52,279 nt of DNA from Nocardia wallacei (GTDB taxonomy: Bacteria > Actinomycetota > Actinomycetes > Mycobacteriales > Mycobacteriaceae). The stretch covers positions 1 through 52,279 of the forward strand of contig NZ_JARWQD010000070.1 of the NCBI RefSeq assembly GCF_029869545.1, given 5' to 3'. Made by a program: the position numbers and the translations under genes. Position 1 is the stretch's first letter. Every line of letters starts with the position of its first letter. Below the pieces are notes generated by a model. That model had not been told where the DNA came from, did no database searches, and worked only from the letters and a program-made list of their open reading frames with translations. This document shows positions 1 to 52,279 of the stretch, one piece after another.

Positions 1-249
1 GTCGGCGAACCACCGCGCGAACGGTGCGTCGTCCCAGTCCAGGACACGGGTGAAAGGCTGATGCCAATACAGCCGCCGGGCCTGCTCCGCCCAGAACGCA
101 TCCCGGTCGGCAGCGGCCCGGTCGTAGAGAGACGCATCAGCATTGGCAGCAGCAGCGAACTCCGCGGACGGCGGATGGGCCGCCGAGACGGATTCCACTG
201 CCGCGGAACCGAAGTCGTTGCTCTCACGGTCGATGGCTGTGCCGGGCAC
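1..249 (-). CDS. acs: Acetyl-CoA synthetase, N-terminal part (gene runs off the window)
   Basis: Only the first 83 codons are in the window. The reading LYDRAAADRDAFWAEQARRL followed by a WHxPF...VLDWDD...FARWF stretch is the characteristic N-terminal lid region of AMP-forming acetyl-CoA synthetase, which converts acetate, ATP and CoA to acetyl-CoA in the cytoplasm. I chose the GTG at 247-249 because an AGGAG lies six bases upstream of it. It is the third gene of a DUF485-actP-acs set, the usual acetate uptake and activation operon. The catalytic core is not visible, so a propionyl-CoA synthetase cannot be fully excluded, but the context favours acetate. Confidence 0.85.
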   Translation of the reverse strand, partial: MPGTAIDRESNDFGSAAVESVSAAHPPSAEFAAAANADASLYDRAAADRDAFWAEQARRLYWHQPFTRVLDWDDAPFARWFAD

Positions 250-310
250 GTCGAACTCCTATCCCAGACTGATTGTGTAGCAAGCGAATGCGGGCTTCAG
301 GTGGTCGTGG

Positions 311-1939
311 TCAGTGCGCGACGGCCTGCTCCGCGCCCACCCCGGTGAGCGATCGGACCTCCATCTCGGCGGCCTTGCCCGGATCGTCGTCACGGCCGAG
401 CAGGGTGCCGACGATGCCGAGTGCGAATGCCAGTGGGATGGACACGATTCCGGGATTCGACAGCGGGAACCAGTCGAAATCGGCGCCCGGGATCATGGCG
501 GAGGCCGAGCCCGACACCGCGGGAGAGAACACGATCAGCACGATGGTCGAGATCAGTCCGCCATACATGCTCCACAGCGCGCCGGTGGTGTTGAACCGCC
601 GCCAGAACAGCGAGTAGAGGATGGTCGGCAGGTTCGCCGCCGCGGCCACCGCGAAGGCGAGCGCGACCAGGAACGCGATGTTCTGACCGTTGGCGAGGAT
701 GCCTAGCCCGATGGCGAGCACGCCGATCACGACCGCGGTGATCCGCGACACCCGGACCTGTTTGGCCTCGTCGACCTTGCCGCGCTTGATGACTCCGGCA
801 TAGATGTCGTGCGCGAACGATGTCGCGGCGGTGATCGTCAGACCGGCGACGACCGCGAGAATGGTGGCGAACGCGACCGCGGAGATGACGCCGAGCAGGA
901 CCACCCCGCCGAGTTCGAACGCGAGCAAGGGAGCCGCGGAGTTCTGCCCACCGGCCGCGCCCAGGATCCGGTCGGGTCCGACGATGGCCGCGGCACCGTA
1001 GCCGAGCACCAGGGTGAACAGGTAGAACGCGCCGATCAGCCCGATCGCCCACACGACCGATCGGCGCGCCTCCTTCGCGGTCGGCACGGTGTAGAACCGC
1101 ATCAGCACGTGCGGCAGACCCGCCGTGCCCAGAACCAGTGCCAGACCGAGAGATACGAAGTTCAGCTTGGAGGTGGCGCTGCCGCCGTACTGCGCGCCGG
1201 GTGCGAGCACATCCCGGGCGGCGACCGCCTTGTTCGCGGAACCGGAGATCGACTCCTGCGCGGAGCGCAGGATGCCGGAGACGTCGAAGCCGAACCGGGT
1301 GAGCACCATGACGGTCATCAGCGCCGCACCGGCGATCAGCAGCACCGCCTTGATGATCTGCACCCAGGTGGTGCCCTTCATGCCGCCGATCAGTACATAG
1401 GCGATCATGAGCACGCCGACCACGGCGATCACGACGGATTGCCCGGTCTTGCTGGAGATGTCGAGCAGCAGGGCGACCAGGCCGCCCGCGCCCGCCATCT
1501 GAGCGAGCAGATAGAACAGCGACACCGCGAGCGTCGTCAGTGCCGCGGCGGTGCGAACCGGCCCCTGCTTCAGCCGGAAGCTCAAGACATCGGCCATGGT
1601 GAATTTGCCCGTGTTCCTGAGCATTTCGGCGACCAGCAGCAGCGCGACCAGCCATGCCACCAGGAATCCGATCGAGTACAGGAACCCGTCGTACCCGTAC
1701 ACCGCGATCGCCCCGGCGATGCCGAGAAAGCTTGCGGCGGAAAGATAATCGCCCGCGATGGCGATGCCGTTCTGCGGGCCGGAGAAGCCGCGCCCGCCGG
1801 TGAAGTAGTCGGCGGCGGTGCGGGTGTTGCGGCTGGCCCGGATCACCACGACCATGGTGACCGCGACGAACGCGCAGAAGATCGCGATATTCGCGGCCGG
1901 GTTGCCCACCGCGGCGGCAGCGGCGTAGTTCTGGTTCAC
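311..1939 (-). CDS. actP: Cation/acetate symporter, sodium:solute symporter family
   Basis: A 542-residue multi-spanning membrane protein of the SSS family, predicted to import acetate or related monocarboxylates with a cation. Family stretches include YFTGGRGFSGPQNGIAIAGD near the N-terminus, SAASFLGIAG, and the GLPHVLMRFYTVP loop typical of ActP. The GTG start overlaps the stop of the upstream DUF485 gene in a GTGA arrangement, so translation is probably coupled. Acetyl-CoA synthetase follows downstream. Length and gene order match the classical yjcH-actP-acs arrangement. Substrate assignment rests on this context. Confidence 0.88.
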   Translation of the reverse strand: MNQNYAAAAAVGNPAANIAIFCAFVAVTMVVVIRASRNTRTAADYFTGGRGFSGPQNGIAIAGDYLSAASFLGIAGAIAVYGYDGFLYSIGFLVAWLVALLLVAEMLRNTGKFTMADVLSFRLKQGPVRTAAALTTLAVSLFYLLAQMAGAGGLVALLLDISSKTGQSVVIAVVGVLMIAYVLIGGMKGTTWVQIIKAVLLIAGAALMTVMVLTRFGFDVSGILRSAQESISGSANKAVAARDVLAPGAQYGGSATSKLNFVSLGLALVLGTAGLPHVLMRFYTVPTAKEARRSVVWAIGLIGAFYLFTLVLGYGAAAIVGPDRILGAAGGQNSAAPLLAFELGGVVLLGVISAVAFATILAVVAGLTITAATSFAHDIYAGVIKRGKVDEAKQVRVSRITAVVIGVLAIGLGILANGQNIAFLVALAFAVAAAANLPTILYSLFWRRFNTTGALWSMYGGLISTIVLIVFSPAVSGSASAMIPGADFDWFPLSNPGIVSIPLAFALGIVGTLLGRDDDPGKAAEMEVRSLTGVGAEQAVAH

Positions 1940-2292
1940 GCCTGCTCTCCTTCGAGCTGCTCGCGGATGGCGGCCGCGCGCGGGTCGAGCTGGTTTCCGG
2001 CGAACCGGACGTACAGCCCGGTGATCGCGAAGGTCGAGACGAACTGGGCCAGCCCGAGCAGTAATCCGGTATTGATATCACCGAATACCTCGGTGGCCAT
2101 GAAGTCGTGGGCGTAGGCGCCGAGCAGCACGTAGACCAGATACCAGAGCAGGAACAGCACGGTCATCGGGAAAACGAAGCGCCGCAACCGGTTTCGAAGT
2201 TCCTTGAATTCCGGGCTGTCCTGCACGGCCTGGAACTCCGCGGGGGTCGGTGTCCGCCGCGGCGCCGCGGCGGCAGTATCGACGTCGGTCAT
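1936..2292 (-). CDS. DUF485 family inner-membrane protein (YjcH-like)
   Basis: A 118-residue protein with two hydrophobic segments, around residues 40-62 and 72-95, and a Pro/Ala-rich N-terminus. The patterns QDSPEFKELRNRLRRFVFP and ATEVFGDINTGLLLGLAQF are the DUF485 signature. Such proteins are almost always encoded directly before acetate symporters and are thought to assist them, although no enzymatic role is known. It is the first gene of the acetate operon and overlaps actP by four bases. The 157-base gap upstream (2293-2449) is where the operon promoter should lie. I could not pick a convincing -35/-10 pair there. Confidence 0.85.
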   Translation of the reverse strand: MTDVDTAAAAPRRTPTPAEFQAVQDSPEFKELRNRLRRFVFPMTVLFLLWYLVYVLLGAYAHDFMATEVFGDINTGLLLGLAQFVSTFAITGLYVRFAGNQLDPRAAAIREQLEGEQA

Positions 2293-2449
2293 CGGGCGTC
2301 CTAGCGTGTGATGAGCGTTACCTGTGCGTCGACGCTAACGAGCGACGAGATCGACTACAGCACTGTGGCGGTGGTCACTCGGTGAAGCGGGCCGATCCTG
2401 CGGTGAGCGGTCGATCCACCGCGGCGAACGGTCGCGGGGGACCGATCCT

Positions 2450-4201
2450 TCACCGCGGGCGAAGCGCCCGCTCCCGATCGATCCCCATGCCGAGGCGTTC
2501 GGGTGCGTGCATCCGCACGAAGATTCGTCCGACCACGCCCGCATCCTGCCCCCGCGTCGCCAGGCTCACCAGGATCATCGTCGCGAAGGCCAGCGGCACG
2601 GTGACCGCCGCCGGATACCCGATCACGGCCGCGGGCCAGCCACCGGCGACCTCGGACGAGAGGCCGCCCGCCACGGAGACCGCAGTGGCGCCGCCCGCCG
2701 CGAGACCTCCGACGATCAGCCCCGCCATCGCACCCGCCGCGGTGAGCCGGCGCCACCAGATGCCGAGGGCCAGCAGCGGGCACAGCGTCGAGGCGGCCAC
2801 CGAGAAGGCCAGCCCCACCGTGCGGGACAGGTCCAGCGAGGCGACGACCACGGACAATGCGAGCGGTACGGCCGCGCCGCCCAGCGCGGCCAGCCGGAAA
2901 TCGCGGACCCGCCCGCGCAGCACATCGGTGCTGAGCACCCCGGCGATGCTGACCAGCAGGCCCGACGAGGTGGACAGGAACGCGGCCATCGCACCGGCCG
3001 CGACCAGCGCCGCCAGCAACTGCCCCGGCAGACTCGACAGCACCGCCCCCGGCAGCAGCACCACCGCCGCGTCGGAGGTCCCGGTGATCAGCAGTTGCGG
3101 CACGTACAGCCGCGCGAACACTCCCAGCAGGACGGGGAACAGGTAGAAGACACCCACCAGCCCGATGACCGCGACGGCGGTGTTGCGGGCGCTGCGGCCG
3201 TCGGGGTTGGTGTAGAAGCGCACCAGCACGTGCGGCAGGCCCATCGTTCCGAGGAAGGTCGCGACCATGAGCGAATACACTTGGTACAGAGCGTACTTCC
3301 CGCCGAACCCGCGCCCCGGCTCGAGCCAGGTGGCGCCGTCGGCGGGTGCACCCGCGACCACCGGAACGGCGCCGCCCGCGTCCACCGCGAGCCGGGTCCC
3401 GGCGGCGAACTCGTGCGTTCCCGCGTCGAGTCGCACCGGGCCGTCCACCGCGCGGCCGTCGAGCGTTCCGCTGACCGAGAAGGTCTGGGCCGCCTCGATC
3501 TGCACCACGACGTCGGTGGTGATGTCCACCGTGGTGCGTTCGGTGACCACCGGCGGCGCCGGCGCGCCGAGCGGGCGGTCGTCGGCGAAGAAATGCCCGA
3601 GCAGCACCAGCGCGGGCAGCGCCACCGCGGTCAGCTTGAGCCAGTACTGGAACGCCTGCACGAGGGTGATCGACCGCATCCCGCCGCCCGCGACGTTGGC
3701 GGCGACGATCGCCGCCACCGCCACCGCACCCACCCAGCCGGGCACGCCCAGCAGGATGCGCAGTGTCAGTCCCGCGCCCTGGAACTGCGGAATCAGATAG
3801 ACGGCGCAGATGAGCACCACCACGAGCGCGGCCAGCCTGCGCAAGCGCACCGAGCCGAGCCGGAATTCGGCGAAGTCGGGCACCGTGTAGGCGCCGGAAC
3901 GCCGCAGCGGCGCGGCCACGAACAGCAGCAGGGCGAGATATCCGGCGGTGAACCCGACCGGGTACCACAGGGCGTCGGCGCCGAACTTCGCGATCAGGCC
4001 CGCGACACCGAGAAACGAAGCGGCCGAAAGATATTCGCCGGAGATCGCCGCCGCGTTCCAGCGCGGGCCGACACTGCGCGAGGCCACCAGGAAGTCGGAG
4101 GTGGTGCGGGCCAGCCGCACCCCGTAGGCGCCGATCGCCACCGTCGCCACCGCCGCCACGATCAGCGCGGCCACGGTGAGCACCGGCGTGGCCGTGTTCA
4201 C
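2450..4201 (-). CDS. Second sodium:solute symporter (monocarboxylate type, MctC/ActP-like)
   Basis: A 583-residue SSS-family permease, clearly paralogous to the actP gene in this window. It shares the SGEYLSAASFLGVAGLIAKF and GLPHVLVRFYTNP motifs. It differs by an extra roughly 90-residue soluble, Thr/Val-rich insertion between membrane segments (about residues 195-290), which probably lies outside the membrane. It starts with GTG. A gene for a small membrane protein lies just upstream, in the position DUF485 takes for actP, and upstream of that is a LytS/LytTR two-component system. Such systems commonly sense pyruvate or related acids, so acetate, pyruvate or propionate are the likely substrates. 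Which one is transported cannot be read from sequence. Confidence 0.8.
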   Translation of the reverse strand: MNTATPVLTVAALIVAAVATVAIGAYGVRLARTTSDFLVASRSVGPRWNAAAISGEYLSAASFLGVAGLIAKFGADALWYPVGFTAGYLALLLFVAAPLRRSGAYTVPDFAEFRLGSVRLRRLAALVVVLICAVYLIPQFQGAGLTLRILLGVPGWVGAVAVAAIVAANVAGGGMRSITLVQAFQYWLKLTAVALPALVLLGHFFADDRPLGAPAPPVVTERTTVDITTDVVVQIEAAQTFSVSGTLDGRAVDGPVRLDAGTHEFAAGTRLAVDAGGAVPVVAGAPADGATWLEPGRGFGGKYALYQVYSLMVATFLGTMGLPHVLVRFYTNPDGRSARNTAVAVIGLVGVFYLFPVLLGVFARLYVPQLLITGTSDAAVVLLPGAVLSSLPGQLLAALVAAGAMAAFLSTSSGLLVSIAGVLSTDVLRGRVRDFRLAALGGAAVPLALSVVVASLDLSRTVGLAFSVAASTLCPLLALGIWWRRLTAAGAMAGLIVGGLAAGGATAVSVAGGLSSEVAGGWPAAVIGYPAAVTVPLAFATMILVSLATRGQDAGVVGRIFVRMHAPERLGMGIDRERALRPR

Positions 4202-4279
4202 CGGATTCCGCCGTCCGGGTCCACGGCACTGCGTCCGGTCAGCGTGCGAGCGCTGCCCGCTCCGATGCCGCGGCCCACG

Positions 4280-4648
4280 TCAGTCCTCCGTCAGGTCCAG
4301 GAAGTCGTTCTCGTTGCGCTCGGCCAGGCGGATGAACAGCCTGCCGACGGCGAACAGCAGGGGGCACGCCATGCCGCCGAGCAGCAACCACGGCAGCCGG
4401 ATACCGAGCACGGCCGCCGACGCCACGGCATCGATGGTGAACAGCGCGGGCAGCACACCCAGCACCGCCACGGCGATCAGGCCCATCCGCAACGCCAGAC
4501 CCAGCTGGGCGCGGATGAGCCCGCCGATGAGCGCGGCCCCGATCTCGGTGTGCTCGGCGACCTCGACCCGGGTGTGCACCCGGCGCGCGCCCCGGCGGTC
4601 GGCGAGGACCACCCGGCGGCGCACCGGTCGGCGCTGCGGTCCGGTCAC
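4280..4648 (-). CDS. Small two-helix membrane protein, likely symporter partner
   Basis: A 122-residue protein. Its polar N-terminus (residues 1-45) is followed by two hydrophobic stretches, roughly residues 50-75 and 80-105, and an acidic C-terminus ending LDLTED. The GTG start overlaps the stop of the response-regulator gene as GTGA. A longer upstream reading exists in frame but lies inside that gene and is not used. It sits between the two-component system and the second SSS symporter, the position occupied by DUF485 proteins beside actP. I infer a symporter-associated subunit. No clear family motif was recognised. Confidence 0.65.
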   Translation of the reverse strand: MTGPQRRPVRRRVVLADRRGARRVHTRVEVAEHTEIGAALIGGLIRAQLGLALRMGLIAVAVLGVLPALFTIDAVASAAVLGIRLPWLLLGGMACPLLFAVGRLFIRLAERNENDFLDLTED

Positions 4649-5439
4649 CGGTGCGTCCAGGTCTGTCGCGGCCCGTGCACCAGGCGCTGCTTGAGTTCCC
4701 GGGCCTGGCGCCGGCTGACGGGCAGCTCCACGGCGGCCGAATCGCCGTCGGCCCGCAGGCATACGAGCGTGGCGTTGCCGACCGTCCGCAGTCCCGTCAC
4801 CAGCCGTAAGGCCACCAGATATGACCGGTGCACCCGGAGGAACCCGGCCTCGCGCCACCGGGATTCCAGCGCCGACAAGGGGATTCGAACCAGATGCGAG
4901 CCCGTCCGGGTATGCAGGCGCGCGTAGTCGCCGTCCGCCTCGACCCAGCCCACCTGCGACCGGTGCACCATCGTCGTCACTCCGCCGAGTTCGACGGGGA
5001 TCACCTCGTCCGCGTCGTCGCGCACCGGCGACGGTGCACCGGATGCCGCGACGATCCGGCGTACCGCCTCGGAAAGCCGCTGTCGGCGTAGGGGTTTCAG
5101 CAGGTAATCCACCGCGCCGAGATCGAATGCCGAGACGGCGCGGTCGTCGTGTGCGGTCACGAACACCACGGCGGGGGGAACGGCGAACTCCGACAGGATT
5201 CCGGCCAGCTCGATACCGTCCAATCCGGGCATGTTGATGTCCAGGAACACCGCGTCGATATCGTGCGCGCGCAGCAGCCGCAGGGCGGTCGTCGCATCGC
5301 TCGCACCGTACAGCTCGCCGATCTCGGGTTGCTCGCGCAGCAGATAGACCAACTCGTCGAGAGCCGGTTTCTCGTCATCCACCGCGAGCACGCGCAGCGC
5401 GCCACCCGCCGTACCGATGTCCTGTGTCACAACGAGCAC
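4645..5439 (-). CDS. LytTR-family response regulator
   Basis: A 264-residue DNA-binding response regulator. The receiver domain covers residues 14-135, with the acidic pair D21-D22, phospho-acceptor D67 (VFLDINMPGLDG) and the KP pair near residue 116. A LytTR DNA-binding domain follows at about residues 150-255, with the family's HRSYLVAL stretch. The kinase gene lies 18 bases upstream and the small membrane protein gene overlaps by four bases. The start is one of two nearby GTG codons; the downstream one would shorten the protein slightly. The likely target is the adjacent symporter operon, as in BtsSR/YpdAB-type systems. That target is inferred. Confidence 0.9.
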   Translation of the reverse strand: MLVVTQDIGTAGGALRVLAVDDEKPALDELVYLLREQPEIGELYGASDATTALRLLRAHDIDAVFLDINMPGLDGIELAGILSEFAVPPAVVFVTAHDDRAVSAFDLGAVDYLLKPLRRQRLSEAVRRIVAASGAPSPVRDDADEVIPVELGGVTTMVHRSQVGWVEADGDYARLHTRTGSHLVRIPLSALESRWREAGFLRVHRSYLVALRLVTGLRTVGNATLVCLRADGDSAAVELPVSRRQARELKQRLVHGPRQTWTHR

Positions 5440-5457
5440 ATCCTAAGCCGAGGCCGA

Positions 5458-6645
5458 TCAGGCCCGGATCCCCGCGCGAAATTTGGGGACGCGCAGGCTG
5501 ACCTTGGTGCCCGCACCCGGGGCGGTGTCGACGATGAGCCCGTAGTCGTTGCCGAAGGCGGCGCGCAGCCGGTCGTCGACGTTGGCCAGCCCGACGTGTG
5601 CGGATTCGCGCGATCCCGTCGTGTGGACCGCGTCGAGAACCCCCGACCGCAGCAGGTCGGGATCCATGCCCACGCCGTCGTCCTCGACACTGATCACGCA
5701 GTCGGTGCCCGCGTCGGCCGCGACGATGCTGACGGTGCCGCCGCCGGTCCGCTCCCGCAGGCCGTGCCGGACCGCGTTCTCCACCAGGGGCTGCAAGGTG
5801 AGGAAGGGCAGCGCCACGCCGAGGGTCTCGGGCGCGATCTGCAGCCGCACCTGCAGCGCGTCGCCGAAGCGGGCCTGCTCCAGCGCGAGATACCGTTCGA
5901 TATTGCCCAATTCGTCGGCCAGCACCGTGAACTCACCGGCCGCCCGGAACGAGTAGCGGGTGAAATCGGCGAATTCGAGGATGAGGTCGCGGGCGCGGTC
6001 CGGGTCGGTGCGCACGAACGACGCGATCGTGTTGAGTGCGTTGTAGATGAAGTGCGGGCTGATCTGCGCGCGCAAGGCCCGCACCTCCGCGCGATCCAGC
6101 CGTGCCCGCGACGCATCGAGTTCCGCCAGTTCGAGCTGGCCGCAGGCGTACCGCACCACGTCGGCCACCGCGCCCAGCTGACCCGGCCCCGGCTTTCCGG
6201 CCGTCACCACGCCCAGCACGCCCGCGACGCCCGTGCTCTCGATGACCAGCGGTTGCGCGATCACGGTCCGGCCCGCGTGCTCGCCCGCGTCGGGACTCGT
6301 GACCAGCACCGCCCGTTCGCCGCCGACAGCCCGCTCCGCCGCGTCGGCGAACGTGGCCCGCAGGTCGGCGTGCGATCCGTCCCACGCCAGCAGGGCACCG
6401 GCCGCATCGGTGATGCCCAGCGCGTCGGCCCCCGTGAGCGCCCGCAGGAACGGCGCGGCCTCGCGCGCCGCCTCCTCGGTCAGTCCCCGGCGCAACGGGA
6501 CAGCGGCCTGCGAGGCGGTGTGCAGCGCCACGTGCACGGCGCGCTCCGCCGGTGTCGTCACCACCCGCCGCGTCCGCAACCACAACAGTCCCCCGCCGAC
6601 AACCAGCGCCGCCGCCACGACCAGCATCACGACAGCGGCCGTCAT
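5458..6645 (-). CDS. LytS-type sensor histidine kinase
   Basis: A 395-residue kinase with one N-terminal membrane helix (residues 3-25) followed by a GAF-like region (about 40-165). The His_kinase (PF06580) core has the phospho-acceptor H198 in QISPHFIYNALNTIASF. The HATPase part follows, with LVENAVRHGL as N box and DDGVGMD as G1 box. A purine-rich GGGGGAG lies just before the ATG. It pairs with the LytTR regulator directly downstream. The short membrane anchor and cytosolic GAF-like domain suggest sensing inside the cell or cross-talk with the neighbouring transporter rather than a large extracellular sensor. Confidence 0.88.
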   Translation of the reverse strand: MTAAVVMLVVAAALVVGGGLLWLRTRRVVTTPAERAVHVALHTASQAAVPLRRGLTEEAAREAAPFLRALTGADALGITDAAGALLAWDGSHADLRATFADAAERAVGGERAVLVTSPDAGEHAGRTVIAQPLVIESTGVAGVLGVVTAGKPGPGQLGAVADVVRYACGQLELAELDASRARLDRAEVRALRAQISPHFIYNALNTIASFVRTDPDRARDLILEFADFTRYSFRAAGEFTVLADELGNIERYLALEQARFGDALQVRLQIAPETLGVALPFLTLQPLVENAVRHGLRERTGGGTVSIVAADAGTDCVISVEDDGVGMDPDLLRSGVLDAVHTTGSRESAHVGLANVDDRLRAAFGNDYGLIVDTAPGAGTKVSLRVPKFRAGIRA

Positions 6646-6898
6646 CGACTCCCCCGGCCCCGTGGCTGCGATCGCATCTGCCGATTATCGCGCTCGAATC
6701 ATGCGGGCGATGCCGTCGGACGCGATCACGCTGGCCCACCGAGTCCGGAGGAACGCCGCGCCGGGCCTGGCGCTACCAGGCGCCGACCTCTCTAAGTTAT
6801 CGCGAGTTCCCAATCAAGATCCTTCGCTCCAGCTGGCTTCGATGAGCTATTGATCAACCATATCGGCCGCATCGTGAATCTCGCGAAAGCCCGGACGC

Positions 6899-6914
6899 CA
6901 CCCCTATAGGGGTG
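6899..6914. promoter_or_regulatory. Perfect 16-bp palindrome upstream of the lcp gene
   Basis: CACCCCTA followed directly by TAGGGGTG is a perfect inverted repeat, 60 bases before the lcp start codon. It lies just upstream of a weak -10-like TAAGTT (6916-6921), so it would cover the promoter. C3-4/G3-4 half-sites separated by TATA resemble CsoR-family operators, but a dedicated Lcp regulator is equally possible. The rest of the 6646-6973 intergenic stretch, which separates this gene from the divergent kinase gene, is comparatively AT-rich and holds nothing else I recognise. Confidence 0.5.
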
Positions 6915-6973
6915 TTAAGTTACTCACAATTCTCGCTTGCATCGTGGCGGCGGGACTCGATAGGAGTAGCGAC

Positions 6974-8215
6974 ATGGATGGATTCAACAGGCGGCACGTG
7001 TTGAAGGCCGGAGGGTTGCTGGGGGCCGTTGGGGCACTGGCGGTGACATCGCCCGCCCGGGCACAGCCGTGGGACTGGTCACCGGAGGGTTCGGTGGCGG
7101 GTAGCGGCCCCGGAGCCGACCCGATGGGGGTGTGGGACCCCGAATCCGACCGACTGGTGGCGTCGGTGCTCGATCGGGGCGACGCGCCCCGGGTCAACGA
7201 CCTGCTGAAAACCTGGACCAAGAACAGTCAGCCCCTGCCCGCCGGACTCCCGGCGGACGTGCGCGACTTCGTGGAGTCCGCCAGGCAGCTTCCGCCGTGG
7301 ACCGATCGCGCCAAACTGGCCGCCGCGGTGGAGTTCAACGAGAAGCGGGGCACCTACCTGGGCATTCTCTACGCGATGGCCAGCGGCATGATGAGCACGG
7401 TCATCCCGAAGGAGGCACGGGCGGTCTACTACTCCAAGGGCGGCCACGATCTGAAGGACCGCATCGCCAAGACCGCGAAACTCGGCTACGACATCGGAAC
7501 CCCGAACGCCTACGCCCCCGACGGCGAGATGATCGTGACCTGCGTGAAAACCAGGCTGGCGCATTCCGGGGTGCGCCACCTGCTGCCCTCGTCACCGCAC
7601 TGGTCCTACATCGCCGACGAGGACGTCCCTATCAGCCAGCACGACATGATGGTCACCTGGCACAGCCTGTCCACCACCATCATGCGGAACCTGACCGCGT
7701 GGAGGGTGCCCATTCCGACCGCGGAATCCGAAGGCTACCTCCACATTTGGCAGCTGTGCGCGCACCTGCTCGGCATCCGGGACGAATACATCCCCAACTC
7801 GTGGACCGAGGCCGACGCGCAGGCCACACAGGTCCTGGATCCGGTGCTGGCGCCCACCCCGGAGGGTGTCAACCTGGCCGACCGGCTCCTGCGCCTGGGC
7901 GCGAACCTCGACCTCACCCTGCTCAGCAAGCCCATCCTGGGCGCCTTCACCCGCTTCGTACTCGGCGACAAGATCGCCGACTGGCTCGCCATACCCAGGG
8001 AACCGGTGTGGAGCCCGCTGCTGCAGGTGAGCTGGGGGCCGTTCATCGCCGTGCGCGAGGGCGTGCTCGGCGCCGTCCCACCCGCCCAGGAAGCCTATTG
8101 GCTGTTCGACGAATTCCTGCGCCAGTTCACCCTCTACTACGCGGCCGAACTGCGCATGCCGATCAGCATCCAGATCCCGCTGATGAACCGCAATATGAGC
8201 GAACCACCGCGCTGA
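6974..8215 (+). CDS. lcp: Latex-clearing protein (rubber oxygenase, Tat-exported, DUF2236 haem protein)
   Basis: A 413-residue secreted b-type haem dioxygenase predicted to cleave the double bonds of poly(cis-1,4-isoprene) outside the cell. The N-terminus carries a Tat signal (NRRHVLKAGG, then a hydrophobic run ending ARA at residue 30). The residues known to matter in Streptomyces K30 Lcp (R164, K167, T168 and haem ligand H198) appear here as R163, K166, T167 and H197 with the same spacing. An AGGAG seven bases before the ATG at 6974 decides the start. The gene stands alone between a divergent kinase gene and a convergent AraC-type gene. A perfect palindrome precedes it. Length matches the family. 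Confidence 0.88.
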   Translation: MDGFNRRHVLKAGGLLGAVGALAVTSPARAQPWDWSPEGSVAGSGPGADPMGVWDPESDRLVASVLDRGDAPRVNDLLKTWTKNSQPLPAGLPADVRDFVESARQLPPWTDRAKLAAAVEFNEKRGTYLGILYAMASGMMSTVIPKEARAVYYSKGGHDLKDRIAKTAKLGYDIGTPNAYAPDGEMIVTCVKTRLAHSGVRHLLPSSPHWSYIADEDVPISQHDMMVTWHSLSTTIMRNLTAWRVPIPTAESEGYLHIWQLCAHLLGIRDEYIPNSWTEADAQATQVLDPVLAPTPEGVNLADRLLRLGANLDLTLLSKPILGAFTRFVLGDKIADWLAIPREPVWSPLLQVSWGPFIAVREGVLGAVPPAQEAYWLFDEFLRQFTLYYAAELRMPISIQIPLMNRNMSEPPR

Positions 8216-8239
8216 GGGCCGTCCATCCCGCGTACCACC

Positions 8240-9259
8240 TCACGGTCGCCGGTTCGTGCGGGCGAACTGCCCGGGGGTCTGCCCGTTGCGATCGCGGAAT
8301 GCCGCGGTGAACGCCGAGGTGCTGGCATAGCCGAGCCGACCGGCGACCGTGTCGATGGTGAAGCCCGCGGCCAGCAGGTCCTTGGCCAGGGCGCAGGTCG
8401 TCTCGCACACCAGATCGCGAAATGTGGTGCCCTCCTCGGCGAGTCGCCGGCGCAGGGTGCGGACGCTCATGTGCAGCTCGGCGGCGATCGTCGCCTGATC
8501 CAGGACCCGGCCGTGGCGCAGCAGCAGGGCGCGCACCTGTCCCGACAGGCCGATCCGGGCGCGGCGGCGTTCGATCGTCTCGGCGCACAGCCGCTCGTAC
8601 TGCCGCCGCAGGATCGTATTCGCCTGCGGCATCGGGCGATCCAGGTCGGACGCGTTCAGGATCAGCACGGTGGCGGGCTTGCCGAAGACGATGGTTCTGA
8701 TGCCCAGCAGCGTCCCGACCGCCTCGTAGACCGGCGCGTAGGGCAGCGATACCTCCAGGCGCTGGACGGGGACGTCCCAGTTCAGCAGTTCCCGCTGCAC
8801 CGTGCGCAGCAGTGCCAGGTCCCGCTCGAGCGCGAACCGGCGCACCGGGGCGGGCACGGCGGACTCGTCCAGTGTCACCAGCACCTGCGAGCCCGAGTCG
8901 ATGACCGACACGCGGGTGTAGGCGAAGGACAGCTCGGAGTAGCGCGCCCAGAGCCCGGCCATCTCCCGCACCGTGGCACAGCTGCTCAGCGCGATGCCCA
9001 GGTGGCCCAGCATCGACAGGTGGATCGCGATGCCCGCCAGCAGGCCCAGGCCCGCCTCGTCTCCGGCCGCGGTGAGGATGTTCTGCGCGATCAGGAATTC
9101 CTGGGCCAGGTCGATCTCGGCGTCGACGTCGTCCAGATCGCTGTCCCCCAATCCGGTGCCCGCCAGTGCCGCGGATCTGGACATCGGTCGGTTATCGGCC
9201 AGCTCCAGCAGTACCGCGGCGCTGTGTACCGAGCGCACACACCATGAGTCGTCGGGCAT
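8240..9259 (-). CDS. AraC-family transcriptional regulator
   Basis: A 339-residue regulator. The N-terminal two thirds resembles the arabinose-binding-like domain of the OruR/ArgR-type AraC subfamily. The C-terminus (about 240-335) carries the double helix-turn-helix, with AELHMSVRTLRRRLAEEGTTF and the GYASTSAFTAAFRDRNGQTPGQF motif. I prefer the ATG at 9257-9259; a TTG at 9305-9307 would add 16 residues but has no ribosome-binding site. It converges on lcp with a 24-base gap, so it is not co-transcribed with it. Control of lcp or of lipid/isoprenoid use is only a guess from position. Confidence 0.85.
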   Translation of the reverse strand: MPDDSWCVRSVHSAAVLLELADNRPMSRSAALAGTGLGDSDLDDVDAEIDLAQEFLIAQNILTAAGDEAGLGLLAGIAIHLSMLGHLGIALSSCATVREMAGLWARYSELSFAYTRVSVIDSGSQVLVTLDESAVPAPVRRFALERDLALLRTVQRELLNWDVPVQRLEVSLPYAPVYEAVGTLLGIRTIVFGKPATVLILNASDLDRPMPQANTILRRQYERLCAETIERRRARIGLSGQVRALLLRHGRVLDQATIAAELHMSVRTLRRRLAEEGTTFRDLVCETTCALAKDLLAAGFTIDTVAGRLGYASTSAFTAAFRDRNGQTPGQFARTNRRP

Positions 9260-9406
9260 GCCGCCGATGATCGCTGATAGCGGGTTATCTTCGGCGCGGT
9301 TGGGCAATTATTCAGCTATCAATGGGCGGTTCGGGCGTGTCGATCGGGCTTCCCGGCACCGGCGGTTGGCCGATTTCCGCAGGGGCGTGGCCGCCGCCGG
9401 TTCCGG

Positions 9407-10624
9407 TCAACAGATATCGGCCTCGATATCGGCGGGGAGCACCTGTTCGGTCAGCAGGCGGCGTACCCGCGCGTGCCGATCGGTGGAGTCTAGCCAGGAG
9501 CGCAGGATCCGCCAGCCGTGGTAATAGCCGAGCACGTACACGCCCATGCCGGGAGCCCGCAGCGACTGGAGCATCGCGGCCACCTCGCCCTCGTCGTAGA
9601 GCGCCCAGCGCATGAGATACGCCGCCAACTCGGCGTCGGGGCGGCCCTCGGCCGCCAGCAGAGCCGCATTGCCCCAGACACCCCACAGCGTGTTCTTGAC
9701 GTCGTGGATGGTGGCGAAATCGCTGTAGTCGCGCGGAATACCTTCGGCGGCAAGGATATTCGTTGTCAGCCACTCCTGCGCCTCGGCACCCGGGAAGATG
9801 ACCGATTCGGCGTGCAGGCCCAGGCCCTCGCCGAGGGCGAAGGCCGGAGACAGCATGAACCGCACCTGTTGTTCGCGGCGGCCCTGCCCGTCCACGAGAT
9901 GGATCTCCTTCAGCATCGACTCGGCGATGTGCCCCGGATGACATTCGTGCGCAACCAGATACAGCAGGTCCGCCAGGTTGAACGGGATGCTCGTATTGAC
10001 GTGTAGGGTCGACCTCAGCCCGCCGTCGTAGGCCCCGGCACCCCAGAAGTGCGTGCCCGACACCAGGCGGCAACCGACGACCTCGTTCGCGGGCAACGAG
10101 ACGACGGTGGCATCGGTGCGGGCGCGGCATTCGGCGATCGCCTTGTCCAGGATCGCCGGAAGCCGCCGCTGCACACGGTCCGCGGCCAGCGTGTGCGCCG
10201 CCTGCCAGGCATGCAGCCGCTCGGCGAGCGCGCCGCGCCCGGTCGGCAACGCGGTGTCGAGCCGCTCGTGCGCGTGCTCGAACTGCGACTCCGGCACCCA
10301 GCCCGCGGCCATTCCCAGGCATTCGCGCGCGTAGTCGGGCAGCGCGAACTCCGCGCCGCCGTGCCGTCGCGCCACCGCGCGCATGGCCCGCAGCTGCGCC
10401 GCCACATAACGCGAGCGACGCGGATCGAAGGGCAGCTCGTCCAGCAGCCGGTCGGCGTCGTCCGCCAGGCGTCCTGCCGGGACCGGTTCCTCGGTGGCGA
10501 CCTGCCGACTCCACTCCGTCGGCCCCTGGTAGACGAGCACGGTCCCCCCGGCGCCGCGGGTCACTTCCCGATCGAGCCGCAGGGCCAGCAGTGCGTAGTC
10601 ACGCAGCCATTCCTCTTCGTTCAT
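9407..10624 (-). CDS. DUF885-like metalloprotein with HExxPGH motif
   Basis: A 405-residue cytoplasmic protein. The stretch LVAHECHPGHIAES (H226, E227, H232) followed about 35 residues later by EGLGLHAES (E266) matches the metal-binding pattern of DUF885 proteins (HExxPGHH and EGWALYAE), which are related to zinc peptidases. It is shorter than many DUF885 members, and its exact substrate is unknown. The ATG at 10622-10624 is preceded by AAGGAGA nine bases away; in-frame upstream codons reach into the divergent regulator and were ignored. It is divergent from a TetR gene whose promoter carries a palindrome, so local control is likely. Confidence 0.65.
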   Translation of the reverse strand: MNEEEWLRDYALLALRLDREVTRGAGGTVLVYQGPTEWSRQVATEEPVPAGRLADDADRLLDELPFDPRRSRYVAAQLRAMRAVARRHGGAEFALPDYARECLGMAAGWVPESQFEHAHERLDTALPTGRGALAERLHAWQAAHTLAADRVQRRLPAILDKAIAECRARTDATVVSLPANEVVGCRLVSGTHFWGAGAYDGGLRSTLHVNTSIPFNLADLLYLVAHECHPGHIAESMLKEIHLVDGQGRREQQVRFMLSPAFALGEGLGLHAESVIFPGAEAQEWLTTNILAAEGIPRDYSDFATIHDVKNTLWGVWGNAALLAAEGRPDAELAAYLMRWALYDEGEVAAMLQSLRAPGMGVYVLGYYHGWRILRSWLDSTDRHARVRRLLTEQVLPADIEADIC

Positions 10625-10692
10625 CGCCGAGGTCTCCTTCCTCACTCCGGGCTTCCGGCGAGCCGACACCGCTAAGCTAGCCGTACGATTTT

Positions 10693-10707
10693 CCGTACAG
10701 TGCACGG
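10693..10707. promoter_or_regulatory. Imperfect palindrome, likely TetR autoregulatory operator
   Basis: CCGTACAGTGCACGG is a 15-base inverted repeat (12 of 15 positions symmetric) ending directly before the AAGGAG of the TetR gene. A -10-like TACGAT lies at 10684-10689, so a bound dimer would sit on the transcription start. It also lies in the shared region with the divergent DUF885-like gene, which it could control too. Confidence 0.5.
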
Positions 10708-10721
10708 AAGGAGCAGGACCG

Positions 10722-11417
10722 ATGCCCCGGCCGTCCCGAGCCCTCTGGCTGCGCGACCAGCCCGACCGCAAGCCCCGGCTGTCCCGGGAACGGATCGTCG
10801 CGGCCGCGGTGGAGCTGCTGGACGCCGAGGGCGTGGACGGATTCTCCATGCGCCGCTTGGCCGCCCGCCTGAACGCGGGCACGATGTCGCTCTACTCCTA
10901 CGTCGACACCAGAGACGACGTGCTCGACCTGGCCGTGGACGCCGCGATCGCCGAGATCGACCCGGATGCCCCCGACACCCCGGACTCCTGGCGTGCCTAC
11001 CTCGCCGAGCAGCTGTCACAGAGCCGGGCGGTCATGCGCCGCCATCCCTGGATCCTCACCCTGACCGCCGACCGCCCGCTGCTCGGCCCGCACGCGCTCG
11101 CGCGGTCCGAGCGCTTCTACGCCACCGTCGCGCGGACCGGGCTCCGCGGACCGGCGCTGCTGGCCGCGGTGGGCGCGCTGAGTTCCTACGTCAACGGATT
11201 CGTCGCTTCCGAGAACGTCTGGCGCGCAACGGTTCGCGACGCCGACGACGAGACCGAGCTGCGCCGCGACGCCCAGTCCCATATCGACAGCCAGGCCGAT
11301 CGCTATCCGACGCTGTCCGCCCACGCGCAGCTCGAATTCTCCGATTTCGACGCGTCGTTCGCCCTCGGACTGAAGATCGTCCTGGACGGTATCGAGGCCC
11401 AGCTCCCCGGCGACTGA
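10722..11417 (+). CDS. TetR-family transcriptional regulator
   Basis: A 231-residue repressor. The N-terminal helix-turn-helix is at about residues 22-65 (RERIVAAAVELLDAEG, then FSMRRLAARLNAGTMSLYSYV), followed by an all-helical ligand-binding part of the TetR_C type. AAGGAG lies eight bases before the ATG. It is divergent from the DUF885-like gene, with a near-palindromic operator candidate in the short gap. The ligand is unknown. Confidence 0.88.
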   Translation: MPRPSRALWLRDQPDRKPRLSRERIVAAAVELLDAEGVDGFSMRRLAARLNAGTMSLYSYVDTRDDVLDLAVDAAIAEIDPDAPDTPDSWRAYLAEQLSQSRAVMRRHPWILTLTADRPLLGPHALARSERFYATVARTGLRGPALLAAVGALSSYVNGFVASENVWRATVRDADDETELRRDAQSHIDSQADRYPTLSAHAQLEFSDFDASFALGLKIVLDGIEAQLPGD

Positions 11418-11537
11418 CCAACACGATGCGCACCCGGCCGCATCCGATGGGGGCACCCTTCCCGGGACCGGTCCCGCGCGCCCCTGCCTACTCTCGGCCG
11501 CGCAGTGCCCGCGAGGCGAAATCCCAGAGGAGATCTC

Positions 11538-11834
11538 ATGATGCGAATCCGTACCGCGATGGCGTATTCCCTTGCCGCAGTGGCGTTCTGGTCCGCGGCG
11601 GCGACCGGCGTGGCGGCAGCGAACGGCCTGGCGGTCGAACCGCCGCCACGCGATCCCGCCACACTGATCGCACCGGTCCCCATAGCCGGAGCCGGAGATA
11701 TCGCGTCCGGCTCGGGCAATCGCCAGGGCTTCGACCCCGGCCCGTACCCGAACCTCGAGGAATGCGAGCGAGCCCGGGCCCGCTACTACGACCCGTCCCA
11801 GCTCGAATGCGTCCCGGTCCGCGGCAATCGCTGA
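11538..11834 (+). CDS. Small secreted protein with C-terminal cysteine pair, function unknown
   Basis: A 98-residue protein starting MMRIRTAMAYSLAAVAFW, with a Sec signal peptide (cleavage probably after VAAA near residue 27) and a Pro-rich mature part. The C-terminal motif YPNLEECERARARYY...LECVP has two cysteines that could form a disulfide. Similar short actinobacterial exported proteins share this NxEECExAR pattern, but no function is known. GAGGAGAT precedes the start. The gene lies 120 bases after the TetR gene, in the same direction. Confidence 0.7.
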   Translation: MMRIRTAMAYSLAAVAFWSAAATGVAAANGLAVEPPPRDPATLIAPVPIAGAGDIASGSGNRQGFDPGPYPNLEECERARARYYDPSQLECVPVRGNR

Positions 11835-11862
11835 TCCTTCGATCGGTCCCCGGCCGGGCGCC

Positions 11863-11882
11863 CGGGGGCGGCGCCGCCCCCG
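11863..11882. terminator. GC-only 20-bp perfect palindrome, possible terminator hairpin
   Basis: CGGGGGCGGC followed by its exact reverse complement forms a very strong stem 28 bases after the secreted-protein stop, in the 226-base gap between convergent genes. It is followed by AAAAAG rather than a T run, so it is not a canonical intrinsic terminator on the plus strand. Strong U-less hairpins do serve in high-GC actinobacteria. The rest of 11835-12060 is C-rich, with a long C run near 11920, and shows no gene. Confidence 0.4.
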
Positions 11883-12060
11883 AAAAAGCACCGGGCCACC
11901 GGCAATTCGGTCGCGGCGCCCCCCCCCCAAGCCGCCCGGGCCCGCGCAAACCGCTCACCCTCCGCGCGCCCCCCGCCGGGGCGCGGGGCCCCGTCGCAGC
12001 ACCGGAAATCGCTCCGGGACACCGGAAATGCGGTCGCGTCGCACCCCGACGAGCCGCCGA

Positions 12061-12534
12061 TCAGCGCACTCGCCGATCCGAGTCGGACCTCTCGTTGGCC
12101 CGCTCTGCCGCCCGATGGCGGGCCCTGAGCCACGCACCGGCGTAGGCTCCGGCCTCGCGTTCGGAATCCCAGCGCGGCTGGGCCGCGACCATGTCGGCGT
12201 CGGCGACCGGGGTGATGAGCCGGAGCGTCAGCGTGGCGTCGGGGGCGGCTCCGAGGATGTCGAGGGTGCGGGCGGGCATGTGCCGGTAGCCCTCGAGCCG
12301 GAGCGGATGCCCGCCGCTGTCCATTTCCCTTGGTGCGTTGGACCATTCGTCGACGTGGTAGTGCACGCACCGAATCGGGCCGAAGCCCGGTCTGAGCGCC
12401 GCGAGCAGGTCGGTGAGTTCCGCGGCGAGGTCGCGGCTGTGCGGCCACCAGACCCCGTCGGCATCTCCGGTCCCGGCGGGATTCAGTTCGAGCCGCAGCC
12501 GATGGGGCGAGACCGGCCGCCGACCCCCGGTCAC
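12061..12534 (-). CDS. DUF5994 family protein
   Basis: A 157-residue soluble protein. The RLRLELNP...GVWWPHSRDLAAEL opening followed by a YHVDEWSNAPREM segment is typical of DUF5994, a family found mainly in Nocardia, Rhodococcus and mycobacteria, without known function. The GTG start overlaps the upstream gene's stop as GTGA, and it is the last gene of the desaturase operon. A second, broken member lies at 16822. Both lie near a TetR gene of the same subfamily, which suggests a duplicated regulatory module. Confidence 0.75.
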   Translation of the reverse strand: MTGGRRPVSPHRLRLELNPAGTGDADGVWWPHSRDLAAELTDLLAALRPGFGPIRCVHYHVDEWSNAPREMDSGGHPLRLEGYRHMPARTLDILGAAPDATLTLRLITPVADADMVAAQPRWDSEREAGAYAGAWLRARHRAAERANERSDSDRRVR

Positions 12535-13550
12535 GTTCGCCCCCACAGCTCGCGGGCCAGTTGCCGAGCCTGCTGCTGGGTGGAGATCAGCGCGAGTGTC
12601 GCTTCGGCGCCCTGGTTCTCGTTGCTGCCGGTGGGCTCCAGCCCGTCGGAGCAGCCGTTGCTGTCCGGGTCGAGCAACGGGGTGCCGATATCGTTGATGC
12701 CGCGAAACCAGGCCTCGCACAACATGATCGCGTCCGCCCATCGGCGCTCGCCGGTGTCGCGATACGCGCGGGCGCACGCATCGGCCAGGGTGGCCACCTC
12801 GATGGGCTGCTGGTCGAAGCCGGGGCGCGGCTCCCCCGTCTCCCAGCCGTCGATCGGCGTGACGGACAGGTGGTCGCCGCGCGTCTCGGTCTCGAGCAGC
12901 CAGCGCAGCATCGCCAGCCCGTCGGCGCGCGTGCGTTCCCGGCCGGGTAGCGCGCCGACCGCGAGCAGCGCCTCGGCGAGTACGGCGTTGGCGTAGTGCA
13001 GCCGCGGTTCGGGCCACCGCCAGTCGAGCCGGCGGGTCGGCGGGCCGATCACCTCGGCGGCGTCGATCAATACCTCACGCGCGCGGCGGTCGTCCGGAAA
13101 TGCGCGCAGGATCTCGGACGCGCCCACCGCGGCGAAGGCCATCGCGCGGGCCGACACCGACCGCCGCTGCGCACCGATCATGAACCGCGCCAGCGCCGTC
13201 GCGGCCAGATCGGGCCTGCGGGCGGCGACGGTGCCGAGTGCCCACAGCGCACGGCCCCAGTGGTCCTCGACGCTCGGCTCGTCCTGCCAGGCCCGGTCCG
13301 CCCCGCATCGGTTGTGGCAGCGCCCATCCGGAGCGACCGCATCGACGACGAAGTCGAAATACACCCGGGTGAGATCGAGCAGCTGCCGGGTCGGCTCGGG
13401 CTCGCGGACGGCGACGACGAGGGCGCGCGCGACATCGTCGACGCAGTAACCGTTCTCGGCGCGGGGTTCGGCGAGCCTGGCGTGCTCGACGATGCCGTAG
13501 TCGTCGCTGAGCCGGGACATGTGCGCGTAGGAGATGTCGATCGTGTTCAT
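12531..13550 (-). CDS. Alpha/alpha-barrel (six-hairpin-like) protein, glycosyltransferase-associated family
   Basis: A 339-residue cytoplasmic protein. It has the MSRLSDDYGIVEHARLAEPRxENGYCVDD opening and repeated helical hairpins with WGRALWALG and PGFDQQPIEVATLADA. Proteins with this fold occur alone or fused behind glycosyltransferases and are often annotated simply as glycosyltransferase, with true activity uncertain. It sits between a fatty-acid desaturase (four-base ATGA overlap upstream) and a DUF5994 gene (GTGA overlap downstream), so the three are translationally coupled. A link to envelope or glycolipid metabolism is an inference from the operon. Confidence 0.6.
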   Translation of the reverse strand: MNTIDISYAHMSRLSDDYGIVEHARLAEPRAENGYCVDDVARALVVAVREPEPTRQLLDLTRVYFDFVVDAVAPDGRCHNRCGADRAWQDEPSVEDHWGRALWALGTVAARRPDLAATALARFMIGAQRRSVSARAMAFAAVGASEILRAFPDDRRAREVLIDAAEVIGPPTRRLDWRWPEPRLHYANAVLAEALLAVGALPGRERTRADGLAMLRWLLETETRGDHLSVTPIDGWETGEPRPGFDQQPIEVATLADACARAYRDTGERRWADAIMLCEAWFRGINDIGTPLLDPDSNGCSDGLEPTGSNENQGAEATLALISTQQQARQLARELWGRT

Positions 13551-14755
13551 GCGCTCACCATCGTGCGCAGCGCCGAGCGCAGCCCCTGACGGGCCGGACC
13601 GGCGGCGGCTTCGTCACCGAATGCGTTGTAGCCCTGGAATTTTCGCTCCGAGGCCGTTTCGGGTGCGTCGTCGGCGGTCGCGGTCAGCAGACCGTCCGGC
13701 AGGGCCAGCTTGTGAATCGTGCGCAGGGTCAGCAGGTATTGGCGCAGCAGCGGGCCGGTGGTGTACGGCAGGTCGTATTTGTCGCACAGGGCCCGCACGC
13801 GCTGGGCGATCTCGGCGTAGCGGTTGCTGGGCAGGTCCGGGAAGAGATGGTGTTCGATCTGGTGGCACAGGTTGCCGCTCAGGAACGCCAGCACCGGTCC
13901 GGCGTCGAAGTTGGCGGTGCCCAGCATCTGCCGCAGATACCATTCGGCCTTGGTCTCGTGCTCGAGGACCGCGGGCGTGAATTTCTCCGCGCCGTCGGGG
14001 AAGTGGCCGCAGAAGATCACCAGGTAGGCCCAGAGGTTGCGCAGCGTGTTGGCCGTCGCGTCGGCGGCCAGCGTGCGACGCCAGCGCCGCCCGCTCAGGG
14101 CGGGGAACAGCACGTAATCCTTACCGGCCTGCCGGACGATCTTCTTGATCAGCGCCTTGGTCTGCGCGGCCTTTCCCTGGGCCGTGGCCGCGCGGTCGCG
14201 TTCGGAGTACAGGTCGTGCAGGGCGATCCCCCACTCGAAGGTGGCCGCCAGCAACAGGTTCTGCAGCGGTTGCAGCAGCAGCCGCGGCCGCCACGGCTGA
14301 TCGCGGGTCACGCGCATCACGCCGAAGCCGACATCGTCGTCCATGCCGAGCACGTTCGTGTACACGTGATGGCGGAAGTTGTGGGAGTAGCGCCACTGTG
14401 CCGACACCCCGGCCATATCCCATTCCCAAGTGCTGGAATGGATTTCCGGATCGTTCATCCAATCCCATTGGCCGTGGCCGACATTGTGGCCGAGCTCCAT
14501 GTTCTCGATGCTCTTGGCCACCGCCAGCCCGGCGGTCCCCAGCGTCCAGCCGATCTTGCCCCGGCTCAGCCCGAGGACCAGCCGGGAGGCAGCGTCCAGT
14601 GCCCGCTGAAAGGCGATCGTGCGCCGGATGTAGAGCGCGTCCCGCGTGCCGCGCCGGTCCTCGATGTCGCGGCGGATCGCGTCGAGTTCGCGCCCGAGGG
14701 CCTCGATATCGGCGGGACTCAGGTGCGCGTAGACACCGACTTCGGTGATTGCCAT
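13547..14755 (-). CDS. Membrane fatty-acid desaturase, DesA3-like
   Basis: A 402-residue integral membrane di-iron desaturase with all three histidine boxes: HNVGH (90-94), HNFRHH (125-130) and HQIEHH (298-303). The overall layout resembles mycobacterial DesA3, the stearoyl-CoA delta-9 desaturase. It would insert a double bond into acyl-CoA using electrons from a separate oxidoreductase, which is not encoded here. It is the first gene of a three-gene operon with the barrel protein and DUF5994. The 91-base gap upstream leads to the CsbD-like gene on the same strand. Confidence 0.85.
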   Translation of the reverse strand: MAITEVGVYAHLSPADIEALGRELDAIRRDIEDRRGTRDALYIRRTIAFQRALDAASRLVLGLSRGKIGWTLGTAGLAVAKSIENMELGHNVGHGQWDWMNDPEIHSSTWEWDMAGVSAQWRYSHNFRHHVYTNVLGMDDDVGFGVMRVTRDQPWRPRLLLQPLQNLLLAATFEWGIALHDLYSERDRAATAQGKAAQTKALIKKIVRQAGKDYVLFPALSGRRWRRTLAADATANTLRNLWAYLVIFCGHFPDGAEKFTPAVLEHETKAEWYLRQMLGTANFDAGPVLAFLSGNLCHQIEHHLFPDLPSNRYAEIAQRVRALCDKYDLPYTTGPLLRQYLLTLRTIHKLALPDGLLTATADDAPETASERKFQGYNAFGDEAAAGPARQGLRSALRTMVSA

Positions 14756-14846
14756 AGTTCCTACCCTCGAGTTCCTGGGTGTTGTGCCGTGGCCGAACCG
14801 ATACCGATGGCCGATGCGAATGCGCCTGTGCGCGTGAAGGAGTCGG

Positions 14847-15008
14847 TCAGCGCTTGAACGCCTGCCTGGCTCGGTCGATGGCGCCCCGGGCTCGATGCCC
14901 GAGACTCTCCGTCCGGCGGCTGCCGTCTCCGGCCGCGGTGCCGAAGAGCTTGTCCAGGTTCGCCTTCGCCGCCTGAAGCTGGTGGGTGATCTTGTTCTCG
15001 ATGGCCAT
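14847..15008 (-). CDS. Small CsbD-like stress protein
   Basis: A 53-residue, highly charged helical peptide with no cysteine or membrane segment: MAIENKITHQLQAAK..., ending AIDRARQAFKR. The spacing of Lys/Ala/Gly residues resembles the CsbD general-stress family but is not a strong match. The ATG at 15006-15008 gives the natural length; a longer upstream reading would run into the divergent TetR gene's promoter. No good Shine-Dalgarno is visible. It lies between the desaturase operon and the divergent TetR gene and may share their regulation. Confidence 0.55.
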   Translation of the reverse strand: MAIENKITHQLQAAKANLDKLFGTAAGDGSRRTESLGHRARGAIDRARQAFKR

Positions 15009-15125
15009 CGGAATGGTCCCGTCCCCGGATGCGCGGTGTGGCCGCGGCCGGCCGAAGCGGCCGACCGGTCGACGCATGAACCGGTTATGACTACAGCCTA
15101 GGCGCTCATACACCGTCTGTCTACA

Positions 15126-15139
15126 GTGTAGTATTACAC
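15126..15139. promoter_or_regulatory. TetR operator candidate (GTGTA-N4-TACAC)
   Basis: GTGTAGTATTACAC is symmetric at 12 of 14 positions and overlaps a second small inverted repeat, CTACA-G-TGTAG (15121-15131). It covers a -10-like TAGTAT (15129-15134) in the region between the divergent TetR (15176) and CsbD-like genes. It shares the GTGTAG half-site with the palindrome before the paralogous TetR gene at 16720, which supports a common recognition sequence. Confidence 0.55.
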
Positions 15140-15175
15140 CGTTGCACAACGGCAGACGAACAGGCGGCACCGCGG

Positions 15176-15919
15176 ATGAACGACACGAGAGCAGGCCCGT
15201 TCGACACCCCCGATCCACCGGGCCGCCACCGCGGCGGCCGCGGCGCTCATCCGCTGACCCGCGCGGTGATACTGGCCGCGGCGCTCGAGATCATCGACCG
15301 CGACGACGTCGACCGCCTGTCGATGCGACGCCTCGGCAAGCGGTTGGGCCGCGATCCGATGGTGCTCTACCGGCACGCGGCCAACAAGGCCGCGCTCCTC
15401 GACGGCGTCACCGAGTTCGTCCTCGAACAACTGACCATCGATGCCACCGACCCCGACTGGCGCCACCAGCTGCGCGTCGTCGCCCGGGACTTCCGGCGGC
15501 TGGCCGTGGCGCACCCGCACGTCGTGCCGCTGCTGGTCACCCGGCAGCTGGCCACCCCGCTCGGGCTGCGGCCGCTGGGCACCCTGCGCCCGGTGGAACA
15601 CATCCTGGAACTACTCGCTCGCGCCGACTTCAGCGGCAGCGACGCCCTGCACATCTATCGTGCCCTGTTCGGATTTCTGTACGGGCATGTACTCAACGAG
15701 CTGCAGGAAATCGTCGAACAACCGGAGGAGACCGACGACCTGCTGCGGCTCGGGCTACACCACCTACCGATCGGCGAGTTCCCGCTGCTCCGCGGGCTCG
15801 CCCCGCAGCTCGCCGCCTACAACGGCGCCGCGGAACTCGAACGCGGCCTCGACATCCTGCTCACCGGCCTCGCCAGGACCATCACCCCGGCCGCGCGGGG
15901 ATGGCGGGACCGGCGCTGA
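15176..15919 (+). CDS. TetR-family regulator (paralogue 1, TetR_C tetracycline-type)
   Basis: A 247-residue repressor. The helix-turn-helix lies at residues 28-75 (VILAAALEIIDRDDVDRLSMR, then RDPMVLYRHAANKAALLDGV). The C-terminal ligand domain contains HIYRALFGFLYGHVLNELQE. That C-terminal part is nearly identical to that of the convergent gene at 15956-16720, so the two are recent paralogues placed tail to tail with a 36-base gap. It is divergent from the CsbD-like gene and the desaturase operon, with an inverted-repeat operator candidate between. No clear Shine-Dalgarno is seen before the ATG. The expected targets are its own promoter and the divergent operon. Confidence 0.88.
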   Translation: MNDTRAGPFDTPDPPGRHRGGRGAHPLTRAVILAAALEIIDRDDVDRLSMRRLGKRLGRDPMVLYRHAANKAALLDGVTEFVLEQLTIDATDPDWRHQLRVVARDFRRLAVAHPHVVPLLVTRQLATPLGLRPLGTLRPVEHILELLARADFSGSDALHIYRALFGFLYGHVLNELQEIVEQPEETDDLLRLGLHHLPIGEFPLLRGLAPQLAAYNGAAELERGLDILLTGLARTITPAARGWRDRR

Positions 15920-15955
15920 GGCCGCGCACACCATCATCGGCTGCCCGTGAGCGCG

Positions 15956-16720
15956 TTACCGCGGCGCCGGTGCGTCATCCGGCCCGGGCAGCGATGCGTC
16001 GCCGGGCTCGAGCGGCGGGGTTTCGCCAGGCCCGGGCAGTGTCGCCGCGAGACCGGCCAGCAGGATGTCGAGGCCCCGCTCGAGCTCCGCGGCGCCGTCA
16101 TAGGCCGCCAGCACCGACGCCAGGTTCCGCACCAGCGGGAACTCGCCGATCGGCAGCCGATACAGCCCGAGCCTGAGCAGGTCGTCGGTCTCCTCCGGGC
16201 GTTCCACAATTTCTTGCAATTCGTTGAGCACGTGCCCGTACAGGAACCCGAACAGCGCCCGATAGATGTGCAACGCGTCGACCTCGGTGTACCCGACGCG
16301 CATGAGCAGCGCGAGCATGTCCTCGAGCGGCCGCACCATCGCCGGCGGGCGCTGCCCCAGCGGGGTCGCCAGCGGCCGGGTGACCAGCAGCGGCACCACC
16401 CGCGGATGCGCCAGGGCGAGCCGCCGGAACTCGCGGGCGACACTGCGCACCTGAGCGACCCAGTCGGAGGCCGCGGGGTCGACCGACAGCCGCCCGAACA
16501 CGATCTCGGCGACGCCGTCGAGCACCGCGGCCTTGTTCGGCACGTGCCGGTAGATCACCATCGGATCGCGGCCCACCGCTTCGGCCAGCCGGCGCATCGA
16601 CAACGCGTCGACGCCGTCGCGGTCGACGATCTCGAGCGCCGCATCCAGGACCGCCGCCCGCGTCACGGGGCTGTCCCGGCGGCCGGGGCCCTTCCGGTTG
16701 TTCGACGATGCAGCCATCAC
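15956..16720 (-). CDS. TetR-family regulator (paralogue 2)
   Basis: A 254-residue repressor with the helix-turn-helix at about 20-65 (VLDAALEIVDRDGVDALSMRR, then RDPMVIYRHVPNKAAVLDGV). The last 100 residues are almost the same as in the convergent paralogue. Its C-terminal tail is Pro/Gly-rich. The GTG at 16718-16720 lies seven bases after CGGAG; an ATG directly follows and could be used instead. The perfect palindrome TGTAGATCTACA lies 29 bases upstream, between this gene and the divergent DUF5994 locus, whose expression it probably controls. Confidence 0.88.
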   Translation of the reverse strand: MMAASSNNRKGPGRRDSPVTRAAVLDAALEIVDRDGVDALSMRRLAEAVGRDPMVIYRHVPNKAAVLDGVAEIVFGRLSVDPAASDWVAQVRSVAREFRRLALAHPRVVPLLVTRPLATPLGQRPPAMVRPLEDMLALLMRVGYTEVDALHIYRALFGFLYGHVLNELQEIVERPEETDDLLRLGLYRLPIGEFPLVRNLASVLAAYDGAAELERGLDILLAGLAATLPGPGETPPLEPGDASLPGPDDAPAPR

Positions 16721-16749
16721 AGACCGACTCCGTTCCTCAGGTGCACGAG

Positions 16750-16761
16750 TGTAGATCTACA
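16750..16761. promoter_or_regulatory. Perfect 12-bp palindrome, TetR operator candidate
   Basis: TGTAGATCTACA is a perfect inverted repeat preceded by G, giving the same GTGTAG half-site as the operator candidate of the paralogous TetR gene. It is placed between tetR paralogue 2 and the divergent DUF5994 locus. Confidence 0.6.
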
Positions 16762-16821
16762 ACGTTGACACACGAGGGTATCCGGCGTCTACTGGAGGCA
16801 ACCGACACAGGGAGCACCATC

Positions 16822-17254
16822 ATGGCGCCACCGGCAGACCGCACGGCACCGCGCCCCGCCCGACTACACCCCCCGATTGCGGCTGAAGCCGGAAAGCGAC
16901 GGATACATCGACGGCGCCTGGTGGCCGCGATCCGACCAGCTCACCACCGAACTGCCCGGCCTGCTGACCTTCCTGGGAATCCGGATGGGCCCCGTGCGCC
17001 GCGTCGTGTACGACGAAACCAGCTGGGCGCCCGCACCCCGCCGAATGACCGTCGGCTATCACGAGGTCCAACTCGACGCCTACCCGTTCGAGGCGGGCAA
17101 CACCATGTACCTCTTCGGCAGCAACAACGCCATGCTCGTGCTGCAGGTCGTCCCCTCGGCCACCGATTATTACAGCGCCCGCTCCACCCTCATCGCCGCC
17201 GCAGCGACCCGGAAACCGTCGTCGCCGACGATCGAGAAAGCGGCAGGATCATGA
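16822..17254 (+). pseudogene. DUF5994 gene with an N-terminal frameshift (copy 2)
   Basis: The body reads PRLRLKPESDGYIDGAWWPRS...ELPGLL...DETSWAPAPRRM, a clear DUF5994 protein related to the one at 12061. The only ATG with a ribosome-binding site (GGGAG at 16810-16814, ATG at 16822) is in another frame. The body's own frame has no start before a TTG at 16877. A one-base indel between 16825 and 16876 would restore a single reading; the C6 run at 16869-16874 is one candidate site. This may be a real mutation or a sequencing error. It is divergent from TetR paralogue 2. Its stop overlaps the ATG of the next, also broken, gene as ATGA. Confidence 0.6.
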
Positions 17255-17588
17255 CTCGCCTCACCGTGGGCAGAGCCCCCAGTCCGCCCCCGAGTCGCGG
17301 ACAACCCTTCACAGCGATCTGATCACCGCCGTCGAGCCGCGGCTGGGCCAGGTCGCGCGCATCGACTTCGACTACGCCCATCCCCGACGACGGCACCACG
17401 ATCAAGATCGGAGCCCAGTGCGCGAAGGTGCGCGGGGCTCCTCGTCCCATTCGATGACGGTCAGCGGCGTCCCGGCACCGGCACGCTCCGGCTGGCCGCT
17501 GCATCACCTCGCGCCACGATATCGGCGACCGCGTCCCCCGTCCCTCGCCGACCGTGTCCGCACCGAATCCGAGCGCCTGTCCCACTGA
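17251..17588 (+). pseudogene. Decayed gene with several frameshifts, family not recognised
   Basis: No single frame is open, but plausible protein pieces follow each other in order across frames: LHSDLITAVEPRLGQVARID with FDYAHP, then DDGTTIKIGAQCAKVRG, SGVPAP, TLRLA, LHHLA, HDIGDRV and finally SLADRVRTESERLSH with a stop at 17586-17588. Joins fall at CCCC, a GCGCC step and CCCCC. The ATG overlaps the preceding DUF5994 stop, so this was once its coupled partner. I do not recognise the family. Nothing else is visible between 17255 and 17622. Decay or clustered sequencing indels would both explain it. Confidence 0.5.
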
Positions 17589-17622
17589 CCACTCGCCCGG
17601 CGGGTCGGGACCGCGCGCGTCG

Positions 17623-18606
17623 TCAGCCGAGCGCCCGCGTCGCCACCCTCGGCTGGCGCAGGCGCGCCGTGGCGGTGGCGCGGGCGAAGATCTGGTGTTC
17701 GGCGGTCTGAGCGGTGAGGGCGATCGTGGCCCGGTGGCCGGGTGTGTCGACGCGGCGGACGGTGGCGGTGAATTCCAGGTCGGTGGGGCGGTCGGGGGCG
17801 ATGTAGACCGGGTTGGCGAAATGTACGGCGTAGTCGCGCAGATCGGCGGGGGTGGCGAGGCAGTCGGTGAGGTAGGTGGCGCCGAGGCCCATGGTGAGCA
17901 TGCCGTGGGCGACGACCGTGGTCAGGCCCGCGGCGCGGGCGACGGTCTCGTTCCAGTGGATCGGGTTGTTGTCACCGGAGACTCCCGCGTAGTTGACCAG
18001 ATCGCCGCGTGTCAGCCGGTAGGTCCGACTCGGAAACCGGTGTCCGGCAACCAATTCCGTCTCCCCTGCACTGCCGTCACCGGCGTCCGGAGACAGGTCG
18101 GGTTGTCCCGTCACCTCGCGGGGTGGCGGGATCGGCGCCGAAAGCTGCTGCATGCCCAGGGATTCGGCGGCGTCATCCTCGCCCGTCACGCCGAGCAGGG
18201 TGGTGTGCACGGTCTGGACCAGGTCGCCGTCGTGATCGCGGATGGCCGTGGTGACGGTGACGAGGTCGCCGTTGGCGGTGGGATGGACGGAGTCCACGGC
18301 GAGTTCGCAGCCGAGCCGGTCGCCCGCGCGGACGGGGCGGTGCAGGTGTATCTCCTGCTCCAAATGCAGGAGCCGACTGTGCGGGTAGGCGGCCAGGGCT
18401 CGGTCGAACATGACGCGCTGCGCCGGGATGGCGATCGAGGACAGGAAGGTCACCGGTGCGATCAGGGCGGGGTGGCCGAGGGCGCGGGCCGCGTCGTCGT
18501 CCCAGTGCGCGGGGTGGAGATCCTGTACGGCGCGGGCGAATTCGCGGATCTTCTCGCGGCCGACCTCGTAGTAGTCGGTGCTCCGCAGGTAGTGCGGTGT
18601 GGTCAT
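17623..18606 (-). CDS. MaoC-type didomain (3R)-hydroxyacyl dehydratase, HadAB-like, in the NRPS-PKS operon
   Basis: A 327-residue protein made of two hot-dog domains. Residues 5-150 are HadA-like (FAS1 dehydratase region) and carry no catalytic pair. Residues 185-315 are MaoC-like, with the intact hydratase-2 motif YAGVSGDNNPIHWNE (D212, H217). Such proteins dehydrate 3-hydroxyacyl thioesters. The ATG overlaps the stop of the methyltransferase gene as ATGA, so it is the ninth and last gene of the assembly-line operon rather than a stray fatty-acid gene. The PKS module has no ketoreductase, so its substrate here is unclear. It may act on the malonyl-derived unit after reduction in trans, or supply a starter. 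Confidence 0.82.
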   Translation of the reverse strand: MTTPHYLRSTDYYEVGREKIREFARAVQDLHPAHWDDDAARALGHPALIAPVTFLSSIAIPAQRVMFDRALAAYPHSRLLHLEQEIHLHRPVRAGDRLGCELAVDSVHPTANGDLVTVTTAIRDHDGDLVQTVHTTLLGVTGEDDAAESLGMQQLSAPIPPPREVTGQPDLSPDAGDGSAGETELVAGHRFPSRTYRLTRGDLVNYAGVSGDNNPIHWNETVARAAGLTTVVAHGMLTMGLGATYLTDCLATPADLRDYAVHFANPVYIAPDRPTDLEFTATVRRVDTPGHRATIALTAQTAEHQIFARATATARLRQPRVATRALG

Positions 18607-19742
18607 GACCGGCCGCCCGCGGCCGGGTGCGGCTTGCGGGCGGCGAAGATCCGCTGCCCGTGTGGGGCCAGCGGATGCTCGGCCTCCGGAAGTACCAGCC
18701 AGGGCTCCAATCCGGCGGCTGTGAGGTCGTCCAGCCACTCGTGCACGCGCAGGAAGATGCGGTCGGTGCCCGCGCGGACGTCGTCCTGCCCCGGCGGGGT
18801 GCCTCCCGCCCTGGGCGACATGAGGAAGTGCATGGAGGTGAGCAATTGGCAGTGCTCGCGGCAGGATTCGACGAAGACCAGATGGCCGCCGGGAGCGAGC
18901 AGGTCGGCGAGCTGCCGCAGCGTCCTCCCGGTGTGGCGGGCATTGTGCAGGACGTTGGCCGCCAGCACGATATCGCACGGGGGTCGCCCGGGCAGGTCGG
19001 TATTCAGATCGACGATGCCGTACTGCATCCACGGATACTCGGCGAAGCGGTCGCGGGCGGCGGTGAGGAAGAAGGCCGACAGGTCGGTGAAGTGGTACTC
19101 GACCGGGGAATCACGCAGGGCGGCAACGATATCGGTCGTCGTTCCGCCGACTCCCGCGCCCAGTTCCAGGATCCGGACCGGTGAGCGTTGCTCACGCAGC
19201 TCGGCCACCAGACGGGAAATCACCTCGCGGGCAGCGACATTCAGGTACCGATTGACCGGGTTGGTGCGATAGGCCGCCTCGGCGGTGAAGAAGTCACCGT
19301 CGGGAAACAGCAGCTCCTGGGGCAGGACACGCTCCTGCAGCAGCGCGGACAGCTGCCGGTTCGCGCGGTCGAAGAACTGCGCGAGTTCCGGTGCGAACCC
19401 GAGGTCCGCGCACGCCTGGCGCAGCTGGGCGCGCTGCGGCGTGGCCGCCGGACGGGCGAGGTCGTAGCCGCGACCGGAGCTGTAGGACAGCTGGCCGCGG
19501 TCGGTGAGCTCGCGCAACCAACGCCGCAGCAGCCACCGATGCCGGGACGCGACACCCAGCCGGGTGGCGATCTGGGCCTCGTTGCGGGTAACGCTGTCCG
19601 GCAACGCGTTTCGCAGCACCCGGAGCATAGCGTGCAGCCCGAACAGGTCCAGGTCGTCGAGCGCGGAACGGCAGTGCCGGGTGTCCACGTCGGCGACCGC
19701 CTCGTCCGCGCGCCGGGCCACGTCGGCGAATACGGTCGTCAT
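18603..19742 (-). CDS. Stand-alone PKS-type C-methyltransferase
   Basis: A 379-residue SAM-dependent enzyme. Residues 1-180 are helical, with a winged-helix-like start. Residues 185-370 are a class I methyltransferase with motif I ILELGAGVGGTT (191-202), then EYHFTDLSAFFL and DIVLAANVLHNARH. This pattern (FTDxSxFF, ANVLHNARH, then PGGHLVFVES) is that of methyltransferase domains embedded in PKS modules of HMWP1-like siderophore synthases. Here it is a free protein in an operon whose PKS module lacks such a domain. I infer C-methylation of the malonyl-derived carbon in trans. It overlaps both neighbours by four bases. Confidence 0.8.
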   Translation of the reverse strand: MTTVFADVARRADEAVADVDTRHCRSALDDLDLFGLHAMLRVLRNALPDSVTRNEAQIATRLGVASRHRWLLRRWLRELTDRGQLSYSSGRGYDLARPAATPQRAQLRQACADLGFAPELAQFFDRANRQLSALLQERVLPQELLFPDGDFFTAEAAYRTNPVNRYLNVAAREVISRLVAELREQRSPVRILELGAGVGGTTTDIVAALRDSPVEYHFTDLSAFFLTAARDRFAEYPWMQYGIVDLNTDLPGRPPCDIVLAANVLHNARHTGRTLRQLADLLAPGGHLVFVESCREHCQLLTSMHFLMSPRAGGTPPGQDDVRAGTDRIFLRVHEWLDDLTAAGLEPWLVLPEAEHPLAPHGQRIFAARKPHPAAGGRS

Positions 19743-21133
19743 CGCCGCTCCCCCGCCGTCTCCCCGGTGCTCGGCGCAATGTTGTGGTTGCAGCGGAAGA
19801 GATTGTCCGGATCGTAGGTGGCCTTGATCTGAGTCAGGCGCCGGTAGGTGTCGGGACGATAGGCACTGCGGACACGGTCGGGAGTGGCGGTGCCGTCCAG
19901 GATTCCGACGTACGGCCCACCGGCGGAGCAGCCCCCGACCGCGGCGGTGATGTCGGCGATCCACTCCCGCGACCGGCCGAGATCGATGCCTGCCGGACCG
20001 CCGGAGAAGGCCACCAGGTGGTAGGCCGCGTCGTGGAAGCCGAACGATGTTGCCGCGGTGGGCATCCGGCGTATCGCGCCGCCGAGCTGATGGATGGACA
20101 GCAGGGAGTGCCGGGTGGGCATGCGCGCGCCCAGATCGACGAGGGCGTCGATGGCCGAATCGTCGAGCGCGCGCAGCCATTCGGTGCCGGTCGCGGTGGC
20201 GTGGCCCGTCGCGAACGCCTGCTCGGTATTGCGTTGCAGCTCCGGATAACTGACGGGGCGCATCAGGTCGAGTTCGGGTTCGCCGATGCGGCGCAGCTGC
20301 TCGAGCACGGGGCGGGCACGATCCGCCGCGCCCAGATACGACGCCGTGATCGCGGCCCGCGGCGGGCCCTCGGGTGCGCCCGGCGGCCAGTGAATCAGGG
20401 TGGCGCGCAACGACAGTTCCGGCGGCGCGGAGGCGGCGAACTCACGGAATCCGGCGAGTACGTCGCGCGCCTTGCGGTACGGGTAGAGCAGCGTACCCGC
20501 GTACACCCGGGGCACGGGGTGCAACTCCAGCTCGAGCGCGGTGACGATGCCGAAGTTCCCGCCCCCGCCGCGCAGCGCCCACAGCAGGTCGGGGTGGTCG
20601 TCGGCCGTGGCCGTCACGGTGCGCCCGTCGGCCAGGACGACCTGCGCGGACCGCACGTTGTCGCAGGTGAATCCGAAGGCGCGTTGCAGCCAGCCGCTAC
20701 CACCGGACAACGCGGTGCCGATCACGCCGACGGTCGAGACGTCGGCGCCGGTGACCGCCAATCCGTGTGCCGCGCAGGCACGATCGAACTGCACCCAGGT
20801 CACGCCGGGCCCCACGGTGACCCGCCGGGCCCCCGCGTCGACGGTGATTCCGTCGAGCCGGGACAGGTCGAGCATGAGCGACTCGGCGACCTCCGGATGC
20901 GAGGCCACGTCGTGACCGCCCGCGCGGACCGATACCGCCAGACCGTGCCGTCGCGCGTAGGTCACCGCGGTGGCGATGTCGGCGGTGTCGGCGCAGCGCA
21001 CGAGCACGGCGGGGCGGTGGTCGACGGCCGCGTTCCAGGTGTGGCGGGCCTGGTCGTAGCCGTCGTCGGCGGGACCGAGCACGGTACCGCGACAGGCCGC
21101 GGCGAGTTCGTCGAGTGCCGGAGTTGTCGTCAT
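19739..21133 (-). CDS. BBE-like FAD-linked oxidase
   Basis: A 464-residue oxidoreductase with an FAD_binding_4 domain (residues 40-180) and a C-terminal BBE motif, YDPDNLFRCNHNI. H74 in VRAGGH is the usual 8-alpha-histidyl flavin attachment site. The second attachment cysteine of bicovalent members (in GxCxxVG) is replaced by V132, so the FAD is probably linked once. There is no signal peptide, so it works in the cytoplasm. In this operon a likely role is oxidation of a thiazoline to a thiazole or of another C-N/C-C bond on the scaffold. The start overlaps the upstream stop as ATGA. Confidence 0.82.
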   Translation of the reverse strand: MTTTPALDELAAACRGTVLGPADDGYDQARHTWNAAVDHRPAVLVRCADTADIATAVTYARRHGLAVSVRAGGHDVASHPEVAESLMLDLSRLDGITVDAGARRVTVGPGVTWVQFDRACAAHGLAVTGADVSTVGVIGTALSGGSGWLQRAFGFTCDNVRSAQVVLADGRTVTATADDHPDLLWALRGGGGNFGIVTALELELHPVPRVYAGTLLYPYRKARDVLAGFREFAASAPPELSLRATLIHWPPGAPEGPPRAAITASYLGAADRARPVLEQLRRIGEPELDLMRPVSYPELQRNTEQAFATGHATATGTEWLRALDDSAIDALVDLGARMPTRHSLLSIHQLGGAIRRMPTAATSFGFHDAAYHLVAFSGGPAGIDLGRSREWIADITAAVGGCSAGGPYVGILDGTATPDRVRSAYRPDTYRRLTQIKATYDPDNLFRCNHNIAPSTGETAGERR

Positions 21134-22461
21134 CGGGGTGTGGGCTCCTCTGCTACCACGATGCGGGGAATCGGGGTGGCGGCGTGTGTGTCGAGATGGT
21201 CGATGAGCACTTCGGGCAGGCGTTGCCGTACGAAGCGGTCGAACGGGTCGTTGCACAGCGGGCGTAATGCGCTGCCGTCCAGCGCTTCCGAGCCCGGATA
21301 CCGGTCCGGTGCGCCGACGGCCAGGCGCCGGGCATCGGGCGAATCCAGCAGGACCGACCAGCCCGGCGGTGCGGCGGCGGCGAGTTCCGCCGGGCGCACG
21401 GCGCCGGGTGTCTCCTTGTCCAACAGGGCATTCGGAATGCCGGTGACGACCGTGCCGGGCGCGTCGCTCAGGCGGCCCAGCCGATCGGCGGGCGGTCCGG
21501 GCAGGTCGGCCCAGTCCACCGCCGCGGCCGGTGGGGGTGGCGGCGCGTCGACGGTGTAGACGATGTCGTAGCGGTATCGGGTGAGTTCGGTGTCGTCGCG
21601 AAATGGTTTGGCGTAGCAGGCCGTTCGGATATCGCGGCGATGCTGTCGAGCGATCCGCGCGAAGATCCGCGGGTCGCACAGCAGTTCCTCCTCCGCCGCC
21701 GAGCGCGCGTCCGCCCGGCGGGCCACCTCGTCCTCGGTGAGGCCCGGCTCGCGCGCCGATTCCAGCCACCGCGCGTACTCCACGGCGGTGCCGAGATTGC
21801 GAATATCGCCCACCACGACCGTGCCGCCCGCGGCGACCAGATCCAGCGCATCCGACAGCACCGCCGTCAGATACCGCTCGTCGGGGAAGCACTGGGTGAC
21901 GCTGTTGAGTACCACGCAGTCCGGCGCCGCGGCTCCCCCATCGGCACCGCGCACCGCCGCCGCGACGGGCTCGGACGCGAGTTCGTGTGCGGCCGCGCGC
22001 AGGACCCGCACCCCCGGCAGCCGTTGCTCCCGCAGCCGGGCGACGACCGGTTCGGCCACGTCCAGGCCCACGTAGCCGCCCACGTGGCGGTGGATGCGGT
22101 GCGCGAGCAGGCCACTGCCGCAACCGATTTCGAGCACGACGTGCGGCCGCGACCGCAGCACCAGTCCGACGGCGTGGTCGATCCACTCGAGCATGTGCGC
22201 CTTCGGGAACGGTGCACCGGTGTCGGAGGCCCGCCACCCGGACAGATCCAGGTCGTCACCGTGGCGGTCGGCCGCGGCGGTGTAGACGAACTCGTACACG
22301 TGCTGCCAGTGCGCCAGATGCTCGGTCAGCAGCGTCCCCGGCACCGGGCGCACGGCGATCGCGGCCGCGTCCGGGCGCACCACGATCGCGGTCCGGTCGT
22401 CGTTCCAGCGGGCGGCACCGACCCACGGATGCCGTTGCAGGACATCCACTATAGGCGTCAC
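21130..22461 (-). CDS. Stand-alone NRPS-type methyltransferase flanked by adenylation-domain remnants
   Basis: A 443-residue protein. Residues 45-305 match the methyltransferase domain usually inserted in NRPS adenylation domains: HWQHVYEFVY, SGWRASDTGAP, LEIGCGSGLL (110-119), VVLNSVTQCFPDERYL, VVGDIRNL, EEELLCDPRIF and ELTRYRYDI. Residues 1-42 (LQRHPWVGAARW...) and 310-440 (GIPNALL...LRPLCNDPFDRF...RLPEVL) look like the broken flanks of the C-terminal part of an adenylation domain. It therefore appears to have been cut out of an interrupted A domain. I predict N- or C-methylation of a ring or cysteine-derived unit in trans. The GTG start overlaps the upstream stop as GTGA. Confidence 0.8.
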   Translation of the reverse strand: MTPIVDVLQRHPWVGAARWNDDRTAIVVRPDAAAIAVRPVPGTLLTEHLAHWQHVYEFVYTAAADRHGDDLDLSGWRASDTGAPFPKAHMLEWIDHAVGLVLRSRPHVVLEIGCGSGLLAHRIHRHVGGYVGLDVAEPVVARLREQRLPGVRVLRAAAHELASEPVAAAVRGADGGAAAPDCVVLNSVTQCFPDERYLTAVLSDALDLVAAGGTVVVGDIRNLGTAVEYARWLESAREPGLTEDEVARRADARSAAEEELLCDPRIFARIARQHRRDIRTACYAKPFRDDTELTRYRYDIVYTVDAPPPPPAAAVDWADLPGPPADRLGRLSDAPGTVVTGIPNALLDKETPGAVRPAELAAAAPPGWSVLLDSPDARRLAVGAPDRYPGSEALDGSALRPLCNDPFDRFVRQRLPEVLIDHLDTHAATPIPRIVVAEEPTPR

Positions 22462-23657
22462 GGCATGGCCCCCGCGGACAGTTCGGCCGAGCCGAACAGG
22501 CGGTAGGCGCGTTCGGGATCGTTGGCGGCGTGGGCGCGCCCGGCGTGGGCGTCGCGCCAGAACCGCTGGATCACCGACCCGGAGCCGAGCGCCCGGCCGC
22601 CGGAGTTCTCGAACAGCCGGTCCACCGCGTGGATCGCGCGTTCGGTCCCGCGCACCTGGTCGCGGCGGGTGCGCAGCCGTTCGATCATCGGAATCGGGCG
22701 GCGTGCCTCGGCCAGCGCGCGCAGCGTGCCGATATTGCGGGTCAGCTGCAGCCAGGCGGCGTCGATCTCGCTGGCGGCCTCCGCGATGCGCACCAGCGTC
22801 GCCGGATCCTCCGCGAACGGCGTGCCGGTGAAACCGGTCTCCTTGCGGGCGTCCCCCGGGAGCGCCACCCGCACGCGCTGGCGCTGGTGGGCCAGGTGGG
22901 CCTCGTAGGCGCCCTGAGCCATGCCGATGATCGGGGTGGTGATCGCGCTCGGATGGATCGCGCCGAACGGAATCCGGTACAGCGCACCGTCGTTGACGTC
23001 CTGGCCCGGTGTCACGCACTTGCCGACCGCCTCGGCGCCGAGCACGCGGTGCGCGGGCACGAAGACATCGTCGATCACGAGATCGTTGCTCCCGGTGCCG
23101 CGCAGGCCCACGGCATCCCACACGTCCTCGATCGTGTAATCGCCGAGCGGCACGAGGAAGGTGGCGGATTCGACGGCCTCGCCGTCGACCACCACGCGGG
23201 CGCCGAGCAGCGCCCAGGCGGCGTGATCGCAGCCGGAGGCGAAACCCCATCGGCCGCTGAGCCGGTAGCCGCCGTCGACCGGCGTCGCCGTGCCGGTGAG
23301 GGCGTAGGACGAGCAGATCCGGGTGTCGCGGTCGCCGCCCCATACCTCGTCCTGGGCGCGAGCGTCGAACAGCGCGACGTTCCACGGCGGGACGCCCAGC
23401 GTCGAGGCGACCCAGCCGGTGGAACCGCAGGCCGCGGCCAGATCCCGCACAGCGGTGTAGAAGACGACAGGATCCGCCTCGAATCCACCGAAACGCTTGG
23501 GCTGCAACAGCTTGAAGAACCCGATCTCCTGCAGTGCCTTGATCGACTCGGCCGGAATCCGGCGCGCGCGTTCGGCCTCGGCGGCCCGCTCCCGCAGGGC
23601 GGGTCGCACATCGGCGACCGCCGCGAGCACCGTGTCGGCAGTGTTGTTGTCGCTCAT
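22458..23657 (-). CDS. Flavin-dependent monooxygenase, HsaA/acyl-CoA-dehydrogenase fold
   Basis: A 399-residue protein with the N-terminal helical, central beta and C-terminal helical layout of group D flavin monooxygenases. Diagnostic stretches are ERARRIPAESIKALQEIGFFKL, GFASGCDHAAWALLG and NSGGRALGSGS. Relatives such as HsaA and HpaB hydroxylate phenols using reduced flavin from a partner reductase; others oxidise amines or sulfur. No flavin reductase is encoded nearby. In this operon it is probably a tailoring hydroxylase, perhaps of an aromatic starter. It begins one base after the end of the upstream methyltransferase gene. Confidence 0.8.
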   Translation of the reverse strand: MSDNNTADTVLAAVADVRPALRERAAEAERARRIPAESIKALQEIGFFKLLQPKRFGGFEADPVVFYTAVRDLAAACGSTGWVASTLGVPPWNVALFDARAQDEVWGGDRDTRICSSYALTGTATPVDGGYRLSGRWGFASGCDHAAWALLGARVVVDGEAVESATFLVPLGDYTIEDVWDAVGLRGTGSNDLVIDDVFVPAHRVLGAEAVGKCVTPGQDVNDGALYRIPFGAIHPSAITTPIIGMAQGAYEAHLAHQRQRVRVALPGDARKETGFTGTPFAEDPATLVRIAEAASEIDAAWLQLTRNIGTLRALAEARRPIPMIERLRTRRDQVRGTERAIHAVDRLFENSGGRALGSGSVIQRFWRDAHAGRAHAANDPERAYRLFGSAELSAGAMP

Positions 23658-23658
23658 A

Positions 23659-24408
23659 TCAATCCTGTTCCTCCGTGGTGAACCGCAGCAGACCCGTCCC
23701 GGCGTCCGCGGCGGCCAGCCGCAGCCCGGCGGCGCGGGCCTCGGCGTCGAGCCGCTCGGCCGCCGCGGGCCAGACCCGGTGCTCGGTGATCGCCTCCTGT
23801 AGCAGCCGGTCGTCCCGATAGCTGCGATAGGTCATGCGCCACACCAGCGACTCGTCGTCGACCGGATCCGCGCGGCTCCAGCCCTCGTAGTGCACCGCGC
23901 CCGCCCGCGTCCGGGTGTAGCGCCGTTCGGGGTCCGCGGCGACCCGGCCGGGACGCTGGATCTCGACGACGGCCGCGGCGCCGGGTGCGAGCGCGCCCGC
24001 GATCGTCGCCCACACGCGCGGCCGCGTACGCGGATCGAAATGCCCGATCACGCCCAGCGCCACGACCGCCGCGCAGCGCGACGGCAGGTCGGTGTCGAGA
24101 AACCCGCTGGGCAGCACGGTGATTCGGTCCCGCAGATCGCGGCGGGCGGCGAGCCGCGACACCAGCACCGCGCGCATGGCCGCCGCCGGTTCGACCGCGA
24201 TGATCTCCGCGTCCGGCAGGGCGTCGGCGATCAGCATGGTCGACAGCCCGGTGCCCGCGCCGATGTCGATCACGGGACCGGCGACGGTATCGGTCTCGGC
24301 GAGCATCGCCGACAGGACCGGATCGAGCTGCGCCACATAGGGTGTCGCCATCAGGTCGTAGAACTCCGCGGCCGCCGCATAGGAGTCCGCGCCGGGCGCC
24401 TCAGTCAT
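23659..24408 (-). CDS. Class I SAM-dependent methyltransferase (third of the operon)
   Basis: A 249-residue Rossmann-type methyltransferase with motif I VIDIGAGTGLSTMLIA, acidic loop AVEPAAAM and GVIGHFDP in the motif IV region. It starts YAAAAEFYDLMA, as small-molecule methyltransferases of the Methyltransf_25 type often do. Unlike the other two in the operon, it does not look like a domain taken from a synthase. It overlaps the stop of the large NRPS-PKS gene by eight bases. An O- or N-methylation late in the pathway is likely, but the site is unknown. Confidence 0.8.
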   Translation of the reverse strand: MTEAPGADSYAAAAEFYDLMATPYVAQLDPVLSAMLAETDTVAGPVIDIGAGTGLSTMLIADALPDAEIIAVEPAAAMRAVLVSRLAARRDLRDRITVLPSGFLDTDLPSRCAAVVALGVIGHFDPRTRPRVWATIAGALAPGAAAVVEIQRPGRVAADPERRYTRTRAGAVHYEGWSRADPVDDESLVWRMTYRSYRDDRLLQEAITEHRVWPAAAERLDAEARAAGLRLAAADAGTGLLRFTTEEQD

Positions 24409-27400
24409 CGCGCGCCCCGTCCTCCGTGCGCGCCAACGCCTGGGACACCAGGTCGGCGACGGTGTCGACGGCCGGTTCCCGCAGCAGCGCGTAATGGTGT
24501 GCCGCGGCGGTGTGCAGATCGAGGCGGCCCTTGGTGTGGGCGCCCCAGCCGAGGTCGGGCAGATCGGTGCAGTCGTCGACCCCCATCCCCACGCCGGAGT
24601 TGCGCGGTGCGGCGAATTCGGCTCGTACCACGAGGGTTTCGAGGCCGTCCCCGTCGAGTACACCGGTGGTGTGGTCGCCGAGTGCCCGCAGGTGGCGCCG
24701 GAAGATGCTCTCCCGCAACCGCTGTGCCGTCTCGTCGCGCCCCGCGAGCCCCGCGGCGGCCAGGCGGCGGTCGACCTCGGCGTGCTGGTCGCCCTCGGGC
24801 CGCTGCTCGAAACCCTCGCCCAGGGTCGTGGATTCGAGGTCGATATCGAGGAAGGCTTCCAGCGAGCCGAGATACCGCGACCAGAACCCGATGTCGGAAT
24901 GCCGGATCCGGTCGGCGATATTGGCGTCGACGAGGACGAGCAGCGCCACCGTCTCTCCGGCCGCGCGGAGCCGCCGGGCCAGTTCGTGGGCGACGATGCC
25001 GCCCATCGACCATCCGCCCAGCCGATACGGGCCCGCGGGCTGATGCGCCCGCAGGACGGTCTCATACGCCCGCGCCAGCTCGCCGATACTGCCCGGGCCC
25101 GGCGCCCCGGCCAGGGCCGGGTCCTGCAGGCCGATCACCGGTCGTCCCGTATCCAGCTTGCGGGCCAGATCGACATAGCAGAGCACGTCACCGCCCGTAG
25201 GGTGCAGCAGGAACAGCGGCTCCCCCGTGCCGTCGCGCAGGGTGACCGCACAGTCCGCGGGCGGCGGTGCGACCTCGGTGCGCGCGGCCGCGGCGGTGGC
25301 CGCGAGCGTCGGGTCGGCGAGGAAATCGCGCGGGGCGACCACCAGTCCGAGATCCGCGCGCAACCGGTTCAGCATGCGGATGGCCAGCACCGAATCGCCG
25401 CCGAGCGCGAAGAAGTCGGCCGCACGGTCGATACCCGTCGCATCGCACCCCAGGTCGAGCAGTCGCGCCCACAGTTCGGCGATACCGCGCTCGGTGTCGT
25501 CCGCCGGTGGGCCGCCGTGCACCGCCTCCATCCGCCGTGCGCCGGAGTTGTCGGGCGCGCGTCCCGCCGACGGCAGTTCGACCGTGGCCGACCAGGTTCC
25601 GGCATCGTCGACCAGGGCCGTGACCTCGGCGCGGATGGCGGCGAACAGGTCGTCGAGCACGCCGGGGGCGAACAGCTCGGCCACCGCGTCCAGATTCACC
25701 ACCACCGCGTCGTCCCAATCCCATTGGAACACCTGCATATCCAACGCCACCTGCGGCGTGCGCACGCGCTGATAGAAGTCGCGCACCCGCACCGACTCCG
25801 GGGTGCCGCCCGGCGGGTGCAGCCCCAGGGTGCTGTGGAACACGACCGGCGCCTGCGGGGCGGTGTCGCGGCGGCGGCGCCCGAGCTCGCGCACGATCTC
25901 CACCCCCGTGACCTGCCCGTGGTCGAGCATGCGGGCGGTCGCCTCCTGCATGTGCCGCGCCGCGGTCGCGAAACTCGCCCCGGCGGGCAGGTCGACGTCG
26001 AGCAGCACGGTGCCGGCGTAGGGGCCGATCGCGTGGTCCAGGTCGCGGGGCAGGTGCAATCGGTTGAGGTACAGCACATTCAGCAGGAACCGGCGGTGCC
26101 CGGCCAGCCTGGCCAGGGCGATGGCGTAGCAGGTGGCGAACGCGGTCGTCGGCGTGATGCCGTATTCCGTGCAGCGCTCGCGCAGCACGGCCATCTGCTC
26201 GCCCGTGATCCACAGTTCCCGTCGCTCCAGGTCGTCCGGGCGCGCCTGTTCGACGGGCATGGTGAACGGCAACCGGGGCGCGGTGGGCAGGTCGTCGAGC
26301 CGCTCCCACCACCAGTCGCGCTGCGCCTGCCACTCCGGTTCGAGCCGCTGCCGCCGCACGGTCTCGACGTAGTCGCCGAAATGCGCGGTGAGCGGCGGCA
26401 ATACGACGTTCGGATCGTCGAGGCGGGTGAACAGCTCGGTGAACATCAGCTGCACCGACCAGCCGTCGGCGACCAGCAGGCTGCTCACGATGTGCAGGCT
26501 CAGTTCCTCGCCCGGCAGGCGCAGCGCGGTGACCCGGAAGGACCAGGGATCCATATCCGGCCCGGAACGCTGCATCCGCGTGCGGGTTTCGGCGCGCACC
26601 CGATCGATCTCACCGATATCCGCGGCACGCAGGTCGATCTCGGTCAGCGGCAGCGCGGCCAGGCGCGGGTCGTCGTCGGTCAGCACCTGTTGCGAGCCGT
26701 CGGGCAGGAAGATCGCGCGCAGCATCGGCTGCCGCCGCACCTGCCAGCGGATCGCGTTCGCGACCTCCTCCGGATCGACCCCGGCCAGCCGGAAATCGAC
26801 GTACATGTGCGCGGAGTCGTAGCTCAGCGCCCAGCCGTGCTGCTGGCCGACCCAGTACGCCTGCTGCAGCGGGGTGAGCGCGAACGGGGCCGCGGGGTCG
26901 TCCTGGTGGGCGAGTTCGATTCCGGCCGTGGCACCTTCGCTCCGTCGCTCGGTGATGAATGCCACCAGTTGCGCCAGGGTCTGATCCCCGACCAGGTCGA
27001 CCACCGGCACCGCGACGCCGAGGCGGCCGCGCACCATGGTCGCCATCCGGACCGCCAGCACCGAGTCGCCACCGAGTCCGACGAACGTCGAGTCCGCCTG
27101 CACGACAACGGGATCGACGCCGAGCACCTGTGTCCAGATCGCGGTCACCGTCGCGGCGATGTCCGCTCCGCCGTCCGACAGGCGCGGACCCGCCTGCGCA
27201 TCGGTCCAGCTGCCGGAGTCCTCGACGAGCAGGCGCAGCCACGACAGGTAGGCGTCGAAGGCCGTGTCGGCGTCGTCGGGATCGAGCACGGTCTCCAGCA
27301 CGTCCCATTGCAGCTGCAGCGCCCCGGCGTGCACGAACGCCTGGTGGTCCAGCCAGACCTGCGGTGTTTGGCTGACGCCGTGCACGATGCGGCCCGCCCA

Positions 27401-30400
27401 CTCCAGATCGGCGTCGTCGTCCACCAGCCCGCCGACGTCGAGGGCGCTGGTGAACACCACCGGAAGCAGTTGCCGGGCACCGGTTTCGGTGGATTTCTCG
27501 GCGAGCAGTTCCAGCGCCGAGTAGCCGCGGTGATCGATGTCGTCGAACAGCCGCTGCTGCGTGCGGGCCACGCGCTCGGCGAAGGAGTCGTCGGCGTTCC
27601 GGTCCACCTCGTGCGCGAGCAGGGTGGTGAAATCACCGACCACGTCGGCGATTCCGGGCAGTGCGACCGGCCGGTCGACCAGGGTCAGCATGACCGCGAA
27701 TCGCTCGTCGCCCGACCATGCCGCGAGCACGTCGGCGTAGGCGGTCAGCAACACCGCCGACGGCGTCACCCCGTGTGTGGCGCACGCGGCCCGCAGCGCC
27801 GACCAGTCCTGCGGCGCCAGTTGCCCGCTGCGGCGGGCGAACCACGGGCGGGTCTGGGTACGGGTGCGCGTCGGCAGGGCCGGAGGGCCCGGGATGGTGT
27901 CGCGGCGCTGCCGCCAATAGTCCACGGCCCGTTGCCGTTCCGGCGTCTCGGCGCGGGTGGCCAGGTGGCCGACGTAGTCGGCGAAGCCGGTGCCGATGCG
28001 CGGCAGTTCGGTCCCGGGGTCGCGGTAGCAGCGGCGCAGATCGCGATCGAGGATCAGGAAGCTGGCGGCGTCGCAGATCAGTGCGTCGATGCCGAGGAAC
28101 ACCCGGGTGGTGGTGTCGTCGAGGACCGCGGCGCGCACATCGAACAGCGGCCACCGGTCGGACCGGTGGACCCGGTGCGAGAGCTGGCGGCGCAGGTCCG
28201 CGAGCTTGTCCTCCCGTTCCTGTTCCCCAATCCCGGCGAGATCGTGACGGCGGATCCGGTACTCCGGCACCTCGGCCAGGACCTGGTTGCGGCCGTCGTC
28301 GGTGATGACCGCCCGCAGCATGTCGTGGCGGTCGATCAGCCGATTCCACGCGCGCTGGTAACGGTCCAGATCCAGGCTGTCGCAGTCGTATTCGAGGTAG
28401 ATGTGGCAGGACACGTCGCTGAGTCCGAACGCTCCCGAGCGCCCCACCCAATACGCATGCTGCACCCGGGTGAGCGGAAACGGGCCGAGGGTGGCGGCCG
28501 GTTCGACCGTGCTCGGTTCCGGGTCCGGAACCGAGCTGCGGCGCTGTGACAACAGCCGGGCGAAGGCCGACACGGTGGAGGCGGCCAGCAACTCCCGCAG
28601 CCGGATCTCGGCGCCGTACCGGTCGTTCAGCAGGTCCAGCATCCGCGTCGCCAGCATCGAATTGCCGCCGAGCGCAAAGAAATCCGCCTCGCCGTCGGCG
28701 ATCCCGAGGCCCAGCAGATCGGCCCACAGCCCCGCCACGATCCGCTCATCGCCCTCGAGCGCCGCGGCCGGATCGCTATCCGGCGAGAGACCGGCCAGGG
28801 CTACCCCACGGCCGCCATCCGAGAACGCATCGGGCGTCGAGGATGTATCGGACTTCGTCGCCGCCGTGCCGTTGTCGGCCCCGACGCGACCGGCGGCGTC
28901 CGAGTGCGATCCAAGGGGCGCGGGACCTTCCGTCGAGGAATCGATACCCGGGGTCGTGGCGGACGATTCGGCGGGTGGGTCGATCCACAGGCGACGCCGC
29001 TGGAAGGGATGGCCCGGCAACCGGACACGGCGACGCGCCCGATGCAGCGCCGCGGGATCGACGGCCGCACCCGCACACCACAATTCGCCCACCGCCGTCA
29101 GCAGCGCGGCGCGGTCGGGGACGGGAGACTCGATGGGCAGGGCGGCGATCTCGTCGGCATCGGGGAGCGTGGTCAGGGCGGAGGTCAGACCGGCCGGGGC
29201 GTTGCGGCGCGCCAGCGTCGCGAGCCCGCTGCCCGGCCCCACCTGCACGATGACGGTCGGCCGCGACCCGGCGGCCGCGCGCACCGCGGCGGCGTATCGG
29301 ACGGGCTCGCGCAGGTGCCGCACCCAGTGCTCCGGCTCGAGCGTCTGCGCGACCCGGCCGGTGAGCGTGCTGTAGAGCGGCACCGTCGCCGGTCCGTGCG
29401 ATAGGCCCGCCGCGGCCTCGCGCAGCACCGGTGCGGCGGCCTCGACGGCCGGGGAATGCAGGGCCGCGTCGATCCGCAGCCGGGTGGTGCCGATTCCCGT
29501 GCGGCCCAGCACGATCGCGAGGTCGCCGATCGCCGGTGCGGGACCGGACACCACGCACGCGTCGGGCGCGTTCACCGCGGCGATCGTCACCTCGGGGTGA
29601 CCGGACAGCAGATCGGCGAGCTCGGACTCCCCCACCGCCACGGCGAGCATGGCCCCGGGTGCGGTCCCCGCGAGGGCGAGGGAGCGCACGGCCACCAGGC
29701 GCGCCGCATCGCCGAGGCTCAGCAGGCCCGCGAGCACGGCGGCGCCGTACTCGCCGAGGCTATGTCCCAGCACCCCGTCCGGCTCGATGCCCATGTGCCG
29801 CAGCGTCATCGCGGTGGCCACGGAGACCGCGAACAGCGCGGGCTGGCCATAGCGCACGTCGTCGGCATCGCGCTCCGGCGCGGCGCCGGTGACGATATCG
29901 CGAATGTCGTAGTCCAGCAGCGGTTGCAGCGCCGCCGCGCACTCGTCCACGACGGCCGCGAAACGTGGCTCGTCGCGGTACAGCCCCGCCCCCATGCGCG
30001 AATACTGCGCGCCCGCACCGGGAAACGCGAAGACGATGTCCGGTCGCCGCGACGGCATCTGCCGCGGCATCGACACTCGCGCCGCTCCGCCGTTCTCCGG
30101 CAGCACCGCCGCGCCGCGCCAGCCGGTCTCGCGGTGCGCACCGCGCAGCACCGTGGCGGCATGGTCGGCGCGCGTGCGGTCGTCGGTCGGCGCGGTGTCG
30201 AGCTGGGCCCGGCAGCTGTGCTCGCTGGCTCCGGAGACCAGCAGCACCTGTGCGCGGCCGTCCGGCTCGCCGGGCGGCGCCGTCTCGGGCGCCTGCGCGA
30301 GGATCATGTGGCAGTTCGTGCCGCCGATCCCGAACGAACTGACCCCGGCGACGCGGGCACCCCGCCGCTCGGGCCAGCTCCGCGTCCGGGTCGCGATATC

Positions 30401-31600
30401 GAACAGGCCGCTGTATTCGGCCAGTTCCGGGTGCGCAGGGTCGGCGTGCACGGTGGCGGGAATGCGCCGATGATGCAGTGCCAGAGCGGTTTTGATCAGA
30501 GCGGCGATACCGGCAGCCGAATTGGTATGGCCGATATTGCTTTTCACCGACCCGACCGCGATCGGTTCGGCGACCGTCCGATCCGCGAACACCGCGGCCA
30601 GGGCGGACAGTTCGATCTGGTCGCCCAGCACCGTAGCGGTACCGTGCGCCTCGATGAGGTCGACCGCGTCGGCGTCCACGTCGGCGGCGGCCAGCGCCTC
30701 GGCGACGACCCGCGCCTGCCCGGTCGCCGACGGTGCGGTGAACCCGGCCTTCCCGGCACCGTCGTGGTTCACCGCGCTGCCTCGCACGACGGCGTAGATC
30801 GGGTCGCCGTCGGCGATCGCCTCGGCGAGGCGGCGCAGCACCACCACCCCGACGCCCTGGCTGTGCACCATGCCCGAGGCCCCCGCGCCGAACGCCCGGG
30901 TGTGCCCGTCGGCGGAGAAGATCGAGTCCGGGACGTGCAGATAGCCGCGGCCCTGCGGCACGATCAACGACACCCCGCCCGCGAGCGCCGCATCGCATTC
31001 CCCGGCGAGCAGCGACTGCGCGGCGGTGTGCACGGCGACCAGCGAGGTGGCGCAGGTGGCCTGGACGGCCACGGCCGGGCCGTGCAGGTCGAGCCGGTAG
31101 GCGAGCTGCTGGGGGAAGTAGTCGGTGAACGCGCCCAGCTGCGCCTGGAGCAGCCCCATCGGATCACGCTCGGCCGCCTGCCGATACGCGGCGAGATTCG
31201 ACTCGTAGTACGCGCTGTGCGAAGCCCCGGTGAACACGCCCACCGCCCCGAGCTCCGCGCCGCCACCGTGCCCGGCATCGCCGAGGGCGTCCCACGCGCA
31301 TTCCAGCAGCAGCCGCAGCTGCGGGTCGAGCAGTGCCGCGTCCTGCGGGGTGAGCCCGAAGTGGCCGGGGTCGAAACGGTCCTGGCCGTCGATGATCCCG
31401 CCGACGGGCACGTAATTGCGCTTGCGGCGCAACGACTCCGCGACGCCGCGCGCGGCCAGCTCGTCGTCGGTGAACCGCGTCAAACCCTCACGGCCGGAGG
31501 CGATGAGCTCCCAGAACGCGGCCAGGTCCGGTGCTCCCGGAAACCGGCATGCCATGCCGACGATCGCGACGGCGTTCTCATCATCCGGTTGCCGACTCAT
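24401..31600 (-). CDS. Hybrid PKS-NRPS: KS-AT-ACP-Cy-PCP-Cy(degenerate)-PCP-TE
   Basis: A 2399-residue assembly-line protein resembling HMWP1 of yersiniabactin. KS about 10-440 (C183 in QATCATSL, H319, H358). AT 520-840 (S614 in GHSLGE, H715; looks malonyl-specific). ACP S981. Cy 1040-1460 with D1172/D1177 (DALICD), T1384 and D1418 all present. PCP S1513. A second Cy-lineage domain 1572-2000 whose first Asp is S1707 (D1712 kept) and whose catalytic Thr is H1922. PCP S2070. TE 2125-2395 with S2198 in GWSMGG. There is no A, KR, DH or MT domain, so cysteine is loaded in trans and modifications come from separate enzymes. The ATG overlaps the OsmC stop as ATGA. Confidence 0.92.
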   Translation of the reverse strand: MSRQPDDENAVAIVGMACRFPGAPDLAAFWELIASGREGLTRFTDDELAARGVAESLRRKRNYVPVGGIIDGQDRFDPGHFGLTPQDAALLDPQLRLLLECAWDALGDAGHGGGAELGAVGVFTGASHSAYYESNLAAYRQAAERDPMGLLQAQLGAFTDYFPQQLAYRLDLHGPAVAVQATCATSLVAVHTAAQSLLAGECDAALAGGVSLIVPQGRGYLHVPDSIFSADGHTRAFGAGASGMVHSQGVGVVVLRRLAEAIADGDPIYAVVRGSAVNHDGAGKAGFTAPSATGQARVVAEALAAADVDADAVDLIEAHGTATVLGDQIELSALAAVFADRTVAEPIAVGSVKSNIGHTNSAAGIAALIKTALALHHRRIPATVHADPAHPELAEYSGLFDIATRTRSWPERRGARVAGVSSFGIGGTNCHMILAQAPETAPPGEPDGRAQVLLVSGASEHSCRAQLDTAPTDDRTRADHAATVLRGAHRETGWRGAAVLPENGGAARVSMPRQMPSRRPDIVFAFPGAGAQYSRMGAGLYRDEPRFAAVVDECAAALQPLLDYDIRDIVTGAAPERDADDVRYGQPALFAVSVATAMTLRHMGIEPDGVLGHSLGEYGAAVLAGLLSLGDAARLVAVRSLALAGTAPGAMLAVAVGESELADLLSGHPEVTIAAVNAPDACVVSGPAPAIGDLAIVLGRTGIGTTRLRIDAALHSPAVEAAAPVLREAAAGLSHGPATVPLYSTLTGRVAQTLEPEHWVRHLREPVRYAAAVRAAAGSRPTVIVQVGPGSGLATLARRNAPAGLTSALTTLPDADEIAALPIESPVPDRAALLTAVGELWCAGAAVDPAALHRARRRVRLPGHPFQRRRLWIDPPAESSATTPGIDSSTEGPAPLGSHSDAAGRVGADNGTAATKSDTSSTPDAFSDGGRGVALAGLSPDSDPAAALEGDERIVAGLWADLLGLGIADGEADFFALGGNSMLATRMLDLLNDRYGAEIRLRELLAASTVSAFARLLSQRRSSVPDPEPSTVEPAATLGPFPLTRVQHAYWVGRSGAFGLSDVSCHIYLEYDCDSLDLDRYQRAWNRLIDRHDMLRAVITDDGRNQVLAEVPEYRIRRHDLAGIGEQEREDKLADLRRQLSHRVHRSDRWPLFDVRAAVLDDTTTRVFLGIDALICDAASFLILDRDLRRCYRDPGTELPRIGTGFADYVGHLATRAETPERQRAVDYWRQRRDTIPGPPALPTRTRTQTRPWFARRSGQLAPQDWSALRAACATHGVTPSAVLLTAYADVLAAWSGDERFAVMLTLVDRPVALPGIADVVGDFTTLLAHEVDRNADDSFAERVARTQQRLFDDIDHRGYSALELLAEKSTETGARQLLPVVFTSALDVGGLVDDDADLEWAGRIVHGVSQTPQVWLDHQAFVHAGALQLQWDVLETVLDPDDADTAFDAYLSWLRLLVEDSGSWTDAQAGPRLSDGGADIAATVTAIWTQVLGVDPVVVQADSTFVGLGGDSVLAVRMATMVRGRLGVAVPVVDLVGDQTLAQLVAFITERRSEGATAGIELAHQDDPAAPFALTPLQQAYWVGQQHGWALSYDSAHMYVDFRLAGVDPEEVANAIRWQVRRQPMLRAIFLPDGSQQVLTDDDPRLAALPLTEIDLRAADIGEIDRVRAETRTRMQRSGPDMDPWSFRVTALRLPGEELSLHIVSSLLVADGWSVQLMFTELFTRLDDPNVVLPPLTAHFGDYVETVRRQRLEPEWQAQRDWWWERLDDLPTAPRLPFTMPVEQARPDDLERRELWITGEQMAVLRERCTEYGITPTTAFATCYAIALARLAGHRRFLLNVLYLNRLHLPRDLDHAIGPYAGTVLLDVDLPAGASFATAARHMQEATARMLDHGQVTGVEIVRELGRRRRDTAPQAPVVFHSTLGLHPPGGTPESVRVRDFYQRVRTPQVALDMQVFQWDWDDAVVVNLDAVAELFAPGVLDDLFAAIRAEVTALVDDAGTWSATVELPSAGRAPDNSGARRMEAVHGGPPADDTERGIAELWARLLDLGCDATGIDRAADFFALGGDSVLAIRMLNRLRADLGLVVAPRDFLADPTLAATAAAARTEVAPPPADCAVTLRDGTGEPLFLLHPTGGDVLCYVDLARKLDTGRPVIGLQDPALAGAPGPGSIGELARAYETVLRAHQPAGPYRLGGWSMGGIVAHELARRLRAAGETVALLVLVDANIADRIRHSDIGFWSRYLGSLEAFLDIDLESTTLGEGFEQRPEGDQHAEVDRRLAAAGLAGRDETAQRLRESIFRRHLRALGDHTTGVLDGDGLETLVVRAEFAAPRNSGVGMGVDDCTDLPDLGWGAHTKGRLDLHTAAAHHYALLREPAVDTVADLVSQALARTEDGARDD

Positions 31601-32094
31601 GCGACGATCTCCAATTCCGTTGCTACCGAGGTCTTGTCCTGCATCAGCGCCAGCACCGGGCACGAGGACTCCACCAGCTGCTGTAGGTGCCGGTACCGGT
31701 CCGGATCCTGCGGGCCGCGCACCCGCACCCGCATGCGGACCGCGCCGGGCCGGGCCGGTTGGTCGATGCCGAAGACCGGGCCCATATCGACGGCGGCCTC
31801 GACATCCACCGCCAGGGAGGTCATCTCGACGCCGAGGCGGGCGGCGTGGAACCGGTAGGTCGCCAGCTGGCAGGCGCCGAGGGCCGCCAGGGCCAGGCCG
31901 ATCGGATCCGGTCCCGCGTCGCCGCCGCCCGCGGGCACCGGCTCGTCGACCACGAGCGTGTGCCCGTTGATCCGGATCGTCATCTCGGTCGGGGTGCCGG
32001 GGCGGTGCTCGGCGTGCGCGGCGAAACGCTGCGTCCGGTCGGTGCGCCGCCGCAGGGTTTCCGCGATTCGAAGTACTGTGTCGCCGAAGGTCAT
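31597..32094 (-). CDS. OsmC-family protein between the two synthases
   Basis: A 165-residue cytoplasmic protein of the OsmC/Ohr peroxiredoxin-like fold. Both family cysteines are present, C75 in GACQLATY and C145 in SSCPV, so thiol-dependent peroxidase chemistry is possible. It overlaps the upstream NRPS stop and the downstream PKS-NRPS start by four bases each, so it is an integral part of the operon. OsmC proteins are unusual in thiazoline pathways. It could protect or process the cysteinyl thiol intermediates, or simply protect against peroxide. The role is not known. Confidence 0.85.
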
Positions 32095-35000
32095 ACGGCC
32101 TCCTCCCCCGATCCGGTCACGGAGTAGCGCGCCGCGTGGGCCAGGCGCCGCCGACGACCGCGCTCGGCCGCCGCGGAGAGATCGATACGGTGCCGCACCG
32201 CGGCATCGACCGGCCGAGATCGCCCGGTCCGCACCGCGATCCACGCCGCCACCCGGCGAATGGACCCGTGGCGGAACATATCCGGAACGGTGAGGTCCGG
32301 CGCCAGGTGCCGGAGGCGGCGGTGGGCGCGAACCAACGTCAGCGATGTCGCCCCCAGGTCGTGGAACGGCGTGGCGGGATCTATTCCGGGGCCGAGCAGT
32401 TCGGTGAAGACCGCGGTCACGGCCTGCTCGAGGTCGGCCGGTGGGTCCACCGCGACGCCGTCGGCGGCCTCGGCGACGTCCCCGGTCTCGGGCTCCACCG
32501 TGTCGGGCAATGCCGGGGCCGCCTGCCCGATACCGTTGCGGCGCAGCGGGTTCGGCAGCTTCGACAGGTCGACCTTGCCGTTGGCCGTCAGCGGTATGGC
32601 GTCCATTCGCACCCAGTGCGCGGGCACCATATAGCGCGGGAGGTGCCGGGCGGCATGGGCGGCCAGGGCCTGCGGGTCCACCTCGTCGGCGACGAGGTAG
32701 GCGACCAGTTGCGGGCGGTCGTCGGCGCCGGGTACCGCCGCCGCCACGCAGCGGCGCACCCCCGGCAGCCGGGTCACCACGGCATCGATCTCGCCCAGTT
32801 CGATCCGGTGACCGCGAATCTTCACCTGGCGATCGGCGCGGCCGAGGAATTCGATGGTCCCGTCGTGCCGCCACCGCCCCAGATCCCCTGTGCGATACAG
32901 CCGTTCACCCAGCGCCTCGTCGTGGACGAATCGTTGCGCGGTCTGCTCGGCGTCGCCGACGTAGCCGCGCGCGAGCCCGGCACCGCCGATGTGCAGTTCG
33001 CCGGGGGCGCCGACCGGGCAGGGCCGTCCGTCGTCATCGAGGATCAGGAAGAACTGGTCGCGCAGCGCCCGCCCGTACGGGATGCTCGTCCAGTCCGGCG
33101 GCACCCGGTCGATCGGATAGCAGATCGACCAGATGGCGGCCTCGGTCGCGCCGCCGAGGCTGATCACCCGGACGTCGCCGATCACCGCGCGCAGGCGGTC
33201 CGGCAGCGAGATCGGAATCCAGTCCCCGGACAGCAGCATCACCCGCAGCGAGGCCAGCCCGGCCGCCGCGGCGGGGTCGGCCTCGGCGTACTCGATCAGC
33301 ATCTCCGCCATCGCGGGTGCCGTATTCCACACCGTCACACCGTGTTCGGCGATCAGCTCGCACCAGTGGCCCGGATCGCGCAGGCGCTCGACATCGGGCA
33401 GCACCAGGGCGCCGCCGACGCCGAGGACGCCGAAGATGTCGTAGACCGACAGGTCGAAGCTCAGCGCCGACAGCGCCAGCACCCGATCGTCCGGGCGGAT
33501 GCCGAACCGGTCGTTGATGTCGTCGATCGTCGTCCGCGCGGCCCGGTGCTCGACAGCCACACCCTTCGGCTCCCCCGTCGATCCCGAGGTGAAGATGATG
33601 TAGGCCAGATCGTCGGGCGCCGGACGGACCGGATCGGCATCCCCGGCAGGCTCGGCGTCGATCGCGTATCCGACGACGTTGTCCGGCAACCTGTCCCGCG
33701 CCTCGGGTGCCACGAGCGCATGGGCGATCTCGGCGCGGGCGCACACCGACGCGATCCGCTGCGGCGGCCAGTCCGGCTCGATCGGCACGAAGGACGCGCC
33801 CGCCTCGATGACCGCGTACACCGCGGCGATCTGCCCGGGCGACTTCGGCGCCACCACCGCGACCCGATCGCCCGCGGCGACACCGGCCGAGGTCAGCCGC
33901 GCGGCCAGCGCCCGCGCCCGGCCGAACAATTCGGCGTGGGTCCACGAGCCCGCGGCCCCGAGCACCGCGGTCCGGTCCGGGGTCGACCGCGCGATCTCCC
34001 GCTGCGGGTCGGTGAGCAACGGGCCGGACCCGGCGTCGGCGTCCAGGCGCTGCATCGCCTCGAATGCCGGATTCCATCCCAGATCGACTGTCTCCCAGTC
34101 GGTGTCGCTGTCGGCGAGGCGCCGCAGTAATCGGGTGTAGGCCGACAGCATCTGCTCGGTCAGCGCGACGGGCAGCACCTGCTCGACCGCGTCCCACGCG
34201 ATCCGCAGCGCACCGGCCTCATCCCACACGATGTGATCGAGCACCACCTGCGGCGTCTGCGACACCCCGAAGATCTCGGCACCGAGCCAGCCCGCCGCGG
34301 CCGACTCGCCCTGCCCCAGCCCCACACCGCTGGTGAACACCACCGGATACCGCGGTGTCAGGTCCGCGGTCTGCATCCGCTGCACCTCGACACCGCTGTG
34401 GGAGCGGTGCTCAAGATCGGCCCAGAATCGGGTGTTGACCCGGGTGGCGAAGTCGGCGAATCCCCGCCACGAGCGCAGGTCCACCGCGGGCAGCTCGACC
34501 AGCGCCGTGGTGCTGAAATCGCCGACGACCCCGTCGTGCGCGTCGGCGTCGGGGCGATCGAACAGCGTCGTGTTCAGGCAGAACGGTGCGGTCGCTCCCC
34601 AGCGGTGCAGCGTCAGCGCGAAGGCGGCCAGCAGGACCGCGGTCGGGCTCAGACCGCGCGCCGCCGCCCGCCCGGTGAGGGCCGTCCACCGCGCGGGCTC
34701 GAGCCGCGCGGCGTGCCTGCGGAAGTGCGGCCGGTGCACCCGTTCGGGCGCCGTCGCGTACGGGAGGGCGGGGCCGGGCGGCAGGTCGGCGGCCCGGCCG
34801 CGCCAGTAGTCGCGGTCGCGCCGCCACACCTCGGAGTCCTTGCGCTCCTCCAGAATTCGCAGGAACGAGGTCGGCACGGGCGGCAACTCGAGGCCCGGAT
34901 CGGCGACCAGTCGGCCCCACTGCCGCATCAGCAGGATCCAGCCCGCCATATCCAGCACGATGATGTCGAATCCGACGAACATCCGCAGGCCGCCGGACGG

Positions 35001-35681
35001 CAACAGCGCGGCATGGATATCGAACAGCGGCCAGATCGCGGTGTCGCGCACCTGATGTGACTTCTCCCGGCGCAACCGCGCCAGCACCGATTCGGCCTCG
35101 GCGGGCCGCTCCCGCAGATCCGTGACGCCGAGACGATAACGCGGACCCGCAGGTTCGACCCGCTGCCTGCCGTCCTCGGTGACCGTCGCGCGCAGCATGT
35201 CGTGGTGGTCGACCAGCCGGTTCCAGGCCGCTTCCAGCGCGGCCACCTCCGCGGCCGCGTCGCCGGTGACGAATTCCGCTGCATCGCGGTCGAATTCGAA
35301 GTAGTAGTGGGTCGAGACGCCGCCCAGCGGCAGATCCGGATCGCGCCCCACCCAGTACGACGCCTGAATCGGTGTCAGCTCCGCCTCGACGACCGCCGCC
35401 TCCCCCGGCGCGGCTTCCGCTGCGCCCGTGGGCTTCTCATCGCTGTGATCCTCGGCACGCCGGGCGACCTCCGCGGTCAGCGAGTCGAGGGTGGCGCCCA
35501 CGAAGGCATCCAGCGGTACCCGCACTCCGGTCCGCTCGGCCAGCCGCAGGTGCAGCCGGACCGCGAGAAACGAGTCCATTCCCAATTCCTGTAAGCGGCG
35601 ATCGGAACCGATATCGTCCGCCTGTACGCCGAGGACCGTCCCGATACATCGACGTACCTCGTCTGCCGTTGCTGCCACCAT
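32091..35681 (-). CDS. NRPS: carrier-Cy-A(Cys)-PCP, loading and first thiazoline module
   Basis: A 1196-residue synthetase resembling the first half of HMWP2/PchE. N-terminal carrier 5-75 (S37 in LGMDSF, acting as an aryl or acyl carrier). Heterocyclisation domain 95-530 with D239/D244 (DIIVLD), T450 and D482. Adenylation domain 555-1045, whose pocket residues read D743 L744 Y747 N786 L816 S818 L842 I850 W851 K1036, the classical cysteine code. PCP S1113. It would join a starter to cysteine and close a thiazoline. As the only A domain here it must also charge the downstream PCPs. It is the first gene of the operon, behind a Zur-type box. No starter-activating ligase is encoded in the window. 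Confidence 0.93.
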
Positions 35682-35714
35682 CTCCAGCCCTTGCTAGGGG
35701 AAACCGACACGGCT

Positions 35715-35743
35715 ACATTAATGAAAACGACTTTCATTAGCAA
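35715..35743 (-). promoter_or_regulatory. Likely promoter of the NRPS operon
   Basis: On the minus strand TTGCTA (35738-35743) and TAATGT (35715-35720) are separated by exactly 17 bases, and the Zur-type box fills the spacer. A repressor bound there would block RNA polymerase. The -10 matches the consensus only moderately. Confidence 0.5.
35719..35739. promoter_or_regulatory. Zur-type box between the NRPS operon and the divergent AKR operon
   Basis: TAATGAAA, five bases (ACGAC), TTTCATTA: a 21-base inverted repeat with eight-base perfect arms in an otherwise GC-rich setting. Its core TGAAAACGACTTTCA differs from the actinobacterial Zur consensus form TGAAAATGATTTTCA at two of 15 positions. 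It does not resemble the IdeR/DmdR iron box (TTAGGTTAGGC type). It sits 37 bases before the NRPS start codon and 57 bases before the aldo/keto reductase start codon, so one site could repress both directions in zinc-replete cells. Confidence 0.8.
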
Positions 35744-35796
35744 TTCCCACCGGTGGCGACCCATGCCACCGCGAGCACCGCCGGAGAGGGCGAAAG

Positions 35797-36891
35797 ATGT
35801 TGGCAGAACAGCGATCACGGCCGTCGAACGGGCACGCGAGCGCGCTCGACAGCTACCGATTGCTCGGCCGGTCCGGGCTGCGGGTGTCCCCGCTGGCGCT
35901 GGGCACGATGACCTTCGGCACCGAATGGGGCTGGGGCTCGGACAAGGACGAGGCGCGGTCGGTCTTCGACACCTACGTCGGCCGCGGCGGCAACTTCCTC
36001 GACACCGCGAACCGCTACACCGGCGGCACCGCCGAGGAGTGGCTCGGGGAGTTCGCCGCGCCCGTGCGCGAAAGCCTGGTGCTGGCAACGAAATACACCG
36101 GCACGCAGCGGCTGACCGACCCGAACTCCGGCGGCAATCACCGCAAGAGCATGGTCGCGTCGGTCGAATCGAGCCTGCGCCGGCTGCGCACCGACTATCT
36201 CGACCTGCTGTACGTGCACATGTGGGACGGACTGACCCCGGTCGAGGAGATCCTGCGCGGCCTCGACGACCTGGTGCGCGCGGGTAAGGTGCTCTACGCG
36301 GGGATCTCGAACACCCCGGCCTGGCAGATCGCCCGCATGCAGACGATCGCCGACCTGCGCGGCTGGTCCCCCCTGGTCGCCCTGCAGATCGAATACAACC
36401 TGCTGGAACGCACCGGCGAGCGCGAACTCGTCCCCATGGCACGCGAACTCGGCCTCGGCGTGATCCCCTGGTCACCGCTGGCGAGTGGCGTCCTCACCGG
36501 CAAGTACGCCCGGGCCGACCTCACCACCGACGCGGCGGCGTGCCGGGCCGGATCGCGGCGCGACCTCGCCGTCGCCAACGGGTCGCTCACCGATCGCGGT
36601 CTCGCCATCGCCGCCGTGGTCGCCGATATCGCCGATCAGCTCGGCCGCACCCCGGCCCAGGTCGCCGTGGCGTGGACGCTGCGGAATCCGGCGGTGACCG
36701 CCCCGATCCTCGGCGCCCGCACGCCCGCGCAGCTCGCGGACAATCTCGGCGCCCTCGACCTGGAGTTCGACGACGAGCATCTGCGCCGGCTGCACGATGC
36801 CTCCGCGGTGGACCTCGGCTACCCGCACGACTTCCTCGACCGGCCGCTGGCGCGCAGCGCGATCTTCGGCGATACCCGGATCGCGCGCTGA
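35797..36891 (+). CDS. Aldo/keto reductase, divergent from the NRPS operon
   Basis: A 364-residue NADPH-dependent oxidoreductase with the AKR catalytic tetrad D69, Y74, K99 and H141, in DTANRY, TKYTG and YVHMWD. It also has the C-terminal cofactor-binding region PAQVAVAWTLRNPAVTAPILGARTPAQL. GGAGAGG precedes the ATG. It is the first gene on the other side of the Zur-type box. Because the PKS module has no ketoreductase domain, this enzyme is a candidate to reduce the beta-keto group or an imine in trans. That is a hypothesis. Confidence 0.88.
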   Translation: MLAEQRSRPSNGHASALDSYRLLGRSGLRVSPLALGTMTFGTEWGWGSDKDEARSVFDTYVGRGGNFLDTANRYTGGTAEEWLGEFAAPVRESLVLATKYTGTQRLTDPNSGGNHRKSMVASVESSLRRLRTDYLDLLYVHMWDGLTPVEEILRGLDDLVRAGKVLYAGISNTPAWQIARMQTIADLRGWSPLVALQIEYNLLERTGERELVPMARELGLGVIPWSPLASGVLTGKYARADLTTDAAACRAGSRRDLAVANGSLTDRGLAIAAVVADIADQLGRTPAQVAVAWTLRNPAVTAPILGARTPAQLADNLGALDLEFDDEHLRRLHDASAVDLGYPHDFLDRPLARSAIFGDTRIAR

Positions 36892-36948
36892 GCCGTGAGC
36901 GATCGTCTCCGGCGTCCGGAAACCGATACGACAGAGAGGAAGTGGGCG

Positions 36949-37581
36949 ATGACTGGCGTCGCCGACCTGTTCACCGAGCATCTGCTGCGCAGACCGCGCG
37001 GCCCCATCGCACGATTCTGGTGGCGCGATATGAAGGCCCACCACGACATCTTCCGCGAGACACTCGCCGCGCTGGACCCGCGCCCGGAGGACAATCTGAT
37101 CGAAATAGGCTGCGGTGGCGGCACATTCGTCAACTGGGCGCTCGCCTCCGGCTGCCGGGCCACCGCCGTCGACCACAGTGCCGACATGGTCGCGCTGACC
37201 GAACGCAACAATGCCGACGCGGTCCGCACCGGCGCCCTGACGGTCGTCCACGCCTCCGCCGAACAGCTGCCCCTCCCCGACGGCACCTTCACCGCGGCGG
37301 CGCTGATGAACGCGCTGTTCTTCCTCGACGCCGCCGCGGCCCTCGCCGAACTCCACCGCGTGCTGGCCCCGTCCGGCCGCCTCGTGCTGCACACCCTCGC
37401 CCCGAACCCACCCGCCTCCCTCGCCCCCGCCCCGGTGGCCCGCCGCATGCGCCTGTACACCGACGACGAACTCCGGTCCCTGCTCACCACGGCGGGCTTC
37501 ACCGAAACCCGAGTCACCCGCTCCGGCAAGGGTTTCCAATCGGCCACCGCCGTCCGCCCCGGAGATCGTCAGCGAAGATAG
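36949..37581 (+). CDS. Class I methyltransferase (UbiE-like)
   Basis: A 210-residue SAM methyltransferase with motif I LIEIGCGGGTFVNWAL, acidic loop AVDHSADMV, then HASAEQLPLPDGTF and ALMNALFFL, typical of Methyltransf_11. The ATG at 36949 has AGGAAG eight bases upstream; a GTG at 36895 would add 18 unlikely residues. It follows the aldo/keto reductase after 57 bases and probably shares its promoter, making it the fourth methyltransferase near the synthases. The palindrome GGTCGATCGACC begins on its last base (37581-37592). Confidence 0.82.
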   Translation: MTGVADLFTEHLLRRPRGPIARFWWRDMKAHHDIFRETLAALDPRPEDNLIEIGCGGGTFVNWALASGCRATAVDHSADMVALTERNNADAVRTGALTVVHASAEQLPLPDGTFTAAALMNALFFLDAAAALAELHRVLAPSGRLVLHTLAPNPPASLAPAPVARRMRLYTDDELRSLLTTAGFTETRVTRSGKGFQSATAVRPGDRQRR

Positions 37582-37629
37582 GTCGATCGACCGATTCGGA
37601 AGTGCCCGTGGGACGTTCACCATGGGCCC

Positions 37630-39024
37630 GTGACACGAATGCTACGGGGTGTGCTGGCCGCGGTGGGCTGTGCGGCGCTTGTGGCGCTGTGCGAGCCCGG
37701 TGCCGCGTCGGCGCATCCGATGCCGGGCACCAAGGTCCTGCTCGATGTGCGCGAGACGGCGATCGAGGCCGAATTGCTGATCCCTACAGGACATCTCGCG
37801 GAGGCCAGCGGTATCGATCTCGACCTGCGCACGGAGCTGTCGGCCGAGGACCGCGCGGGGCTGGCGAGCTATGTGCGTGACCATGTGCGGCCCGCCACGC
37901 CCGACGGGACGCCGTGGACCGTCCGGATCGGCGATATGCGACTGGACTACACGGACCGGACGGCCACCGGTCCGTACCGCGAACTCGTCGTCCAGGCCGT
38001 GCTCACCCCGCCGACGGGCGCCGAGATGCGCCGCTTCGTGTTCGGTTACGACGCCGTCATCCGCGAGGTGGTCACGCACACGGCCATCGTCGCGGTCCGT
38101 CAGGACTGGCGAGCCGGGCAGGTCGACCCCGGCAACGACGCCCGGCAGATCGGCGTCGTCCGCACGGACGCCGAGTCCATGACCGTGCCGCCCCTCGCGG
38201 TGGATCTGGCCGATGCCGGGGCGTGGCGCGGTTTCGCGGGAATGGTGGCGCTCGGTGGACGCCATATTCTCGAAGGCACCGACCATCTCCTGTTCCTGTT
38301 CACCCTGCTGCTACCGGCCGTGCTGGTCGCCGGGGCCGGGCGCTGGCACCCGGACACCCGCCGACGCCGTGCCGTCCGGCACATCCTCGCCGTCACGATC
38401 GCATTCACCCTGGGACACTCCGCCGCGCTCATCGCCAGCGCTCTGACTCGACTGGAGATTCCCGCGCGTCCGGTCGAAACACTCATTGCCGCAACGATTC
38501 TGGTGGGCGGAGCCCACGCCGTGCGGCCGCTGTTCCCGGGCCGGGAGGCCGTTGTCGCCGGGGCATTCGGGCTCGTCCACGGGATGGCGTTCTCGTTCAC
38601 CCTGGCCGAATTGCGGTTGTCCACCGGCCAATCGGCGCTCGGCGTGCTCGGATTCAATCTCGGCATCGAGGCCGTCCAGGTGCTGCTCGTCGCGCTCGCC
38701 CTGCCGCCCCTGCTGGTGCTGGTCACCACCCGCGCCCAACCGGTCCTGCGCGTCGGCGGCGCGCTCCTGGTGATGATCGCCGCCCTCGGCTGGGCATTCG
38801 ACCGGCTCGGATTCGCCAACCCGATAGCCCGCACCGCGGACCAGGGCGGCAGCCTGCTGCTGCCGATCGTCGTGATCGCGGCCGTCGCCGCCGTCGTGGT
38901 CCTGGCCGGACGAGCGCTCGGACGGTCACGCGTGGCGCAGCAGCGCCCCGACGCCGTCGGGCGGGGCGTGGTCGCGGTCGGTGGTGACGACGGAGGCGCG
39001 GGCGGCCAGGGCGGCCAGCGGTAG
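37630..39024 (+). CDS. HupE/UreJ_2-type membrane protein, putative metal permease
   Basis: A 464-residue protein. A signal peptide ends ASA before a mature N-terminal histidine, HPMPG. Residues 32-185 form a soluble outer domain. The membrane part of the HupE_UreJ_2 family follows, with RHILEGTDHLLFLFTLLLP, HGMAFSFTLAEL and FNLGIEAVQVLLVALALP. Relatives are proposed to move nickel or other divalent metals. The GTG start lacks a clear ribosome site; an ATG at 37639 is an alternative. Gene order after the aldo/keto reductase and methyltransferase, downstream of a Zur-type box, makes it a candidate zinc or metallophore-related permease. The last 99 bases overlap the convergent gene. Confidence 0.78.
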   Translation: MTRMLRGVLAAVGCAALVALCEPGAASAHPMPGTKVLLDVRETAIEAELLIPTGHLAEASGIDLDLRTELSAEDRAGLASYVRDHVRPATPDGTPWTVRIGDMRLDYTDRTATGPYRELVVQAVLTPPTGAEMRRFVFGYDAVIREVVTHTAIVAVRQDWRAGQVDPGNDARQIGVVRTDAESMTVPPLAVDLADAGAWRGFAGMVALGGRHILEGTDHLLFLFTLLLPAVLVAGAGRWHPDTRRRRAVRHILAVTIAFTLGHSAALIASALTRLEIPARPVETLIAATILVGGAHAVRPLFPGREAVVAGAFGLVHGMAFSFTLAELRLSTGQSALGVLGFNLGIEAVQVLLVALALPPLLVLVTTRAQPVLRVGGALLVMIAALGWAFDRLGFANPIARTADQGGSLLLPIVVIAAVAAVVVLAGRALGRSRVAQQRPDAVGRGVVAVGGDDGGAGGQGGQR

Positions 39025-39992
39025 CGCCTCGTCGGCTCGCCGTGCGTGAGTGCCCGGTGACGCGGAGTCCTCGGGCATCACCTGGGTCGGATCGGCGCCG
39101 GTGCGGACCACGCGGTCGCCGAGCGCATCCGGATCGACGAGCAGTGTGTCCGCGTTGGCCTCGCGCAGCGCGGCCGTGGTCGCGTCGATACCCTGCACCG
39201 CCAGGCCGCGGTCGCGCTCGCGCTCCTGGGTGAAATGGTCCACCACCGCGCGGCGCCGCAGTTCGGCCTCCTCGCACAGGATGTGCCGTATCTCACGGTC
39301 CAGCAGCTCCGGATCCGAACCCGCTGCGCGCGAACCGCTTTCGACCTGCACCACCCGGCGGCCGCGTGGGCGCAGCGCATCGCAGAGGTCGGTGCGCGCC
39401 GCCACCTCGCCGCAGACCAGCAGCAGCGCCGCCCCGGCTCGATCGGCGATCCGGCCGACCTCCTCGGCGGTCGCCGCGATATTGCGGCGCACGGTGTCCT
39501 CCACGTGGTGCTGGATCGGCCCGTGGGCGGATCCGCCGCCGCCCACCTTGTGCAGGGGATGGGTGGCGCCGCGGATCGTGTGCGTGAACGACTGCCCGCG
39601 CGCGTCCACGCCGCGGACGTCGGCGCCGGACCGGTCGACGAGCACCACGACGTGCGGCGTCCGCGGTTGCCGCAGCTGCAACAGCGGGAGCAGATACGGC
39701 AACGGCGACAACCGCACCGTGCGCCGCGGCGGCGGTGTCGGGAGTGGCTCGGCGATCAGCGCCGCCGAGCGGTCGGCGATGACCACCTGTCCCGACCGTC
39801 CGGGCGGCGGGGTCGCCAGGGCGTCGTCGACGATGTCGAGAAGCGGCGCGGGAGCGCCACTTCCGGCCAGTTCGTCCCGGACCGCCCGGCGCCGCAGCCG
39901 CTGCTGCCGGGCCGCGTCCTCGGTGTCGCCGATGCTGTCGACATAGACCGACGCGAAGGGCCCTCGTGGTCGGCCAGTTCTCGCAGATTCAT
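38926..39992 (-). pseudogene. Rv2629/baeRF-like protein gene with an N-terminal frameshift
   Basis: The main frame, from about 39957 down to 38926, reads FASVYVDSIGDTEDAARQQRLRRR..., then VRLSPLPYLLPLL, VLVDRSGADV and LLVCGEVAARTDL. This is the pattern of Rv2629-like proteins of the bacterial eRF1-like (baeRF/Vms1) family. The expected start MNLRELADHEGP is present from the ATG at 39990-39992 but in another frame. Adding one base at GGGCCC (39958-39963) would give ...EGPFASVYVDS. This is therefore either a one-base deletion or a sequencing error. The family is linked to hypoxia and ribosome-associated functions in mycobacteria. The C-terminal end overlaps the convergent HupE-like gene. Confidence 0.7.
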
Positions 39993-40104
39993 GGTTGCCA
40001 CGTGGGGCGGATACCCGTCGAATACCGCGGCAATCATGGACGTACCCGACGTTTGCGCGGTGGATACACGGGTAGCCGGACAGCGCCGACGGGAAGGAGG
40101 ATCC

Positions 40105-40440
40105 ATGGCGGAATCGATCGTCGACAACGAGCTGTGGAACGAATTCCACCGGGTCGTGAACATGCCCGCACCGGAGCTGCGGGACTGGCTGCACATCGAT
40201 GCCGCCGGTCCGGAGGCCGAACCGTATCCCGCCCGCGCCGAGGCGCCGCTGGGCGAACGGGTGCTCGCGATTCTCGGCAAACGCCGCACGGACCTCGATG
40301 ACCACGACGTCGCGGTGATGCGGACGGTGGTGCGGCGCGTGCGCGCGGAGCGCGAGCCCGAGCCGGAATCCACCGCCGGTGGGACCGAGTGGCGTCACGC
40401 GCTGATGTCGATCGGGCACGATCCGCTGCGCTCGCCATAG
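40105..40440 (+). CDS. DUF3140 family protein
   Basis: A 111-residue acidic/basic soluble protein with LWNEFHRVVNMPAPELRDWL near the N-terminus and KRRTDLDDHDVAVMRTVVRRV in the middle, the DUF3140 pattern. The function of the family is unknown. A strong GAAGGAGG lies before the ATG. It is divergent from the Rv2629-like gene (112-base gap) and converges on the flavoprotein gene with only four bases between stops. Confidence 0.8.
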   Translation: MAESIVDNELWNEFHRVVNMPAPELRDWLHIDAAGPEAEPYPARAEAPLGERVLAILGKRRTDLDDHDVAVMRTVVRRVRAEREPEPESTAGGTEWRHALMSIGHDPLRSP

Positions 40441-40444
40441 CGGG

Positions 40445-43126
40445 TCAGCCGAGTGCGCGGCGCGCGTAGGCACGGACGTCGGCGTCGGTGTCGGCGAGGG
40501 CCTCGCGCAGGGCTTCCTGCGCGGCGCGGTCGTCCGGCCGGGCGCCGAGGGTGAGGACGGTGGCCTTGCGGACGTCGGGGTGGGGGTCGGCCAGGGCCGC
40601 GCGCAGGGCGTCGCCGGTGTGCAGGGCGGCCCAGCCCCGGGCCGCGCCCACGCGGACCTGCCAGGCCGAATCGCGCAGTGCCGCGGTGAGGGTCGCGGTG
40701 TCCTCGACGTCGCCGAGGGTGGCCAGCGCCGCCAGGGCGGCGGCGCGCACGAGCGGGTCCCCGTCCGCGGCGAGGGCGCGCACGGTGTCGACGCCGCCGC
40801 GGCCGATCGTCGCCAAACCGTGGGCGGCCGCGATGCGTACCTCGCGGTTCTCGTCGTGCGCGGCCGTGATCAACCCCTGCCAGTCGTCCAGGGAGACCAG
40901 CGCTCGCACGCCCTCGATGCGCACGCGGTGATCGGTGTCGACGACGGCCTTGCCGTACAGCTCGGGCTCCCCGGATCTCGTCGCGCGCAGCAGGTCGATC
41001 ACCGCCGCGCGCACGAGCGGATCGGGCGAATCCGCGAAACCGGTGAGACCGTGTGCGGTGGGCAGGATTTCGACGAGTTCGCGCAGTCCGGCCACAGCCG
41101 CGGCGCGCACCGAGGGGTCGCCGTCGCCGAGCGCGCCGACCAGGCGGCCCGCGAAACCGTCCGGGGTCTCCTCGGTCAGCACCGACAGCGCGGTGGCCCG
41201 CACCCGCGGCTCGGGGTCGTCGAGATAGGGCGCCAGCTCCTCGGCGGTCGGCCCGTCCAGTGCCAGCAGGGCGGCAATCCGTGGTGCCGCCACGTCTTTC
41301 GCACCGGATGCCGCGGAGTCATCGCTGCGACGGGAGATCGCCGACACGGAGGTGCCCGACTGCGGCGGTCCGGTGACGATCTCGGGTTGCCGCACCGGCC
41401 GTGCCGCACCGGTGGACGGCACGGTGGCGAATTCGGGTACCGGCACGAAATACGGTGCCACCGGGCGCCTCAGGAACTCCATCCCGTCGGCGCCCTTGCG
41501 CAGATTTAGGTGATAACGCCACCGGGTATCGTCGCGCTCCGGCAGATCGGCGCGTTCGTGGTACAGGCCCCAGCGGGATTCGGTGCGGGTCAGCGACGAG
41601 CGCGCCGCCATTTCCGCGCAGTCGCGGATGAAATCCACCTCCAGGCAGCGCATCAGCTCGTGCGGCGTGGCCGCACCCATACCGGCTATCTCCTCGCGCA
41701 TGCGCTCGAATGTCTCGACGGCCAGCGAGAGTTTGGTCGCCGTCTTCGGCGGCGCCACATAGTCGTTCACGAATCGGCGCAGCTTGTACTCGACCTGGGG
41801 TTGCGGCGGGCCGTCGGGGTGGTGCAGCGGCCGATACACCAGCGCGTGCGCGCGGGCGAGCTGGTCGGCCGGAAGCTCCTGGGGCGCGGGCAGACTCGCG
41901 AGCGTCGAGGCGGCATGTTCCCCGGCCAGGTCACCGTAGACGAACGCACCGATCATGTAGTTGTGCGGTACGCACGCGAGATCGCCCGCCGCGTACAGCC
42001 CGGGCACGGTGGTGCGGGCATGGTCGTCCACCCACACACCGGACGCGGAATGCCCACTGCACAGCCCGATTTCGGAGATGTGCATCTCGATATCGTGCGT
42101 GCGGTAATCGTGTCCGCGGTTGGCGTGGAAGGTGCCACGGGTGGGCCGCTCGGTGGTGTGCAGGATGCCCTCGAGCGCCGACAGCGTCTCGTCCGGCAGG
42201 TGGGAGACCTTGAGATAGATGGGCCCGCGCGCGGATTCGATCTCCCGCTTGACCTCGGCCATCATCTGACCGGACCAGTAATCGGAGTCGACGAAGCGCT
42301 CGCCCCGCGCATTCACCTGATACCCGCCGAACGGGTTGGCGACGTACGCGCAGGCCGGTCCGTTGTAATCCTTGATCAGCGGGTTGATCTGGAAGCATTC
42401 GATACCCGACAGTTCCGCGCCCGCGTGATACGCCATCGCGTAGCCGTCGCCCGCGTTCGTCGGATTCTCGTAGGTGCCGTACAGGTAGCCGGAGGCGGGC
42501 AGCCCCAGCCGCCCGCAGGCACCGGTCGCCAGGATGACCGCCTTCGCGCCGACGGCGACGAATTCGCCGGTGCGCGTGTGCAATGCGGCCGCCCCGACCG
42601 CGCGGCCGCCGTCGGTGAGCACCCGGACCGGCATGAGCCGGTTCTCGATGCGGATCCGCTCCCGCATCTTCCGTTGCCGCAGCACCCGATACAGTGCCTT
42701 CTTGACATCCTTGCCCTCGGGCATCGGCAACACGTACGACCCCGATCGATGCACCCGGCGCACGGCATATTCGCCGTAGGCGTCCTTCTCGAACTTCACG
42801 CCGTAGCGTTCCAGGCGCTGCACCATCGCGAAGCCGCGCGTCGCGGTCTGATAGACGGTGCGCTGGTCGACGATTCCGTCGTTGGCGCGGGTGATCTCCG
42901 CGACGTAGTCCTCCGGTTCGGCCTTACCCGGGATGACGGCGTTGTTGACCCCGTCCATGCCCATCGCCAGCGCGCCGGAATGCCGCACGTGCGCCTTCTC
43001 CAGCAACAGCACGTTCGCGCCGTGCTCGGCGGCGGTCAGCGCGGCCATGGTGCCCGCGGTACCCCCGCCGATGATCAGGACGTCGCAGTCGAGGCGGGTG
43101 GTGTCGGACAGGTCGGGAATATGCAT
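40445..43126 (-). CDS. APS-reductase/fumarate-reductase-type flavoprotein fused to HEAT repeats
   Basis: An 893-residue protein. Residues 12-600 form a flavoprotein of the fumarate reductase/AprA superfamily, with VLIIGGGTAGTMAAL as FAD site, HSGALAMGMDGVNNAV and GLYAAGDLACVPHNY. Residues 640-893 are a run of HEAT/PBS-lyase-type repeats (DPLVRAAALAALATLGD and similar), unusual for this family and suited to protein contacts. AGGAG nine bases before the ATG sets the start. It is the last gene of an operon with a two-cluster ferredoxin of AprB type and a sulfonate/nitrate-like ABC transporter. An oxidoreductase of an imported sulfur or organic acid substrate is plausible; the substrate is unknown. 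Confidence 0.8.
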   Translation of the reverse strand: MHIPDLSDTTRLDCDVLIIGGGTAGTMAALTAAEHGANVLLLEKAHVRHSGALAMGMDGVNNAVIPGKAEPEDYVAEITRANDGIVDQRTVYQTATRGFAMVQRLERYGVKFEKDAYGEYAVRRVHRSGSYVLPMPEGKDVKKALYRVLRQRKMRERIRIENRLMPVRVLTDGGRAVGAAALHTRTGEFVAVGAKAVILATGACGRLGLPASGYLYGTYENPTNAGDGYAMAYHAGAELSGIECFQINPLIKDYNGPACAYVANPFGGYQVNARGERFVDSDYWSGQMMAEVKREIESARGPIYLKVSHLPDETLSALEGILHTTERPTRGTFHANRGHDYRTHDIEMHISEIGLCSGHSASGVWVDDHARTTVPGLYAAGDLACVPHNYMIGAFVYGDLAGEHAASTLASLPAPQELPADQLARAHALVYRPLHHPDGPPQPQVEYKLRRFVNDYVAPPKTATKLSLAVETFERMREEIAGMGAATPHELMRCLEVDFIRDCAEMAARSSLTRTESRWGLYHERADLPERDDTRWRYHLNLRKGADGMEFLRRPVAPYFVPVPEFATVPSTGAARPVRQPEIVTGPPQSGTSVSAISRRSDDSAASGAKDVAAPRIAALLALDGPTAEELAPYLDDPEPRVRATALSVLTEETPDGFAGRLVGALGDGDPSVRAAAVAGLRELVEILPTAHGLTGFADSPDPLVRAAVIDLLRATRSGEPELYGKAVVDTDHRVRIEGVRALVSLDDWQGLITAAHDENREVRIAAAHGLATIGRGGVDTVRALAADGDPLVRAAALAALATLGDVEDTATLTAALRDSAWQVRVGAARGWAALHTGDALRAALADPHPDVRKATVLTLGARPDDRAAQEALREALADTDADVRAYARRALG

Positions 43127-43148
43127 CAGCACAAACTCCTGGAACGGG

Positions 43149-43919
43149 TCAGGCCGCGGAGACGGAGAAGTCACCCGAATAATCGAGGGCGGCAAGGATT
43201 TCCGACCGCACCGCCGAGCGGTCGGCGGTCCTGTCGCGCGGCCGCGGGACGTCGAACAGGGCGCGCAGCGGTTGCGCGGCGCGGCCGAGGACCGCGATGC
43301 GATCGCCGAGCAGCAGGGCCTCGTCGACGTCGTGGGTGACGAACACGACCGTCGCCGGATGGGCCCGCCAGGTGTCGACGAGCAGCCGCTGCATGGTGGC
43401 GCGGGTCGGGGCGTCGAGCGCGCCGAACGGCTCGTCCATCAGGACCGCGCGCGGCGCACCGGCCAGGCCGCGGGCCAGTTGCACGCGCTGGCGCATGCCG
43501 CCCGACAGGCTCTTCGGCAGATAGTCGCCGAAGCCGGTCAGGCCGACCTCGTCGATCCAGCGCTCGGCGCGGGCCCGCCGTCCCGCGCGCGGTGCGCCGC
43601 GCAGCTTCAGGGCCAGTTCGATATTCGAGCGCACGGTGCGCCACGGCAGCAGCGCGTTGTCCTGGAACACCATGGCGCGGTCGCGGGACGGGCCGCGGAT
43701 CTCGGCGTCATCGGCCCACACCCGGCCCGCCGCCGGGCGCAGCAGTCCGGCGAGTGCGCGCAGCACGGTCGATTTGCCGCAGCCGGAGGGCCCGGTGAGG
43801 ATCACGATCTCGCCCTGCCGGATATCCAGGGTCAGGTCCCGCACGACCGGTGTCGCGGCATACGCCAACTCGACTCGCTCGAGCCGCAGACTCATCGCCG
43901 TGCTGTCGTTGTCGCTCAT
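43149..43919 (-). CDS. ABC transporter ATPase, nitrate/sulfonate/taurine type
   Basis: A 256-residue nucleotide-binding subunit with Walker A GPSGCGKST, Q-loop FQDNALLPW, signature LSGGMRQRVQLARGLA, Walker B AVLMDEPFGALD and switch VTHDVDEAL. The sequence is of the SsuB/TauB/NrtD group. It overlaps the permease stop by four bases and is followed by the flavoprotein gene after 22 bases. Confidence 0.9.
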   Translation of the reverse strand: MSDNDSTAMSLRLERVELAYAATPVVRDLTLDIRQGEIVILTGPSGCGKSTVLRALAGLLRPAAGRVWADDAEIRGPSRDRAMVFQDNALLPWRTVRSNIELALKLRGAPRAGRRARAERWIDEVGLTGFGDYLPKSLSGGMRQRVQLARGLAGAPRAVLMDEPFGALDAPTRATMQRLLVDTWRAHPATVVFVTHDVDEALLLGDRIAVLGRAAQPLRALFDVPRPRDRTADRSAVRSEILAALDYSGDFSVSAA

Positions 43920-44785
43920 CGAGTCGCCTCCGAGACGCGGGGCAGCCAGCGGGTGCATCGCCGCCCCAGCAGTTCCACGGCCGCCGAGGTGCCGAAGCCC
44001 AGGACGCCGATGGTGATGATGCCGACGAACACCGCGGGATAGTCCACGATGGTGTACGCCTGCCAGGTGCGGTAGCCGACACCCAGGCGGCCCGAGATCA
44101 TTTCGGCCGAGACCACGCAGATCCACGCCACCCCGATGCCGACCGACAATCCGCCGAAGACACCGGGCAGGCTGCCCGGCAGCACGACCCGAACCAGCAC
44201 GTCCCGGCGGCTGCCGCCCTGCGTGCGAACCGAATCCTCCCAGATCGTCGGCAGTGCCCGCACCGCGTGCCGGGTGCTGACCATGATCGGGAAATAGGCG
44301 GCCAGGAACGTGATGAACACGATTCCGGCCTCGTCGGTCGGGAACAGCAGGATCGCCACCGGCACGATCGCGATGGCCGGGATCGGCCGGGCCAGCTCGG
44401 TCAGCGGACCGACGATGTCGGCGAACAGCCGCGAACGTCCCAGTGCCACACCGGTGGCCACGCCGAGCGCCGCCGCGAGCCCGAATCCGCTGAGGATGCG
44501 GATCAGCGACTGCCCCAGGTCCAGCCAGTAGGTCTCGGTGCCGAGCCGGTATTGCAGCGCGTCGAGGATCTGCGTCACCGTCGGCAGTGTGTCGAACCGT
44601 ATCCAGAACCGAATATCGTTGGCGGTCAACAGCTGCCACGCGGCGACGGCAGCGAGCACGGACGCCACCCGGACCAGTCGCGAACGCCATGCCGTGCCGG
44701 AGGCTGTGTCCCGTACCGCAGTGGTGTCCCGGTCGGCCACGGCCGCCGGTGCGGAATCGAGCGGAATCGTCTCTGCCGTCGTCAT
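43916..44785 (-). CDS. ABC transporter permease, SsuC/TauC type
   Basis: A 289-residue permease with about six membrane helices. The binding-protein-dependent transport loop is around VRTQGGSRRDVLVRVVLPGSLPGVFGGL. The N-terminal 35 residues are polar. The ATG at 44783-44785 overlaps the binding-protein stop as ATGA; longer in-frame readings run into that gene. It forms the channel for the substrate delivered by the lipoprotein encoded upstream. Confidence 0.9.
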   Translation of the reverse strand: MTTAETIPLDSAPAAVADRDTTAVRDTASGTAWRSRLVRVASVLAAVAAWQLLTANDIRFWIRFDTLPTVTQILDALQYRLGTETYWLDLGQSLIRILSGFGLAAALGVATGVALGRSRLFADIVGPLTELARPIPAIAIVPVAILLFPTDEAGIVFITFLAAYFPIMVSTRHAVRALPTIWEDSVRTQGGSRRDVLVRVVLPGSLPGVFGGLSVGIGVAWICVVSAEMISGRLGVGYRTWQAYTIVDYPAVFVGIITIGVLGFGTSAAVELLGRRCTRWLPRVSEATR

Positions 44786-46209
44786 TGCCGCACCTCGCCG
44801 ATCGCCTGTTCGTAGGAGATCACGGCCGCGCCGGGGTGGGCGGCCGAATAGCGTTGCGCGCCAGCCGGTGTCGTGAACGGGACGTAGGTCTCCCCGTCGC
44901 GCACCCACTGGGCCCTGTCGGCGAACCAGCGCGTGCCGAACTCGGCGTCGGGCACATAGGCGGCGCGCACCTTCTCGCCCTGTGCGCGAGCGTGTTTCAC
45001 CGCGCGCAGCAGGCCGGTCGGATCCGCTACCGGCTGGGTGGCGGTCCGGCCGTCGAGCCACAGCTCGCTCGCGAGGGCCGGATCGTTCACCGCCCGGCCC
45101 GATGCCGGGTCCGTGCCGGTGATCGGCGCGGGATTGGCGAAATTGCCCACCGCCGCGCCGTAGTCGGCGCCCCGGTCGGCGAACGCCTTGCGCAGCGGCG
45201 CGTCGTTGACGAAACCGTCGATATCCAGGTCAGCGAAGTCACCGATCGACTTCAGGTACGGCACATCGCCTTTGAGCGCCCGGATGAGCGGCGGCTTCAA
45301 CGGGGTATCGAACGAGGTGCCGCCGGGGCCGTTGTAGAGATAGACGACCTCCTGCGGCAGGCCCGAGCCTTCCGCGACCAGCTTCGCCGCTTCCAGCGGC
45401 TGCCGGTGCACGAAATCGGTGGCGTCCAGCTGTGCCCGCAGGAAGGCGTCGAGCACCTCGGGATGCTGCCGGGTGTAGTCGCGGCGGGCGACCACGCCGT
45501 GGAAGGTCGGGACATTCAGTTCCGCGCCGTCGAACAGCAGTTTCGCCTTGTCCTGGAACACCAGCAGGCCCGGCCACGCCACGAATTGCGAGAGCGCCTG
45601 CACCTGACCGGATTCCAGGGCGGACGCGCCGATCTGCGGCTGCTGGTTGAGCACCTCGACGCCCGACTGCGGGTCGATCCCGACGCGGTCCAGGGCCTGC
45701 CGCAGCAGCCCGTCACTGGCCGATCCGACGCTGGAGGACACCTTCCGGCCCGACAGCTCCCGCAGCGACTGCACCGGCGAATCGCGGTCCACCACAATCA
45801 TATTCAGCGCGCCCCTGGGGTGGTACCCGGTCACCGAGACCAATTCGGTGCGCGAGCGCTCACCGGCCTGTGTCCGGGAGCCGTTGATCAGCAGCGGATA
45901 GTCGCCCATCGACCCGATATCGATCTTCTCCGCCACCATCTGCGCGGTGATCGGCGCGCCGGTGTCGTAGTCCTGCCACTCCACCCGATACTTGCGGCCA
46001 CCGGACGCGGTCAGCGTCGACAGGCGCTGTTCCAGGAAACCCTTGGCCTTCAACAGGGTTCCGGCGGTGACCGTATTGATGGTCTTCGATTGATAGCCGA
46101 CGACGACCGTGACGGTGTCACCGGCGGCGGCCTGCTCGAGCGAGCACCCCGCGGCGATGAGCGCGACGATAGCGGCCACCGCGGTGAGTCGGGCACGGCG
46201 GTATGTCAT
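44782..46209 (-). CDS. Substrate-binding lipoprotein, nitrate/sulfonate/taurine type
   Basis: A 475-residue periplasmic-binding-like protein with a lipoprotein signal (LIAAGCS, lipidated Cys at about residue 22) and an NMT1/SsuA-type fold: VVVGYQSKTINTVTAG..., DIGSMGDYPLLING, SGRKVSSSVGSASDGLLRQAL. It is longer than SsuA (about 320 residues), with an extra C-terminal part after about residue 350. It is encoded with a permease and an ATPase, so this is a complete importer. The ligand could be a sulfonate, another organosulfur compound or an aromatic acid. Confidence 0.88.
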   Translation of the reverse strand: MTYRRARLTAVAAIVALIAAGCSLEQAAAGDTVTVVVGYQSKTINTVTAGTLLKAKGFLEQRLSTLTASGGRKYRVEWQDYDTGAPITAQMVAEKIDIGSMGDYPLLINGSRTQAGERSRTELVSVTGYHPRGALNMIVVDRDSPVQSLRELSGRKVSSSVGSASDGLLRQALDRVGIDPQSGVEVLNQQPQIGASALESGQVQALSQFVAWPGLLVFQDKAKLLFDGAELNVPTFHGVVARRDYTRQHPEVLDAFLRAQLDATDFVHRQPLEAAKLVAEGSGLPQEVVYLYNGPGGTSFDTPLKPPLIRALKGDVPYLKSIGDFADLDIDGFVNDAPLRKAFADRGADYGAAVGNFANPAPITGTDPASGRAVNDPALASELWLDGRTATQPVADPTGLLRAVKHARAQGEKVRAAYVPDAEFGTRWFADRAQWVRDGETYVPFTTPAGAQRYSAAHPGAAVISYEQAIGEVRQ

Positions 46210-46218
46210 GGGATTTCC

Positions 46219-46446
46219 TCAGCGCAGCAGATAGGGCATGTTCACGGTGACGGCGCCGGTGGGGCAGCGCGCCGCGCACGGACCGCAGTACCAGCACTCG
46301 TCGACGTGCATGTACGCCTTGCCGTTGTCCGGGTTGATGGCGAGCGAATCGAGCGGGCAGATCTCCACGCACAGCGTGCATCCCTCGATGCACAGCGATT
46401 CGTCGATCGTCACGGGAACATCGGCGCGCTGATTGACCAGGGCCAT
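46219..46446 (-). CDS. Two-[4Fe-4S] ferredoxin, AprB-like
   Basis: A 75-residue protein with eight cysteines in two clusters: C19, C23, C26, C30 (CIEGCTLCVEICP) and C51, C54, C57, C61 (CWYCGPCAARCP). The spacing with three residues between the first two cysteines is like the beta subunit of adenylylsulfate reductase. It probably passes electrons to or from the flavoprotein at the end of the operon. It abuts the GntR gene stop without a gap. Confidence 0.9.
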   Translation of the reverse strand: MALVNQRADVPVTIDESLCIEGCTLCVEICPLDSLAINPDNGKAYMHVDECWYCGPCAARCPTGAVTVNMPYLLR

Positions 46447-47208
46447 TCAGATCAACCTCCAATCGGGGCTGTCGATCGGGCGGACGAGACTGCCGCGCAT
46501 GGTGATTCGGTCACCGCGCAGCCGGATGTATTCGAGGTCCACCGGTCGGCCGTCCTCGAGTCTGGTGAGTCGTTCGAGCAGCAGCAGGGCGCCGCCCTCG
46601 GGGATCTGCAGCGTCGCGGCGGAGTGGGCGTCGGCGGTCACGGCCTCCAGCGCCAGATCCGCCGAGCCCAGCGGGCGGCCCCCGAGTTGTTCGATGAGCG
46701 CGAAGATGTCGTTGGTCTCGAGATCGCGGGAGATCACCTCGTCGCCGATATCCGGGGCGAGGTAGGTGAGGTCCAGGCTCAGCGGCAGATCGCCGAGGTA
46801 GCGCAGCCGCTCGAGGTAGACCGCGGGTTCGCCCGGCTCCAGCCGCAACCGGCGCGCGACCGCGGGCGGCGGGGTGATGCGGTGGGCGGCGCGTACCTCG
46901 TTGCGGACCTCGCCGTGTTCGCGCAGCGTCTCCTTCAGTCCCCGCAGCGCGTCCAGGCCGTGATCGTATTTGCGCTGTGCCACATGGGTTCCCACCTTCG
47001 GGGCCCGTTCGATCAGGCCCTCGTCCTTCAGCAGGCCCAGCGCATCGCGAACGGTGTTGCGCGACACCGTGAATTCGGCGGCGAGATCGGATTCGCCGGG
47101 CAGGGCGCCCTCGAAGGTGCCGGTGTGGATCTGCTGGCGCAGCACATCCGCGACCTGCCGTGCCCGGTCAGCGCGCCGGATGCCGTGCGGCGCCGTATAC
47201 GACGTCAC
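46447..47208 (-). CDS. GntR-family regulator (HutC/UTRA subfamily)
   Basis: A 253-residue regulator. The winged helix is at residues 15-75 (LPGESDLAAEFTVSRNTVRDALGLLKDEGLI), followed by a UTRA ligand-binding domain (about 95-245). It starts with GTG at 47206-47208, behind a purine-rich AGGGAGATGAG. It is the first gene of the ferredoxin-ABC-flavoprotein operon and is expected to control it in response to the transported compound or a derivative. The 244 bases upstream (47209-47452), before the lipase gene on the same strand, must hold the promoter; no clear operator was found. Confidence 0.88.
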   Translation of the reverse strand: MTSYTAPHGIRRADRARQVADVLRQQIHTGTFEGALPGESDLAAEFTVSRNTVRDALGLLKDEGLIERAPKVGTHVAQRKYDHGLDALRGLKETLREHGEVRNEVRAAHRITPPPAVARRLRLEPGEPAVYLERLRYLGDLPLSLDLTYLAPDIGDEVISRDLETNDIFALIEQLGGRPLGSADLALEAVTADAHSAATLQIPEGGALLLLERLTRLEDGRPVDLEYIRLRGDRITMRGSLVRPIDSPDWRLI

Positions 47209-47452
47209 CTCATCTCCCTTCCGCCGTTGACCTGCGATGACGACTGTAAGGGCAGCGCCCGGCGGGCCCGGGCGCTCATTTCCGGACGGCATGGGTCGCC
47301 GGGGATATCCGCCGCCGGGCGGTCGGCGTATCCTGCTCGGATCACGCCGATTCCGGCCATTACGCCACCCCGGCACCCGGCACGGGTATTGGAATCACGG
47401 TGAGCCGAATGCGGATCTCACCTGGGGCCGGTCGGCGGAGCCTCCCCGGTGC

Positions 47453-48829
47453 CTACGGGCATTCGCTCGGCGCCGGTTCGCCCCGCAGGCGTGCGTCGAG
47501 CCAGCCGATCATCGCGGTGTATCCGGCGAGGGCGGCGGTGACATGCTCGCCGGGCTCGGTGCGGTACACGGCCGGAACGCCGCGCGCGCACTGTTGCCGG
47601 TACAGCTCCTGCGCGCCCTCGAGGGGGATCCAGATGTCGTGCGCGCCGTGGTAAATGTACAGTGGCGCACCGGATTTCCGGTCGCGCAGGTCGGATTGCC
47701 GCAGCACCTCGTCGGCGGCGCGACTGTACAGCGGTCCGGCGGTATTCGTCGCCACCTCGAGCGGGATACCCACCACACCGAGCGGGCCGTTGCTGTCGCC
47801 GCAGGTGTCCTTCACCGGCGAGGACGCCACCCACTGCGCGAGATGGTTCATGTTCGCGAGCAGCTGCGGATGCTCCCGCGCCATCGCCAGCGAGACGACC
47901 AGCAGAATTCCGGAGGCGACATTACCGTCGAATTTGCGCGCCACGGCCCGGTAGTCGGTGACGAGCCCGCCCGTCGCCGCACCGGCCAGGACGCCGTGCA
48001 GCTCGGGCGCGTACTCGCCGAGCAGCATGGCCGACGCGTAGGAGGCGATCGCGCCGCCGGAGTATCCGGCGACGGCGAAACGGCTCTCGGCGAACTCCGC
48101 CGGGGACACCGAGCGCACGGCACGAATCGCGTCGAGCACCACCCGCCCGGCCACGGTCGGCTCGGCGTACGACATCCACGGTCCCTCGTGGTCCGGAATC
48201 AGCACCGCGTAGCCGCGGCTCAACCCCCAGCCGGTCGTCGGCGGGAACAGATCTCCCGCGTTGAACTTGTCGTGCAGCCCGTGCGCCATCGCGTAACTCG
48301 GCGTGCAGCGCAGACCCAGGGCATTGATCGGCAGGGCGTTGACCGCCACCGGTCTGCCGCCGGGACCCGCCCAGGCCGCCGCGGGAATCAGCAGCGTCGC
48401 GGTGCCGAAGGACGGCACGCCCGCGGCGGCGGTGGTGCGGAATTTCAGCAGCAGTGCCCGCCGGATCGGCACCACGGCCAGCGGCGCGGCCGTCGCGGTC
48501 ACATCGCGCCACTCGACGAGGTCGCCGGGGCTGAGCCCGTCGAGGGTGCTCGGCCACGCATCGAACAGCGGATCACCGGCCGGGGCCGACAGGACGGCGC
48601 GCCACAGCGCCGCGAGATCCGGCGGCAGGTCCGCGGTGGGCGGGGACGGCGCGGCCGGAAACACCGGCGCCGGAACGGATTCGTCGATCCTGCGCTGCAA
48701 CTCCGACGGCGCCGGGCCGTTCGGCAGTGGCGTCACACCCGGCGTCTCGTCGTCGGCTCGCGCCGCCTGCTGTGCGAACAGCAGACAACCGGCCAGCACC
48801 ACGACCACAACTGCGCGTAGCGATTTCAC
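47453..48829 (-). CDS. Secreted lipase (LIP family, alpha/beta hydrolase)
   Basis: A 458-residue exported hydrolase with a signal peptide (SLRAVVVVVLAGCLLFAQQAARA). The catalytic set appears as the nucleophile Ser in VAGYSGGAIASY, Asp in YHGAHDIWIP and His in PGEHVTA. The fold and spacing match secretory triacylglycerol lipases (PF03583) common in Nocardia and mycobacteria. I use the GTG at 48827-48829; upstream in-frame codons add a Cys/Arg-rich stretch that would spoil the signal peptide. It is likely monocistronic. The 261 bases upstream (48830-49090) carry no gene I can support. Confidence 0.85.
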   Translation of the reverse strand: MKSLRAVVVVVLAGCLLFAQQAARADDETPGVTPLPNGPAPSELQRRIDESVPAPVFPAAPSPPTADLPPDLAALWRAVLSAPAGDPLFDAWPSTLDGLSPGDLVEWRDVTATAAPLAVVPIRRALLLKFRTTAAAGVPSFGTATLLIPAAAWAGPGGRPVAVNALPINALGLRCTPSYAMAHGLHDKFNAGDLFPPTTGWGLSRGYAVLIPDHEGPWMSYAEPTVAGRVVLDAIRAVRSVSPAEFAESRFAVAGYSGGAIASYASAMLLGEYAPELHGVLAGAATGGLVTDYRAVARKFDGNVASGILLVVSLAMAREHPQLLANMNHLAQWVASSPVKDTCGDSNGPLGVVGIPLEVATNTAGPLYSRAADEVLRQSDLRDRKSGAPLYIYHGAHDIWIPLEGAQELYRQQCARGVPAVYRTEPGEHVTAALAGYTAMIGWLDARLRGEPAPSECP

Positions 48830-49090
48830 GGCACCCCGGGAATCTCGAGCGATCTTGCAGGAAGCAACGGAATTATCGGCCCGCAACGCGCCGATCCGAC
48901 ACCGCAGCGAACAAGCTCTCCGCATTGCCACAACCGGCGACCCCACCGCACTGTGAAATCCACCAGCGCGCGATTACCACCTCGTGCGCCGCTTTCCATT
49001 TGGTTACCGCTGTTATGTCCCGTTTATCGTAATTTCGGCGCGCGCGTAGGCAATTCGACGAGAACATCTCCGATGACGAGGAGCTACACG

Positions 49091-49411
49091 ATGTTCGGAA
49101 CTCTGTCCGTTGTCACGATCCGAGTCGAGGACCTCGAGGCGATGACGACCTTCTATCGCGATGTGTTGCAGATGAAGGTGATGAAGTCGGGACCGACCTT
49201 CACCTCCTTCCATTCCGGAAACGGTGGCGAGCTGGTGCTGTGGAAGGACGCGCCGGTGCGCATTCTGCCCACCTTCGCGGGGGCCGATCTGGAGGCGGCG
49301 CGCGTCGCGCTGCGCGACGCCGACGTCACCGAGATCCTGGACCATCCCGGCGGGAAGCACATCTTCGCCTACGACCCGGACGGCAACCTGTTCGGGCTCA
49401 GCGACGCGTAA
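49091..49411 (+). CDS. VOC-superfamily (glyoxalase/bleomycin-resistance fold) protein
   Basis: A 106-residue single-domain protein with LSVVTIRVEDLEAMTTFYRDVLQM at the start and FAYDPDGNLFGLSD at the end, the beta-alpha-beta-beta-beta pattern of VOC proteins. Metal ligands cannot be assigned surely. GAGGAG lies seven bases before the ATG. An MFS transporter gene follows 23 bases later in the same direction, so the two may form a small resistance or export operon. Confidence 0.8.
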   Translation: MFGTLSVVTIRVEDLEAMTTFYRDVLQMKVMKSGPTFTSFHSGNGGELVLWKDAPVRILPTFAGADLEAARVALRDADVTEILDHPGGKHIFAYDPDGNLFGLSDA

Positions 49412-49434
49412 TCCCGAGCCGGACGGGATTCGCG

Positions 49435-50631
49435 ATGAACCATTCCGAGAAAATACTGACCACACCGGTGTCGGCGGCACCGGCCCGCGGGCGCGGCCAG
49501 GCCGCCACGCTCGTCCTGCTGGGCACACTCACCACGATGGCGGGTGCGACCGTGGCACCGGCGATCCCGGGTATCCGGGCCGCGTTCGCCGACGTCCCGA
49601 ACGCCGATCTGCTCGTCCGGATGATCATCACCACCCATGCGATCGCCATCGTGGCCTTCGCGCCCTTCGCCGGGGTGATCACCGACCGGCTGGGCCGACG
49701 GTCGGCCCTGCTGGCCGGTCTGGTGGCCTTCGGTGTGGGCGGGAGTTCGGGCGCCTACCTGCCGGATCTGACCGCCATCCTCGCCGGGCGCGTCGTGCTC
49801 GGCGTCGGCGTCGGCCTGATCATGACCAGCAGCGTGGCGATGATCGCCGACGAATACGAGGGCGATGCCCGCCGCCGTTTGCTCGGGCAGCAGGTCGCGG
49901 CGACCGCGTTCGGCGGCGTGGCGTTCCTGCTCGGCGGCGGCGCGCTGGCGGACCTCGACTGGCGCACGGTCTTTCTCATCTACCTGCTCGGCTCGCTGCT
50001 GATCGTGCCGACGCTCATCTTCCTGCGGCGCACGGTGCCCGCGAAACTTCCTGCGGGGCAGGGCGACACGACCAGGTCGCCGGTGCGTGCCCGGGTCGCG
50101 GCGCCCCTGGTGGCGATGATGCTCGGGCAGATCGCGTTCTACGCCGTCCCGGTGCAGGTGCCGTTCCTGGTGGAGGACGAGTTCGGGGCCGGGGCACTGG
50201 CGTCGGGCACGGTGATCGCCGCGATGGTGTTCACGATGGGCATGGTGGCGCTGCAGTTCGCGCGCATCCGGCCGCTCGCCGGGGAGCACACGCTGATGGC
50301 GATGTCGTACCTGGCCATCGCACTGGGGCTGCTGGTGATGTCGCTGGCGGGCACCCTGTACGTGCTCACGCTGGGCCTGTTCGTGATGGCGGCCGGGGTC
50401 GGACTGATCATGCCCAATGCCGGTAACTGGGTCGTCACGGCCGCGCCGGAGCATCTGCGCGGCCGCTACAGCGGGCGCCTCACGACCGCGATGTTCCTGG
50501 GGCAGTTCGCCTCTCCCCTCATCACCCAGCCCCTCGCCGACGTCGTCGGCATTCAGCGCACCTTCGCGGTGCTCGCCGCGGCGGCCCTGCCGGTCGCCGC
50601 CGTCTACCTCGTCCTGGGGCGCCGCCGGTAG
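49435..50631 (+). CDS. MFS transporter (drug-efflux type)
   Basis: A 398-residue protein with about 12 hydrophobic helices. The MFS motif is ITDRLGRRSALL in the loop between helices 2 and 3. It is similar in layout to small-molecule efflux carriers. It follows the VOC gene closely and precedes a YczE-type membrane protein gene after 32 bases. The substrate is not deducible. Confidence 0.85.
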   Translation: MNHSEKILTTPVSAAPARGRGQAATLVLLGTLTTMAGATVAPAIPGIRAAFADVPNADLLVRMIITTHAIAIVAFAPFAGVITDRLGRRSALLAGLVAFGVGGSSGAYLPDLTAILAGRVVLGVGVGLIMTSSVAMIADEYEGDARRRLLGQQVAATAFGGVAFLLGGGALADLDWRTVFLIYLLGSLLIVPTLIFLRRTVPAKLPAGQGDTTRSPVRARVAAPLVAMMLGQIAFYAVPVQVPFLVEDEFGAGALASGTVIAAMVFTMGMVALQFARIRPLAGEHTLMAMSYLAIALGLLVMSLAGTLYVLTLGLFVMAAGVGLIMPNAGNWVVTAAPEHLRGRYSGRLTTAMFLGQFASPLITQPLADVVGIQRTFAVLAAAALPVAAVYLVLGRRR

Positions 50632-50663
50632 GCACGCTCCGCTACCGACCCTCTGGAGGTCAC

Positions 50664-51341
50664 GTGTTCACGCTGCTTCGCGGCACTGCCGACGGCACAT
50701 TCCGCAATTATCCCGTGGTGCTGGGCAAATATCTCTCGGGCGCAATCCTTTTCTCGCTCGGCGCGTATTTCTTCATCGCCTCCCATATGGGCACCGATCC
50801 GCTCGACACATTCGCACTCGGCCTCCGGCGTCATATTCCCGTCACCGTGGGAATCGCGCAATTCGGCGTCGCGCTCGTCTGCGTACTCGTCGTCACGGGC
50901 TGGGCCCGGCGGCGCCCCCCGGTCTCCTCGCTGGTCACATTCTTCCTCTGCGGCAGCGTGATCGACCTGCTGCTGTGGAGCGACTGGGAACGATCGCTGC
51001 CGTCCGGGTACGGCATGCTCGTCGTGGCCACCCTGCTCTGCGCCTACGGTTCGGCGCTGATCATCATGAGCGGCCTCGGAATTCGGGCCATGGACCTGGT
51101 GGCCATTCAGGCGCTGCGCACCACGGGCCTGCCGTTCTGGATCGGCAAGGGCCTCATCGAGGGCGTGCTGTTGCTCAGCGGATATCTGCTCGGCGGGCCG
51201 GTCGGCGTGGGGACGGTCTTCTTCCTCGTCGGCGTCGACCTGCTCATCCAGCCGATGATGCTGCTCAACCGGCGCATCCTCGGCCTCGCCAATCAGGGTA
51301 TGCCCGTGGAGATCCGGCGGCCCGCCGAGGCGATCGCCTGA
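50664..51341 (+). CDS. YczE/YyaS/YitT-type integral membrane protein
   Basis: A 225-residue protein with about six hydrophobic segments and the family's SLGAYFFIASHMGTDPLD and GLGIRAMDLVAIQAL patterns. The Bacillus YczE gene is linked with surfactin synthesis, but the biochemical role of the family is unclear. A GGAGG precedes the GTG start. It is probably co-transcribed with the MFS gene. It converges on the SDR gene with only three bases between. Confidence 0.78.
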   Translation: MFTLLRGTADGTFRNYPVVLGKYLSGAILFSLGAYFFIASHMGTDPLDTFALGLRRHIPVTVGIAQFGVALVCVLVVTGWARRRPPVSSLVTFFLCGSVIDLLLWSDWERSLPSGYGMLVVATLLCAYGSALIIMSGLGIRAMDLVAIQALRTTGLPFWIGKGLIEGVLLLSGYLLGGPVGVGTVFFLVGVDLLIQPMMLLNRRILGLANQGMPVEIRRPAEAIA

Positions 51342-51344
51342 GCC

Positions 51345-52145
51345 TCAGAGCTTGCCGCGCAGGCCGCCGCCGAGTTCGGCGCCGAGCCGCTCGGCGTCCA
51401 TCGCGCGGTGCAGCGGCGCCAGCAGTCCCGGCACGACGCATCCGATCCTGGCGAGGAGACGAACCTCGACGGGAGCGACGACGATCTCGCCGATATCCTC
51501 GCGGACGGCCCGGACCACGTGGCGCGCAACCTGTTCCGGGCTGACCGTCCGCATTCCCCGCGGCAGGCTGCCGCCCCCGTCGGCGAACATGCCCGCATCC
51601 CGGACGAATCCCGGTTCGACCACGGACACACCGATATCGGCCCCCGCGAGGTCGTGACGCAGTGCGAGCGCGAACCCGCGCAGCCCGAACTTCGTCGCGT
51701 TGTACAGGCTGACCATCGGCGCCGGGAGCAGGCCCGCGATCGACCCCACGAAGACGATGTGCCCGCGCCCGCGGGCCCGCATGCCCTCCGCGAGATGACG
51801 CGCGAGCAGCATCGGGGCACGGAGATTGACATCGACGATCCGGTCGACCTCGGCGGCCGAGAGCTCCAGCAGATGCCCGCCCGCCGGAAGTCCGGCATTG
51901 GCGACGAGGACATCGACCGGCCCGGACGCCCCGGCCAGCCGCGCGATCTCGTCCGCATCGGACAGATCGGCGGCGATCGCCGTCGCGCCCAGCTCCGCGG
52001 CCAGCTCGTCGAGCACGTCGCGGCGACGGCCGGTCAGCACGAGTTCGGCTCCCCGCGAGGCGAATTCGCGCGCCACCGCGTGACCGATTCCGCCGGACGC
52101 GCCGGTGAGCAGAACCCGGACGTCGGCGAGGTGACTGTACGGCAT
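51345..52145 (-). CDS. Short-chain dehydrogenase/reductase
   Basis: A 266-residue classical SDR with nucleotide motif TGASGGIGHAVA, NAG in VLVANAGLP, and the catalytic Ser, Tyr and Lys in VGSIAG and YNATKFGLRGF. The C-terminal part resembles mycobacterial DltE-like SDRs. GAAGGAGATC precedes the ATG at 52143-52145. The substrate is unknown. Confidence 0.88.
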   Translation of the reverse strand: MPYSHLADVRVLLTGASGGIGHAVAREFASRGAELVLTGRRRDVLDELAAELGATAIAADLSDADEIARLAGASGPVDVLVANAGLPAGGHLLELSAAEVDRIVDVNLRAPMLLARHLAEGMRARGRGHIVFVGSIAGLLPAPMVSLYNATKFGLRGFALALRHDLAGADIGVSVVEPGFVRDAGMFADGGGSLPRGMRTVSPEQVARHVVRAVREDIGEIVVAPVEVRLLARIGCVVPGLLAPLHRAMDAERLGAELGGGLRGKL

Positions 52146-52194
52146 GATCGGATCTCCTTCGGTGCGAACAACATCGGATGGCGAAATCGGCGCG

Positions 52195-52279
52195 GGGGGC
52201 CAAGGGGGGGTGGGCCCCCCCCCCCCCCGCGGGCGCAAAGGGGGGGGGGGAGACCCCGGGGGTTTAGGCGCCGGGGGGG
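52195..52279. other. Low-complexity poly-G/poly-C contig end
   Basis: The last 85 bases consist mostly of long G and C runs, unlike anything else in the window. This looks like poor sequence at a contig end rather than biology. No feature should be read into it. Confidence 0.75.

Follow-up and report, generated by a model that had tools for sequence, protein, structure and literature searches.

A predicted Zur-controlled thiazoline polyketide–peptide cluster of Nocardia as a probable zincophore pathway

Yersiniabactin and like thiazoline siderophores bind iron, and yersiniabactin is built by the HMWP2/HMWP1 pair, in which the PKS module includes KR and MT domains. The metal of a thiazoline metallophore is difficult to assign from sequence. 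In actinobacteria, the coelibactin cluster of Streptomyces coelicolor is described as a Zur-controlled NRPS metallophore cluster (PMC6103462, PMC3430247), in whose biosynthesis the P450 CYP105N1 is used, and a coelibactin-like cluster has been predicted in N. cyriacigeorgica GUH-2 (PMC3751702). Nocardia also yields uniformides A and B, which are reported to be cytotoxic; uniformide A and the antibiotic transvalencin A are described as zinc complexes, with the zinc held by a row of five-membered rings (PMC11364655). Searches on zincophores, Zur and Nocardia metallophores turned up, in the portions of the literature available, no description of the cluster reported here.

The window, that is, the whole stretch of 52,279 nucleotides of Nocardia wallacei DNA that was analysed, contains a Nocardia cluster of eleven genes (17623–37581). 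We propose, with a probability of about two in three, that the cluster is Zur-repressed and that zinc shortage leads to a thiazoline polyketide–peptide that probably binds and delivers zinc. Nine of the genes form an operon on the minus strand (17623–35681), with domains confirmed by Pfam and NCBIfam. As the initial annotation had it, most overlaps in this operon are of four bases: six of the eight junctions are of this kind, one is an 8-base overlap and one a 1-base gap. The operon begins with an NRPS of carrier-Cy1-A-PCP order (32091–35681), followed by an OsmC-family protein (31597–32094) with two cysteines invariant in all five aligned orthologues, and a PKS-NRPS (24401–31600) in which the Pfam domains read KS-AT-ACP-Cy2-PCP-Cy3*-PCP-TE, without a KR domain. 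Cy3*, at approximately 25571–26905, is a third Cy-like domain in which the first Asp of the DxxxxD motif is replaced. Downstream lie the methyltransferases MTa (23659–24408), MTb (21130–22461) and MTc (18603–19742), an HsaA-like flavin-dependent monooxygenase (22458–23657; 577 bits against an HsaA cut-off of 450), a BBE-type FAD oxidoreductase (19739–21133) that is nearest to BagK and FevA1, far under both cut-offs, and a didomain dehydratase of fused HadA-HadB (MaoC) type (17623–18606).

The divergent set that had been described as sharing the intergenic region with the operon is present on the plus strand, 115 bases away, as an aldo-keto reductase (AKR; 35797–36891) and a methyltransferase, MTd (36949–37581, start picked by eye). 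The HupE-like gene (37630–39024) that had been counted in this set does not belong to it; it is absent from all seven other fully read clusters of this type, and we reject it as a cluster member. Pfam matches of the cluster genes include no salicylate synthase, aryl-AMP ligase, or importer or exporter, and among the eleven genes there is no cytochrome P450 (Pfam) and no halogenase (Pfam/NCBIfam). The only salicylate synthase above cut-off in the genome lies on contig 171, outside the cluster. Scans for tRNAs and Rfam families found nothing. The cluster shows no dedicated chelator gene and is therefore of the kind missed by a chelator-gene rule; the predicted operator supplies the metal signal otherwise missing from the gene content.

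That operator is a perfect 8-5-8 palindrome, TAATGAAA-N5-TTTCATTA, at 35719–35739, between the two directions of transcription; no other inverted repeat was reported for the 115 bases of this intergenic region. The 8.07-Mb genome has a single copy of TGAAAANNNNTTTCA. Against the 24-position Zur consensus published for mycobacteria, as quoted in PMC7174638, the site agrees at 22 of 24 positions, so that the Zur-like box proposed initially for the shared region is borne out. Allowing up to three mismatches, the consensus has 26 oriented matches in the whole genome, or 21 distinct sites after merging, and the cluster operator is among the eight distinct sites with two or fewer; the reversed pattern, used as a control on the whole genome, gave no match. 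Likewise, 40 mononucleotide shuffles of the window (2.09 Mb) contained no site at 21/24 or better.

Gene context was inspected for 12 of the 21 sites. The best-matching box of the genome precedes a gene for a family-5 solute-binding protein (SBP_bac_5), and others lie at smtB-zur, at an ABC-3 permease of zinc type and at an LCM-type methyltransferase; two sites fall at the CobW-L31//L28-S14-S18 alternative ribosomal-protein genes, and znuA has a site with three mismatches. Two of the eight best sites (C79 and C239) have no clear zinc target adjoining. The family-5 binding protein is one candidate importer for the product. Of the 17 genomes with the OsmC gene, 2 encode it, namely the window genome and N. 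mexicana, and a role as the general importer is unsupported beyond these two.

The operator is also kept across clusters of this type. Among 18 distinct ones, 17 have it at 21/24 or better, the sole miss being a metagenome-assembled genome with a degenerate box only. Genes for znuABC, CobW/L31/S14 or another Fur-family protein adjoin 6 of the 18, and at 10 of the 18, including the window and its nearest relative N. mexicana, the flank read holds no strong zinc-gene match. Of the relatives from outside the genus, five of five have a 20–21/24 box no more than about 100 bases from the NRPS start, and one of these clusters adjoins CobW/L31/L28/S14/S18; an Archangium match from a metagenome-assembled genome (35% identity) was left out. 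Promoters of other multi-Cy NRPS genes carry the box in three of four cases, the exception being L131 (genome G037). The genome survey, which scored three candidates per genome, gave a count of at least 7 of 397. Consensus match, occurrence of the motif at known Zur targets, conservation and neighbouring zinc genes together support the Zur-type control that had been suggested; in silico, support for zinc control of the cluster is strong. Zur is likely to bind the palindrome and to control both directions of transcription simultaneously. Zinc-bound Zur would repress both from this single shared site, and zinc shortage would relieve the repression.

As for the product, the first carrier domain would take a starter acid, probably aromatic; since the cluster shows neither a salicylate synthase nor an aryl-AMP ligase, we suppose that synthesis and activation of this acid take place outside it. 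The A domain of the NRPS has the residues DLYNLSLIW in 13 of 13 sequences, which we take to be the code for cysteine, and PDB matches of the NRPS include the Cy domain of Irp2/HMWP2 and the pyochelin enzyme dihydroaeruginoic acid synthetase. The DxxxxD motif is intact in Cy1 (13/13) and Cy2 (12/12), and its first Asp is missing from Cy3* in 12 of 12 orthologues. Cy1 would add and cyclise cysteine, and the PKS module would contribute a two-carbon unit. The keto group of this unit would be reduced by the AKR of the divergent pair, acting in trans as the proposed ketoreductase, and HadAB would perhaps dehydrate after this reduction. Cy2 would form a second cysteine-derived ring, the atypical Cy3* would add the last unit, and the TE would release the product. 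The single cysteine A domain would have to load several carriers, partly in trans. The methyltransferases and the HsaA-like and BBE-type flavoenzymes would decorate the product.

Other PKS-NRPS proteins of Nocardia and other actinobacteria do carry a KR domain; among the matches listed, these relatives are about 2,670–2,930 aa long, with 39–66% identity across some 60% of the query, and we found no product described for any of them. In the clusters read, they share with the window cluster the NRPS, KS-AT, Cy3* and several methyltransferases. In contrast, they keep the cis KR and lack the AKR, HadAB and HsaA-like genes, which are found in eight of eight clusters read without a cis KR and in none of seven with one (two read in part, on the reductase side; in G370 and G244 the reading extended 0.8 and 1.5 kb upstream of the NRPS, and a more distant AKR is possible there). 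These counts are without L067 and G144, for which no full PKS was read, and without the second Cy-rich locus of G139, whose PKS match spans the Cy-to-TE half only. The AKR is not a cluster-specific marker, because 83 of 150 Nocardia genomes have relatives of it at 65% identity or above and the window genome has a second copy, on contig 105; the two Nocardia genomes with a cis KR are not among the 83. HsaA relatives at 63–68% are likewise common elsewhere. It is tempting to propose, though at somewhat less than even odds, that the Mycobacteriales possess an undescribed family of Zur-controlled thiazoline polyketide–peptide zincophores, whose Nocardia branch lost the cis KR and recruited the AKR, a HadAB of mycolic-acid type and an HsaA of steroid-degradation type for a polyketide link made in trans, with Cy3*, devoid of DxxxxD, forming a different ring or bond.

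Could the box be read otherwise? Fur and Zur boxes resemble each other, the genome has three Fur-family genes, and thiazolines of yersiniabactin type bind iron, so the box might answer to a Fur-family protein other than the zinc-sensing Zur, and the product might be an iron siderophore or a general metallophore. We consider this improbable, since the same motif stands at znuA, smtB-zur and the alternative ribosomal-protein genes. In addition, with the IdeR consensus as generally known, no IdeR-like site was found in the window at five or fewer mismatches, and the 2-kb promoter regions of orthologous loci had none either (12 of 12), whereas the same consensus finds such sites at the nocobactin locus of this very genome; IdeR control is rejected on this ground. 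Still less probable is that the box governs only the divergent AKR/methyltransferase pair, with the synthase operon under other control. The predicted AKR start codon does lie within the box in several orthologues, and a promoter scan of the intergenic region showed nothing of sigma-70 type in either direction. Against this, the box is 38–58 bases upstream of the NRPS start codon, and out-of-genus relatives without the AKR retain it beside the NRPS start.

A further explanation accepts Zur control and differs about its purpose: the product would not carry zinc but would be a metabolite with bioactivity or cytotoxicity, released when zinc is scarce. The cluster has no transporter, and the cytotoxic uniformides and the zinc complexes of uniformide A and transvalencin A (PMC11364655) offer a possible precedent, the more so as clusters resembling those of the two compounds also have Zur-type boxes, at 21–22/24. 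We regard this explanation as unlikely, since zinc-uptake genes adjoin some orthologous clusters and family-5 binding-protein matches lie within the clusters of out-of-genus relatives, both of which point to uptake. The roles of zinc-binding toxin and zinc carrier are not mutually exclusive. The like operators at the look-alike clusters suggest that transvalencin and uniformide may also be products of zinc starvation. The distribution of the cluster is of medical interest: its named carriers include N. africana, N. pneumoniae and N. cyriacigeorgica, a recognised agent of human nocardiosis (PMC3751702), and the presence of the cluster in the last may bear on zinc supply in that disease.

No near-identity to a described pathway was found in the searches made, the coelibactin and transvalencin clusters being compared by description and not gene by gene. 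Relative to nocobactin and mycobactin, the window cluster lacks both an IdeR-type operator and an NbtC/MbtD-type PKS; its PKS falls far under the NbtC and MbtD cut-offs, and the true NbtC of the genome is on contig 182 (1424 bits, above cut-off). For transvalencin and uniformide, salicylate synthase and halogenase genes were taken as the expected features, deduced from structure and from locus L129; the look-alike loci encode a salicylate synthase, a P450 and a protein with weak likeness to halogenases. All of these are absent from the window cluster, and the one look-alike that was read gave no KS-AT match. Coelibactin is, like the product proposed here, the work of an actinobacterial NRPS cluster, Zur-controlled there and predicted to be so here. 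By description, it is set apart by its use of a P450, which the window cluster lacks, and by the KS-AT-ACP module of the window cluster; to our knowledge, no PKS takes part in coelibactin biosynthesis. The domain content had been called yersiniabactin-like, and this holds loosely. Set against the yersiniabactin layout as generally known, the window cluster places one ring ahead of its PKS module, which is followed by two Cy-type domains, and it is without cis KR, cis MT, or a salicylate synthase or ligase in the cluster, so that domain order differs. What the two do have in common is the carrier-Cy-A start, a cysteine-activating A domain feeding Cy, rings derived from cysteine, as predicted for the window cluster, a KS-AT module and a Cy-PCP-TE end.

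The nine minus-strand genes (NRPS, OsmC, PKS-NRPS, a methyltransferase, an HsaA-like gene, a second methyltransferase, a BBE-type gene, a third methyltransferase and a HadAB/MaoC didomain) form one run from 35681 to 17623 of contig 70, in a genome of 8.07 Mb and 399 contigs. Their eight junctions comprise six 4-base overlaps, one 8-base overlap and one 1-base gap, which bears out the operon with mostly four-base overlaps proposed in the initial annotation. Divergent from this run are genes for an aldo-keto reductase (AKR, 35797-36891), a methyltransferase (MTd, about 36949-37581) and a HupE/UreJ_2 protein (37630-39024). The HupE-like gene had been counted in the set; we reject it as a member because it is missing from the seven other fully read clusters of the window type, and the cluster limits are therefore 17623-37581. 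Farther along the window, a fumarate reductase-type flavoprotein is fused to HEAT repeats (40445-43195), with an NMT1-type ABC transporter nearby (44782-46209).

The 115-base intergenic region common to both gene sets holds a single perfect inverted repeat (8-5-8), at 35719-35739, and this site agrees at 22 of 24 positions with the mycobacterial Zur consensus in PMC7174638, so the Zur-like box claimed for this region is indeed there. When the window was shuffled 40 times by mononucleotide (2.09 Mb in all), no site reached 21/24 or more and four reached at least 20/24. Over the whole genome, the consensus with up to three mismatches gave 26 oriented hits, which merge into 21 distinct sites, and the reversed pattern at the same threshold gave none; a looser pattern, used earlier, found 20 sites vs 1 for its control. 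Eight distinct sites have at most two mismatches. Besides the cluster operator, they lie at an SBP_bac_5 gene, smtB-zur, an LCM-type methyltransferase gene, CobW-L31//L28-S14-S18, an ABC-3 permease gene and, with two mismatches and no clear zinc target, at C79:12284 and C239:12244. The genes around the C79 site include no obvious target, and a neighbor of the C239 site resembles, by eye, the end of a metal P-type ATPase. Three mismatches separate the site at a znuA gene (PF01297) from the consensus. This set reads as a putative Zur regulon because the M. smegmatis Zur-regulated genes listed with motifs in the same paper are similar: ZnuABC, CobW-like proteins, a methyltransferase and alternative ribosomal proteins. 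Gene context was read for 12 of the 21 sites, and some of the remainder may be chance. The best site of the genome, with one mismatch, is at C209:27475-27498 (L025:4476-4499), just upstream of the SBP_bac_5 gene, whose product is a possible candidate for the importer of a zinc-metallophore complex.

The operator is conserved with the cluster. A scan of named genomes with the OsmC alignment found 13 loci, 12 of them the window cluster (11 Nocardia and one Mycobacteriaceae MAG), and 17 of 150 genus genomes, the window genome counted, have an OsmC of at least 52% identity; the clusters of two of these 17 (G127 and G145) belong to the kind whose ketoreductase is built in (cis KR). Pooling both sources gives 18 distinct window-type clusters, with some duplicate assignments inferred; the AKR-NRPS junction has a site of at least 21/24 in 17, the exception being the MAG, with a degenerate box. 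In six loci (L056, L064-L067 and L069), the box contains the predicted start codon of AKR, as if the message were leaderless. Within the flanks read, six of the 18 clusters have zinc or Fur-family neighbors. N. pseudovaccinii and G057 have znuABC-like genes together with one of the Fur family, the MAG has two boxes and genes for CobW, L31 and S14, and the neighbors in BSTN01, N. africana and N. sienata are Fur-family genes. Two (G023 and G147) have an SO_0444-like permease only, and ten have neither, weak ABC-ATPase matches aside; these counts are not independent, as flank lengths are unequal and the genomes related.

Might iron be the signal instead? A scan with the IdeR consensus finds IdeR-like sites in this genome at the nocobactin locus (contig 182; NbtC, 1424 bits vs a cut-off of 1150). 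The window has none at up to five mismatches, nor do the 2-kb promoter regions of orthologous loci (12/12) at up to six, and iron control looks unlikely. Control by Zur is well supported by the sequence evidence.

The NRPS is carrier-Cy-A-PCP, and the PKS-NRPS (2,399 aa) is KS-AT-ACP-Cy-PCP-Cy-PCP-TE. The A-domain residues are DLYNLSLIW, the cysteine code, in 13/13 orthologues. The DxxxxD motif is intact in Cy1 (13/13) and Cy2 (12/12); the third Cy-like domain, Cy3, lacks the first Asp in 12/12 orthologues and in 8/8 further relatives compared. No cluster gene matches salicylate synthase or aryl-AMP ligase, and genome-wide a single salicylate synthase scores above the family cut-off, on contig 171. 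The HsaA-like protein scores 577 bits vs the HsaA cut-off of 450, and the MaoC didomain 358, narrowly above the fused HadA-HadB cut-off of 350; for the BBE-type enzyme, BagK/FevA1 come closest, but its match is far under both cut-offs.

A search with the PKS-NRPS protein scored 7,981 candidates, and the best 120 were considered; the matches listed include a Nocardia group without KR (full-length members 2,367-2,565 aa) and a wider group with KR (about 2,670-2,930 aa). Among 15 cluster regions read, all eight without a KR match have AKR, HsaA-like and HadAB genes, and all seven with one (two Nocardia, five other genera; KR confirmed with Pfam in three) have none of these, although the AKR count is partial in G370 and G244, where the sequence read reached just 0.8 and 1.5 kb beyond the NRPS on its upstream side. 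Most simply, AKR would act as a trans-acting reductase in clusters without KR, with HadAB perhaps dehydrating afterwards. This should not be pressed too far: 83 of 150 Nocardia genomes have relatives of AKR, the window genome has a second copy of it, and relatives of HsaA, at 63-68%, are common in other genera, e.g., Tsukamurella and Amycolatopsis. AKR and the HsaA-like protein look like recruited enzymes.

The boxes extend to a wider family. Used as a query against 397 genomes of the order, the Cy3 piece gave strong matches in at least seven, five outside the genus, a lower bound since only three candidates were scored per genome. Each of the five loci outside the genus has a box of 20-21/24 no more than about 100 bases from the NRPS start; 20/24 is near the shuffle background, so position weighs more than score. 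Weak matches to the family-5 (SBP_bac_5) binding protein occur in 5/5 of these regions at E 1e-6 and 3/5 at 1e-8. In G533 (contig 55, 10000-48900; L184, L185), the cluster adjoins CobW, L31, L28, S14 and S18, with five boxes of 20-22/24. Both cis-KR Nocardia clusters have a 21/24 box near the MTd gene. A box of 21-22/24 is also present in three out of four further multi-Cy NRPS promoters, in the gap that separates the NRPS from a divergent gene (L128:6226, L129:109, L130:233). These three loci resemble the clusters of the zinc complexes transvalencin and uniformide; for L129, we infer the likeness from its genes, among them one for a salicylate synthase (407 bits), a P450 gene and one whose product has weak similarity to the halogenase CmlS.

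That Zur controls the coelibactin cluster and further metallophore clusters of actinobacteria is established (PMC6103462). Nocardia is the source of the zinc complexes uniformide A and transvalencin A (PMC11364655); for a relative, mupirochelin, LC-MS suggests that it chelates zinc (PMC10080011), and a coelibactin-like siderophore is predicted for N. cyriacigeorgica GUH-2 (PMC3751702). By term counts, a Nocardia genus survey (PMC7413640) does not mention yersiniabactin, coelibactin or zinc. Among the papers listed on zincophores, Zur-controlled metallophore clusters and Nocardia, we found no description of the window cluster. The best explanation is that the product would act as a zincophore, as the initial annotation proposed. 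The synthases had been called yersiniabactin-like, and the cluster does share the assembly-line type of yersiniabactin, yet lacks tested defining features of that system. Likewise, it shares with coelibactin its type of switch, yet is without tested defining features of the coelibactin system.
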